From positions 1 to 46,916 of the forward strand of contig JAGASJ010000050.1 of NCBI GenBank assembly GCA_017621795.1: DNA of 46,916 bases, written 5' to 3'. This DNA is from Oscillospiraceae bacterium. GTDB lineage: Bacteria; Bacillota; Clostridia; Oscillospirales; Oscillospiraceae. The notes beneath the pieces were generated by a model. It searched no databases. It saw only the letters and a list, made by a program, of their open reading frames with translations, and had not been told where the DNA came from. The translations under genes were made by a program, and so were the position numbers. This document shows positions 1-46,916 of the stretch, piece by piece (the stretch's first letter is position 1; the number at the start of each line of letters is the position of its first letter).

Positions 1-3000
1 CTCATCGGGTACATCCGGCTCGTCCGGTGTTCCCGGCTCTACTGCCTTGAAGTTATCCAGCAGCAACCGGGAAGCAACGTCCCCGTGGCTGCCGTCTGCC
101 ACATTGTAGAAGAAGTCTACGTGGTCACTGTCGGCGGTCAGCGTAATGGTTGCGGTCCTCCAGGTCTGCACCACAGTCCAAAGCACCTGATTGGGGTCTT
201 CGCTGGTGGCGTAGGTCTTTGCATCCGCAGTTAGCTCGATCTTTACATATTTGGTTGCGCCGCCGGCATCGTAATCATAGTCGCCGTAGACGTCGAAGGT
301 CACGGTGGTGCCGGCCTTCAGGGTCTTGCCGAAGTTCACACGGAAGTTGGGCCAGCAATTATCCCCGTGGCTGACCTTCAGGGCGTAGTCGCCGCCGTTT
401 GCAGGTGCTTCCACAGCTTCATCGGCGTAGGCTGCTCTTTCGATGGTGGCATCCTGTGCCACGCCTGTACCGGTAAAGAAGTATTCGTTGCCGGCTGTTT
501 CAAAGTCGATGCCCTCTGTAAAGTCGCCCACAGGCTCAGGTGTTTCCACAGGCTCTACTGCCATAAAGTCATCTACATAGACCTCTAAGTTTGCAGGGCC
601 GGGCTCGTTCCAGCGGTCCATATTGCACACCAGGTCAATGTAATCCCGATCCTCTCCCAGCACGATGGTCTGCGTGTTCCAGCTTCCGAAGGGATACTGC
701 ATTGTAGCACCGCCGTCGACAGTGTTTACAAGGTAGCTCTCACCGGGGATGCTTTCAAAAATGGAAACAGAGTTCTTTTCCGGATTGGAAAGGTCGCGGG
801 TGTATGCCTTAAAGTCAATGACCGTACCTGCCTTCAGAGTCTTGCCGAATTTTATACGGAACACAGGCCACTGGCTGTTTACGCAGGTGATCCGCATAGC
901 GTACTGACCGCCGTCAGTGGGGGCGGAAATACCTGCATCGGCATAGCTGATGCGCTCCAGGATGGCGTCACGCCAGGCGTTGTCACCGCCAACTGCACCA
1001 AACAGGCCCATATTGCCGGCTTTTTCAAAGCCTACACCTTCTGTAAAGTCACCTTCTGTGACCACAGGCAGGGTTGCGATCATATTGTCGATATACACCG
1101 CACCGGAAGTACCCTCGGATACACCTGCACGGTCATAGTTCCAGAACAGGTCTACGTAGGATGCCGCCTTGGGCAGTGTAATGGTCAGCTTGGTCCACTC
1201 TCCGCAGGGGAACTGCTGTGTGGCCTCACCGCCATTGGTAAATTCAAAGATGCTCTGATTGTACAGTGTCTCACCCTGAATCGTGCCGTATGCCATAAAG
1301 CTAATCTTGGTGCCCGCAGGCAATGTGGTATCAAAGCGCATCCGGAATGCGGGCCAGAAGAAGGAGCTGTGACCCAGCTTCATCAGGTGGCTGCCGCCGT
1401 TTTCAAGGGCGGGGATGTTCACAGAATCGTAGGATACCCACTGGATCTGCGCATCATTATCCTTGTTGACCTCCTGGCCGGTAAAGTAGCCTACATTGCC
1501 GATGATCTCAAAGTCCAGTCCGTTCAGGAATTTGCCCACAGGCGTGATGGGCGGTATACCGGGGGTGGCGATCATATTGTCGATATAAACTTCCGCGGAG
1601 GCACTTGCGGAGGTGATGCCTGCACGGTCATAGTTCCAGAACAGGTCTACATGGTCTCCTGCCTCAGGCAGCTCCATGGTAAGCTCTGTCCAGGCATCGC
1701 ACTTAAACTGATCGGTGGCCTCGCCGCCCTTAGAGTACTCAAAAATACTCTGATTGTAGAGGTTTTCACCGGCAGTGATGCGGGCATAAGCCTGGAAGGT
1801 GATGATGGTGCCCTTGGGCAGGACCTCACCGAAGTTGATGCGGAAGGTGGGCCAGTAATTGCTGTCGTGGCTCAGCCGCAAGGCGTATTCGCCGCCGTCT
1901 GTCAGGGCAGGGATGCTGAGGTCGCTGTATGCCACATGCTCAATGGTGGCATCCCGTCTCTCGTCCCCTTCGATTTTCTGACCGGTAAACAGGCCTGCAT
2001 TGCCGATGATCTCAAAATCCAGGCCCTCCCACAAATTGCCTTCCGGCTCAATGGGGGAAATGGGATCGGAGGCGATCATATTGTCGATAAATACCTCGCC
2101 GCTTGCCTTGTCGGAGGTAATACCCGCCCGGTCATAGTTCCAGAACAGGTCTACATAGCTGCAGTCCTTTTTCAGCGGGAAGCTGAGCTTGGTCCAGCCG
2201 TCGCACTTAAACTGCACGGTAGCATCGCCGCCGTCGCTGTATTCAAAAATGCTTTGATTGTAGAGACTCTCTCCGCTTATTCTGCCGTAGGCATCAAAGG
2301 AGATGATGGTACCGGCCTTCAGCTCTCTTCCGAAGTTGATGCGGAAGGTGGGCCAGCGGTTAGTCTCGTGACTCAGCCGCAGGCCGTAGCTGCCGCCGTT
2401 ATCCGGGGCAGGGATGCCCAGGGTCTCATAATGCGCCCTTTCAAAGGATGCATCCTGACTCTGGCCCTGACCGGTAAAGAGCAGTTCCTTGCCGGCAGTC
2501 TCAAAATCAATGCCCTCGTAGAAGTCATAGGTAATGACCTCAGGCTGTTCCCCTTCGGCAAAGTATGTGCCCATCAGGTTGTCGATATAAAGCTCCTTCG
2601 GTGCATCCTCCCGACTTTGCTTATGGTCAATAAATTCAATCGTCAGGTAACGCACACTGGTAAAATCATAGATGGAAAATCCCGCCATTTTGGACAGGTC
2701 GTAGGTGCAGGTGGTCCAGCTGTGAGGCTTCAGGACGAAGGTCTCCTTGGCTGTGCCGATGTAATTGCCGTCTTCCTTGCCTACGTTGACACTGACCTTG
2801 ATGCGCACATCCTCATCGCAAGCGTTGTACACATCAAAGGATACCGTGCGGAATTTTGAAAAATCACAGGTAGCGCAGGTGGTATTCAGAAAATCCAGCT
2901 TCAAAAAGGGATGATTCTCATACGCGCCGTATTCACCCTGCACCGAGACCTTGATGGAGCTGCTGCCCTGGGTTACATACTGCATATCCGTATTCACCTG

Positions 3001-3207
3001 AATACTGCCCAGCATATTGCCCATTGCAAGCTTTGCGCCTGTCAGCTCTTCATAGGACTCAAAGCCTAAAAGCTGCTCCTGGGTCTTCTGCTCCGGTACA
3101 TCCGGTGTGGAAGCTTCCTGCTTTTTCTTGCAGCCGGCGAAGGAGGATACCAGCAGCACAAGTACCAGCAAAATCGGTATTGCACGCTTCAATACTTGCT
3201 TTTTCAT
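1..3207 (-). CDS. Surface lipoprotein with five tandem carbohydrate-binding-like repeats (3' end outside window)
   Basis: The reading frame is open from an ATG at 3207 to the window edge (1069 codons, no stop), so the C-terminus is missing. The start follows an AAGGAGGA site. The N-terminus is a lipoprotein signal (lipobox FAGC, lipidated Cys26), then a region of about 200 residues ending in a YIDNLMGTY-like segment, then five repeats of about 160-175 residues beginning near 2518, 2034, 1528, 1044 and 516. Each repeat runs from GxDFExxGNxxLFTG through GGxYALRLSH, WPTFRINFG, LYNQSIFEYS and VDLFWNYDRAG to a VYIDNMIA end. This looks like a jelly-roll carbohydrate-binding module (inference from the beta-rich pattern with conserved Trp and the closing IDN motif; I do not recognise a named family). 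It follows the DUF4091 gene by 17 bases in one operon. The job is probably glycan capture at the cell surface. Repeats 4 and 5 are the most divergent. Confidence 0.85.
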   Translation of the reverse strand, partial: MKKQVLKRAIPILLVLVLLVSSFAGCKKKQEASTPDVPEQKTQEQLLGFESYEELTGAKLAMGNMLGSIQVNTDMQYVTQGSSSIKVSVQGEYGAYENHPFLKLDFLNTTCATCDFSKFRTVSFDVYNACDEDVRIKVSVNVGKEDGNYIGTAKETFVLKPHSWTTCTYDLSKMAGFSIYDFTSVRYLTIEFIDHKQSREDAPKELYIDNLMGTYFAEGEQPEVITYDFYEGIDFETAGKELLFTGQGQSQDASFERAHYETLGIPAPDNGGSYGLRLSHETNRWPTFRINFGRELKAGTIISFDAYGRISGESLYNQSIFEYSDGGDATVQFKCDGWTKLSFPLKKDCSYVDLFWNYDRAGITSDKASGEVFIDNMIASDPISPIEPEGNLWEGLDFEIIGNAGLFTGQKIEGDERRDATIEHVAYSDLSIPALTDGGEYALRLSHDSNYWPTFRINFGEVLPKGTIITFQAYARITAGENLYNQSIFEYSKGGEATDQFKCDAWTELTMELPEAGDHVDLFWNYDRAGITSASASAEVYIDNMIATPGIPPITPVGKFLNGLDFEIIGNVGYFTGQEVNKDNDAQIQWVSYDSVNIPALENGGSHLMKLGHSSFFWPAFRMRFDTTLPAGTKISFMAYGTIQGETLYNQSIFEFTNGGEATQQFPCGEWTKLTITLPKAASYVDLFWNYDRAGVSEGTSGAVYIDNMIATLPVVTEGDFTEGVGFEKAGNMGLFGAVGGDNAWRDAILERISYADAGISAPTDGGQYAMRITCVNSQWPVFRIKFGKTLKAGTVIDFKAYTRDLSNPEKNSVSIFESIPGESYLVNTVDGGATMQYPFGSWNTQTIVLGEDRDYIDLVCNMDRWNEPGPANLEVYVDDFMAVEPVETPEPVGDFTEGIDFETAGNEYFFTGTGVAQDATIERAAYADEAVEAPANGGDYALKVSHGDNCWPNFRVNFGKTLKAGTTVTFDVYGDYDYDAGGATKYVKIELTADAKTYATSEDPNQVLWTVVQTWRTATITLTADSDHVDFFYNVADGSHGDVASRLLLDNFKAVEPGTPDEPDVPDE

Positions 3208-3223
3208 TCGCACATTCCTCCTT

Positions 3224-5776
3224 TTAGTTCTTGGCGATCATATTGTCCAGATAGATGTCATAGGTGTTGGCCGTCACACCGTCTGTGGTGTTGGCAAATT
3301 CAAACACGATCCGATCCGCTGTGCTCAAGGCCGAGAACTTCAGCGACGACACTGCAATGCTCAAGGTGTTCTTGCCGCCGTCCAGGGTGTATTCCCCTGC
3401 GGTAACGTAGCTTGTGCCGCTGTAGATCTTAACGGTAACCTTGGTGTCCTCGGCAGAGTCGTTATAAACATCCAGGTTCATAATGCCCACCTGGGTCAGG
3501 TCGGTGATCTCGTTCAGTGCGGCGGTATTGATGGAGAAGCCGGGCACATACGCGGCGTCTACCAGCTCGTTGCCGGTGACCTTACCGACCACGTGGATAT
3601 AGGCACTGCTGCCTTCGGTAGCGACCTGCTGTGACAGCTCTGCGGTGCCGCCCTCGGTGACTGTAATGCTTTCCAGTACAGAAGCATCCTCAAAGTCCTG
3701 CAGGATGATGGTGGGATAGGAGATGAACCGATCCACCTCATAGGTGTCGCCGTCAGAAGTCTCGATGGTCAGATTCAGGCTGGGGGTCTCCGCCAGATCC
3801 AGCTCGCAAACGTACTTGCCGTCTGCTTCGGGGGTCTGAAGCTGGTCGTCCATATAGATGCTGCAGTCTTCTGCCGCATAGTAGGAGACGGTTGCCTTGC
3901 GGCCCTTCACGCTGACCTTCTCCACCACGAAGCCAATGCCGTTTTGGTTCCATACGATGGAGTCGATCAGGGATGCACGAACCTGGTCAAAGTTCAGTCC
4001 GCTATCGCCGTCGGCATACAGGGAGGAGCCACCATAGCTGACCGCATCCACCAGGCTTGCGATACTGCTCTGCGCACTAAACTCGCTGCCGTATTCCGCT
4101 TCCATCTGCTCATACTGCTTTTTCAGTGCCAGCAGCATTTCCAGCTCCTCCATACCGTCGCGGATGCTCATCAGCCGCATGGAAGGCAGAGGCCCGTAAA
4201 CGCCGTAAGCCGCGCCGGGGTAGGTCAGGAAGCCGTCACCGGCAGGCCATGCCGTATGGGTGCCGCGGAAAGGCTGTTCGTATACATTGATATACTGGTT
4301 GAAGTACAGGGGATTTTCGTCGGTATAAGCGGCGGCATCCCAGTAGAGGTTGCCCTCAATGCCGTATTTTGCCTGCACCCAGGAATAGGTACGGGCGCCC
4401 AGCAGGTTCTTGTCGCCGATGTGGTAGTTGCCGTAGGGTGCTCTGGGGCCGGTACAGCCGTACCACCAGATGTTTTTAATGCCGTACTGCTCACAAAGGG
4501 CCAGCAGCTTATCCGCTGTCTGATCGTTGAATACGTCAAAGGTGGGGCAGACCGTGTTGATGGCATTTAAAAATGCCTGGGCTTCCTCTGTTTCCGCGCC
4601 GCTGACGACATAGGTGGCTGCGGAAGCGGTCAGAGGCATAATGTTGGGAATGTCCAAAATAGCAGACTCCCAGTTTTCCATTAGCTTAAAATTGTCGTAG
4701 ATGCCGGTGGTATCCGCGGTGATGGCATCCACGCAAGAGTGAAGCATATTGTTTACATTGCTGATCATGGTCAGGGTGTATTCCCGCTTGGACGCATCGC
4801 TCAGATCCGGCTCGTCCACCACATACAGCATTGCCTTTTCAAAATAGTTCACGCCGTCGGCACTGCACAGAGCCGCAATGTCCAGGATCACCTGCTCGGT
4901 GGCTTTGGAAACGGTGCCGCCGCCGGGCACTTCGCCGGGCTCGGGAATGATGGTATAAGTGGACAGGGTGTCATAGTAGCTGTCGAAGGCATCCTTCAGC
5001 TCTGCCTTGGTCATACTCTCCACCGGCAGGGACTGCAGGGATACACGGTAATCTAAGAAGAACTCGTAATAAGTCTTCATCATTTCGATGCTGGAATCCA
5101 GCTCGCCGGGACCGATACGGTCATAACGCCAGGAGAACAGGGTCTGACCGCTGGTGGTATTGGGCAGTACATAGTCGTTGACTGTGACCTGCACGGGAAT
5201 ATCCATAACGCCGTTTTCCACCGTCAGCTTGAAGGTGCCTTCATACACACCGGCAGGTGTCTGCTCCGGCACATAGACGGTGACCCACAGTGCCCCGTTC
5301 TGACCTGCGGCGATCTTCAGATCTCCGTTGGTCATTGCCGCGTCAATGGGAATCAGGGCGTCCGGATGGGTGTAGTTGCCGTAGGCTGCCTCGGCAACGG
5401 TTACATAGCGTTCGTTATAAACTGTGAAGTTTTCCTTGCTCAGGATATTTTCACCGCATGTAAGGTCGCTGCTTTCCAAATAGTAAGCATTGATATCCTG
5501 GGTAGCGGTGATGAGCAGTTGATGGTTTTCATACTCGTTTTTCACGGTGTTGAAGGTGAGCTGCGCCGCGCCCTTATTGGCATAAGCAGTATCATTGCGG
5601 TCGATCTTCACCGTGGAGGGTGCGGACCACACCGTGCCGTAGTCTGCCACATTGCCGCTGCCTACCGGCTTGCCGGTGGTCTCGCCCAGCTTGCCGTTTT
5701 CATCGCATCCGGCAAACTGCGCCAGCATTACAAGGCACAGCACAAGTGCTGCGATCCGTTTCATTCGTTTTACCAT
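3224..5776 (-). CDS. DUF4091 domain lipoprotein, putative surface glycoside hydrolase
   Basis: This 850-residue protein starts at an ATG 8 bases after AAAGGGG. It has a lipoprotein signal peptide with lipobox FAGC (Cys24). Residues about 60-200 form a beta-rich N-terminal domain, 210-560 match the DUF4091 type of TIM-barrel-like region (DEP at 321-323, IWWYGCTGP near 436, IRDGMEELEML near 538), and the C-terminal third has beta-sandwich-like sequence with an IYLDNMIA ending that resembles the ends of the repeats in the next gene. DUF4091 proteins are found among carbohydrate-active enzymes and the family is usually regarded as a putative glycosidase; the substrate is unknown. Glu322 of the DEP motif is a candidate catalytic residue (inference). 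The gene lies between the sugar-binding lipoprotein and the five-repeat lipoprotein, all read in the same direction. Confidence 0.82.
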   Translation of the reverse strand: MVKRMKRIAALVLCLVMLAQFAGCDENGKLGETTGKPVGSGNVADYGTVWSAPSTVKIDRNDTAYANKGAAQLTFNTVKNEYENHQLLITATQDINAYYLESSDLTCGENILSKENFTVYNERYVTVAEAAYGNYTHPDALIPIDAAMTNGDLKIAAGQNGALWVTVYVPEQTPAGVYEGTFKLTVENGVMDIPVQVTVNDYVLPNTTSGQTLFSWRYDRIGPGELDSSIEMMKTYYEFFLDYRVSLQSLPVESMTKAELKDAFDSYYDTLSTYTIIPEPGEVPGGGTVSKATEQVILDIAALCSADGVNYFEKAMLYVVDEPDLSDASKREYTLTMISNVNNMLHSCVDAITADTTGIYDNFKLMENWESAILDIPNIMPLTASAATYVVSGAETEEAQAFLNAINTVCPTFDVFNDQTADKLLALCEQYGIKNIWWYGCTGPRAPYGNYHIGDKNLLGARTYSWVQAKYGIEGNLYWDAAAYTDENPLYFNQYINVYEQPFRGTHTAWPAGDGFLTYPGAAYGVYGPLPSMRLMSIRDGMEELEMLLALKKQYEQMEAEYGSEFSAQSSIASLVDAVSYGGSSLYADGDSGLNFDQVRASLIDSIVWNQNGIGFVVEKVSVKGRKATVSYYAAEDCSIYMDDQLQTPEADGKYVCELDLAETPSLNLTIETSDGDTYEVDRFISYPTIILQDFEDASVLESITVTEGGTAELSQQVATEGSSAYIHVVGKVTGNELVDAAYVPGFSINTAALNEITDLTQVGIMNLDVYNDSAEDTKVTVKIYSGTSYVTAGEYTLDGGKNTLSIAVSSLKFSALSTADRIVFEFANTTDGVTANTYDIYLDNMIAKN

Positions 5777-5814
5777 TGCTGTTTCCCCTTTCTGTTTTTT
5801 CCAAAAGGTGGTAA

Positions 5815-7431
5815 TTAGTTGGATACGCCGGCCTGGGCGATCATGGTGTCAAACCGGGATGCAACCTGGGCATATTCATTCTCCCAGAACTGCTTGGCAG
5901 TCTTGTAGGAGCCGGATTTCTGATCTACGCCGAATGACATCTCCATCACGTTGTAGCAAACCTCCATACCGCCGGCATAGTACATGGGGTGTACGTAGTT
6001 TTTGCCCACGTAGGTGGCATCCTTTGTCACGGAAAGCTTGGACTTCTGCAGGTTGGACAGCTTGGCGTAGTAGTCAAACTGGGCAGTGTCCACATTCAGC
6101 ATTGCCATATTGCCGTAGGAGTACTCCAGCATGATCTCCTGGCCTTCCTTGGACAGCATAAACTGAATGAACTGCTTTGCAGCGTCAACATTGTTGCTGT
6201 ATGCGGGGATGTAGCAGATGTGCTGATTGCCCTCACTGCAGTACATAGAACGGGCGCTCTTCACATAAGCAAGGTCTGCATCGTTTACATAGGCAGGCTT
6301 TTCGGCGATTTCGCCGTCGATGTAGCTGATCACTTCAGAAAGCTGTGCGTCAGAGGTGATGCTGGTGCAGTTTGCAATAATATCGCTGTTGACCGGGATG
6401 GGCATAAACGCGATATCCATATTGCCCTCAAAGTTTGTGGACATCTCACGCTCCAGCCAGTCGCCGGTGGACATCATAAACGCCTGCTCTGCCAGGAAGA
6501 ACACCTGGGCGTCGGTAAAGCTGTAGCTCAGGCTGTTGGGGTCTGCGTATCCGTTTTCGGTAGCCAGCATATCCGCCACGATGCCAAAGGAGGAGAGCTT
6601 GCCAATGGTCTTCTGAGACTCAGCGGTGTAGTTGCCGTTGGCATCCTTGCCCTGCAGGATGTTATTAAAGGTGTCGATGCCGTCGTACTGTGCCCACCAC
6701 ACCATCTGGGGATAGTGCAGGTAGTTGACCTTACCGGAGTAGGAGAAGGGATAGATCTCGTAGCCGTCTGCGTTCTTGGCGTAGGTACCGTTGCCCAAAG
6801 TCTTCATCTGATCCATCAGGGCAAACATCTCAGCGGTGGTCTTGGGCACAGACAGATTGTATTGGGCAAACAGAGATTTGTTGTACACAATGCCCTCAAC
6901 GCCGGATGCCCAGTTTACAAAATACTGCTTGCCGTCACCGTAGCCTTTGTCAGCGCCGCCCCAGGTACAGGCGGAGAGGCTGTAGGGGTACACCAGCTCC
7001 TTGAGCGTCTTGTCGGTGTTGTAGCCTTCCAGCGGTGCGTTGTAAAGATCGCTCAGATCCGCATAGGCTCTTTCGTAGCCATCCACATAGTAAGCGGTGG
7101 CCAGGTTCTTCATTGCCAGGTTGTTGATATCGAAGATCACGTCGATATCGTTATTTTTGGGACCTGCCAGCAGGGCGGTTTCCGTCCAGTCACTGGAATT
7201 GGACTTGACCACCATGGTGTCGATGCCGGTCTTGGCCTCAAAGGCCTCCGCCAGCTTGTGGGCAAACTTGTCGCCGTAGCCCTTGTTTTCCACACCGATC
7301 TGCAGTGTTTCCGCAGTGGCCTTTCCGCCGCCACCGCCGCCTCCGGCAGAGCCGCCGCAGCCGACCAGCGCCACAGACGCGGTCATTACCAGCGCCAGGA
7401 TCACGGAAATTGCTTTTTTCTTCATGTTCAT
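5815..7431 (-). CDS. ABC transporter extracellular sugar-binding lipoprotein (orphan)
   Basis: The product is a 538-residue family 1 extracellular solute-binding protein, the lipid-anchored receptor of a carbohydrate ABC importer. I chose the ATG at 7431 (MNMKKKA) because GGAGGT lies 7 bases upstream; a longer in-frame ATG at 7446 overlaps that ribosome site. The signal peptide ends in a lipobox LVGC (Cys25), followed by a Gly-rich linker. The body shows the family pattern: AEAFEAKTGIDTMVV, a stretch with VEGIVYNKSLF, and QFIQFMLSKEGQEIM. No permease or ATPase gene is adjacent: it sits between a GH106-like glycosidase and a DUF4091 gene. It may use the permeases at 17656-19424 or ones outside the window (inference). 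It is longer than the other binding protein at 19844-21163 and clearly not a recent duplicate of it. Confidence 0.88.
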   Translation of the reverse strand: MNMKKKAISVILALVMTASVALVGCGGSAGGGGGGGKATAETLQIGVENKGYGDKFAHKLAEAFEAKTGIDTMVVKSNSSDWTETALLAGPKNNDIDVIFDINNLAMKNLATAYYVDGYERAYADLSDLYNAPLEGYNTDKTLKELVYPYSLSACTWGGADKGYGDGKQYFVNWASGVEGIVYNKSLFAQYNLSVPKTTAEMFALMDQMKTLGNGTYAKNADGYEIYPFSYSGKVNYLHYPQMVWWAQYDGIDTFNNILQGKDANGNYTAESQKTIGKLSSFGIVADMLATENGYADPNSLSYSFTDAQVFFLAEQAFMMSTGDWLEREMSTNFEGNMDIAFMPIPVNSDIIANCTSITSDAQLSEVISYIDGEIAEKPAYVNDADLAYVKSARSMYCSEGNQHICYIPAYSNNVDAAKQFIQFMLSKEGQEIMLEYSYGNMAMLNVDTAQFDYYAKLSNLQKSKLSVTKDATYVGKNYVHPMYYAGGMEVCYNVMEMSFGVDQKSGSYKTAKQFWENEYAQVASRFDTMIAQAGVSN

Positions 7432-7478
7432 TTTGAATACCTCCATTCAAGTTTTTCCTGTATATATCCTTCGTGTTT

Positions 7479-10337
7479 TTAATAAATCGGCACCGAAACC
7501 AGTGCGTAAGATGCTCTGTAACGGTCACTTTTGCCATCCGTCCAGGACCCCGGCAGCTCGAACGTGTAGGGCCCGACGCTTTCCGGCTCTTCCTCATCCG
7601 CCGTATGGTGGGGACCGAAAAGATTGCGGTTGCTGACCGTCAGCTCCAGTTCGATCTCGTTTTCTCCGATGCGGGCAAATTCCGAAATATCCAGCCGATC
7701 GTCAAACAGCAGTGTTCCTGCCTGTTTTCCGTTGACCCACACCTTCATTGCCTGGAAGCGGCCTGTAAATTCCAGGATCACATCGGTCTTTTCCAGTGTG
7801 ACCTTCCGCTTCAGGCGCATGGTGCCGGCAAAAAACGGATAACCCTGGGTTACCGGATTTTCCACGGTTTTGGGCGGCATCCCAATGCTGAAATCCTCTC
7901 CCAGCAACACGCCCTGCCGCTGACTCTTTTGGAAGGACTGTCCGTACACACCGAAGGGGCCTGCCAGGTAAAGCGGCTCCAGCTCTGTATCGTAGCTCAG
8001 GCAGTTGCGCAGTGTCTCCGTCACGCCTTCGCCAAACAGTGCGTAATACACATCCTCGCTTTGATAAAAGCGCATGGTGCGAATGATCTCGTTTTCCCCC
8101 TCCTGCACAAATTCCGAAATGTCGCCGATCAAAAATTCGTGCTCTCTGTGCCAGGGGGTGGTCAGTTCTATGTACTTTCCGTTCACATACAGCCGGGCGC
8201 TGTCGCTGTCCTCCGCGATCACCGCCATACGGGGCGGCTTTTGGGTGACACGGAAGGTATTTTTAATGTAAAGCGCGCCTTCGTACCGCTCCTGCAAAAG
8301 CTGCTGGAACACACCGGTGCAGGGAAGTTCCTCACTGTAATGCACACCGTCTTTGGAATAGCAAACGGTATCCAGCGGCAGATAATTTTCCGTAACAGCG
8401 GAAATCTCTGCCCGGGGAGACAGGTGCAGTACCTCTTTTTCCGGCTCTTCCTCTACCGGCTGATCGCTGAAAAACAGAAGCTGTGATGTGCCGGGCTTCA
8501 ACGTCACATTGGTGGAGACGATCTTGCTTTCCATCCGATCCAGATCCCATTTTTCAAAGGAGCTGTAGCCGTCCTGCAGTTGGTAGCGGACCGTTTTTAC
8601 TTCCTGTCCGTAGTTTTGCACAAACAGAAACAGGCCCTTTTCCGAGCTGCGCAGAACGCTGTGTACTTTTTCTGCCTTTTCCGTCAGCACATAAGGCAGG
8701 GTCTTTTTCAGCTGCTCATAGGTGATATTGCTCTTTAAGTACTCATAGCTGAAGGGCTCACCCTCCAAATACCCGGGCTTTTCCCCCAGCAGCAGGATCT
8801 TGCCGCCGTTTTCCACATACTGCCGAATCAGCTTTTCCGTATGGCTTCCCATGGTGTAGCAGGTGGGGATCAGCAGGTAATCGTAGGCACACAGGCCACA
8901 GCCGATCCGGCTGCCCTTTACAAAGCCATCCTCTTCCAAAAGGGTCTCATCCAGCAGGTGGTAGGGGATCTGATCGGCTGCCAGCATTTCCATTTGTGCC
9001 GTAAATGCCTTTTCCAGCTTTTCCAGTCCGTTGCCCGGCTGTACGTCCAGATCCTTGTAATCGAAATAGGCGCTGCGCATAGGATGGAGCATTCCGATCC
9101 GTACCGGCTCACTGCTGTTTGCCAGCAGATAGCCCAGGCGGGTAAAATAATCGTTAAATTCTTTAAAATAATCGTTGATCCAGGGATTGATCCCGGAAAA
9201 ATGGGGGGGATAGTCCCGTTTGCGCTGGCCGTGCTCCGCATAGGGGATCAAGTGCTGACAGGTGCGGTTCACACCGCCCACATACTGAAAATCGCCGATC
9301 CTTTTCAGCTCCGCAGGTGTAACATCCCAGCCACAGCAGCCATAGGTTTCGCTGAGCACCTGCTTTTTGCCGTACTGCGCGGCCACACTGCTGATCTGCT
9401 TCAAAGAGAGCTTATTGCCCACCCAGCGGTTCAGCCAGTCGATGCCCGGTATATGCATATATTTGTAAAACGGCATTACACCGGCACAGCAGCTCATCTG
9501 ACCGCTGAGGCTCTGCTCCTCCACATAGTGGCCGGTCAGCTTCACCCCGTGATCCTCACACCAGTTGTAGATCTTTTCGCCGAAGCTGTGGACCATCAGC
9601 CGGTGCATCGTGTACCAGTAGCGGTAGCGGAAGGTGCGGTAGCCCTCCTTTTCCACAAACAGAAGCCCCAAGCTGTCCAGCACGTCCTCTCCGTACTGCC
9701 GCCGAAATTCCTCCGGCATGACCCTTGTATAGGCAACGCCCCAACGGTAATACTGAGGTTCATCGGTAAAAAAGCCTGCAACCCGCTCACGGAGCTTCTC
9801 CCCGTAATGCTGCGCGTATTTTTCGTGGGTATGCTCCAGGAATCGGTCTACCACCTTCGCGTCCAAAATATCCGCGGTGGATGGAGAGATGTTCAAATAA
9901 AGATTCAGGCATTGATCCTGGGTATGCCCGGTCACACGACACAGCTTTTCACCGGCCAGGCTGTAGCACAGCCAGGCATCCTTGTCGCAGGGGCCTATTT
10001 TATAGGTAATGTGGGCATCCCGATTTTCCTCGTCCTCCAAAAGCTTGCCGCCGGCAAATCCGCTGGGCCAGCCGTTCTCGTCATACATCCAGGCCTGCAT
10101 TCCCAGCTTTTCCGCTTCTTCCACACAGGCATCCGTTACCTGCATCCACTCTTCCTGCAAATACGGTGTGCGCAGACCGCCCCGTGCGTGCATAAAAAAG
10201 CCGCCGATGCCCTGATCCTTCATCCACCGAATTTGCCGGGTCAGTATATCCTTATCAAGCTGATCGTTCCAGGACCAAAACGGGATGCTTTGGTATTGCG
10301 CGGGAAGATCCTCTAAATCTTTTAATATCTGCATCAT
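7479..10337 (-). CDS. GH106-like glycoside hydrolase (putative alpha-L-rhamnosidase family)
   Basis: A 952-residue protein without a signal peptide, so probably cytoplasmic. The start ATG at 10337 (or the next codon) follows GGGAG by 6 bases. The N-terminal part has the features of GH106-like proteins: PFWSWNDQL near residue 19, GGFFMHARGGLRTPYL at 45-60, MYDENGWPSG near 84, FFTDEP at 189-194 and SETYGCCGWD at 329-338, then KRDYPPHFSG near 373. The C-terminal 300 residues resemble galactose-binding-like beta-sandwich modules (LYVNGKYIEL, KVWVNGKQAGTLLF) as in GH2/GH106 proteins. Acidic residues in TDEP and Glu330 are plausible catalytic or metal-binding candidates, but this is inference. Known GH106 enzymes remove alpha-L-rhamnose from pectin-type glycans; many relatives have no assigned activity. 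It is the first gene of the minus-strand cluster that continues to the binding protein, DUF4091 and repeat lipoprotein. Confidence 0.78.
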   Translation of the reverse strand: MMQILKDLEDLPAQYQSIPFWSWNDQLDKDILTRQIRWMKDQGIGGFFMHARGGLRTPYLQEEWMQVTDACVEEAEKLGMQAWMYDENGWPSGFAGGKLLEDEENRDAHITYKIGPCDKDAWLCYSLAGEKLCRVTGHTQDQCLNLYLNISPSTADILDAKVVDRFLEHTHEKYAQHYGEKLRERVAGFFTDEPQYYRWGVAYTRVMPEEFRRQYGEDVLDSLGLLFVEKEGYRTFRYRYWYTMHRLMVHSFGEKIYNWCEDHGVKLTGHYVEEQSLSGQMSCCAGVMPFYKYMHIPGIDWLNRWVGNKLSLKQISSVAAQYGKKQVLSETYGCCGWDVTPAELKRIGDFQYVGGVNRTCQHLIPYAEHGQRKRDYPPHFSGINPWINDYFKEFNDYFTRLGYLLANSSEPVRIGMLHPMRSAYFDYKDLDVQPGNGLEKLEKAFTAQMEMLAADQIPYHLLDETLLEEDGFVKGSRIGCGLCAYDYLLIPTCYTMGSHTEKLIRQYVENGGKILLLGEKPGYLEGEPFSYEYLKSNITYEQLKKTLPYVLTEKAEKVHSVLRSSEKGLFLFVQNYGQEVKTVRYQLQDGYSSFEKWDLDRMESKIVSTNVTLKPGTSQLLFFSDQPVEEEPEKEVLHLSPRAEISAVTENYLPLDTVCYSKDGVHYSEELPCTGVFQQLLQERYEGALYIKNTFRVTQKPPRMAVIAEDSDSARLYVNGKYIELTTPWHREHEFLIGDISEFVQEGENEIIRTMRFYQSEDVYYALFGEGVTETLRNCLSYDTELEPLYLAGPFGVYGQSFQKSQRQGVLLGEDFSIGMPPKTVENPVTQGYPFFAGTMRLKRKVTLEKTDVILEFTGRFQAMKVWVNGKQAGTLLFDDRLDISEFARIGENEIELELTVSNRNLFGPHHTADEEEPESVGPYTFELPGSWTDGKSDRYRASYALVSVPIY

Positions 10338-10490
10338 ACGATACTCCCTGTATTTTATGATCGTTCAATTTTATTTTAGCAGTACAGCAAGGGTTTATCT
10401 TGCGTATTTATATCTGATTTGTGTGATTTTTTCTGTTTTTATAAAATTTTTCCATTTTTAGCGGCTTTTGTCCCCGTTTCACAAAAAACA
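10338..10490 (-). promoter_or_regulatory. Leader/promoter region of the glycan cluster
   Basis: This AT-rich stretch lies between the AraC terminator and the GH106-like gene and must contain the promoter of the minus-strand cluster. Candidate -10 boxes on the minus strand are TAAAAT (near 10375) and TATAAA (near 10408), but neither has a convincing -35, as expected for a promoter that needs an activator. The AraC-type protein encoded just upstream is the obvious candidate activator (inference). Confidence 0.35.
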
Positions 10491-10527
10491 AAGAGCACCT
10501 TGCTTGTTTTTTAAGCAAAGTGCTCTT
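10491..10527 (-). terminator. Rho-independent terminator after the AraC-type gene
   Basis: AAGAGCAC pairs with GTGCTCTT, then one mismatch, then a further 6-bp stem (TTGCTT/AAGCAA) and a 7-base loop. On the minus strand the stem is followed by a T-rich tail (TTTGTTTTTTG). It separates the AraC-type gene from the GH106-like gene, so the two are probably separate transcripts. On the plus strand there is also a short T-run. Confidence 0.85.
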
Positions 10528-10656
10528 TTGTATTCCTGCGCAAGGGAAGCTTTCCGTTCTGCAAGCTGCCTTTGTGCTATTTTATATCTCTTTATCTCAT
10601 GTGTTTTCTGACGGTTTTTTTCTGTTTTTTTATATAGCCTTTCTCTGCGTATCCGG

Positions 10657-11496
10657 TCAGTCTCTTTTGCTTTGGCGGGATTTTCGGTATTCCTTGGGGG
10701 TCATGGTGTACTCCTCCTTGAAGATCCGCAAAAAGTGACTGAGACTGTCAAAGCCCACGATCTCCGCAATGCGGGTGATTTGGTAGTCCGCATTTGCCAA
10801 AAGCTGGGCGGCATAGGCAAGCTTCTGCTTTTTCTGATACTGGATAATGGTCATACCGGTGTATTCCTTAAATTCCTTGATCAGCTTGCATTTTGCCACC
10901 GGATATTGCCCGTAAATTTCCTGTACACGGGTGGTCAGGTAGGTGTAATTGTTCAGCTTTGTGACCAGGTCCACCACATAGTCGTTTTTTGCCTCGTTGG
11001 GGGCTGTCTCATTGCGAAACATCAGAAGGGTGATCACATTGTACAGAAATAAACACACTTTTTGATACTCATCGTCTTGCCGCACCAATTGGTTGGCCAG
11101 CTTATAGATATAGGCGTATTCCACATCTGTCAGGCGGCAGGAAAGGCAGTCTTTTCTGCCGAAGCAATTACGTAAAAAAGGATTTTCCTCAAAAAAGCGG
11201 TTGAAAAAGCTTTTCTTTGCAAAAAAGCTGAAGTGCACGCTTTGAGGTGTTGCTCTGTAGATGCCGTGGCTCTGACCGGGCTTGAAGAAATAGACCGTAT
11301 TTCTGCCGATGCGCTTTTCTTCGCCATTGTAATAATGGTAATAATCGCCCCCGGCTAAGATGAAAAGCTCGTAAAAATCCTCATGGGTGTGGACATCCAC
11401 ATCTGCCGCACACCAAACATAGTCATAATCCTTTTCCTTGCGCAATACGTGGTCTTCAAAGTGGTTTTTTGCGCAGCGCTCCAAATTAAACCGCAT
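10657..11496 (-). CDS. AraC-family transcriptional regulator
   Basis: A 279-residue regulator with an N-terminal cupin-like sensor domain (HTHEDFYELFILAGG near residue 36, FFKPGQSHGIYR near 70) and a C-terminal double helix-turn-helix of the AraC/XylS type. The second HTH reads ITRIAEIVGFDSLSHFLRIFKEE and ends with the family hallmark TPKEYRKS. The start codon follows AGGAGGGGAGGA. Regulators of this type sense a sugar and activate a neighbouring catabolic operon; here the neighbouring GH106-like cluster is on the same strand downstream, so it is the probable target (inference). The gene is directly upstream of a terminator and directly downstream of hairpin array A, which therefore sits in its promoter area. 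Confidence 0.9.
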   Translation of the reverse strand: MRFNLERCAKNHFEDHVLRKEKDYDYVWCAADVDVHTHEDFYELFILAGGDYYHYYNGEEKRIGRNTVYFFKPGQSHGIYRATPQSVHFSFFAKKSFFNRFFEENPFLRNCFGRKDCLSCRLTDVEYAYIYKLANQLVRQDDEYQKVCLFLYNVITLLMFRNETAPNEAKNDYVVDLVTKLNNYTYLTTRVQEIYGQYPVAKCKLIKEFKEYTGMTIIQYQKKQKLAYAAQLLANADYQITRIAEIVGFDSLSHFLRIFKEEYTMTPKEYRKSRQSKRD

Positions 11497-11528
11497 AGTT
11501 CCTCCCCTCCTGATTAATGAATTTCAAG

Positions 11529-11709
11529 CGATATAAATTCCTGAAGGAATTTTCGATATGCGCTAACGCGCTCGATATGTGCTAACGCACTCGATATGCC
11601 TTGCGGCGCGACTTGTTGCCGTCAGGCAACATATCGAAATTCTGCGAAACAGAATTATATCGATTTTGCAACGCAAAAATATCGAGTTTGCCCACGGCAA
11701 ACATATCGA
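11529..11709. repeat. Hairpin-ladder array A, unit 1 (TCGATAT linkers)
   Basis: The unit is a chain of short hairpins joined by a constant 7-base linker. In order: (T)CGATAT, AAATTCCTGAAGGAATTT, TCGATAT, GCGCTAACGCGC, TCGATAT, GTGCTAACGCAC, TCGATAT, GCCTTGCGGC, a short joint, GTTGCCGTCAGGCAAC, ATATCGA, AATTCTGCGAAACAGAATT, ATATCGA, TTTTGCAACGCAAAA, ATATCGA, GTTTGCCCACGGCAAAC, ATATCGA. The first four linkers are the reverse complement of the last four, so they can pair in nested order with the hairpins projecting on both sides. The fourth hairpin is slightly decayed compared with unit 2. Function unknown. Confidence 0.9.
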
Positions 11710-11726
11710 CAAAAAATGAATTTCAA

Positions 11727-11914
11727 TCGATATAAATTCCTGAAGGAATTTTCGATATGCGCTAACGCGCTCGATATGTGCTGCCGCACTCGATATGCCC
11801 TGCGGGGCGAGAGAGGCTTGTTGCCGTCAGGCAACATATCGAAATTCTGCGAAACAGAATTATATCGATTTTGCAAAGCAAAAATATCGAGTTTGCCCAC
11901 GGCAAACATATCGA
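11727..11914. repeat. Hairpin-ladder array A, unit 2 (TCGATAT linkers)
   Basis: A tandem second copy of unit 1, separated by 17 bases containing ATGAATTTCA. Stems are the same as in unit 1, but loops differ: the GTGC...GCAC hairpin has loop TGCC instead of TAAC, and the TTTTGC...GCAAAA hairpin has AAA instead of AAC. The fourth hairpin is intact here (GCCCTGCGGGGC). An extra GAGAGAGGC-like insert lies before the GTTGCC hairpin. Confidence 0.9.
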
Positions 11915-11915
11915 C

Positions 11916-11964
11916 AAAAAAGCAGTCATACGAAATATTTTTCGTATGGATCATCGGTTACTGC
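11916..11964 (-). terminator. Branched terminator-like hairpin at the end of the DUF5107 gene, capping array A
   Basis: Read on the minus strand, downstream of the DUF5107 stop, GCAGT and ACTGC can pair around an inner hairpin CATACGAAA/TTTCGTATG, followed by TTTTTT and then the first linker of the array. A related sequence with the same inner hairpin lies in the same relative position after the DUF89 gene (31262-31306). It probably ends the DUF5107 transcript. Confidence 0.6.
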
Positions 11965-11975
11965 AGGGGAGCCTT

Positions 11976-14000
11976 TTAATCCCGGATGATCTGGCCGCCG
12001 TTAAGCCACTGTACATTTTCAAACATCCGGAAATCCGCGAATCTGGGGGGATTTGCGGAAGCACGGTCAAATACCTTGCCGGCAAGCTGTGCCTTTTTTT
12101 CCTCCACCGCGTACCAAAGATCCAGTGTAATGGTCTCGCACTCCCGAATATCCGGGATCAAGATGCCTCCATCCTGATAAAGGATCTTTTCCGCGCCTGC
12201 AATATCCCCACCGTCTGTCAGCGCAAAGCCATAGTAGACCTTACAGCGGGGCTCCTCCCGCAGGTTTTCGGGCATAGACTCGTACACCCGCTTTAAATCG
12301 TCGAAGCGGCGGTTTTCATACAAACAGCGCAGGGTCTGCTTCGCCAGTGACACATCGTGCGGGCGCATTTCGTAGGCTTTGAGCATATTGAAAACCTCTT
12401 TTTGATGCGCGCCCATATCCCGATACAGGATGGAAAGGGCATAAAGCGCCCAGGGAGAACAGCTGAGGCTCAGGGATTTTTCCAGCATGGTTTCTGCCCG
12501 TTCGTAGTCCTTTTCAATAAAGGTATTCAGGCCCAGCTGCAGCCAGGCGAACCAGTTATCCTGATCCTTTTCCCTGACAGCCTGCTTCAGCCGTTCTGTC
12601 CATTCCGGCTGGCACATATAGGAAACAGGGGGCTCTGACGGGTCATACACACCGATGGTGCCCTGTTCCAAAAGGGACAGCCAGGGCATCTGCTCGCTGC
12701 TCAGCGCGCCGAAATCCAGGTAGTCACACATGGATTCCTCGCCGGCACGGCGTCTTCGCTCCTGCTCCAGCGCACCCCATCCGTCGGCACGGAACAATAT
12801 CTCCTCCGCCGGGCTTTTTGCCATAGGCTTGGTGGCCTGCAGCATCAGCTCCAGCTCCTCCTCGGAAATCAGGCTGTCCAGACAGCTTGCCGCCTCCTGC
12901 TTGGCGCTTTCCCAGTCGCCGTGTGCTCTTTTGGGGTCGGTCTGAATGGCACCGTATGCCTCCACCCACTCCCAAACCGTCTTGGGCGGCATCGGCAGAC
13001 ATTCATACTGGGTCTTGGCAATGCCCGCCTGTATCTCATTATAACTGCCGGATGCATCATCCGCAGTAAGAAAGTTTTTCCAGCGGTCGCCGCCGGCACT
13101 GTTGCCCCAAACAAACAGCTTGCGGCCCTTTAACCGTTTTGTGGAGGTCTGCACCAAACCGTAGCCATTTGCATCCACCTGGCAGATAAATTTCCGTTCC
13201 TTGGTGGGAATATTCCAAAAATAGTCAATGGAAATAATATTATTCAGGGGGTATGTAATGTCGATGCCGTTATATTCCGGCACGGCGATCTTCACCGGGT
13301 GGGAATCCCGGGCGGTAAAGGTGTTGGTCACCGGCACGATCACCCGATTTCCGGGCACATCGGGGGCTGCAATGTTGCTCCACCAGTACATCGGCACCAC
13401 TTTAAATTGGGGATTTACGATCTTGGTCCGCACAAACAGCAGCCGTGAGCCCTCCGGCAGGAAGAAATCCATCTGATACACGATGCCGCGAATACGCTCA
13501 TACTGGTAAAAACGCAGTACCGGTGTTCCGTCCGGCAGCTTGGTGCGGGCGGTGTGCATCCAGTCGCAGGTGAAGGCATTATGCCCCACATAGCCGCAGT
13601 TCCACTCCACGCCGCCACTCATCCAGGCATTGCGCACCCCCAAATGACAGGGCCGCACCACAGAATTGACAAAAAGCAGTTCTTTTCCCGCCGCCTTGTC
13701 AAACAGAGAGTGGAGCTTTCCGCCAAACTGGGGCAGAAATGTGGCCCGCAGGTACTCATTTTCCAGCACCACCGTCACCTGCTCCCGATCCTGCAGCTTG
13801 CGGGTGTAGTTATCCTGGGCCTTGTAGGGGAAGCCGTACTCTACCATTCCGTAGTTGACAAACAGCTCGTCCTCTTCCCCCAATTCAAACTCATCCTGCA
13901 TAAAGGTCAGACGCAGATTTTCGGAAATAGAGGGCAGGGTGCTCTCTCCGTTAAAATCCACACTGGGAATATTCATTTTTTCCACATACAGCTGTGTCAT
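11976..14000 (-). CDS. DUF5107 domain protein with TPR repeats
   Basis: A 674-residue protein with no signal peptide. The start ATG at 14000 follows GGGGAGGAAG; an earlier in-frame codon would lie before that site. Residues about 40-330 match DUF5107 (LRATFLPQFGGKLHSLFD, then MSGGVEWNCGYVGHNAF, then MYWWSNIAAPD), a beta-sandwich domain like those of aldose-epimerase/glycosidase-related proteins. The C-terminal half (about 420-650) holds tetratricopeptide repeats (ALYALSILYRDMGAH, AYEMRPHDVSLAKQTLRCLY). DUF5107-TPR proteins commonly sit in sugar-use loci, but no biochemical role is established. It is co-transcribed with the YgjV-like gene, whose stop codon overlaps this gene's ribosome site, and is divergent from the LacI-GH127 gene, which is likely to control it (inference). 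Confidence 0.82.
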   Translation of the reverse strand: MTQLYVEKMNIPSVDFNGESTLPSISENLRLTFMQDEFELGEEDELFVNYGMVEYGFPYKAQDNYTRKLQDREQVTVVLENEYLRATFLPQFGGKLHSLFDKAAGKELLFVNSVVRPCHLGVRNAWMSGGVEWNCGYVGHNAFTCDWMHTARTKLPDGTPVLRFYQYERIRGIVYQMDFFLPEGSRLLFVRTKIVNPQFKVVPMYWWSNIAAPDVPGNRVIVPVTNTFTARDSHPVKIAVPEYNGIDITYPLNNIISIDYFWNIPTKERKFICQVDANGYGLVQTSTKRLKGRKLFVWGNSAGGDRWKNFLTADDASGSYNEIQAGIAKTQYECLPMPPKTVWEWVEAYGAIQTDPKRAHGDWESAKQEAASCLDSLISEEELELMLQATKPMAKSPAEEILFRADGWGALEQERRRRAGEESMCDYLDFGALSSEQMPWLSLLEQGTIGVYDPSEPPVSYMCQPEWTERLKQAVREKDQDNWFAWLQLGLNTFIEKDYERAETMLEKSLSLSCSPWALYALSILYRDMGAHQKEVFNMLKAYEMRPHDVSLAKQTLRCLYENRRFDDLKRVYESMPENLREEPRCKVYYGFALTDGGDIAGAEKILYQDGGILIPDIRECETITLDLWYAVEEKKAQLAGKVFDRASANPPRFADFRMFENVQWLNGGQIIRD

Positions 14001-14016
14001 TTTGATCTTCCTCCCC

Positions 14017-14535
14017 TTAACCTTTGGCAAGCACGCCGTCTTTTCTGTAACGGAAAAGACCTACGATAATAGAAATGATATTGAAAACCTCACAGATGAT
14101 GCCGCCCACAGAGGGTACAGTGCAATTATAGATCAGCCAGCAGGGGGAATCACCCAGCTTTAAAAGCCGAAGCATATTCTCCTTTTTCATATACATTGCC
14201 ACGGTGCCAAATACCGAGCCCACGATCGGCAAAACATCCGGCCAGGACTGCACGCCCACCGAGCCTGCCAGGATCGCGGCGCACAACAGCACCCAAAGCC
14301 ACGCCGGATGCTCCAGCCATTTTTTCTCCCCGCTGAAATAAAAGATCATATTGCGCAGCAGAAAAACGCCGTTGAGATACACCGCCGGCCAGCTTTGCAG
14401 CAGCAGGTAGCTGAGCAAAAAGAAGGTAGAGCCCGCTGTTTGCATCAGAAGGATCTGCTTTCTGGTTTTCATTTGAAACGACACAATGGTCAAAAGCATA
14501 CCCACGATGCTTAGAATCTGCCCAAACGTATCCAT
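14017..14535 (-). CDS. YgjV-like small integral membrane protein
   Basis: A 172-residue protein with five or six hydrophobic segments, matching the Imp-YgjV type of inner-membrane protein (ILSIVGMLLTIVSFQMKTRKQIL near the N-terminus, NGVFLLRNMIFYF, and the closing part with ICEVFNIISIIVGLFRYRK). I prefer the ATG at 14535, 8 bases after GGGAG, over the ATG at 14550. The function of the family is unknown. Its stop codon lies within the ribosome binding site of the DUF5107 gene, indicating tight translational linkage of a membrane protein with a putative sugar-recognition protein. Confidence 0.78.
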   Translation of the reverse strand: MDTFGQILSIVGMLLTIVSFQMKTRKQILLMQTAGSTFFLLSYLLLQSWPAVYLNGVFLLRNMIFYFSGEKKWLEHPAWLWVLLCAAILAGSVGVQSWPDVLPIVGSVFGTVAMYMKKENMLRLLKLGDSPCWLIYNCTVPSVGGIICEVFNIISIIVGLFRYRKDGVLAKG

Positions 14536-14598
14536 TTTTTGCACTCCCATCCCTTGGTTGTAGGGTTTTTTATTGTTTCTATCTTCTTTTTAGCATAA

Positions 14599-14641
14599 TT
14601 TTGCGCAAAAAACAATACCGTTTGCGCATAAATTTGCGCAT
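14599..14641. promoter_or_regulatory. Candidate operator: three copies of TTTGCGCA in a divergent promoter region
   Basis: A 12-bp palindrome TTTTGCGCAAAA (14599-14610) is followed by two direct copies of TTTGCGCAT (14621 and 14633, 12 bases apart, about one helical turn). They lie between the YgjV/DUF5107 operon and the LacI-GH127 promoter, the expected place for an autoregulatory LacI-type operator. Assignment to that regulator is inference. Confidence 0.5.
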
Positions 14642-14659
14642 CAAAAATGCATCAAATCC

Positions 14660-14688
14660 TTGCAATCGTTTCTAAATCATGCTATGAT
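14660..14688 (+). promoter_or_regulatory. Sigma-A-type promoter for the LacI-GH127 gene
   Basis: TTGCAA at 14660-14665 and TATGAT at 14683-14688 are separated by exactly 17 bases. The start would be near 14695, giving an unusually long leader of about 340 bases that contains all of hairpin array C. Confidence 0.65.
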
Positions 14689-14783
14689 ACCAATAAAATT
14701 GACAGACGAAAGACGGAAACCGCCCAGCTCGCCTGAAATCCCGAAATATTATAATCTGTCGGCAGCGCCGACACCTTGTATAA

Positions 14784-14938
14784 ATGAATTGCCTGACGGC
14801 ATGAATTGCATAAATGCATGAATTGCGGTTTCACCCCATGAATTGCGCTGCGGCGCATAAGGCTTTGGCAATTCAATTCATGTTGCTTTGCAACAATTCA
14901 TGATGACTTGTCATCAATTCATGGCAAAGCCAATTCAT
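14784..14938. repeat. Hairpin-ladder array C (ATGAATT linkers)
   Basis: The plan is the same as arrays A and B but the linker is different. Four ATGAATT linkers (14784, 14801, 14818, 14838) alternate with hairpins GCCTGACGGC, GCATAAATGC, a decayed GCGGTTTCACCCC and GCGCTGCGGCGC. After a GGCTTTGGC joint come four AATTCAT linkers (14875, 14895, 14916, 14932) alternating with GTTGCTTTGCAAC, GATGACTTGTCATC and GGCAAAGCC. GTCGGC...GCCGAC hairpins flank it at 14755-14771 and near 14965. It lies in the predicted 5' leader of the LacI-GH127 gene. Confidence 0.9.
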
Positions 14939-15032
14939 CAAATTCAATCAAAATAATTATAATCGTCGGCTCTGCCGACACCATCGTTTTCATCTTTCAT
15001 CTTTCCACTTAAAAACAATCGGAGGAATGTTT

Positions 15033-17333
15033 ATGATTTCCACGCGGGAGCTTGCAGAATTGGCAGGCGTCAGCCAATCCACCATCTCCAGATGCCTGAA
15101 CGATCACCCCTCCATATCCTTTGAAACCAAGCAGCGGGTACGGAAGCTGGCACTGCAATACGGCTACGTAGACCATACGAAAGGAAAAAAAGCCCTGCTC
15201 TCCGGCAAGCGGAGAACGATCGGCATTTTGGTCACCGGCAGAGCCTTTTTTGACGACCTTTTCATCCATTACACCCTGAATCTGCTGATGTCCAAGGCCG
15301 CCGAAAAGAACTTCTACACCATTCCGCTGCCCCTGTCCTCCCACGAAGAGGGCGGCCTTGAAAAGCTGCAGGATCTGATCCGACTGAATATTGTGGACAG
15401 CTTCATCATTCTGCACCGCCATTTTGACCAGGAGCTGCATCAATATCTGAAGGATATCGGCATTCCCCATATCTACCTGCTCCACTGCTCCCGCAATTCT
15501 TACCAGGCGGTGGATATTGTGGATTCGGATAACTACGCCGGAGGCTATTTGGGTACACAGCACTTGATTTCCCACGGTCACAAAGACATTCTCACAGTCA
15601 CCTGTCCCTACCGTGAATACGAGGACCGCACCGACGGCTACCGTCAGGCGCTTACAGAACACGGCATTTCCTTCCGACAGGAGCTGGTGCTGACAGTTGA
15701 TGCCACATACGAAAGCGCGTATCAGGCGGTGAAAGATCATATAAACCTGATTCGTCAGGTCAGCGCCATCTATGTGCAAAGCGATATCCTGGCACTGGGT
15801 GTTGCCAACGCCCTGCAGGATATGGGCATGCAGATCCCCGGGGATATTTCCCTGATCGGCTCTGACGGCTATGCACTGGGGAATATCTCTCACCCCCAAC
15901 TGGACAGCGTGGCCCATCCCACCGAAGAACTGGCAGAGCTGGCACTTTCCCGATTGGTGGAGATCTCGGAAAAAAAGCAGCAAATTCCCCGTCAGATCCT
16001 TTTAAGACCTTATATTATAGAGCGCGGCTCTGTCATAAGAAAGGAAGATCCGATGATGATGCCCATATCCGAACAGGAATTACAGGAACGCATCCGCTTA
16101 AATCACCTGCGCCTTTCCACCGGCGTTTACTATAGCATTGAGGATATTTTTTCCCCGGCGCATTACGACTGGTACGGAGATAAAGAAGGGCGCGCATTAT
16201 TGGCATTTATGTGTCACTATAAAATAAACGGCAGCATCATCCCCTGTATGGAACAAATGCTGGCGCAGCTGCCGGCGCGTTTGAATCCCCAAGGCTACTT
16301 TGGACCGATCCTGGATCACGAAATTCAGGAGCAGCAGCTTTCCGGTCATTCCTGGCTGCTGCGGGGACTTTGCGAGCATTACGAGGTATTTGGGGACGAT
16401 GCCTGCCTGCAGACAGTCCGCAGGATCGTTGAAAACCTGTTCCTGCCAAAGCGGGGCAGATTCTCCTCCTACCCTGTTCACCGTAATATGACAAAAGAGG
16501 GTGGTGTCAGCGGCAGTCAGCTCGGTATCTTAGACGGCTGGATCTTATCCACCGATGTGGGCTGTGCCTTTATGAGCATTGACGGACTTTCCCACGCCTA
16601 CAAGATCACAAAAGATGCCCGCATCAAAGAGCTTTTGGAGGAGATGACCGCCGTATATCTGGGCATCGACAAGGTCGCTCTGCAGGTGCAGACCCACTGC
16701 ACACTCACTGCCGCCCGTGGTATGGTGCGTATGTATCAGGAAACCGGCGACAAAGCCTTTTTGGACGGTGCTGAGGCCATTGCCACCCTTTACTTTGAAG
16801 GGGGCGGTATGACCGCGACCTACCAAAACCTGAACTGGTGGGGACGGCCGGACAGCTGGACTGAGCCCTGTGCCATTGTGGACTCTATGATGCTTGCCGG
16901 GGAACTGTACAAGCTGACCCGTAAGGAACACTACCGCACCCTGGCCGCCCGCATTTATCACAACGGTCTTGCCACCGCCCAGCGGGACAACGGCGGTGCC
17001 GGCACCGATTCCGGGGTAAACGAAAAGGGCACGGATACCCTGATCGCAGGAATGTACGAGGCGTTTTTTTGCTGTACGATGCGGCTTGCGGAAGGTCTTT
17101 GGTACGTCCATAGCAACAAGGAGCTGTTTGCTGCCCGGGTAGAAGGCAAGGTCACAAAAAAAGGTCGGGTCTACACCGACGGCGATATACTCTATGCCCA
17201 GGTCAGCGGCGGCGGGGAAGCCTACGCCGAAAAGCAGGTGACTGTGGATGATCTCGTGCTTTCCCCCCTGATTAAATTCTATAAAGTCCCCCAAAAAATC
17301 ATCGAAACCACAAAACAGAAGATCCTGTTCTGA
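15033..17333 (+). CDS. LacI-type regulator fused to a GH127-like (beta-L-arabinofuranosidase family) domain
   Basis: A 766-residue single protein. The start is ATG 15033, 6 bases after GGAGGA; the ATG at 15027 touches that site. Residues 1-50 are a LacI helix-turn-helix (RELAELAGVSQSTISRCLN), 60-335 a periplasmic-binding-type sensor (IGILVTGRAFFDD, ending with SVAHPTEELAELAL and ERGSVI). From about 370 to the end it resembles GH127/DUF1680 proteins: TCTLTAARG-like helices of an alpha/alpha barrel, NWWGRPDSWTEPCAIVDS with Glu611 and Cys613, and Cys680-Cys681. In characterised GH127 enzymes Glu-x-Cys and a Cys-Cys pair bind zinc and one of these cysteines is the nucleophile. The usual upstream GEAF acid/base glutamate is not at its expected position (Ala595 there), so activity is uncertain. 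No frame break separates the two parts. It is divergent from the YgjV/DUF5107 operon. Confidence 0.85.
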   Translation: MISTRELAELAGVSQSTISRCLNDHPSISFETKQRVRKLALQYGYVDHTKGKKALLSGKRRTIGILVTGRAFFDDLFIHYTLNLLMSKAAEKNFYTIPLPLSSHEEGGLEKLQDLIRLNIVDSFIILHRHFDQELHQYLKDIGIPHIYLLHCSRNSYQAVDIVDSDNYAGGYLGTQHLISHGHKDILTVTCPYREYEDRTDGYRQALTEHGISFRQELVLTVDATYESAYQAVKDHINLIRQVSAIYVQSDILALGVANALQDMGMQIPGDISLIGSDGYALGNISHPQLDSVAHPTEELAELALSRLVEISEKKQQIPRQILLRPYIIERGSVIRKEDPMMMPISEQELQERIRLNHLRLSTGVYYSIEDIFSPAHYDWYGDKEGRALLAFMCHYKINGSIIPCMEQMLAQLPARLNPQGYFGPILDHEIQEQQLSGHSWLLRGLCEHYEVFGDDACLQTVRRIVENLFLPKRGRFSSYPVHRNMTKEGGVSGSQLGILDGWILSTDVGCAFMSIDGLSHAYKITKDARIKELLEEMTAVYLGIDKVALQVQTHCTLTAARGMVRMYQETGDKAFLDGAEAIATLYFEGGGMTATYQNLNWWGRPDSWTEPCAIVDSMMLAGELYKLTRKEHYRTLAARIYHNGLATAQRDNGGAGTDSGVNEKGTDTLIAGMYEAFFCCTMRLAEGLWYVHSNKELFAARVEGKVTKKGRVYTDGDILYAQVSGGGEAYAEKQVTVDDLVLSPLIKFYKVPQKIIETTKQKILF

Positions 17334-17372
17334 TATCATCCCTGATTTAGTTGAAAGATGAAAGTGGAAAGT

Positions 17373-17577
17373 GGCAGGGGACGGGTTATAGTCCCCTGCC
17401 ATTCCGAGACCGGTTCGCAAACCGGTCGTGGGAATCCGTTTTCTTGCGGTGCAAAGCACCGCGCCGCCTTTGGCGGCAAGGGATGCGGATTGCCACGCAC
17501 CTACGGTGCTCGCAATGACATACGGGCGGCATTTTTGCCGCCCGTAATTATTTAAATCGTCGGCTTCGCCGACACCA
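17373..17577. repeat. Composite intergenic repeat: CATTCCGAG/CTCGCAATG element with flanking hairpins
   Basis: After the LacI-GH127 gene come a hairpin GGCAGGGGAC/GTCCCCTGCC (17373-17400), then a 120-base element (17400-17519). In it CATTCCGAG pairs with CTCGCAATG and CGTGGGAATCCG with CGGATTGCCACG, each with one mismatch. Side hairpins are ACCGGTTCGCAAACCGGT and CACCTACGGTG, and the core carries CGGTGCAAAGCACCG and GCCGCCTTTGGCGGC. Then come GGGCGGCATTTTTGCCGCCC (17522 on) and CGTCGGCTTCGCCGAC (17559 on). The whole block is bracketed by short GAAAGTGGAAAGT-type and TTTTCACTTTTC-type tandem motifs in opposite orientation. It is a reverse-complement relative of 46608-46728. No gene is seen between 17334 and 17655. 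Confidence 0.85.
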
Positions 17578-17618
17578 TCACTTTTCACTTTTCTCTTTTC
17601 ACCTTTCACTTTTCACTT

Positions 17619-17650
17619 AAAAAAGCGGGACGAAACCGTCCCGCTTTTTT
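17619..17650. terminator. Bidirectional rho-independent terminator
   Basis: GCGGGACG and CGTCCCGC form an 8-bp stem with loop AAAC, flanked by an A-run on the left and T-run on the right. It serves the plus-strand LacI-GH127 gene and the minus-strand permease operon, which converge here. Confidence 0.9.
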
Positions 17651-17655
17651 ATTTT

Positions 17656-18510
17656 TTATCCCTTCACCGCACCGGCGGCAACGCCCTTGATGATATGCTT
17701 CTGACAGAACATATACACCACGATGATGGGAATGATGGAAAGCATAATGACTGCCATCGTCGCACCCATATCCACCGTGCCGTAGCTGCCCTTCAGGTAT
17801 TGCACATGGATGGGGATGGTCATATATTTGGTGCGGTCCAGCACCAAATAGGGGAGCAGATAGTCATTCCACACCCACATTACTTCCAAAATGCCCACGG
17901 AGATCAGACTGGGCTTCAGCATAGGCAGTACCACATGGAAGAACACCCGTACCGGTCCGCAGCCGTCAATGACTGCCGCCTCCTCGATGCCCTTGGGGAT
18001 GCCCTTTACAAAGCCCACAAACATAAAGATGGCAAGACCTGCACCAAAGCCCACATAGATCACAGGGATGGTATAGGGGGTATTCAGGCTCAGCTTATGT
18101 GCGGTAAAGCTCAGGGTAAACATGACCATCTGGAAGGGGACGATCATGGAAAACAGGCACAGATAATAGAAGAATTTGGAGAATTTATCCGCAACACGGG
18201 CAATATACCAGGCGGTCATTGCACAGCACAGCAGAATCAGCCCCACGGATGCCACCGTGATCAGGGTGCTGTAGGCTACCGACTTTAAGAAGGGGTAGTT
18301 GCCGAAGGTAAAGCCCTTGAGATAATTACTAAAGCCCGCAAAGCTCTCCCCGTTGGGCAGGGCGAAGGCATCCAGGTTGATGGCTGCATTGGTTTTGAAG
18401 GAATTGATCAGCACGCTGAATACCGGAAACAGCCACAAAAGGGACAATGCCGCAAAGAAGCAGGTGAGCAGGGTACTGCCCACAGATCTCTTTTTAATAC
18501 GGTTTTTCAT
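17656..18510 (-). CDS. ABC sugar transporter permease, MalG type
   Basis: A 284-residue inner-membrane permease of the carbohydrate importer CUT1 class. Six hydrophobic segments are visible. The cytoplasmic loop that contacts the ATPase carries the EAA motif EEAAVIDGCGPVRVFFHVVLP near residues 180-200. The N-terminus has the typical LLWLFPVFSVLINSFKT. The start ATG overlaps the stop of the upstream permease by one base (TAATG) and follows AGGAGG. With the partner permease it would form the membrane channel for the binding protein encoded at 19844-21163. No ATPase gene is present; CUT1 systems in Firmicutes often share one MsmX-like ATPase encoded elsewhere. Confidence 0.93.
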   Translation of the reverse strand: MKNRIKKRSVGSTLLTCFFAALSLLWLFPVFSVLINSFKTNAAINLDAFALPNGESFAGFSNYLKGFTFGNYPFLKSVAYSTLITVASVGLILLCCAMTAWYIARVADKFSKFFYYLCLFSMIVPFQMVMFTLSFTAHKLSLNTPYTIPVIYVGFGAGLAIFMFVGFVKGIPKGIEEAAVIDGCGPVRVFFHVVLPMLKPSLISVGILEVMWVWNDYLLPYLVLDRTKYMTIPIHVQYLKGSYGTVDMGATMAVIMLSIIPIIVVYMFCQKHIIKGVAAGAVKG

Positions 18511-19424
18511 TATTGCTCAACCTCCTTCCGTCTGGTTGCCCACTGCTGGGTCAGCGCCAGCACCGCCACAAGAATGAAGAAGATCACAGCCTTTGCCTGG
18601 GCTACGCCGTGGAAATTCTTATTGATGTTGTAGGTGGAGTAGATGTTCAGCGCCAAAAGCTCTGTGGTGTTGATCTTCGCCATGGCCACCTTATCTATGA
18701 TTTGGGGCAGACCGCCGGTCAGCGCCAGGTTTTGGTCGAACAGCTTGAAGGAATTGGTCAGGGTCAGGAAGGTGCAAATGGTGATGGAGGGCATCACGTT
18801 GGGCAGGATCACCCGGCGCAGCGTTTGTCCCTTGGTGGCGCCGTCGATATGTGCCGCTTCCAGCATATCCCCCGGCACTGCCTGCAGGCCTGCGATGTAA
18901 ATGATCATCATATAGCCGATCTGCTGCCACGCCACCAGAATCACCAGACCCCAGAAGCCGTATGTTTGGTTTGCGGTCAGATAGGTGCTGTAGGCCTTTA
19001 AAATGCCGTCAAAAATCAAGCTCCAAATATAACCCAGCACCACGCCGCCGATCAGGTTGGGCATAAAGAAAACCGTGCGGAACAAATTGGAGCCCTTCAT
19101 CTTTTGGGTCAGCGCATAGGCGATAAAAAACGCCACCACGTTGATCAGGATGATGGATACCACCGCGAAGGAAGCAGTGTTCCAAAAGGCGTTGATAAAG
19201 CCCGGGTCCTTCAGTGCCTTTGCATAGTTTTCCGTACCCACATACTGGGCATCGGTCAAAATATTGAATTTACAAAAGGACAAATAGATGCCCTGAATAA
19301 ACGGCCACAAAAACCCAATGCAAAAGCACAAAAAGGTGGGCAGCACAAACAGGGGGAACCACCGCTGAATGGGACGTTTCGTCAAGCGGCAGTCTGCGGA
19401 ATACTTCTTTTTTCTACGAAGCAC
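18510..19424 (-). CDS. ABC sugar transporter permease, MalF type
   Basis: A 304-residue CUT1 permease. I choose the GTG at 19424 because GAGGAAAG lies just upstream; a GTG at 19469 extends the frame but has no ribosome site. Features are the hydrophobic N-terminus PLFVLPTFLCFCIGFLWPF, six membrane segments and the EAA loop LEAAHIDGATKGQTLRRVILP about two-thirds along. It forms the heterodimer with the next permease. On the minus strand a TATAAT box at 19481-19486 may give a secondary promoter, though its -35 is poor. Confidence 0.92.
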   Translation of the reverse strand: MLRRKKKYSADCRLTKRPIQRWFPLFVLPTFLCFCIGFLWPFIQGIYLSFCKFNILTDAQYVGTENYAKALKDPGFINAFWNTASFAVVSIILINVVAFFIAYALTQKMKGSNLFRTVFFMPNLIGGVVLGYIWSLIFDGILKAYSTYLTANQTYGFWGLVILVAWQQIGYMMIIYIAGLQAVPGDMLEAAHIDGATKGQTLRRVILPNVMPSITICTFLTLTNSFKLFDQNLALTGGLPQIIDKVAMAKINTTELLALNIYSTYNINKNFHGVAQAKAVIFFILVAVLALTQQWATRRKEVEQ

Positions 19425-19600
19425 GATACTTTCCTCACTTTCATTTTTTCCTGCGTGAAGAAAAAACACTCTCTTTATTTATTATATAGTGTACAGAATG
19501 CTTTTTCTTCATGCAGATACTTGCGGGACAAAGACCCGCCTCCTACTACCTTGTTAAGACGAAAAGTATTCGTCATTGTTATGAAGGAGCACCACCAACG

Positions 19601-19744
19601 CCTCCCCTGCAGGGGAGGTGGCTCGCCGTAAGGCGAGACGGAGGGGTTAAAGGAGTTTTCGGAATTTATCGGGATGTATAAGAAAGATCATCCCTCCGTA
19701 AACCCCTCAGTCAGCTTTGCTGACAGCTCCCCTACAGGGGAGCC
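19601..19744. repeat. Intergenic structured repeat with CTCCCCTGCAGGGGAG hairpins
   Basis: The element contains CCTCCCCTGCAGGGGAGG, CTCGCCGTAAGGCGAG, the linker GAGGGGTT, about 50 bases without symmetry, the complementary linker AACCCCTC, TCAGCTTTGCTGA and CTCCCCTACAGGGGAG. Linkers can pair with hairpins on either side, again the paired-linker, side-hairpin plan. Repeats of this type are familiar from Oscillospirales-like genomes. It lies inside the transporter operon between the binding protein and permeases. I see no gene in 19470-19843. Confidence 0.8.
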
Positions 19745-19809
19745 GTAAGCAACCTCCCCAGTACGGTAATGAGAAAATAAATTTTATGCCTTAATAAGGT
19801 AATGCTCTG

Positions 19810-19833
19810 AGGGGTGGGCAGATGCCCACCCCT
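19810..19833 (-). terminator. Hairpin after the binding-protein gene without T-run (probable attenuator or mRNA stabiliser)
   Basis: AGGGGTGGGC and GCCCACCCCT form a perfect 10-bp stem with loop AGAT, 10 bases after the stop codon of the binding protein on the minus strand. No T-run follows, so it may protect the 5' mRNA segment or reduce read-through, giving more binding protein than permease. Confidence 0.65.
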
Positions 19834-19843
19834 TGCTTTAATA

Positions 19844-21163
19844 TTAGCCTTGTGCGTTGTACTCGATGGCCCAGCCGGTGACGTAAGCGTCAACGACCTT
19901 CTGCCAGTTGTCGTCAGTCTGATCTGCGGAGTATGCAGCCAGAGCGGAAACGATGCCGGCTCTCCAGCTATCCACGTTGGGTGTTACGGTGAAGGCCCAG
20001 GTTACAGGGTACTTGCCTGCGTTCACCAGCTCCACGCCGTCGTTTGCAAAGATGTTGGTCACTTCGGGAGCGTTCTTGAAGGGAACAGCGCCGAACTGGT
20101 CAACCAGCAGCTGCAGACCCTCTTCAGAGGTCACCACGTAGTTCAGGAAGTCCAGGGTCGCCTTGATGTCCGCCTCGGAAGCCTTGGCGTTGACACACCA
20201 GTAGTTCTCAGAACCGGTGCACAGGCCGGAATTCTCTTCGCCTTCCACGCCGCAGTAGATGGGGATCATCTGCAGGTTGGCGGGATCCATATTGTACTTC
20301 TCACCGATCAGGTTGCCGTATTCCCAAGTGCCCTGCTGCCAGAACACTGCCTTGCCGGTGCCGAACTCTGCCTGGCTCATATCGCCGGTAGCAGTGGTCA
20401 GCTCTACGGGATTCACAGCGGAATTGTTGATATACAGATCCCAAATGTTTCTGTAGTTGTTCATATAAGCGCCGGTAACGGTAGCGGGCTGGCCGGTAAC
20501 GTTGTTGTCGCGGAACTCATAGAACAGAGGCATATTGGTCAGGTGGCCGGAGAATCTCCAGGAAGAGGAGCTGTCCAGACCTGCGGAAGCGAAGGCATCA
20601 AAGCCCAGCTCATCAGCACGGGCGTGGATGTCCTCAGCAATGGTCTTCAGGGACTCGAAGTTGGTGATCTGGTCTACGGTGTAGCCTGCATCGCCCAGCA
20701 GCTTGGTGTTGACGATGATGCCGTAGGTCTCGGTGCAGTATGCAACAGCCTTGACCTTGCCGTCAGCGTCGGTCATGGTGAAGTCGCTGGAAGTCAGAGC
20801 CTTTACGAATTCAGCGTCGGTCAGGTCCAGAGTGTATTCGGACCAGTTTTCCAGAGCAATGGCGTTGCCGCACTGGAACAGGGTGGGTGCAGAGTCCTTG
20901 GCCATATCATTGGTCAGAGTGCTGTCGTAGGTGCCGGAAGCGGCGGTAACGATCTTCACTTCTACACCGGTCTTCTCGGTGTATGCCTTAGCGAACTCCT
21001 GCCATGCAGCATCAGCCTCGGGCTTGAAGTTCAGGTAGTAGACAGAGCCCTTGGCGGTTTCGCCGCCCTCGACAGGCTTGTCGGTCTCGGTCTTCTTCTC
21101 GCCGCAGGCAACCAGGCCAACGACTAAAACAAGAGCCAACAGTAATGCGATAAGTTTCTTCAT
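19844..21163 (-). CDS. ABC transporter extracellular sugar-binding lipoprotein
   Basis: A 439-residue family 1 solute-binding lipoprotein. The lipobox is LVAC (Cys20) after a short hydrophobic signal, then a charged linker. The mature part shows the family pattern: WQEFAKAYTEKTGVEVKIV, PTLFQCGNAIALENW, GIIVNTKLL and FLNYVVTSEEGLQLLVDQFGAVPF. The start has a strong AAGGAGG site. It is first in the operon with the two CUT1 permeases downstream, so it is the receptor of that importer. The ligand cannot be told from sequence; the neighbourhood suggests an oligosaccharide from plant cell wall glycans. Confidence 0.94.
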   Translation of the reverse strand: MKKLIALLLALVLVVGLVACGEKKTETDKPVEGGETAKGSVYYLNFKPEADAAWQEFAKAYTEKTGVEVKIVTAASGTYDSTLTNDMAKDSAPTLFQCGNAIALENWSEYTLDLTDAEFVKALTSSDFTMTDADGKVKAVAYCTETYGIIVNTKLLGDAGYTVDQITNFESLKTIAEDIHARADELGFDAFASAGLDSSSSWRFSGHLTNMPLFYEFRDNNVTGQPATVTGAYMNNYRNIWDLYINNSAVNPVELTTATGDMSQAEFGTGKAVFWQQGTWEYGNLIGEKYNMDPANLQMIPIYCGVEGEENSGLCTGSENYWCVNAKASEADIKATLDFLNYVVTSEEGLQLLVDQFGAVPFKNAPEVTNIFANDGVELVNAGKYPVTWAFTVTPNVDSWRAGIVSALAAYSADQTDDNWQKVVDAYVTGWAIEYNAQG

Positions 21164-21237
21164 TTTTTGTTTCCTCCTTATGTTGTTCGGGACTTTTAAT
21201 TTTGCGCCGTTTTGGGTAACGTTTCGTCCCTTTGTAT

Positions 21238-21266
21238 AGAATACAACATCATATAGATGGTGTCAA
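21238..21266 (-). promoter_or_regulatory. Promoter of the ABC sugar transporter operon
   Basis: On the minus strand TTGACA (21261-21266) and TATTCT (21238-21243) are 17 bases apart. The leader to the binding-protein start is about 65 bases. The rest of 21164-21477 holds only this promoter, the opposite prmA promoter and AT-rich sequence. Confidence 0.8.
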
Positions 21267-21419
21267 CTGTTTAACCTGCACAAAAAACCGCCAATTCTTT
21301 TGTACTCAATTACCCTGAAAATGTGAGAATTTTGCCTGTCAAAAACAACTGTCCGCCGTTTATATACATTGCCCCAAATTTCCCATTTTACACCTTTTTT
21401 CAGTCACAAAAAATGTCTG

Positions 21420-21448
21420 TTGCTCTTTTGCCCTCCTTGCGTTATAAT
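21420..21448 (+). promoter_or_regulatory. Promoter of the prmA operon
   Basis: TTGCTC (21420-21425) and TATAAT (21443-21448) with a 17-base spacer lie directly upstream of the AGGAGGG ribosome site of prmA. Confidence 0.75.
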
Positions 21449-21477
21449 GGAAAATGATAAAATAGGAGGGATATGGG

Positions 21478-22440
21478 ATGGAGTATTTAGAGCTTACCGT
21501 ATCTACGAGCCCCCGAGGCATCGACACCGTGGTGAACCTCCTGACCGCCGCCGGCTTTGAGGACCTGGTCATTGAGGACCAGCAGGAATTTGAAGCCTTT
21601 TTAGAGGAAAACCGCGCCTACTGGGATTATATTGACGAAGGCCTGGAAGAAAAGCTGCAGGGCCTTTCTCAAATCAAGCTGTATATTGAAAAAGAGGACC
21701 GTGCCGCCCTTTCCCGCATCCAGACCCTTTTGGAAGACCTGCGGAAAAAGCAGGATATCAAGCTGGGCAGCCTGGCGCTGAAGGTGGAGGCGCTGCCGGA
21801 AACCGACTGGTCGGAAAGCTGGAAGGAAAACTATCCCCCCCAGCCGGTGGGTCAAAAGCTGATCGTTCTGCCTTACTGGATGGCAGATGAAACCCAGGGG
21901 CGTCTGCCGGTGATCCTGGACCCGGGTCTGACCTTTGGTACCGGTGCCCATCCCTCCACCCGTATGGTGATGGAGTTTATGGAGGAGCTGCCCCTTCAGG
22001 GCGCCCATTGCCTGGATCTTGGCAGCGGAAGCGGTATTTTGTCCATCGCGGCGCTTCGTTTGGGCGCGGAAAGTGCCACCGGTGTGGACATCGACCCCAA
22101 AGCTGAGGATATCGCCCGGGAAAACGCCGCCTATAACGGCTACGACGCCGGATGCTTCACCGCACTGACCGGCAACGTCACCGCCGACAAAAAGCTGATG
22201 GGCACCCTGCAAAATAAGACCTACAAGCTGGTGCTTGTAAACATCGTGGCAGATGTGATCATCGGTCTTGCCCCCGTTTTGCCCCAATTTTTGCAGAAAG
22301 ACAGCATTTTACTGCTCTCCGGAATCCTGGATACCCGTTTGCAGGACGTTTTGCAGGCGTTGAATGCGGCAAAATTAGAGGTTTTGGAGCAAAAGGCGCA
22401 GGAAGACTGGAGAAGCCTGAAAGTGAGGAAAATCCAATGA
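21478..22440 (+). CDS. prmA: Ribosomal protein L11 methyltransferase
   Basis: PrmA uses S-adenosylmethionine to methylate lysines and the N-terminus of ribosomal protein L11. The 320-residue length is normal. The N-terminal part (MEYLELTVST) is the substrate-recognition domain. The catalytic domain shows DPGLTFGTGAHPSTRMVMEF, the SAM-binding LDLGSGSGILSIAALRLGA and the acidic strand end GVDIDP, then NIVADVIIGLAP. The ATG follows AGGAGGG by 7 bases. The stop codon overlaps the next start (ATGA), so the following membrane-anchored protein is translationally coupled. Confidence 0.95.
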   Translation: MEYLELTVSTSPRGIDTVVNLLTAAGFEDLVIEDQQEFEAFLEENRAYWDYIDEGLEEKLQGLSQIKLYIEKEDRAALSRIQTLLEDLRKKQDIKLGSLALKVEALPETDWSESWKENYPPQPVGQKLIVLPYWMADETQGRLPVILDPGLTFGTGAHPSTRMVMEFMEELPLQGAHCLDLGSGSGILSIAALRLGAESATGVDIDPKAEDIARENAAYNGYDAGCFTALTGNVTADKKLMGTLQNKTYKLVLVNIVADVIIGLAPVLPQFLQKDSILLLSGILDTRLQDVLQALNAAKLEVLEQKAQEDWRSLKVRKIQ

Positions 22441-23456
22441 GCATTCCCTATCGCACCAGAAACAGAATAAAGCGCTTTGCCCTTGTACTGCTGGTGCTGT
22501 GCATCATCGCAGTGGTGGTAGGGGCGTGCTGGTTGATCTGGCTGGGCCGCTTTGTGGTCTACACCCGCGACCACGGGGCAAAATTGGACTTTTCCATGTC
22601 CAGTGCCCAGCTGAAGGGGGAATTTGCCCGCAAGCCCATTATCGAAAATCCCATCTCCATTTATTATAATGAGGGGGAAAACGCCATCAGCACCGGACGG
22701 GAGCTGGAGCAGATGAATGGCTACTACATCACCCGTGAGGATCTGGAAAACAACTTTGACCTTGTAAAATCACAGGTGCGGATCCTGGAATCCGGAACCC
22801 CTGTAATGGTGGATATGAAGAGCATCTACGGCAACTTCTTCTACTCCTCCGCGGTCAGTGACAAGCGTAACGGGGATTTGGATATTGAGGCCATGGACGC
22901 CTTTATTAAGAGCCTGAACTCCGCCGGCTTCTACACCATTGCCCGTGTGCCCGCACTGCGGGATTTCCACTACGGCCTTGAAAACGTGCAGTACGGTCTG
23001 CCGGTATCCGCCGGCTATCTGTGGATGGATAACGACGGCTGTTACTGGCTCAATCCCGCAAATGACGGCACCGTCAGCTACCTGGCGCAAATTGCCAACG
23101 AGCTGAAAAACTTAGGCTTTGACGAGGTGGTATTTTACGATTTCTACGTGCCCACCCACCAGAGCATCGTCTTTAAGGGTGATCGGGCACAGGCACTGAG
23201 CAACGCCGCCCAAACCCTGGTCAATACCTGCTCCACAGAGGGCTTTGCCGTCTCCTTTACGGTTTCAAGCAGCTTCGAAGCACCCACCGGCCGCAGCCGC
23301 CTCTATTTGGAGGATGCCGTCGCCGCCGATGCCCAAAAGCTTGCAAATCAATTTGAATTTGAAAATCCGGCAGTGCGGGTGGTGTTCCTTACCGATATCC
23401 ACGATACCCGCTTCGACAGCTTCAGTGTTCTGCGCCCCATTGCCGACGCCGAGTAA
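22437..23456 (+). CDS. Membrane-anchored putative glycoside hydrolase (DUF4015-like)
   Basis: A 339-residue protein with one N-terminal membrane segment (residues about 14-38) and an outside domain. The domain resembles TIM-barrel putative glycosidases of the DUF4015 type: a VMVDMKSIYGNFFY strand early, SAGFYTIARVPALRD, then GYLWMDNDGCYWLNPAND and EVVFYDFYVPT. The match is by pattern, not by an identified catalytic pair, so the function is tentative. It overlaps prmA by four bases and is followed after two bases by a GH25 lysozyme, suggesting a role at the cell wall. Confidence 0.55.
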   Translation: MSIPYRTRNRIKRFALVLLVLCIIAVVVGACWLIWLGRFVVYTRDHGAKLDFSMSSAQLKGEFARKPIIENPISIYYNEGENAISTGRELEQMNGYYITREDLENNFDLVKSQVRILESGTPVMVDMKSIYGNFFYSSAVSDKRNGDLDIEAMDAFIKSLNSAGFYTIARVPALRDFHYGLENVQYGLPVSAGYLWMDNDGCYWLNPANDGTVSYLAQIANELKNLGFDEVVFYDFYVPTHQSIVFKGDRAQALSNAAQTLVNTCSTEGFAVSFTVSSSFEAPTGRSRLYLEDAVAADAQKLANQFEFENPAVRVVFLTDIHDTRFDSFSVLRPIADAE

Positions 23457-23458
23457 AA

Positions 23459-24286
23459 ATGCTGAAAGAACAGATAAAGAATCGAACCATTTTAATATAC
23501 AGCCTTCTTGGGCTTTTAGGGCTTTTGCTCCTTGTGGTGATGACCGTGGTGCTGTGCACCCCCTCTTCCCCGGAACAGGAAAAGCCCACCCGACCGCCTG
23601 TCATCTTTTCTCCCACACTGCCGCCCAATCCCTACACGCCGGAGGATTTTACCCGCAGTGAGGAAGGCTACCTGACCTGCTCCAACGGGGTAATGGGTAT
23701 TGACGTGTCGGAATTTCAGGGCAATATCCGCTGGGAGGAAGTCAAAGACGCCGGGGTGGAATTTGTGTTCATCCGTGTAGGCGGACGGGGCTACGGCTTT
23801 AAAGGCACGCTGTATGAGGATTCCGCCGCCGAAAAAAATTATAAGGGCGCAAAAAAAGCCGGTCTGCAGGTGGGTGTGTACTTCTTCTCCCAGGCCATCA
23901 ATCCCCGGGACGCGGTGGAGGAAGCCCGGTATGTACTGCAGCGCATCAAGGGCTGGAAGCTGGACCTGCCGGTGGTGTTTGACTGGGAATACGTCAATAG
24001 CTCTGCACGGACCGCCCGTGTGGACCGTCACCGCCTTACCACCATTACCCGCACCTTCTGCGCCCACATCGCGCAGGCAGGCTTTGAACCGATGGTGTAT
24101 TTCAATATGCACCAGGGCGCAAATCTTTTGTACCTGCCCGCTTTGCAGGATTACCCCTTCTGGCTTGCGTATTACAGCGACGCGCCGGACACGGATTACA
24201 AGGTGGATTACTGGCAGTACAGCTACACCGGAAAAGTGCCGGGCATCGACACAGATGTGGACCTGAATTTGTACTTTCCCAATTAG
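23459..24286 (+). CDS. Membrane-anchored GH25 lysozyme (peptidoglycan N-acetylmuramidase)
   Basis: GH25 enzymes cleave the MurNAc-GlcNAc bond of peptidoglycan. This 275-residue protein has an N-terminal membrane anchor (about 11-34), a Pro-rich linker and a GH25 domain from residue 78: GIDVSEFQG with Asp82, IRVGGRGYG, GVYFFSQA and VVFDWEYV with Asp175 and Glu177, which are the family's catalytic acids, ending with WQYSYTGKVPGIDTDVDLN. No ribosome site is visible in the 2-base gap after the previous stop, so translation depends on coupling. It is probably used in wall remodelling during growth or sporulation (inference). Confidence 0.93.
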   Translation: MLKEQIKNRTILIYSLLGLLGLLLLVVMTVVLCTPSSPEQEKPTRPPVIFSPTLPPNPYTPEDFTRSEEGYLTCSNGVMGIDVSEFQGNIRWEEVKDAGVEFVFIRVGGRGYGFKGTLYEDSAAEKNYKGAKKAGLQVGVYFFSQAINPRDAVEEARYVLQRIKGWKLDLPVVFDWEYVNSSARTARVDRHRLTTITRTFCAHIAQAGFEPMVYFNMHQGANLLYLPALQDYPFWLAYYSDAPDTDYKVDYWQYSYTGKVPGIDTDVDLNLYFPN

Positions 24287-24292
24287 GATAAA

Positions 24293-24390
24293 ATGAATTG
24301 CGCTGCGGCGCATACAGGAAAAGGCGGCAGGGGATGCGGATTGCCACGGGCGCAAGCGCCCTCGCAATGACAATTCCTTCGGACGCACGC
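24293..24390. repeat. Fragments of two intergenic repeat families
   Basis: ATGAATT followed by hairpin GCGCTGCGGCGC (24293-24311) is identical to one linker-hairpin step of array C. It is followed by the right half of the GTCATTGCGAG family: CGGATTGCCACG, a side hairpin GGGCGCAAGCGCCC, CTCGCAATGAC, then AATTCCTTCGGACG, which is also found at the border of 46608-46728. The left half is missing. Confidence 0.8.
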
Positions 24391-24401
24391 TCAGCAAAAA
24401 C

Positions 24402-24421
24402 CGGGACGGCTTGCCGTCCCG
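24402..24421. terminator. Bidirectional rho-independent terminator
   Basis: CGGGACGG and CCGTCCCG form an 8-bp stem around CTTG, with an A-run on the left and a T-run on the right. It ends both the prmA-GH25 operon and the converging spoIIE gene. Confidence 0.9.
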
Positions 24422-24425
24422 TTTT

Positions 24426-26336
24426 TTATTCCAAACGTACTGCCACGACGGTGGCATCGTCCTGACCGCTGATCTGCTCGCAGAACAAGATGGCCTCGGC
24501 AATGGTCTGCTCCGGCTGACCGCACAGGTCCATACAGCACCGAAAGGCCGCCGACTCGGTCACCCCGTCACTGACGATCCACAGCAATCGTTCTCCCTTT
24601 AAAGAGCTGTGCTCTGCCCGTTCCTGTTCCAGGGTAACGGATAAGCCCGGCGGCGGTGTGGATGCCCCCAGCTTCTCCGCCCCATACTTTCCTGTAATAT
24701 AAGAAGGGGGTGCACCCCATTTATAAAGGGTCAGCTTTCCGCTGCTTAGATCCAATTCCGCCAGATCCACCGTTACCGCGCCGCCCCGTCCCCGCAGGGC
24801 ACACAGGCTGTTTAAGCTGCGCAGTGCGTAGGAGGCGGGAAAGCCTGCGGTGAGCATTTTTTGCAGCAGTCCCGCGGCGGTTTTTCCCTCCTGCACCGCC
24901 CCCAAGCCTGTACCCATACCGTCACACAGCAGTACGTAATATTTACATCCCACCCCTGCAAAATGTACACAGCGGTCACCGCTGTCTGCCTTGGGACGGT
25001 TGGAAAACACCCGCACTTTTGGGGTATAGCGGCTCACTGCCGTTTCTGCCCGTCGGGGCAGACGGTCGGAAAGCTCCTGTAAAAAGGCCGCAAGGAAGCT
25101 GTACTGCTGTACCACCGCCGCCCGATATTCCATCTGCCGTTCACGGTCGGCGTGGATGGAGCGCAGCTGCTCCTGACAGCGGTGCAGCTCTGCCAGTACC
25201 CGCCCGGATTTGCGGCAAATAATGGGCAGCTCCTCCACGGAGATCAGCGGTTTATGCAGTACAACAGACGGAAGACCGCTGAGCCGTTTGGAATCCCGAC
25301 AGTTCTTTCGGTACGAACAGCCGCTGCAGGCCCGTTCTGTTCCCCGATACATCAGCGCGTCCTCGTCTACCGGGGGCACGTCCGTTTCCATCAGAAGGCT
25401 CCTTGTCTGCTGTAAAACCCCTGCCGCCATCTCCAGCCGCACCTGTGTAATGCCGGTCTCTCCCCGTCGGAACACGGTTTTGGGCACACCGGGGATCAGC
25501 ACCCCGCACACACCGCCCAGCAGCAGTCCCACAGGCGGCTGCAGATCCCAGCTTTTCAGCAGATTCACCACGGCAAAATATGTAAGCACCGGACTGATCG
25601 CCCGCAGGGTCTTACTGCATCGGGGCAAAAAACGCACCAAATAAGACAGTGTCAGCACCGCGGTCATCGGTACCGGTGTAACCTGAGAAAGATCCAGCGC
25701 CAGGCCGCTGATGGCGGCAGCGGGAAATGCCCCGCCGCTGGTCACCGCACCGGCGGCAATATAGCCCAGTCCCAAATAGGAAACAGGCAATATCTGGGCA
25801 AGGGCAAAAACCGCAATGCCGGTAGAAAGCCACTCCAAAAGGGGATTTCTGCCCTGTAACACTCTGTAAAACAGGTAGCTGCAGCCTGCGCCCAAAAAAA
25901 TGCGGATCAGGTAAATGCCGATGGGGGTAGTATCTAAAAAGGCCAGCTGGAAGCACACCCCGGCGGCCGCCAGCAAAAAGCCAATGATGGCAGGTAAAAG
26001 CAGCGGTGCTTTGCGGTATGTACGGGTGGCAGAAAGCAGCAGCCCTACCGGCAGTGCCGCCACGGTCCAAAATGCCCCCACTCTCCCCGCACTGCCCCAA
26101 AACAGCCCGTAGCCCAGCACCCCGCCTAAGGTTGCCGAAACCGCCGACCAGCCTCCACAGGCACCCACCAGTGCCATGGGCAGGGGCAGGCAGTAGTTGC
26201 GCAGACCGGCGGCACTGAGCACAAAGGCGGCGGCAAAGTAGATGAGCCCCCGGGCAAAGCGATGGATACGGGGGTTTAACAGGTGGCGGCGCAATGCCGT
26301 TTTCAGTCTCAAACCCCGATCTTGAGATAGAATCAT
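24426..26336 (-). CDS. spoIIE: Stage II sporulation protein E, PP2C serine phosphatase
   Basis: SpoIIE dephosphorylates the anti-anti-sigma factor SpoIIAA to activate sigma-F in the forespore and is a septum-associated membrane protein. This protein has about 636 residues from ATG 26336 (a GTG at 26345 is possible but too close to AAAGG). The first 290 residues contain about ten hydrophobic segments; a cysteine cluster (RACSGCSYRKNC) precedes the regulatory region; the C-terminal phosphatase has YYVLLCDGMGTG, LWIVSDGVTE and the metal-binding end GQDDATVVAVRLE. It is shorter than the Bacillus protein (about 830 residues). Upstream at 26390-26396, TGTCGGA differs by one base from the Spo0A box TGTCGAA, a weak but fitting regulatory hint. 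It shows the organism is spore-forming. Confidence 0.92.
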   Translation of the reverse strand: MILSQDRGLRLKTALRRHLLNPRIHRFARGLIYFAAAFVLSAAGLRNYCLPLPMALVGACGGWSAVSATLGGVLGYGLFWGSAGRVGAFWTVAALPVGLLLSATRTYRKAPLLLPAIIGFLLAAAGVCFQLAFLDTTPIGIYLIRIFLGAGCSYLFYRVLQGRNPLLEWLSTGIAVFALAQILPVSYLGLGYIAAGAVTSGGAFPAAAISGLALDLSQVTPVPMTAVLTLSYLVRFLPRCSKTLRAISPVLTYFAVVNLLKSWDLQPPVGLLLGGVCGVLIPGVPKTVFRRGETGITQVRLEMAAGVLQQTRSLLMETDVPPVDEDALMYRGTERACSGCSYRKNCRDSKRLSGLPSVVLHKPLISVEELPIICRKSGRVLAELHRCQEQLRSIHADRERQMEYRAAVVQQYSFLAAFLQELSDRLPRRAETAVSRYTPKVRVFSNRPKADSGDRCVHFAGVGCKYYVLLCDGMGTGLGAVQEGKTAAGLLQKMLTAGFPASYALRSLNSLCALRGRGGAVTVDLAELDLSSGKLTLYKWGAPPSYITGKYGAEKLGASTPPPGLSVTLEQERAEHSSLKGERLLWIVSDGVTESAAFRCCMDLCGQPEQTIAEAILFCEQISGQDDATVVAVRLE

Positions 26337-26419
26337 ACAAATCACAGCCTTTCTTTGAAAATTCTATCACCTGCAAAGCAATTTTTTTGTCGGAAAGCCC
26401 CCCGAAATCAGAAAGATTC

Positions 26420-26448
26420 TTGCACTATGAGAAAGAAAGGTGTATAAT
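26420..26448 (+). promoter_or_regulatory. Promoter of the CYTH-exonuclease-aminotransferase-murI-udk gene string
   Basis: TTGCAC (26420-26425) and TATAAT (26443-26448) with a 17-base spacer; transcription would start about 20 bases before the CYTH gene. No terminator is visible before 31250, so the six following genes may be one operon. Confidence 0.8.
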
Positions 26449-26477
26449 GGTAAAAGGAAAAGTACGGGGGTGAGATC

Positions 26478-27053
26478 ATGGCTGTAGAGTACGAATTAAA
26501 ATTCAGGGCCGAGTGCAGTGTTTTGCAGGCGCTGAGCAAGGCGTTCCCTGCGGATCACGTGCATTTTGAAATGCAGACCACCTATTACGACACCCCCGCC
26601 CGCACCCTCTCCGCCAGGCACTACACATTGCGCCTGCGGCAGGAAAACGAGAAAAAAGTATGCACCCTGAAGTCCCCGGCAGAAGGCTACGGACGGCAGG
26701 AGCTGGAAATAGAATGCCCCACCATCGAAGAAGGGCTTAAAATGTTATGTAAACTGGATTGTCCCAAGGATTTTCCGTCTTTGGTGGCAGAGGGCGTGCA
26801 GGCTGTGTGCGGCGCGAAATTTTCCCGTATTGCCATTCCCGTGATCACCGACTGCTTTCAGGCGGAGCTGGCACTGGACGAAGGCATCCTCTTTTCCAAG
26901 GACCGTACAGCCCCCCTTTGCGAGGTGGAGCTGGAATATAAAGGCGGCGACCGTGCAGAGATGACCGCCTATGCCCGAATCCTTGCCACGCTTTACGGCT
27001 TGGAGCCGGAGGAGCAAAGCAAATTTGCCCGTGCTCTGCAATTAGGAGAATAA
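26478..27053 (+). CDS. CYTH domain protein (triphosphate tunnel enzyme family)
   Basis: A 191-residue CYTH protein. The diagnostic ExExK motif is at residues 4-8 (EYELK), and further family signatures are TYYDTPARTL, LRLRQENEKKVCTLKSP and EVELEYKGG near the end. CYTH enzymes form a beta-barrel tunnel that binds divalent metal and a triphosphate; bacterial members include inorganic triphosphatase and thiamine triphosphatase. The exact substrate cannot be told. The ATG follows GGGGTGAGATC. It is the first gene of the operon, 2 bases before the exonuclease gene. Confidence 0.88.
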   Translation: MAVEYELKFRAECSVLQALSKAFPADHVHFEMQTTYYDTPARTLSARHYTLRLRQENEKKVCTLKSPAEGYGRQELEIECPTIEEGLKMLCKLDCPKDFPSLVAEGVQAVCGAKFSRIAIPVITDCFQAELALDEGILFSKDRTAPLCEVELEYKGGDRAEMTAYARILATLYGLEPEEQSKFARALQLGE

Positions 27054-27055
27054 AT

Positions 27056-27742
27056 ATGGCCTTTGAAGCTTTTTTTGAAAAATACGACAGATTGTTCCTG
27101 TTTGATACAGAAACCACCGGTTTAAGCTTTCAAAACGATGAAATTATTGAATTTGCGGCGGTGGTCGTGGAGCAGGTAAAGGGCGTACCCACCATTATAA
27201 AAGAGTATGACGAGCTCATCACCCTCTCTCCCGGCAAGACTGTGCCCCCGGTGATCGTAAACCTGACCGGCATCACCGATGCAGATATTGCCGCCCGCGG
27301 TATCCCCAAAAGCCGTGTTTGCGCCGATATTGGGGAAATGATTACGGAAAACACCCTTCTTTTGGCGTATAATGCCCATTTTGACCTGAGTTTTCTTTTC
27401 TATTTGCTGATGAAGCACGGAGATCCGGGGATTTTGAAGGGCCTGGATAAAATTGATCTGTACACGGTCTACAAAGACCGCCGCCCATACCCCCACAAGC
27501 TGTGCAACGCCATCGAAGCCTACGGCCTGCAGGGCAAGGTCAAAAACTCCCACCGTGCCGTGGACGATGTGATCGCCACCGTGGCGGTGATGGAGGAGAT
27601 GGAAAAGGAGAAAGCAGATATTCTGCGTTATGTAAACCTATTTGGTTACCATCCCACCTACGGCTTAGGCTCTAAGCCCATCCGTTCTGTGACTTATAAG
27701 CCCCAGTATTACGACCATCCCGTACCCCTGTACGAAGCATAA
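27056..27742 (+). CDS. 3'-5' exonuclease, DnaQ/PolC epsilon-like
   Basis: A 228-residue DEDDh exonuclease. The three motifs are visible: Exo I LFDTETTGL (Asp17, Glu19), Exo II YNAHFDLSFL and Exo III HRAVDDVIAT. Stand-alone proteins of this kind serve in proofreading or DNA/RNA turnover; it is not part of a polymerase here. The stop of the CYTH gene overlaps its AGGAGA ribosome site. The C-terminal 40 residues (HPTYGLGSKPI) lie outside the nuclease fold. Confidence 0.92.
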   Translation: MAFEAFFEKYDRLFLFDTETTGLSFQNDEIIEFAAVVVEQVKGVPTIIKEYDELITLSPGKTVPPVIVNLTGITDADIAARGIPKSRVCADIGEMITENTLLLAYNAHFDLSFLFYLLMKHGDPGILKGLDKIDLYTVYKDRRPYPHKLCNAIEAYGLQGKVKNSHRAVDDVIATVAVMEEMEKEKADILRYVNLFGYHPTYGLGSKPIRSVTYKPQYYDHPVPLYEA

Positions 27743-27754
27743 GAGGTATCAACT

Positions 27755-28936
27755 ATGGTAAATGCCGATGCCTATGAATTGGGCACCAACCGTTCCTGTA
27801 TTCGGGAATTATTTGAATACGGCTTGATGCGCGCCCGGGTGGTGGGCAAGGATCAGGTATACGATTTTTCCCTGGGCAATCCCTGTATTCCTGCCCCGGA
27901 GGAAGTCCGTCAGACCATCGAAACTCTGTTGCGGGAGACCGACTCCCTGACCCTGCACGGCTATACCTCCGCAGTGGGGGATTACGAGACCCGCCAGGCC
28001 ATTGCTGACGATCTGAATCGGCGCTTTGATGCCCACGCACAGGCAGAGGATCTTTTCATCACCTGCGGTGCCGCCCCCGGACTGTGCGCCGTTTTAGGCG
28101 GGCTCAGTGTGCCCGGCGGGAAGGTGCTGGCACTTGCCCCTTATTTTCCGGAATACAAGCCCTTTACCTTAGGCGCAGGGCTGGAATTTGACGATGTAAA
28201 GGCAGATGTACCTGCCTTTCAGATCCCTTTTGATGCTCTGAAAGAAGCGCTGACGCCCAATGTGGTGGCGCTGATCGTCAACTCCCCCAATAATCCTGCA
28301 GGCACGGTCTACACCCGTCAAACCCTTTCCCGTCTTTCCGCACTGCTGACGGAAAAGGCGGCAGAATTTGGTCACCCCATCTATATTATTTCCGACGAGC
28401 CCTACAGAGAATTGGTATACGGGGATGCCAAAGTTTCCTTTATTCCCAAGCTGTACAAAGACACCATTGTGTGCTACTCCTATTCCAAATCCCTGTCTTT
28501 GCCCGGTGAACGCATCGGCTATGTGTATGTGCCGTCTGCGGCTTCCGACAGCAAGGCCGTATACGGCGCGGTGGCAGGAGCGGCCCGAAAAATGGGCCAC
28601 GTGTGCGCCCCTTCTCTGTGGCAAAAGGTCATTGCCCGCTGTACAGCCCTTCGTCCCGACCTGCTCTCCTACGACCGCAACCGCCGTGCCCTTTATGAGG
28701 GCTTGACGGAGATGGGTTATACCGTTGCCAAGCCGGAGGGTGCGTTCTATCTGTTTGTAAAAGCCCCCAATGGCGACAGCATCGCCTTCAGCCGGCTGGC
28801 GAAAAGCCACGACCTGCTGATCGTCCCCGGTGAGGGCTTCGGCTGTGCAGGCTGGGTGCGGCTGTGCTACTGTGTCAGCTACGATACCATTATGGGTAGT
28901 CTGCCCATCTTTAAAAAATTGATGGATACGCTGTAA
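27755..28936 (+). CDS. Class I/II pyridoxal-phosphate-dependent aminotransferase
   Basis: A 393-residue fold-type I aminotransferase that moves amino groups between amino acids and 2-oxo acids. Seen: DFSLGNPCIPAP and LHGYTSAVGDYETR near the N-terminus, NSPNNPAG at 176-183, SDEPY at 213-217 and the cofactor lysine Lys245 in SYSKSLSLPGERIGY, then an Arg-containing GWVRLCYC near the end for carboxylate binding. The substrate is not evident; relatives are often annotated as aspartate-type aminotransferases. The start follows AAGAGGT. It lies 12 bases after the exonuclease gene and just before glutamate racemase. Confidence 0.92.
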   Translation: MVNADAYELGTNRSCIRELFEYGLMRARVVGKDQVYDFSLGNPCIPAPEEVRQTIETLLRETDSLTLHGYTSAVGDYETRQAIADDLNRRFDAHAQAEDLFITCGAAPGLCAVLGGLSVPGGKVLALAPYFPEYKPFTLGAGLEFDDVKADVPAFQIPFDALKEALTPNVVALIVNSPNNPAGTVYTRQTLSRLSALLTEKAAEFGHPIYIISDEPYRELVYGDAKVSFIPKLYKDTIVCYSYSKSLSLPGERIGYVYVPSAASDSKAVYGAVAGAARKMGHVCAPSLWQKVIARCTALRPDLLSYDRNRRALYEGLTEMGYTVAKPEGAFYLFVKAPNGDSIAFSRLAKSHDLLIVPGEGFGCAGWVRLCYCVSYDTIMGSLPIFKKLMDTL

Positions 28937-28958
28937 AAAAACAGCACAATGATGAAAA

Positions 28959-29744
28959 GTGGTGAAGAAATTGACGGAAAAAACCGACTATATCGGCGTT
29001 TTTGATTCCGGCGTAGGCGGCATCAGTGTCCTGCGGGAGCTGGTCGCCTGTATGCCCAATGAACGATTTTTATATTTCGGCGACTCCGCCAACGCCCCCT
29101 ACGGCACAAAGCCGAAGGAGCAGATTTGCCAGCTTGCGCTGAACAATGCAAAGCTGCTGATGGGCTACAATGTCAAGGCCATCGTGGTAGCCTGCAACAC
29201 CGCCACCGCAGTGGCCATCGACCTTTTGCGGCAGACTTATCCCGACACCATCATCATCGGCATTGAGCCTGCCATTAAGCCCGCAGTACAGCGTTTTCCC
29301 AACGGCACACTGGCCATTATGGCCACCCCCGCCACCCTTCAGGGGGAAAAGCTGCAACGCCTGATGGCACAAAATCCCCACAGCAATTTGGTGAAGATCC
29401 CCGCCCCGGGGATGGTGGAGCTGGTGGAAGCGGGACTTTCCGACAGTCCTCAGATGGATGCTTTTCTCCACAACCTGTTAGACCCCTACGCCGGCAGGCT
29501 GGACGGTCTGATCTTGGGCTGTACCCATTACCCCTTCGCGGTGCGGTCTATCCGACGGGTGCTGGGGGAGCAGACGGTGCTTTTTGACGGCGGTGCCGGC
29601 ACAGCCCGGGAAACACGCCGCCGCTTAGCAGAAAAAGACCTTCTTTCCCAAGGAAAAGGCGAGGTCGTGATCATCAACAGCAGCGCAGACAAGTCCGTTA
29701 TGCAGCTGTGCAACACTTTACTGACGGAGGATCATCATGGATAA
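28959..29744 (+). CDS. murI: Glutamate racemase
   Basis: MurI makes D-glutamate for peptidoglycan. The protein has 261 residues, the usual size. Motifs: GVFDSGVGG (catalytic Asp), YFGDSANAPYGTK, VVACNTATA with the first catalytic Cys and LGCTHYPF with the second Cys and His. The start is uncertain: GTG at 28959 or 28962 has no clear ribosome site, while TTG at 28971 follows GGTGAAG; all leave the fold complete. The end overlaps udk by 8 bases. Confidence 0.95.
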   Translation: MVKKLTEKTDYIGVFDSGVGGISVLRELVACMPNERFLYFGDSANAPYGTKPKEQICQLALNNAKLLMGYNVKAIVVACNTATAVAIDLLRQTYPDTIIIGIEPAIKPAVQRFPNGTLAIMATPATLQGEKLQRLMAQNPHSNLVKIPAPGMVELVEAGLSDSPQMDAFLHNLLDPYAGRLDGLILGCTHYPFAVRSIRRVLGEQTVLFDGGAGTARETRRRLAEKDLLSQGKGEVVIINSSADKSVMQLCNTLLTEDHHG

Positions 29745-30354
29745 TATCCTGGTAATCGGCATTGCGGGAGGCAGTGGCAGCGGCAAGACCACCCTGACCA
29801 AAAAGCTGATCGAAAAATTCGGCGACAACATCACCGTTCTGAGCCACGACAACTATTATAAACGCCACGACGAGCTGACCTACGAGCAGCGGGCACAGCT
29901 CAACTACGACGAGCCGGAGGCGCTGGACACCAGCCTGATGGTGTATCAGCTGGATCAGCTGCGCCACGGGCAGGCCATCGACTGTCCTTTATACGATTTT
30001 ACCCAGCACAACCGCAGTAACGAGACCATCCGCATCAACCCGGAACGGGTGATCCTGGTGGAGGGCATTATGATCTTCGCCAGCGAGGAGCTGCGGAATC
30101 TGATGGATATTCGGATCTTTGTGGACACCGACGCGGATATTCGCCTGTGCCGCCGCATCAAGCGGGACGTGACCAAGCGTGGTCGAAGCCTGGAATCGGT
30201 AATCGCCCAGTATAAGGCCACCGTGAAACCCATGCACGAAAAGCACGTGGAGCCCAGCAAAAAATACGCCGACCTGGTGGTGCCTGAGGGCGGTAAAAAC
30301 GAGGTGGCGCTGGATATGATCGAGGGGCGCATCCGCCGTCATTTGGAGGGCTGA
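29737..30354 (+). CDS. udk: Uridine kinase
   Basis: Uridine kinase phosphorylates uridine and cytidine in pyrimidine salvage. The 205-residue protein has the P-loop GIAGGSGSGKT at residues 8-18, SHDNYYKR for substrate binding, YDFTQHNRS, ILVEGIMIF (Walker B strand) and RLCRRIKRDV with the lid arginines. The start follows GGAGG by 6 bases and overlaps the end of murI by 8 bases. It is one base before the next start. Confidence 0.95.
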   Translation: MDNILVIGIAGGSGSGKTTLTKKLIEKFGDNITVLSHDNYYKRHDELTYEQRAQLNYDEPEALDTSLMVYQLDQLRHGQAIDCPLYDFTQHNRSNETIRINPERVILVEGIMIFASEELRNLMDIRIFVDTDADIRLCRRIKRDVTKRGRSLESVIAQYKATVKPMHEKHVEPSKKYADLVVPEGGKNEVALDMIEGRIRRHLEG

Positions 30355-30355
30355 G

Positions 30356-31246
30356 ATGGGCATTCCAATGAATACCCTGTGCGTCAAATGCCTCATTAAT
30401 AAGCACATCGACAACGCCCAAAATTTGGGCACGCAGGCGCAGGCAAACGCCTTTGTGAGGGAAATTCTGCGGCTTTTTTCCGATCAGGAGCAGTGGAATT
30501 CCTCTATGATGGGAAAACATATCAACGAGCTCTATGTTCGCCACTACGGCCTGCCCTACGACCGCTTTCAGGAGGAAAAAAGACGCTCCAACGAATATGT
30601 AAAGGAACGTCTGCCCCGTATTCGGCAAAAGGTGCAAAATAGCGAAGACCCCATCTACACCGCACTGCAATACGCCATTATGGGCAATTACATCGACTTT
30701 TCCGCACTGGGGAAAAACGTCTCCTTCGATACACTGGAGCAAATGCTGGAAGAGCCGGAAAAATTTGCGGTGGACAAAACCGTTTACCGCCAATTCCGGG
30801 AGGAATTGTCCCGGGCAGAAACCATGCTTTATATTACCGATAACGCCGGTGAGATCGGCTTTGACATGGTGCTGGCAGAGGAACTGCAGAAGTGTTATGT
30901 AAACCTAAAGATCACCTTCTGCGTCCGCGGAAAGCCGGCACTGAACGATGCTATGCGGGAGGATGCGGCCTTTATGGAGCTTCCTTTCCCCGTGATCGAC
31001 AACGGAAACGATGTAGGAGGCACAGAGCTTTCACTGTGCAATAAAAAGACCCGTGATGCAGTTTCAGGTGCCCACGTGGTGCTGGCAAAGGGAATGGGCA
31101 ACACCGAAACCCTTTACGGCTGCGGATATAATATTTTCTACGCCTTTTTAGTAAAATGCCCCCGATTTATGGAATTTTTTAAAAAGCCCTTTATGACCAC
31201 CATGTTCATCCGGGAAGGGCAAGATCAAATATGCGGAGTGATGTAA
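30356..31246 (+). CDS. DUF89 (ARMT1-like) metal-dependent phosphatase
   Basis: A 296-residue DUF89 protein. Family features: the N-terminal Cys pair CVKC (Cys9, Cys12), LYITDNAGEIGFD with the metal-binding Asp-Asn, KITFCVRGKPALNDA, VIDNGNDVGGTE and VLAKGMGNTETL. DUF89 enzymes are described as metabolite damage-control phosphatases acting on sugar or cofactor phosphates; the substrate here is unknown. It starts one base after the udk stop, which suggests joint expression and possibly a role in clearing phosphorylated by-products (inference). The gene is followed by the terminator-like cap of hairpin array B. Confidence 0.88.
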   Translation: MGIPMNTLCVKCLINKHIDNAQNLGTQAQANAFVREILRLFSDQEQWNSSMMGKHINELYVRHYGLPYDRFQEEKRRSNEYVKERLPRIRQKVQNSEDPIYTALQYAIMGNYIDFSALGKNVSFDTLEQMLEEPEKFAVDKTVYRQFREELSRAETMLYITDNAGEIGFDMVLAEELQKCYVNLKITFCVRGKPALNDAMREDAAFMELPFPVIDNGNDVGGTELSLCNKKTRDAVSGAHVVLAKGMGNTETLYGCGYNIFYAFLVKCPRFMEFFKKPFMTTMFIREGQDQICGVM

Positions 31247-31261
31247 AAGCCTTCACTGCAT

Positions 31262-31306
31262 TAACCGCAGATTTATACGAATAATACTTCGTATGACTGC
31301 CTTTTT
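31262..31306 (+). terminator. Terminator-like hairpins capping array B after the DUF89 gene
   Basis: CTGC(ATTAACC)GCAG and ATACGAA/TTCGTAT hairpins are followed by ACTGCCTTTTTG, then the first linker of array B. It corresponds to the cap of array A after the DUF5107 gene, in the same orientation relative to the upstream gene. Confidence 0.5.
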
Positions 31307-31307
31307 G

Positions 31308-31495
31308 TCGATATGTTTGCCGTGGGCAAACTCGATATTTTTGCTTTGCAAAATCGATATAATTCTGTTTCGCAGAATTTCGATATGTTGCCTAACGGCA
31401 ACAAGCCCCTCTCGCCCCGCAGGGCATATCGAGTGCGTCAGCACATATCGAGCGCGTCAGCGCATATCGAAAATTCCTTCAGGAATTTATATCGA
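31308..31495. repeat. Hairpin-ladder array B, unit 1 (TCGATAT linkers)
   Basis: The cleanest example. In order: TCGATAT, GTTTGCCGTGGGCAAAC, TCGATAT, TTTTGCTTTGCAAAA, TCGATAT, AATTCTGTTTCGCAGAATT, TCGATAT, GTTGCCTAACGGCAAC, a joint, GCCCCGCAGGGC, ATATCGA, GTGCGTCAGCAC, ATATCGA, GCGCGTCAGCGC, ATATCGA, AAATTCCTTCAGGAATTT, ATATCGA. It is array A read on the other strand, so it has the same orientation relative to the upstream gene. Stems equal those in array A; loops differ. Confidence 0.92.
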
Positions 31496-31511
31496 CGAAT
31501 TTCATTTTTTG

Positions 31512-31711
31512 TCGATATGTTTGCCGTGGGCAAACTCGATATTTTTGCTTTGCAAAATCGATATAATTCTGTTTCGCAGAATTTCGATATGTTGCCTAAC
31601 GGCAACAAGTTCGATATAAATCCCTTCTCGCCCCGCAGGGCATATCGAGTGCGTCAGCACATATCGAGCGCGGTAGCGCATATCGAAAATTCCTTCAGGA
31701 ATTTATATCGA
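31512..31711. repeat. Hairpin-ladder array B, unit 2 (TCGATAT linkers)
   Basis: Tandem second copy, joined to unit 1 by CGAATTTCATTTTTTG. An additional TCGATAT with AAATCCC has been inserted after the GTTGCC hairpin, and the GCGC hairpin has loop GGTA instead of GTCA. It is followed directly by the inverted repeat at 31713-31741. No gene is seen in 31247-31813. Confidence 0.9.
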
Positions 31712-31712
31712 C

Positions 31713-31741
31713 GAAATTCATTTTTATTAAAAATGAATTTC
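31713..31741. repeat. 29-base inverted repeat at the outer edge of array B
   Basis: GAAATTCATTTTTA and TAAAAATGAATTTC are exact reverse complements around a single T. Its arms contain AATTCAT and ATGAATT, the linker of array C, and a similar ATGAATTTC border bounds each unit in arrays A and B. Confidence 0.8.
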
Positions 31742-31813
31742 TATACCAACCATAGGGGAAGGGCCTATTGACCCACTTTATATGTTTTATTTTTCTCAAA
31801 GCGAGGAATCTTT

Positions 31814-33583
31814 ATGAGCTATTTTTTTAATATCATCTCTTTATTAGGCGGCCTGGCTCTGTTCCTTTTCGGTATGGACACCATGGGCAAATCCCTGGAA
31901 CGGCTGGCAGGCGGTAAGCTGCAGACCATTCTGGCACGTATGAGCAACACCATTCCCAAGGGCTTTTTACTGGGTATGGCGGCCACGGCGGTGATCCAGT
32001 CCTCCTCTGCCACAACGGTGATGGTGGTGGGCTTCGTCAACTCCGGCATTATGACTCTGCGGCAGGCCATCGGCGTGATCATGGGCTCCAACGTGGGCAC
32101 CACCATCACCTCCTGGCTTTTATCGCTGACCGCACTGGAGGGTGATAGTTTTATCGTTCAGCTCTTTAAGCCCTCCACCTTAGCACCCCTTTTAGCGATC
32201 GTGGGCATGGTGCTGTTTATGTTCTTCAAGAGCGAAAAGAAAAAGGGCATCGGCACCATCCTTTTGGGCTTTATGACACTGATGACCGGTATGGAGCTGA
32301 TGAGTGGCTCTATGGCATTTTTGAAGGAAGAAGCCTGGTTTGCCAAGCTGATGGTATCCTTCTCCAATCCCATTTTGGGTATTTTGGTAGGTGCGGCGCT
32401 GACCGCGATCATCCAGTCCTCCTCTGCGTCTGTGGGTATTTTGCAGGGTCTGTGCCTGACCGGTGCGGTCTCTGTAGGCTCTGCACTGCCCATTATTTTA
32501 GGTCAGAACATCGGTACTTGTGTGACCGCCATGCTCTCCACTGTAGGCGCAAACCGCAATGCCCGCCGTACCGCGCTGGTGCACCTGTATTTTAACGTGG
32601 TGGGTGTTGCACTGATCTCCATTGTTTTCTATGTGGTCAACGCCTTTGCAGACTTTGCCTTCCTGCAGGATACCGCGACCCCCACATCCATCGCCGTGAT
32701 TCACACCGGCTTTAACCTGCTGGCAACCGCCATACTGCTTCCGATGAACAGAATTTTGGAAAAGCTGGCGTATATGACCATTCCTCAGCAGGCTGTCCAT
32801 CAGACCCCGGTGCTGCTGGACCAGCGTCTGCTGGCCACCCCTGCCGTTGCGGTGCAGCGGGCCTTTGATGTGGCGGGCAAAATGGCCGTCACTGCACGGG
32901 ATGCCCTGGAAAAGGCCTTTATGCTTACCAAGAACTTCACCGAGGAGGGCATGGAGGATGTGCAGCATTTGGAGGACCAAACCGACCTGTACGAGGACGC
33001 ACTGGGCTCTTATCTGGTGCAGCTGACCTCTCAAAATCTGTCGGTTTCCGATAACCGCACCCTGAATATTATGCTCTACACCATCAGTGATCTGGAACGG
33101 ATCGCTGACCACGCGGTAGCCGTTGCCAAGGCCGGTCAGGAGATGAGTCAAAAGGGTATTCACTTCTCCGCCCAGGCAATGGAAGAGCTGTCTGTGCTGG
33201 AACGTGCTGTAATGGACGTGGTCAATACCACCGTTGACGCCTACGAAAAGCAGGATCTGTATCAGGCAATGAAGGTAGAGCCTCAGGAGCAGGTGGTGGA
33301 TGCCCTGGTAAAGGAAGTCAAATCCCGCCACGTGCGCCGTCTGCGGGACGGTCTTTGCACCGTGGAATACGGCTTTGTGCTGGATGACCTGCTGACCGCC
33401 TTTGAACGCAGTGCCGACCACTGCTCCAACGTGGCTGTTGAAATGCTGCAGGTTTCCGAGGGCAAGCTGGAAGCCCACGAATATCTGAACGCCCTGAAGG
33501 GCGGTCAGCTGCAGGAGAGTGCTCAGTTCTCCGAGCGGTATAATAAGTACCGTGCAAAGTATTCCTTCCCCGAAGAAAAGTAA
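31814..33583 (+). CDS. Na+/phosphate cotransporter with PhoU-like C-terminal domain
   Basis: A 589-residue NptA-type Na/Pi cotransporter. The membrane part (residues 1-310) has two inverted repeats, each with the signature QSSSA (AVIQSSSATT and AIIQSSSASV), which line the transport path. Residues about 350-570 form PhoU-like helices (LEDQTDLYEDALGSYLVQL, LERIADHAVAVAKAG, FERSADHCSNVAVEML), a regulatory domain common in this family. It imports phosphate using the Na+ gradient. The ATG follows GCGAGGAATC. Expression may be affected by the preceding hairpin array B. Confidence 0.93.
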   Translation: MSYFFNIISLLGGLALFLFGMDTMGKSLERLAGGKLQTILARMSNTIPKGFLLGMAATAVIQSSSATTVMVVGFVNSGIMTLRQAIGVIMGSNVGTTITSWLLSLTALEGDSFIVQLFKPSTLAPLLAIVGMVLFMFFKSEKKKGIGTILLGFMTLMTGMELMSGSMAFLKEEAWFAKLMVSFSNPILGILVGAALTAIIQSSSASVGILQGLCLTGAVSVGSALPIILGQNIGTCVTAMLSTVGANRNARRTALVHLYFNVVGVALISIVFYVVNAFADFAFLQDTATPTSIAVIHTGFNLLATAILLPMNRILEKLAYMTIPQQAVHQTPVLLDQRLLATPAVAVQRAFDVAGKMAVTARDALEKAFMLTKNFTEEGMEDVQHLEDQTDLYEDALGSYLVQLTSQNLSVSDNRTLNIMLYTISDLERIADHAVAVAKAGQEMSQKGIHFSAQAMEELSVLERAVMDVVNTTVDAYEKQDLYQAMKVEPQEQVVDALVKEVKSRHVRRLRDGLCTVEYGFVLDDLLTAFERSADHCSNVAVEMLQVSEGKLEAHEYLNALKGGQLQESAQFSERYNKYRAKYSFPEEK

Positions 33584-33615
33584 TTTTCAATGGGCAATCA
33601 ATAAATCAAAAAACA

Positions 33616-33693
33616 CGGGCGGATGATATCCGCCCCTACGATGTTGAATGAAATCGCGCGATAAAACTCGTAGGGGCGGATATCATCCGCCCG
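33616..33693. repeat. REPIN-like doublet: two inverted REP palindromes 28 bases apart
   Basis: A copy of a 25-base palindromic unit with core GGGCGGATGATATCCGCCC (33616-33640) and an inverted copy (33669-33693) are separated by 28 bases. The same arrangement, also with exactly 28 bases, is at 46475-46554. Single copies are at 34631-34655 and 43061-43085. A GTCGGCTTTGCCGA hairpin follows near 33706. Confidence 0.85.
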
Positions 33694-33723
33694 AAAATAT
33701 TTTAATCTGTCGGCTTTGCCGAT

Positions 33724-34581
33724 TTAAAAATCCGGGATATACTGTGTATCCGCGGCGGATTTTTCCTGGGTAAAGCCCTCTAAACCGTTTAAGAACATCC
33801 AGCTGAGCACCCCGTCATACTCCTCATCGGTAACAGTGCGGTCAAAGGGCGCAGGCAGACCTCCCATAGGGGTATACTGGCGCATCAGGCTGACCAAAAT
33901 CTCCCCTTTGCGGAAGTTTTCCCCTAAAAAGTCCAGCACCTTCAGGGAATTTTCCACCTGTCCCGGCAGGATCAGATGCCGCACGATCACACCTCTGACG
34001 ATTTTGTCCCCCTGCCACTGAACAGGCCCTACCTGCCGCACCATCTCCCGGATGGCGGCAGCGGCACAGGCAAAATAATCCTCCGCGCCGGAGAGCATTC
34101 CTGCCAGCGCGCCATCGGCATACTTCAGATCCGGCAGATAAATATCCACCTTCCCCTCCAAAAGCCTGAGCGCATCTGCTTTTTCATAGCCGCCGCAGTT
34201 GTAGACCACCGGCACCGGCAGCTTTTCCTCCAGTGCCCGTGCAACCGTAGGCAGAAAATGGGTAGGGGTGACCAAGTCAATATTTTCCGCACCCTGCCCG
34301 ATCAGCTCCCACATCATTCGGCGCAGGGTTTTTTCATCGGCAGGCACACCCACCGGTGCGCCGCTGATGGCCTTATTTTGGCAGTATTTACAGCCTAAAT
34401 TACAGCCACCGAAGAAAATAGCGCCACTGCCGCCGCTGCCTGCCAGTGCAGGCTCTTCCCAGTGGTGGAGCATGGTTTTTGCAACCAACGGGAGATCACC
34501 ACAGCCGCAAAAGCCCCGCGCATCCTTTGTGCGGTCTGCCCCACATTCCCGGGGACACAGTTTGCAGTTTTTATAGTCCAT
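33724..34581 (-). CDS. Radical SAM protein, PflX-like (pyruvate formate-lyase activase homologue)
   Basis: A 285-residue radical SAM protein. GGCNLGCKYCQN gives the CxxxCxxC iron-sulfur site (Cys60, Cys64, Cys67). The N-terminus carries further cysteines (KNCKLCPRECG, GFCGCG) typical of the COG1313/PflX group, an activase-like family of unknown target. Other features are NIDLVTPTHFLP, YNCGGYEKADAL and DIYLPDLKYAD. The start follows GGGGAGACAG. It is a single gene between two repeat-rich intergenic regions; no glycyl-radical enzyme is next to it. Confidence 0.88.
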   Translation of the reverse strand: MDYKNCKLCPRECGADRTKDARGFCGCGDLPLVAKTMLHHWEEPALAGSGGSGAIFFGGCNLGCKYCQNKAISGAPVGVPADEKTLRRMMWELIGQGAENIDLVTPTHFLPTVARALEEKLPVPVVYNCGGYEKADALRLLEGKVDIYLPDLKYADGALAGMLSGAEDYFACAAAAIREMVRQVGPVQWQGDKIVRGVIVRHLILPGQVENSLKVLDFLGENFRKGEILVSLMRQYTPMGGLPAPFDRTVTDEEYDGVLSWMFLNGLEGFTQEKSAADTQYIPDF

Positions 34582-34630
34582 CTTTCTGTCTCCCCTGCGA
34601 TGTAATATAAAACCGTAATTTGTTGACGTA

Positions 34631-34655
34631 CGGGCGGATAATATCCGCCCCTACG
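34631..34655. repeat. Single REP palindrome with the conserved REPIN spacer
   Basis: The core is GGGCGGATAATATCCGCCCC. The bases that follow (AGTTCTATCGCACGTTTTCG) resemble, in reverse complement, the 28-base spacer of the doublet at 33616, so this may be a REPIN that lost one half. Short TTTCCACTTTCCAC-type motifs lie next to it up to the glgB stop. Confidence 0.75.
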
Positions 34656-34697
34656 AGTTCTATCGCACGTTTTCGTTCAGTTTTCCACTTTCCACTT

Positions 34698-36686
34698 TCA
34701 ACTTTCCACTAAAATAATGGTCAATGCGGTACGGGCAGGCAGATACACCTGAATGGCCCATTTGCCGGGGGCGATCTCCACAGCCTCATAAGTTTTGTGG
34801 TGGATCCGTCCCCAGCCGCCGTAGCAGTAATCGTCGGTGGAGGAGATCACCTGATACGCCCCTTCGTGATGCACCGGCAGCCACATCCCGTCATAGGAAC
34901 GGGTGGGGTGGAAATTAAAGCCGAAGTAGGTATCCCCCTTGCTGTAGAAGAGCACCTTATCATCGTTGTGCAGGTATAGCTGGCAATCTCCGTAGCCCAG
35001 CACCTTCCGCTTTTGCAGAAGATGCACCATATCCCGGTCAAATGCCTGTAAATAGCTGTACTTCAGATTTTCATTATCCGCCAGCGACCACTGACGGCGG
35101 CAGTAATGGTAGCTCCAGGAGTTTCCCTCTCTAGGGAAGTCGATCCACTCCGGATGACCAAATTCGTTGCCCATAAAGTTTAGGTAGCCCTCGCCGCCCA
35201 GGGTCATGGTGATCAGTCGCAGCATTTTGTGCAGCGCCATGCCCCGATCAATGACCATATTCTGCTGACTTTTCTCCATGCCCCAGTACATCTCCTGATC
35301 GCACAGACGGAACATAATGGTCTTATCGCCTACCAAAGCCTGGTCGTGAGACTCACAGTAGCCGATCACCGCCTCTTTAGGACGGCGGCAGGCAAGCTCA
35401 TAGTAGATGCTGTTTAAGTCCCAGTACTCGTCAGGCGTCTCCTTGAGGAGCTTGATCCACATATCCGGCTCACCCATCGCCAGGCGGTAATCAAAGCCCA
35501 CGCCCCCCTTGCGGATGGGCAGTGCCAGTCCGGGCATGGCAGAGGTATCCTCTGCGATGGTGATGGCGTTTTTATTCACCTGACGAATAAGCTCATTGGC
35601 AAGCTGCAGATAGGTGACCGCCTCCACATCCGTATTCATAGAAAAATACTGATCGTAGCTTGTAAAGGCTGTGCCCAGGCCGTGGTCGTGATACAGCATG
35701 GAGGTCACGCCGTCAAAGCGGAAGCCGTCAAAATGGTATTCCTCCATCCAGTACCGCAAATTCGACAGCAAAAAGTGGATCACTTCGTTTTTGTCGTAGT
35801 TGAAGCACTTGGTATTCCAGGCGGGATGCTCGCCCCTTGGGCCGTCGTGGAAGAACTGATAGGCCGTGCCGTCAAATTCGTTGATGCCCTCCCGTGTGTT
35901 TTTACAGGCGTGGGAATGGACCACGTCCAAAAGCACCGCAATGCCCATACTGTGGGCGTCGTCGATGAGCTTTTTCAGCTCCTCGGGGCGGCCGAAGCGG
36001 GAGGACGCGGCGAAGAAATTGGTGACCTGATAGCCAAAGGACGCATAGTAGGGATGCTCCATAATGGCCATAAACTGCAGGGTGTTATAGCCCAGATCCC
36101 GAATACGGGGCAGCACGTTGAGCCGAAATTCCTCATAGGTGCCCACCTTGCCCTCTTCCTGGGCCATCCCGATGTGGCACTCGTAAATAAACAGCTTTTT
36201 TTGGGGCTTGAATTTTGAGTCTGTCCAGCAGAAATCCTCCTGCGGGTCGTAAATCACGCCGTCCCAGCCGTGGGTCACCGGATCCTGCACCACCCGATGG
36301 ATATAAAGGGGGATCCGTTCCAGCTCTCCCTGCGGGGTCTTTATAACGGTGCACACCTTCTGCCCGTCCTTCAGGCTGTTCTTTCCCCGCAGAAACAGGG
36401 TGAAGACGCCGTTGCCCTCTTTTTTCATCTTATGGCTGTAGCGGTCCCAGTGATTAAAATCTCCGGTCAGATACATCTCGGTGGCGTTAGGGGCCCATTC
36501 CCGATAATACCAGCCGTTTGCTCTCTTGTGAAAACCAAAATACAGGTGACCGGATGCAAACTCCTTCAAGGTCTGTCCCTGGGATAAAAGCTGCTTTTTC
36601 TTATTTTTATAATTTTTCAGGCGCAGGTCAAAATCCTTCTCGTACATCTTGAGAAGAGGGTCATACTCAAAAATTTGATGCTTCAT
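34698..36686 (-). CDS. glgB: 1,4-alpha-glucan (glycogen) branching enzyme, GH13_8-like
   Basis: GlgB cuts alpha-1,4 glucan and rejoins it as an alpha-1,6 branch in glycogen synthesis. The 662-residue protein has an N-terminal CBM48-like module (about 55-150) and a GH13 barrel: DVVHSH at 254-259, GFRFDGVTSM with nucleophile Asp325, AITIAEDTSAMPG with acid Glu379 and ESHDQ with His447-Asp448. The sequence style (YECHIGMAQEEGKVGTY, LYHDHG) is that of the eukaryote-like GH13_8 group rather than the Bacillus GH13_9 type. It is a lone glycogen gene beside dnaA and divergent from it. The start follows AAAGGAG. Confidence 0.95.
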   Translation of the reverse strand: MKHQIFEYDPLLKMYEKDFDLRLKNYKNKKKQLLSQGQTLKEFASGHLYFGFHKRANGWYYREWAPNATEMYLTGDFNHWDRYSHKMKKEGNGVFTLFLRGKNSLKDGQKVCTVIKTPQGELERIPLYIHRVVQDPVTHGWDGVIYDPQEDFCWTDSKFKPQKKLFIYECHIGMAQEEGKVGTYEEFRLNVLPRIRDLGYNTLQFMAIMEHPYYASFGYQVTNFFAASSRFGRPEELKKLIDDAHSMGIAVLLDVVHSHACKNTREGINEFDGTAYQFFHDGPRGEHPAWNTKCFNYDKNEVIHFLLSNLRYWMEEYHFDGFRFDGVTSMLYHDHGLGTAFTSYDQYFSMNTDVEAVTYLQLANELIRQVNKNAITIAEDTSAMPGLALPIRKGGVGFDYRLAMGEPDMWIKLLKETPDEYWDLNSIYYELACRRPKEAVIGYCESHDQALVGDKTIMFRLCDQEMYWGMEKSQQNMVIDRGMALHKMLRLITMTLGGEGYLNFMGNEFGHPEWIDFPREGNSWSYHYCRRQWSLADNENLKYSYLQAFDRDMVHLLQKRKVLGYGDCQLYLHNDDKVLFYSKGDTYFGFNFHPTRSYDGMWLPVHHEGAYQVISSTDDYCYGGWGRIHHKTYEAVEIAPGKWAIQVYLPARTALTIILVES

Positions 36687-36719
36687 TTGTTTTCTGCTCC
36701 TTTTCTGCGTTCTATATTT

Positions 36720-36748
36720 AGAGTACCCCCCTTTTTATGATTCGTCAA
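36720..36748 (-). promoter_or_regulatory. Promoter of glgB
   Basis: On the minus strand TTGACG (36743-36748) and TACTCT (36720-36725) are 17 bases apart, about 30 bases upstream of the glgB start. The region 36687-36985 between glgB and dnaA is AT-rich and has no consensus DnaA box that I can see. Confidence 0.6.
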
Positions 36749-36875
36749 GTAGAAAATCCTTGTCAATTTTTGTGAAAAACTGCCTGATTTTGAATCATTG
36801 TCAAGATGGCAAAGGACCGCTTTTAAATTCCCCCTTTTTCTTTAATTTTAATAATGTATAAATACAAAAAATGCC

Positions 36876-36904
36876 TTGTTTTTTTTATAAAAATATGTTA
36901 AAAT
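36876..36904 (+). promoter_or_regulatory. Promoter of dnaA
   Basis: TTGTTT (36876-36881) and TAAAAT (36899-36904) are 17 bases apart. The leader to the dnaA start codon at 36986 is about 75 bases. Confidence 0.6.
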
Positions 36905-36985
36905 TTAAGGTGATAAAATATGGGCAATTTGGCCTGTTTCAAATACCTGAATTTACCGTTTTTTTACACAGAAAGGAGCCCAAAA

Positions 36986-38299
36986 ATGTACTCATCCGAC
37001 TATGTATGGGCAAAAGTGCTGAACTATTTGGAGGACCGTCTGACCGCCGTGACCGTCTCCACCTGGTTTGATGATGCCAAGGTGGTGGAGCTGACGGAGG
37101 AACGGCTGATCCTATACTCTCCCTCTGAGTTTCGGCGTGACATTATTACCCGCCGTTATGCCGACCATATCCACGATGCGCTGAAGGAGATCTTTAATTC
37201 CGATGCCAAATTGGTGGTCTATGGGGACGAGGAACTGAACACCTTTCAGTCCAAGGGGAAAAGTCCCACAGCCATGGATTTTAACCCCCAATTCTCCTTT
37301 GATAACTTTGTGGTGGGTCCTTCCAACCGATTCGCCCACGGCGCGGCGGTGGCGGTGACCAACACCCCCGGTCAGGTGTATAACCCCCTGTTTATTTACG
37401 GCCCTCCCGGCATTGGCAAGACCCACCTGCTGTACGCCATCGCCAACGGCATCCGTAAAAATAACCCGGAGGCCAACATCGTCTACATCAAGGGTGACCA
37501 GTTTACCAACGAGCTGATCGCCGCCATCGGAAGCGGTAAGAATATCGAGTTTCGTTCCAAGTATCGGGAAGCGGATCTGTTCCTTATTGACGATATTCAG
37601 TTTATTGCCGGTAAGGATTCCACGCAGGAGGAATTTTTCCATACCTTCAATGCCCTTTACGAAGAGCATAAGCAGATCGTTATGACCTCCGACCGAAAGC
37701 CCAGCGATATGAATACATTGGAAGACCGTCTGCGCACCCGCTTTGAGTGGGGACTGCTTGCCAGCATTGAAGCGCCGGACTACGAGACCCGTATGGCCAT
37801 CATCAAGCGCAAGGCCGCATCCTTAGGTCTGATCTTAGGAGACGATGTGTGCGACTATATCGCCATCAACGTGACCAATAACGTCCGTCAGCTGGAGGGC
37901 ACGGTGAAAAAGATCAAGGCTTATCACGACCTGGATAATATGCCTTTGGATCTGCCCAACGTGGCCCGCGCCATTGACGATATGTTTAAAAGCGAAGGAA
38001 ACGCCCTGCCCACACCCGGTCTGATCATCAACCAGGTATGTAAATTCTACTCGGTGGATGAATCGGTGCTGCGTGGCACCCTGAAAAACAAGGGCACTGC
38101 CGAGGCGCGGCAGGTGGCAATGTATCTGATCCGAAAGCTCACAAACCTGTCCACCCCGGATATCGGCAAGGAGCTTTCCAAGGACCATTCCACAGTGCTT
38201 TATTCCATCAATAAAGTGGAAAAGGCACTGAAAGCCGGGGACGATGCCCTGCAAAACCACATTCGGGACATCACCGCAAACATCAATTCCTGCCTGTAG
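36986..38299 (+). CDS. dnaA: Chromosomal replication initiator protein
   Basis: DnaA binds oriC, opens the duplex and loads the helicase. I choose ATG 36986 (MYSSDYVW, 437 residues) because AAAGGAG is just upstream; an ATG at 36920 gives a longer frame without a ribosome site. Domain I is at the N-terminus (WAKVLNYLEDRLTAVTVSTWF), domain II is short, the AAA+ domain has Walker A GPPGIGKTH at 139-147, Walker B LFLIDDIQFI and sensor TSDRKP, and domain IV carries the DNA-binding signature KDHSTVLYSINKVEK. It is followed by the origin and dnaN in the usual order. Confidence 0.98.
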   Translation: MYSSDYVWAKVLNYLEDRLTAVTVSTWFDDAKVVELTEERLILYSPSEFRRDIITRRYADHIHDALKEIFNSDAKLVVYGDEELNTFQSKGKSPTAMDFNPQFSFDNFVVGPSNRFAHGAAVAVTNTPGQVYNPLFIYGPPGIGKTHLLYAIANGIRKNNPEANIVYIKGDQFTNELIAAIGSGKNIEFRSKYREADLFLIDDIQFIAGKDSTQEEFFHTFNALYEEHKQIVMTSDRKPSDMNTLEDRLRTRFEWGLLASIEAPDYETRMAIIKRKAASLGLILGDDVCDYIAINVTNNVRQLEGTVKKIKAYHDLDNMPLDLPNVARAIDDMFKSEGNALPTPGLIINQVCKFYSVDESVLRGTLKNKGTAEARQVAMYLIRKLTNLSTPDIGKELSKDHSTVLYSINKVEKALKAGDDALQNHIRDITANINSCL

Positions 38300-38546
38300 C
38301 TCGGTTTTCCACAGGTTGTGAAATTGTGGAAAGAATTTTTGTGGAAAATGCGGGGTAAAAATCAGCCCCAAAAATCCTGTTGAAATCCTGTCGAATTGTG
38401 CACACCCCCCTGTGGAGAAAAAAACCGCTTATTTTCGGGGCGAAATGCACTTTTCCACATAAGTTTTCACTACTACGACGATTACTACAAAAATTCTCTA
38501 TGTATATATATATTATTATTATCTTTACAGAAAAGAGGTTTCAGCT
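38300..38546. other. oriC: Replication origin (oriC) with DnaA boxes, DnaA-trios and AT-rich unwinding element
   Basis: Five DnaA-box-like 9-mers are visible: TTTTCCACA at 38305-38313, TGTGGAAAG at 38325-38333, TGTGGAAAA at 38340-38348, TGTGGAGAA at 38411-38419 and TTTTCCACA at 38451-38459. Most differ by one base from TTATCCACA; the second differs by two. Ten bases after the last box comes CTA CTA CGA CGA TTA CTA (38470-38487). On the other strand, read 3' to 5', this is GAT GAT GCT GCT AAT GAT, the DnaA-trio pattern. It is followed by an AT-rich stretch (38488-38525) suited to unwinding. The order box, trio, AT-rich matches the basal unwinding system described in Bacillus subtilis. The end also serves as the dnaN leader. 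Confidence 0.88.
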
Positions 38547-39650
38547 ATGCGATTTACCTGTGAAAAAAGTATGCTCGTTACAGGTCTGAGTGTTACAGGC
38601 CGTACCGTTGCTCAAAAAAGTACACTTTCTGTGATCGAGGGTATTTACTGCCGTGCAGGTCACGATCTGTCCTTGACCGGCTACAATATGGAAACAGCCA
38701 TTACCTATTCTATTGACGCGGAAATTACAGAGGTGGGTGAATGTGTATTTCCTGCCCGTCTGTTTGGTGACATTATCCGCCGTCTGCCGGAAGGTCCTGT
38801 TACCGTGACTGTGGATTCAAATTATAAGGTCTCTATCCGCGCAGGCTACGCATCCTTCAACATCTCCGCCGAATCTGCCGAGGATTACCCGGAGCTGCCG
38901 GATGTAGACAGTGGCCGTGCCATCCATATTCCTCAAAGTGCCCTCAAGGAGCTGATCTCCGGCACGATCTTTGCCGTCAGTGAAAATACAGGCCGTCCCA
39001 TTCACACCGGCGTGAAGTTTGAAATTGACGATACCTCTGTTTCCGCCATCGCTGTGGACGGCTTCCGTCTTGCCCGCCGCACCTATCACCCGGAAAATCC
39101 CTTGAACCGCAACCTTTCCTACGTTGTGCCTGCACAGGGCTTAAAGGAAGTGGAGAAGATCTTAGGGGAGGACGAGGATGTAGCTTTCACCTTGGGCAAC
39201 AAGCACATTTTGTATCAGATCGGCTGTGCAACGGTGATCTGCCGTCTGCTGGAGGGTGAATTTTTGGATTGGCGCCGTGTGGTCCCCACCGGCTGTCCCA
39301 TTAAGCTGACTGCCCACGTGTCTGATCTTGCATCCTCTATTGAGCGTGTAGGTCTGATCGTCTCTGAAAAATACAAGAGCCCTGTGCGCTGTGTATTCGG
39401 CAATCAGGAGCTGCAGCTGCGCACCAATAACACCATCGGTGTGGCAGAGGATAAGTGCACCATTGCCGGGGACGGCAAGGATCTGGAGATCGGCTTCAAT
39501 GTGCGCTACCTCTCCGATGCCCTGCGAGCGATTCCCGATGAGGAAGTGGTGATGGAGCTGACCAACGGTTTAAGCCCCATTGTGTTCACCCCTGTAGAGA
39601 GCAAGCACGATTTTTCCTATATGGTATTGCCTGTAAGAATTAAGAGCTGA
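38547..39650 (+). CDS. dnaN: DNA polymerase III beta subunit (sliding clamp)
   Basis: DnaN forms the dimeric ring that tethers the polymerase to DNA. The 367-residue protein has the three repeated clamp domains: MRFTCEKSML at the start, AIAVDGFRLARR in the middle, and the typical C-terminal end YMVLPVRIKS, where the peptide-binding pocket residues lie. AAAGAGG precedes the ATG by 8 bases. It lies directly downstream of oriC and 8 bases before the S4-domain gene. Confidence 0.98.
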   Translation: MRFTCEKSMLVTGLSVTGRTVAQKSTLSVIEGIYCRAGHDLSLTGYNMETAITYSIDAEITEVGECVFPARLFGDIIRRLPEGPVTVTVDSNYKVSIRAGYASFNISAESAEDYPELPDVDSGRAIHIPQSALKELISGTIFAVSENTGRPIHTGVKFEIDDTSVSAIAVDGFRLARRTYHPENPLNRNLSYVVPAQGLKEVEKILGEDEDVAFTLGNKHILYQIGCATVICRLLEGEFLDWRRVVPTGCPIKLTAHVSDLASSIERVGLIVSEKYKSPVRCVFGNQELQLRTNNTIGVAEDKCTIAGDGKDLEIGFNVRYLSDALRAIPDEEVVMELTNGLSPIVFTPVESKHDFSYMVLPVRIKS

Positions 39651-39658
39651 GGTAGAGT

Positions 39659-39874
39659 ATGGAGATCCAAGTTCCCATCCAAACAGAATATATAAAGCTG
39701 GAATCGGCGCTGAAGCTGGGAAATGCCGTCAGTACCGGAGGCGAAGCCAAGATCTGTATTCAAGAGGGTCGTGTGAAGGTAAACGGGGAAATATGCCAAA
39801 TGCGGGGCAAAAAGCTTTATCCCGGGGATACCTTCAGCTTTATGGGCGCAATTTACCGCATCTCAGCCTTATAA
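39659..39874 (+). CDS. yaaA: S4-domain RNA-binding protein YaaA/RlbA
   Basis: A 71-residue protein with an S4 RNA-binding fold: IKLESALKLGNAVSTGGEAK, then VKVNGEICQMRGKKLYPGDTF. This small gene is regularly found between dnaN and recF in Firmicutes and has been linked to ribosome assembly. The start follows GAGGTAGAG. It ends 4 bases before recF. Confidence 0.93.
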   Translation: MEIQVPIQTEYIKLESALKLGNAVSTGGEAKICIQEGRVKVNGEICQMRGKKLYPGDTFSFMGAIYRISAL

Positions 39875-39878
39875 GATT

Positions 39879-40982
39879 ATGCATCTGAATCAGATTTATT
39901 TGCGGGATTTCCGCAATTATAAGGAACTAAGCCTAAGCTTTGCGCCGGGGGTCAATTTGCTCATTGGCGACAATGCCCAGGGAAAAACAAACCTTTTGGA
40001 GGCCATCGGCTATTTGGGAAGCGGAAAGAGCTTTCGCACCCAAAAGGGCAGTGAGCTGGTGGCTTTAGGGGCAGAATTTTGCCAGATCGAAGGGGAGGTT
40101 TATGCCCAGGAACGGGCGCAGTCCATCAAATGGACCGTGTTTTCCGGTCACAATCCCCGCAGGCTGTACCGCAACGGCGTAAAGAAAAGATCCGCCGGGG
40201 ATATTCGGGGCGTTTTGCAGACCGTGCTGTTCTGCCCGGAAGACCTGACGGTCTTAAAAGGCGGCGGCAGTGGCCGCAGAAAGCTTGCCGATCAGTCCCT
40301 TTGCCAGCTTCGCCCCAATTACGAGGCGGCGCTGACAGAGTATAACCGCATTTTGGAGCAAAAATCCAAAATTTTAAAGGACCGCTACGAAAACCCGGCA
40401 CTACTGGATATTCTGCCGGAATATAATCAGCGGCTTTGTCAGGTAGGCGCACTGATCATCTCCTACAGGGCACGGTTTTTTGAGGCGTTGGGGAAGGCGG
40501 CGGCAGAGTATCACCAAAGCTTTACAAACGGCAAAGAGCAGTTTGCGCTGCACTATAAAACCGTCTCCACTGTGGAAGACCCCTTTGCGCCTGTCAGTGT
40601 GCTGACTCAGGATCTAAATGATCATTTAAAGAGCCATTATCGGGCAGAGCTGGAATCCGGGCTGTGCCTGACCGGTCCTCACAAGGATGATTTTGATATA
40701 GAACTGAACGGACTGAGTGTCAAATCCTTCGGTTCACAGGGGCAGACCCGTACCGCCACCATCTCCATAAAGCTGGCTCAGAGAATTTTAATGGGCAGGG
40801 AAACCGGAGAGCTTCCCGTGCTTTTGCTGGACGATGTACTGTCGGAACTGGATGCTTCCCGTCAGGATTTTATACTGCATCAGATCAAGGAAGGACAGGT
40901 GTTTATCACCTGCTGTGAGCCGGGAAAATTTACAAGCTTGGGAAAAACAATCACCATCAGCGGTGGTCAAATTATAGAATAA
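39879..40982 (+). CDS. recF: DNA replication and repair protein RecF
   Basis: RecF is an SMC-like ATPase that helps load RecA at gaps. The 367-residue protein starts MHLNQIYLRDFRNY, with Walker A GDNAQGKT at 30-37, the ABC signature region FGSQGQTRT and Walker B LLLDDVLSELD. There is no strong ribosome site in the 4 bases after yaaA, so translation is probably coupled. It is followed by 74 bases before gyrB. Confidence 0.97.
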   Translation: MHLNQIYLRDFRNYKELSLSFAPGVNLLIGDNAQGKTNLLEAIGYLGSGKSFRTQKGSELVALGAEFCQIEGEVYAQERAQSIKWTVFSGHNPRRLYRNGVKKRSAGDIRGVLQTVLFCPEDLTVLKGGGSGRRKLADQSLCQLRPNYEAALTEYNRILEQKSKILKDRYENPALLDILPEYNQRLCQVGALIISYRARFFEALGKAAAEYHQSFTNGKEQFALHYKTVSTVEDPFAPVSVLTQDLNDHLKSHYRAELESGLCLTGPHKDDFDIELNGLSVKSFGSQGQTRTATISIKLAQRILMGRETGELPVLLLDDVLSELDASRQDFILHQIKEGQVFITCCEPGKFTSLGKTITISGGQIIE

Positions 40983-41056
40983 CAGCCTGAGCCGATCAGA
41001 TGCCCATCTGGGCTGATTCGGGGGATATTACTCAGGCGAATTTGGGAGGACGAACA

Positions 41057-42982
41057 ATGTCTGACGAAACGAAAGTAACATCACAATACGGTGCAGAGCA
41101 AATTCAGGTATTGGAAGGCCTGGAGGCTGTACGGAAAAGACCGGGTATGTATATCGGCTCTACCTCCACCTCCGGCTTGCATCACCTGGTATACGAGATC
41201 GTGGATAACTCCATTGACGAGGCCCTTGCAGGCTACTGTAAGCACATCACCGTAACCATCAATAAAGGCAATTCCATCACCGTTACCGATGACGGACGGG
41301 GTATCCCCGTGGATATTCAGGCCCAGACCGGGAAACCGGCATTGGAAGTAGTCTTTACTGTGCTCCACGCCGGCGGTAAGTTTGGCGGTGGCGGCTATAA
41401 GGTTTCCGGCGGTCTGCACGGCGTGGGTGCTTCTGTTGTAAATGCCCTTTCTGAGTGGCTGATCGCCCGTGTGCATAAAAACGGCAATATTTACGAGATG
41501 CGCTTCTCCCGTGGCGGCATTACCCAGGAGATGAGAATCGTAGGCAAAACCGATAAGACCGGCACAGAGGTGACCTTCCAGCCGGACCCGGAGATGTTTG
41601 ACGATGTGATCTACAGCTATGAGGTGCTCCATGAGCGTATGCGTGAGGAGGCCTTTTTGAACGCCGGCCTTTCCATCACCATCACCGACGACCGAGAGGA
41701 CGAGGTGCGCAGTGAGACCATGTGCTACGAGGGCGGTATTCGGGAATTTGCCAGCTGGTCCAACCGCAATAAGACCGTCATTCACGATGACGTTGTGTAT
41801 ATGCAGGGCAGTAAGGGAGACGCTTCCGCTGAGATCGCCATTCAGTATAACGATGGCTATAACGAGTTTATGCTCTCTTTTGCCAATGACGTGCGCACAC
41901 CGGAAGGCGGTATGCACGAAACAGGCTTTAAGACCGCACTGACCAGAGTGCTCAATAACTACGGTGTGAAAACCGGCATCATCAAGGGGGACGACAAGGT
42001 CTCCGGTGAAGACTGCCGTGAGGGCATCACCGCCATCATCTCCGTGAAGCTGACCGATGCCCAGTTTGAAGGGCAGACCAAGGCAAAATTGGGTAACGCC
42101 TATATCCGTACCCTGGTGGATCAGGTGGTCAACGACCAGCTTGCCACTTATTTTGAAGAGCATCCTGCCACTGCCAAGGTGATCCTGGAAAAGGCAATGA
42201 TGGCAAACCGGGCAAGAGAAGCTGCCCGTAAGGCAAGGGAAAATGCCCGCCGCAAGACCGGTCTGGAATCCGGCGGTATGCCTGAAAAGCTGAAGGACTG
42301 CAACGAGAAAGACCCCTCCCTGTGCGAAATTTACATCGTCGAGGGTGACTCCGCTGCAGGCTCTGCCATCGGCGGCAGAGACTCCCGTTTCCAGGCAATT
42401 TTGGCCATGTGGGGTAAGATGCTCAACGTGGAAAAGGCCAGAGCCGACAAGGTCTACGGAAACGATAAGCTAAATCCCCTGATCCTGGCACTGGGCGGCG
42501 GCATCGGTGAAGACTTCGATCTTGAGAAGCTGCGCTATCACAAGATCATCATTATGTCCGATGCGGACGTGGACGGTGCTCATATCCGTACACTGCTTCT
42601 GACCTTCTTCTTCCGCTATATGCGGCCGCTGATCGAAAACGGCTTTGTATATTCCGCTGTGCCTCCTCTTTATAAGCTGAAACGGGGCAAAACAGAACGG
42701 GTGGCCTATTCCGATGAGGAACGGGATCGCATTTCTGCCGAGCTGCGTGGGGAATCCAACGCCAAGGTGGAGATTCAGCGGTATAAGGGTCTTGGTGAGA
42801 TGAACAAGGAAGAGCTGTGGGAGACCACCATGGATCCGGAACGCCGCACCCTGCGCAGGATCACCTTAGAGGATGCTGCCCGTGCCGACGAGGTCTTTAC
42901 CATCCTGATGGGCGAGCAGGTGGAGCCTCGCAAGGAATGGATCGAGCGTAACGCCAAATACGCCATTAATATTGATATTTAA
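41057..42982 (+). CDS. gyrB: DNA gyrase subunit B
   Basis: GyrB supplies ATP-driven strand passage for negative supercoiling. I choose ATG 41057 (MSDETKV, 641 residues), which follows GGGAGGA; the frame also extends upstream to 41000 without a ribosome site. Motifs: GLEAVRKRPGMYIGSTS, DNSIDEALAG of the ATP site, GGLHGVGASVVNALS, the TOPRIM EGDSAAG and DADVDGAHI, and the closing RYKGLGEMN. The last codons (ending NIDI) form the left arm of a perfect 17-bp inverted repeat that extends past the stop. Confidence 0.98.
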   Translation: MSDETKVTSQYGAEQIQVLEGLEAVRKRPGMYIGSTSTSGLHHLVYEIVDNSIDEALAGYCKHITVTINKGNSITVTDDGRGIPVDIQAQTGKPALEVVFTVLHAGGKFGGGGYKVSGGLHGVGASVVNALSEWLIARVHKNGNIYEMRFSRGGITQEMRIVGKTDKTGTEVTFQPDPEMFDDVIYSYEVLHERMREEAFLNAGLSITITDDREDEVRSETMCYEGGIREFASWSNRNKTVIHDDVVYMQGSKGDASAEIAIQYNDGYNEFMLSFANDVRTPEGGMHETGFKTALTRVLNNYGVKTGIIKGDDKVSGEDCREGITAIISVKLTDAQFEGQTKAKLGNAYIRTLVDQVVNDQLATYFEEHPATAKVILEKAMMANRAREAARKARENARRKTGLESGGMPEKLKDCNEKDPSLCEIYIVEGDSAAGSAIGGRDSRFQAILAMWGKMLNVEKARADKVYGNDKLNPLILALGGGIGEDFDLEKLRYHKIIIMSDADVDGAHIRTLLLTFFFRYMRPLIENGFVYSAVPPLYKLKRGKTERVAYSDEERDRISAELRGESNAKVEIQRYKGLGEMNKEELWETTMDPERRTLRRITLEDAARADEVFTILMGEQVEPRKEWIERNAKYAINIDI

Positions 42983-43151
42983 TGCAATTAAATATCAATA
43001 TTAAATGCATAATGCAAAATGCATAATGCAGAATTTTATGGAAAACGGTAAATTCATCACCGTAGGGGCGGATATCATCCGCCCGCAACGGCTTGTCCTT
43101 CCAATAATAATAAATAATTATGCATTATGCATTAAGCATTATGCATTTATA
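42967..43151. repeat. Palindromic repeat block between gyrB and gyrA
   Basis: A perfect 17-bp inverted repeat with loop GCA (42967-43003) includes the gyrB stop codon. It is followed by TGCATAATGCA-type motifs (43003-43034), a REP palindrome (43061-43085) and inverted TGCATTATGCA motifs (43116-43147). So the block is symmetric around the REP. It separates two genes that are normally close together. Confidence 0.85.
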
Positions 43152-43168
43152 AACTAAAGGAGTTTTTT

Positions 43169-45676
43169 ATGGCTTCTCATAACAGAAATTATAAGCCTGA
43201 GGATATTATGTTTCCGGAGCAGGCGATCACCAATTCCAATTTGGTGGAGGAAATGGAGAAATCCTACATTGAATACGCTATGAGCGTCATTGTGGGCAGA
43301 GCACTGCCGGATGTGCGTGACGGTCTGAAGCCGGTGCACCGCCGTATTCTGTATACCATGTATGAAAGCGGTCTGACCCACGATAAAAAGTATAAAAAGT
43401 CTGTTACCAGTGTTGGTGACGTATTGGGTCGTTACCATCCCCATGGCGACAGCTCTGTCTACGATGCCATGGTGCGTTTGGCGCAGGATTTTTCTATGCG
43501 CTACACCTTGGTAGACGGTCAGGGTAACTTCGGTGACATCGACGGCAACCCTGCCGCCGCATACCGTTATACCGAGGCCCGTTTGGACAAGCTGTCCGAC
43601 GAGATGCTTCGGGACATTGAAAAGGACACGGTCAACTGGGATCCCAACTTCGATGAGACCCGAAAAGAGCCCCGGGTCCTGCCCAGCCGTTTCCCCAATT
43701 TGCTGGTCAACGGCTCCAACGGTATTGCCGTTGGTATGGCGACCAACATCCCGCCCCACAACCTAACCGAGGTCATTAACGCCTGTGTGGCTGTAATGGA
43801 CGACCCGGAGGTCACGGCGGTGGATCTGATGGAGCACATCACCGGTCCGGACTTTCCCACCGGCGGCATCATTATGGGCCGCAGTGGAATCCGCGCCGCC
43901 TATGCCACCGGCAGAGGCAAGGTGGTGGTTCGTTCCCGGACGAATTTTGAGCAGTTTGCCGGCGACCGCACCCGGATCATCGTAGACCAGCTGCCTTATC
44001 AGGTGAATAAATCCCTGCTGCTGAAATCCATTGCCGATCAGGTCAAGGATAAGCGCATTGAGGGCATTTCCGACCTGCGTGACGAGTCCGACCGTAACGG
44101 TATGCGCATTGTGATTGAGCTGAAAAGGGATGCAAATCCCCAGGTGGTGCTAAATACCCTGTTTAAGCAGACTGCATTGCAAAGTAGCTTCGGCATTATT
44201 ATGCTGGCGCTGGTGGACGATCAGAAGCAGCCGAAGATCCTGTCTCTGCGGCAGATCATTGATGAATACCTGACCTTCCAAATGGAAGTGCTGACCCGCC
44301 GCACCAAGTATGACCTAAAAAAGGCACAGGAACGTGCCCACCTGTTGGAGGGTCTGCTGATCGCCCAGGATAACATCGACGAGGTCATTCGCATCATTCG
44401 CTCCGCCTACGACGATGCCAAGGAAAAGCTGTGTGAGCGCTTCGGCCTGGACGATGTGCAGGCACAGGCCATTTTGGATATGCGCCTGAAGGCTCTGCAG
44501 GGATTGGATCGGGAGAAGCTGCAGGCTGAATTTAACGACCTGCAGGAGAAGATCCGCTACTATAACGAGCTGCTTAGTGACCCTGTGAAGCTGCAGGCAG
44601 TCCTGCGGGAGGAGCTGATCGCCATTCGGGACAAGTTTGGCGACGAGCGCAAGACGGAAATTCAGGATATCGAGGACGAGATCGACATTGAGGACCTGAT
44701 CGAGGAGGAGCAGTGTGTCATTACCATCTCCAATCAGGGCTACGTCAAGAGAATGCCGGTGGATACTTATCGCACCCAGAGCCGTGGCGGCAGAGGTGTG
44801 AATGCCCAAAACCTGAAGGATGAGGACTTTGTAAAGAGTCTGAACGCCGCCTCCACCCACGACCATATTCTGTTCTTTACCGATATGGGCAAGGTGCACC
44901 ACCGCAAGGGCTATCAGATCCCCGAGGCAGGCCGCACCGCACGGGGTACGGCAATGGTGAACATTCTGCCGCTGGATGCAGGGGAAAATGTCACTGCTAT
45001 GGTGGTGACCCGTGAATTTATCGAGGATGAATATCTGATGATGGTCACCCGTAAGGGCACGGTGAAGCGGATCCCCCTGATTGCCCTGAATACCCGCCGC
45101 AAGACCGGTATCCGCGCCATCACTTTGGATGAAGGCGACCAGCTGATCAACGTGATGCGCACAAACGGTGACGATAATATTATTTTGGCAACTGCCAACG
45201 GTATGGCCATCTGCTTTAACGAAAACGATGTCCGTCCTATGGGCAGAGATGCCACCGGCGTACGGGGTATTACCCTGACCGGCGGTGACTGGGTCATCGG
45301 TGCGGAAAAGGCCGAGGACCAGACCACACTGCTCACCGTTACCGAAAAGGGCTATGGCAAGCGCACAGAGCTTAGTGAATACCTGCGTACCGGACCGAAT
45401 GGAGAGAAGGTCGCCCAGAGCCGTGGCGGTAAGGGCCTGAAAAACTACAACATCACCGAAAAGACCGGCATCGTAGCCGGCTGTCGTGTGGTGAAGGATA
45501 CCGACGACGTGATGCTGATCGAAAACGGCGGTGTCATCATCCGTGTGCCTGCAAACAGCATCAATGTGTATAAGCGGGATGTGCAGGGCGTTATTGTGAT
45601 GCGGGTCGAGGAAGGCAACAAGCTGGTAAGCGTGGAGCGCGTGGAACGCGAGGAAACAGAGGAAACAGAAAATTGA
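43169..45676 (+). CDS. gyrA: DNA gyrase subunit A
   Basis: GyrA cuts and rejoins DNA and wraps it. The 835-residue protein has [31 protein letters not shown] near the N-terminus, [13 protein letters not shown], and the catalytic tyrosine in [10 protein letters not shown]. The quinolone region keeps Ser and Asp at the positions equivalent to E. coli 83 and 87, the usual susceptible-type residues. The C-terminal domain has six beta-pinwheel blades, and the GyrA-box is visible as QSRGGKG. The start follows AAAGGAG. The stop overlaps the rnhA start (TTGA). Confidence 0.98.
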
Positions 45677-46113
45677 AAACAGTAACACTGTATACAGACG
45701 GTGCCTGTTCCGGCAACCCCGGCCCCGGTGGCTGGGGTGCCATTTTAGAGTTTAAGGGCACAGAAAAAGAGCTTTCCGGCGGCGAAAGCTCCACTACCAA
45801 CAACCGTATGGAGCTGACTGCGGTGATCCAGGGGCTGAAGGCACTGAAGGAAAGCTGTATTGTGGAGCTTTATTCCGACTCCAAGTATGTGATCGACGCA
45901 CTACAGAAGGGGTGGGCACGTTCCTGGCGGGAAAAGGGCTGGAAAAAGGCAGATAAAAAGCCGGCGCTGAACCCGGATCTGTGGGAAGAATTGCTGATGC
46001 TCACCGAAAAACACCAAATGCGCTACCACTGGGTAAAGGGTCACGCCGACAATCCAAAAAATAACCGCTGTGACCAAATGGCCGTGGCGGAAAGTCAGAA
46101 AAGAATACTGTAG
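45673..46113 (+). CDS. rnhA: Ribonuclease HI
   Basis: RNase HI degrades RNA in RNA-DNA hybrids. The 146-residue protein has all catalytic residues: Asp9 ([15 protein letters not shown]), Glu47 (NNRMELTAV), Asp69 ([11 protein letters not shown]) and Asp134, with His124 in [10 protein letters not shown]. It starts at a TTG that overlaps the gyrA stop; the AGAGGAAAC upstream acts as ribosome site. Location directly after gyrA is unusual but suits a DNA topology and replication cluster (inference). Confidence 0.95.
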
Positions 46114-46133
46114 ACGGAAAAACGGAGGCAAAA

Positions 46134-46376
46134 ATGTATTTAAATATCGGCAGTGATATGGCGGTAAGAGAAAAATCCATCATCGGCATCTTTGATCTGG
46201 ATAATACATCTGTCTCCAAGCGCACCCGCAATTTTTTGACCCGGGCAGAGCAGGAGGGACGGGTGATCCCCTGTGACGATCTGCCCAAATCCTACGTGCT
46301 GGCAACGGAATACGGAATTGATAAAATATACCTGACCGGCCTTTCCTCCGCCACATTAGAAAAACGAATGAAATAA
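46134..46376 (+). CDS. DUF370 protein, RemA/RemB-like regulator
   Basis: An 80-residue DUF370 protein (MYLNIGSDMAVREKSIIGIF, then YVLATEYGIDKIYLT). In Bacillus the RemA and RemB (YaaB) proteins of this family are small DNA-binding regulators of biofilm genes, and remB lies between recF and gyrB. Here it is after rnhA, so synteny points to RemB but not exactly. The start follows ACGGAGGC. It is followed at once by a terminator. Confidence 0.85.
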   Translation: MYLNIGSDMAVREKSIIGIFDLDNTSVSKRTRNFLTRAEQEGRVIPCDDLPKSYVLATEYGIDKIYLTGLSSATLEKRMK

Positions 46377-46406
46377 AAAAGTCGTAGGTGTACCTACGAC
46401 TTTTTT
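46375..46406 (+). terminator. Rho-independent terminator after the DUF370 gene
   Basis: A perfect palindrome, GTCGTAGGTGTACCTACGAC, with A6 before and T6 after it. It ends the origin operon. Confidence 0.92.
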
Positions 46407-46410
46407 AAAG

Positions 46411-46755
46411 TGAAGAGTGAAGAGAGAAAAGTGAAAAGTTATGGTGTCGGCGAAGCCGACGGATTAAAATAAATCGGGCGGATGATATCCGCCCCTACGG
46501 TCAATATATCACGTTTTTATATTCAATCGTAGGGGGCGGCGCCTCGACGCCCCGCAAAAACCGTCAATTGTCAATTGTCAATTAAAAACCGTTCGTCCGA
46601 AGGAATTGTCATTGCGAGGGAGCGAATAGCGACCGTGGCAATCCGTACTCCTTGCCGCCATAGGCGGCGCGGTGCTTTGCACCGCAAGAAAACGGATTCC
46701 CACGGCTGCTGCGCAGCCTCGGAATGACAACGGGCGGCATTTTGCCGCCCGTAAT
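46411..46755. repeat. Mosaic of intergenic repeats after the origin operon
   Basis: In order: GTGAAGAGTGAAGAG-type motifs, the GTCGGCGAAGCCGAC hairpin (46445-46459), a REPIN-like doublet (46475-46499 and 46528-46554, 28 bases apart), three overlapping TCAATTG copies (46563-46582), then the 121-base GTCATTGCGAG element (46608-46728), and GGGCGGCATTTTGCCGCCC. The core of the element matches the reverse complement of 17400-17519, but its two side hairpins are different (GGCTGCTGCGCAGCC and GAGCGAATAGCGAC). No gene is seen here. Confidence 0.85.
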
Positions 46756-46779
46756 TATTTCAATCTATCGGCAACGCGG

Positions 46780-46863
46780 TGCGGGTTCAGCACATCGGTA
46801 AGTTGAAAAGCTCAGCACATAGGTAAGTCGAGGTTCAGCACATCGGTAAGTCCTCTGGTATAA
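46780..46863 (+). mobile_element. Left end of an IS481-like insertion element with three direct repeats
   Basis: Three copies of a TTCAGCACATCGGTAAGT-type motif (starting near 46788, 46812 and 46833; the middle one with A for C and CTCAG start) lie at 21-24 base steps just upstream of the transposase gene, followed by TATAAT near 46858. Such subterminal repeats probably bind transposase or form the promoter. The outer boundary cannot be fixed without the other end. Confidence 0.6.
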
Positions 46864-46886
46864 TGGACGCGAAAGAGGTGGTCATT

Positions 46887-46916
46887 ATGCCATGGAAGGA
46901 AACCAATAAAATGGAA
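46887..46916 (+). CDS. IS481-family-like transposase, first ten codons (truncated by window end)
   Basis: The frame reads MPWKETNKME to the window edge. MPWKE followed by a Met-Glu/Asp segment is the familiar N-terminus of IS481-type DDE transposases. AGAGGTGG precedes the ATG by 6-7 bases. The rest of the gene is outside the window, so completeness is unknown. Confidence 0.6.
   Translation, partial: MPWKETNKME

Follow-up and report, generated by a model that had tools for sequence, protein, structure and literature searches.

Intergenic hairpin ladders in an Oscillospiraceae contig and beside PF05635 genes: a likely mobile DNA element with a probable cognate protein

We analysed 46,916 nucleotides of an Oscillospiraceae bacterium (contig JAGASJ010000050.1, assembly GCA_017621795.1), referred to here as the window, and identified five ladder units at three loci, A, B and C (Table 1). 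Each unit follows a 4+4 plan of four linkers in forward orientation and then four as the reverse complement, one unit having an additional central linker, and nearly every gap holds its own short hairpin. Loci A (11529-11914) and B (31308-31711) comprise two tandem units each, with opposite orientations between the loci. In unit A1 the exact 7-mer is found 3+4 times, the first linker being a variant, and the 6-mer CGATAT 4+4 times. Direct reading of the five units bears out the 4+4 plan that a sequence-only reading had proposed for these loci (TCGATAT at two, ATGAATT at one), save that its exact linker counts do not extend to the 5+4 unit B2 or to the variant first linker of A1, and that the different hairpin which it saw in each gap is imperfect in one case in unit C (GCGGTTTCACCCC). 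In unit C, TGAATTGCC, to which the centre of the unit is complementary, comprises the first linker together with the first hairpin's 5' arm. The match of the right flank of locus A suggests that this locus may have been copied from locus B. The central strand, the preceding hairpin and the tandem duplication had not featured in the earlier reading.

Table 1. Positions of the ladder units and associated features in the window.
Feature	Position	Strand	Remarks
Fragment AATGAATTTCAAG	11516-11528		Piece of the hairpin arm preceding locus B; directly before A1
Ladder unit A1	11529..11709	+	TCGATAT family; first linker is the variant GCGATATA
Ladder unit A2	11727..11914	+	4+4; tandem copy of A1
Right flank of locus A	11915..11978	+	Matches local DNA beside locus B and the sister-genome orthologue
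Ladder unit C	14784..14938	+	ATGAATT family; 4+4; only unit of its locus
Centre of unit C, GGCAATTCA	14867..14882	+	Complementary to TGAATTGCC at 14785-14793
Ladder unit B1	31308..31495	-	4+4 unit of the TCGATAT family, read on the minus strand
Ladder unit B2	31512..31711	-	5+4; central strand retained
Central strand of B2, GGGATTTATATCGA (minus strand)	31611..31624	-	Near-complementary to the 5' end of the element
Hairpin h0	31713..31741	-	Perfect stem of 13 bp; immediately ahead of B at its 5' end

A sequence-blind detector, defined as a 6- or 7-base word occurring at least three times forward and then at least three times as its reverse complement, returned 16 (6-mer) and 9 (7-mer) overlapping matches in the window, every one within the three loci, and none in any of 20 first-order Markov shuffles of the window. 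Under a looser 2+2 rule, one additional match was found in the window, near 22277, and for 6-mers one match each in 2 of the 20 shuffles. No Rfam model matched the whole window at gathering score, nor positions 11300-15100 up to E=1, in agreement with the earlier statement that no named family is known to have this plan. Searches of the open PMC library, which contains no preprints, found no description of these ladders; one may exist in print elsewhere.

We identified the same plan in other genomes. Exactly 4+4 was the commonest form, accounting for 54 of 122 ladders in fetched loci that were chosen partly for one linker, and shuffled loci contained no such linker cluster; linker number and orientation are thus not the random ones that the sequence-only reading had allowed for. 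Units measure about 155-200 bases; within any one of them the linker stays the same and the hairpin stems vary. The linkers, classified by eye, fall into 12 distinguishable classes, none of which is GTAG. The topology is therefore conserved, since the 4+4 plan recurs with many unrelated linkers, as had been claimed; the further claim that topology alone and not sequence is kept fails, as the linker is conserved within a family and tracks a partner protein.

This partner is encoded by PF05635 ("23S rRNA IVP") genes, and its position beside ladders is novel here. Using 92 of the 103 listed matches (11 were omitted, mostly short or under the cut-off), we found a ladder directly upstream of 49 of 90 genes at a score of at least 48 of 56, and of 37 at a score of at least 50, compared with 0/90 in shuffles and 7/88 on the downstream side. 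Control PF00583 genes had no ladder either upstream (0/30) or downstream (0/30). Within the protein tree, upstream ladders were absent from the canonical clade (0/19) and the KSKEFAL clade (0/8), present once in a seven-row clade (1/7, at a borderline score of 48), and found in 45 of the 51 remaining rows. Viewed from the ladder, 10 of 83 oriented elements of the CGATAT family have a PF05635 gene directly downstream on the same strand, with no case of any other arrangement. The copies in the window are solitary, the PF05635 gene belonging to complete units and not to these.

The association was found again out of sample, in other families of the class, where 29 of 38 loci had an upstream ladder at a score of at least 48 and 21 at a score of at least 50 (shuffles, 0/38); the 40 class-level loci were a non-random set, hand-picked below the 30 best-scoring with several per genome. 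Among the 30 best-scoring class-level PF05635 loci themselves, only four upstream regions scored at least 48, and two at least 53. As background, 13 blind stretches tiled into 285 windows (109,175 bases) gave a single score of 48, likely a false positive, and none of at least 50, two true ladders (L016 and L019) being cut by the tiling. No recombinase for the ladders was found, and no reverse transcriptase near them. The reverse transcriptase domain RVT_1 was present in 26 of 60 genomes and absent from at least 10 with ladder-type proteins, which as drafts may be incomplete; a reverse transcriptase acting in trans was accordingly rejected as a candidate, given that RVT_1 does not accompany the ladder proteins.

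Every subclade of the protein goes with a linker of its own. On the protein tree, the 12 linker classes, assigned to 45 rows, need 11 changes, the fewest possible, compared with a mean of 32 and a minimum of 26 for shuffled labels, and the nearest protein predicted the linker correctly in 18 of 18 new loci of known class scoring at least 50, and in 24 of 38 overall. The CGATAT pattern was found in 6/6 genomes with an F-class protein versus 12/54 without, some of the latter by chance (p 3.7e-4, or p 0.0016 without G055, which was assigned to class F by protein clade and has a ladder score of 45), and the GTGAAAT pattern in 9/10 genomes with a D-class protein versus 7/50 (p 6.8e-6; cross-controls p 1 and 0.33), these presence-absence tests being partly built in, as the pattern also matches the gene-side ladder. 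Overall, 16 of 60 relatives had the GTGAAAT pattern, seven of them without a D-class protein. Mere joint inheritance could produce agreement between linker and protein; nevertheless, ladder and protein very probably form a cognate pair.

We investigated the pairing within the ladders, leaving a doubtful locus (L238, score 48) out of the linker-class, tree and unit-folding analyses. Among 2519 hairpin stem pairs, 2499 were Watson-Crick, 8 G-T, 2 A-C and 10 other, and the linkers showed no excess of G-U (30 G-T versus 52 A-C). The central strand, which copies the 3' arm of the first hairpin, is complementary to the first linker and first hairpin arm in 92 of 142 units, whereas the two arms that follow gave 5 and 1. 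In two of three folded window units, the predicted DNA fold is the ladder that had been envisaged from the letters, made of four-way junctions and bearing the hairpins as side arms, the exception being unit C, whose DNA fold does not yield the full nested ladder. The nested order of linker pairing, also proposed earlier, ranks second among 24 possible orders (permutation p 0.001), but the effect is small, and only 38 of 142 units as DNA, and 25 as RNA, adopt the complete nested ladder as their minimum-energy fold; specific nested pairing is thus weakly supported.

These data bear on whether the ladder is instead an RNA element, serving as a structured 5' leader by which the protein binds its own mRNA and elsewhere, after secondary spread, as a module for processing or stability in 3' UTRs. 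Such a role would fit the strand bias, as all 10 gene-adjoining ladders lie on the strand of their gene and 64 of 80 CGATAT-family elements on that of the upstream neighbour (downstream neighbours being 40 same and 33 opposite), and would fit the strong RNA folding (z versus shuffles -7.0 for unit A2, mean -6.5 over 40 units), the concentration in the left half of CTTCGG loops (34 vs 3), which resemble UUCG loops, and the relatives of the protein encoded in 23S rRNA intervening sequences (PMC4990558). However, the stems have almost no G-U pairs and the linkers no excess of them, and DNA folds depart further from shuffles than RNA (-8.5 vs -6.5). The loop bias is mirrored between the halves by GCGAAG (30 vs 3), the pattern that a contribution from both strands of the DNA would give, and unit C folds weakly as RNA (z -2.0), though as DNA too (-2.7). 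We therefore regard an RNA element as unlikely, and on balance favour DNA as the working form.

Several observations point to movement, and the ladder element is likely to be mobile. In a sister genome (G351), the ATGAATT element occurs in eight full-length copies with 84-95% identity to unit C. In another genome (G002), at least nine contigs carry GTGAAAT triple matches, 55 in all, versus one PF05635 match. Ladders tend to follow directly, on the 3' side, a hairpin at gene ends: a hairpin ends no more than 4 nt before the element in 63/82 cases, compared with 4/82 in shuffles and 13/82 at the other end, and of six G351 copies read, two, mutually identical, have no preceding hairpin. In a comparison between species, the gene rlmD carried an inverted copy of its own gene end at the ladder in 5 of 5 cases with a ladder, and in 0 of 23 readable genes without. 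The comparisons made gave neither a target-site duplication nor a precise nucleotide-level empty site: at locus B, relatives identified through the neighbour gene were non-syntenic, with another ladder nearby in 1 of 20 loci, and the sister genome had no match to the neighbouring genes of locus A. Copying appears imprecise, because copies A and B include stretches of neighbouring DNA.

Movement could alternatively depend on an unrelated transposase or host enzyme, the ladder being MITE-like and the four-helix-bundle gene a cargo or otherwise employed. We know of no catalytic activity or domain in PF05635, 73 of the 83 oriented CGATAT-family copies adjoin no PF05635 gene, and one genome (G046) has 43 CGATAT matches with no F-class protein found, all of which would fit this account. 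Against it, chance cargo would be expected neither to keep a fixed place beside the ladder from one linker class and family to another nor to have a protein tree that linker class fits; a reverse transcriptase, for its part, seems unneeded, in view of the ladder-protein genomes without an RVT_1 match. We consider this account improbable, more so than an RNA element.

We lean towards the following interpretation, in which movement and chemistry are inferred: the window units are solitary copies, not autonomous in themselves, of a small mobile DNA element that has a cognate protein. This retains the mobile non-autonomous element of the sequence-only reading as the best interpretation and replaces its recombinase with the PF05635 protein. 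A complete unit would consist of the ladder followed by a PF05635 four-helix-bundle gene on the same strand. The protein would bind the linkers in ladder DNA, whether single-stranded or cruciform, and would act on solitary copies in trans; the four linker pairs and hairpins may stack as four-way junctions. The central strand, which can base-pair with the first linker plus the first hairpin's 5' arm, may mark the 5' end of the element. As to new copies, fold-back copying is a tentative route: where a hairpin is a terminator or REP-like, a 3' end of DNA would fold back there and copy its own upstream flank, generating hairpin h0, before a template switch onto the ladder. As the element has no known catalytic protein, a host polymerase is assumed. 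It is conceivable, on the same tentative footing, that this constitutes a new kind of mobile element, composed of a DNA ladder defined by its structure and a cognate protein with the same four-helix-bundle fold, without its own transposase or reverse transcriptase, primed by fold-back at gene-end hairpins, switching template onto the extruded ladder and leaving an inverted host copy at the 5' junction. If the ladders are mobile, gut Clostridia contain an unnoticed class of repeats that shape their intergenic regions, and the mark of insertion, the inverted copy of a host gene end, is one left by no other element considered.

Repeat-bearing nucleic acid lies directly upstream of a small gene in type III toxin-antitoxin loci, and by analogy ladder and protein might work against phage or in the manner of a toxin-antitoxin pair, solitary ladders being decoys; this seems very improbable, as three ladder-type proteins matched no PADLOC or PHROGs model. 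Coincidental nested insertion of palindromes, for which we found no supporting point, has negligible probability and is already contradicted by the recurrence of linker number and order across classes and genomes, the lack of such clusters in shuffled loci, and the ladders upstream of PF05635 genes, including those out of sample.

The ladders share features with several known systems. Like REP/RAYT (REPtrons) and BIMEs, they are intergenic palindromic repeats with a short conserved motif, hairpins and many solitary copies, and like REPtrons, in which the cognate TnpA-REP gene co-evolves with its repeat (PMC8266576), ladder and protein co-evolve. However, REPtrons have an HuH transposase where ladders have a PF05635 four-helix bundle; REPs are defined by a conserved GTAG (or CGTC) motif 5' of a hairpin (PMC3733652), which the ladder linkers do not share; and REPs and BIMEs lack the fixed 4+4 plan, the varying stems around a constant linker, and the central strand complementary to the 5' end. 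The intervening sequences of 23S rRNA that encode S23p/IVP, termed selfish elements (PMC4990558), likewise pair structured nucleic acid with the same family (PF05635, TIGR02436). In contrast, ladders do not lie in rRNA (no rRNA match in the window, nor loosely at 11300-15100) and stand upstream of the gene rather than around it, the protein is of a different clade, and the passages available from PMC4990558 mention no linker ladder. A homologous four-helix-bundle fold is found in Avd of diversity-generating retroelements (PMC10053308), from which ladders differ in having no nearby reverse transcriptase. The oriented position of ladders just 3' of hairpins recalls group IIC introns. These introns insert in this orientation just 3' of terminator-like hairpins, whereas the ladders have no Rfam match in the window and no intron-encoded protein, are much smaller, and do not require a reverse transcriptase. 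Integron attC sites, with their integrase and gene cassettes, were also considered, on account of the small genes that lie between ladders in C18.

For decades, PF05635 proteins have been familiar from the intervening sequences of rRNA, with no known function (PMC4990558). That function becomes directly testable with a clade that adjoins a structured element and varies together with the recognition sequence of this element. Should the new kind of mobile element outlined above be real, specific binding of structured DNA would become a general function of the family. With about a dozen protein-linker pairs, the classes also make a natural system in which to study the reading of structured DNA by proteins.

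We read five ladder units directly from the window, spread over three loci: two tandem units at each of loci A and B with the linker TCGATAT, and a single unit, C, with ATGAATT. Each consists of a linker and a hairpin repeated four times, a centre, and then hairpins alternating with the inverted linker, with an additional central linker in one unit at locus B. Sequence-blind detectors applying a 3+3 rule found nothing comparable in 20 shuffled versions of the window. The hairpin repeat TATAATC..GTCGGC..GCCGAC lies in direct orientation on both sides of unit C, and also occurs as solitary copies.

Positions of ladder units and other repeats in the window
Feature	Position	Strand	Basis
Locus A, two tandem ladder units	11529-11914	+	direct reading
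Locus B, two tandem ladder units	31308-31711	-	direct reading
Locus B unit with additional central linker	31512-31711		
Unit C, single ladder unit	14784-14938		direct reading
Hairpin repeat TATAATC..GTCGGC..GCCGAC	14744-14771, 14952-14977, 17545-17572, 33695-33722, 46753-46780		
CGTAGGGGCGGATATCATCCGCCCG repeats, both orientations	33616-33693, 34627-34655, 43061-43085, 46475-46499		
Five repeats of about 500 bases	329-2860		
CTCGCAATGACAATTCCTTCGGAC, inverted pair	24356-24389, 46590-46623		
Nested palindromes, AT-rich	42959-43149		

The ladder plan is a class, not a curiosity. Across 171 fetched loci (1,215,287 bases), many of which were picked for holding the TCGATAT type, we detected 122 ladder clusters, or 110 once repeats were removed, and none in shuffled versions of the same loci. 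Linker counts were exactly 4+4 in 54 clusters, 4+3 in 20, 3+4 in 15 and 3+3 in nine; a further 15 were split five to four between the two sides, and nine had other counts. Besides the CGATAT family (such as TCGATAT and GCGATAT), linkers included AAATCA, ATGAATT, AGTTAT, ATGATG, AACATC, ATGAAG, TGAAAT and GTGATG. The one-end pattern of the TCGATAT type matched at least 115 stretches of species genomes, and the titles among the matches listed were nearly all gut Clostridia or Oscillospiraceae assemblies; the few others (Nitrosovibrio, Ezakiella) may be chance. Eight IMG/VR contigs (L164-L171), either phage or host DNA, also carried it.

Downstream of several ladders lies a PF05635 gene (23S rRNA IVP; TIGR02436 four helix bundle protein). 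Searching from the protein, we identified PF05635 matches in 37 of 60 related genomes, including ten in the window's own genome, none of them on the window's contig. We examined the surroundings of 92 of the 103 listed matches, scoring the 360 bases upstream by dynamic programming for four linkers and four inverted linkers (maximum 56). Scores reached at least 48 at 49 of 90 loci and at least 50 at 37, and never exceeded 47 in shuffled upstream regions; downstream, seven of 88 reached 48. Thirty control genes drawn from these genomes, all encoding PF00583 acetyltransferases, had no ladder on either side. At one locus (L010, G000 contig C18), rlmD, a ladder, an ASCH gene, a ladder, a 105-aa gene, an acyltransferase-like gene, a ladder and a PF05635 gene follow one another on one strand, an arrangement that recalls a cassette array.

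On a tree of 85 PF05635 proteins, built from few columns and with several weak forks, ladder-bearing proteins clustered: under a grouping chosen once the tree had been seen, ladders accompanied 0/19 of the canonical clade, 0/8 of the KSKEFAL clade, 1/7 of a seven-row clade and 45/51 of the remainder, one row of which was without upstream DNA. The twelve linker classes, assigned by eye over 45 rows, changed 11 times on this tree, the minimum possible; shuffled labels gave a mean of 32 changes and never fewer than 26. We added forty loci belonging to other families in the bacterial class; 29 of 38 reached 48 and 21 reached 50, and no shuffle did. When the class was predicted from the nearest earlier protein, the prediction agreed with the best-scoring class at 24 of the 38, and at all 18 where any known class scored at least 50, with a chance level of about 1 in 11. 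The protein-ladder pairing is well supported. These 18 proteins share 78-88% identity with their nearest relative, mostly from a different family (one, at 92-94%, lies just under the limit), although for the RlmD of the window's genome, identity to the best full-length matches from other families of its order is 33-47%. This suggests horizontal transfer, and only suggests it because the genome pairs differ. In one genome (G046) we noted 43 CGATAT triple matches and found no protein of the matching class; the family may be an orphan, or the gene may have been missed.

For 83 oriented CGATAT-family elements, and with a gene caller that may miss some genes, the upstream neighbour lay on the ladder's strand in 64 of 80 cases and the downstream neighbour in 40 of 73; an adjacent PF05635 gene (n=10) was always downstream on the same strand. 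In 63/82 elements a hairpin ended no more than four bases from the first linker (shuffled, 4/82; opposite side, 13/82).

A ladder lies directly 3' of rlmD at five of 30 loci. Three linker families are represented: TCGATAT/GCGATAT at three of the loci, GTGAAGT at one and ATGAATT at one. At four of the five, a script identified a perfect palindrome of 14-18 bp in which the end of the rlmD coding sequence forms the left arm; at the fifth (L265) this palindrome was seen by eye, with mismatches. Among the 25 ladder-less loci, two run off the contig, and the 23 readable ones had no stem longer than six pairs at the corresponding place, so an inverted copy of host sequence accompanies ladder insertion, every comparison being between species. 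In ladder-less G027, rlmD leads straight into the ASCH gene; in the window's genome a ladder separates the two.

Locus B is syntenic with a contig of the sister genome (Oscillospiraceae RGIG4196, L097; 86.5 and 88.7% identity), which has one ladder against two in the window; one unit was therefore duplicated, and the simplest placement of that event is the window's lineage. Locus A contains about 64 bases of B-flanking DNA and a fragment of the hairpin that precedes B, as though B had been its source. In the sister genome G351 we identified eight full-length ATGAATT copies (84-95% identity). The left boundary of this element is sharp and the right is not, since six copies examined begin precisely at the first linker but share their right flank for at least 75 bases. 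A hairpin precedes four of the six, all different, and is absent from two, whose flanks are identical. Ladders are likely mobile; how they move is a proposal.

Folded as DNA, units A2 (z -9.0) and B2 (z -9.1) adopt the nested ladder; unit C does not, with weak z as DNA (-2.7) and RNA (-2.0). All four nested stems occur in the minimum-energy fold of 38 of 142 units as DNA (other strand, 47) and 25 as RNA (28), with mean z over 40 units of -8.5 and -6.5, respectively. Nested order ranked second of 24 orders for linker complementarity in 154 units. Stronger than this is complementarity of the centre to the first linker and first hairpin arm, present in 92 of 142 units (next arms, 5 and 1) and in many linker families with differing letters. 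The nested form and this pairing are in competition, a possible reason that the ladder often fails to come out as the single best fold. Stems of 446 hairpins (116 units) comprised 2499 Watson-Crick, 8 G-T, 2 A-C and 10 other pairs, from a finder biased to Watson-Crick pairs that handles G-T and A-C equally; this makes DNA more likely than RNA.

Like a REPtron (REP repeats with a cognate TnpA-REP/RAYT), the ladder system joins a cognate protein to its dispersed palindromic repeats. However, ladders failed the tested defining features of REPs, and likewise those of rRNA intervening sequences, retroelements and Rfam families. The CGTAGGGGCGGATATCATCCGCCCG repeats look like GTAG-type REPs, and similar hairpins stand in front of some G351 ATGAATT ladders. 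The window also holds an inverted pair of the interspersed repeat CTCGCAATGACAATTCCTTCGGAC (94% alike), AT-rich nested palindromes, and five repeats, 60-80% alike across 93 bases, which probably encode, on the minus strand, a repeated protein domain.
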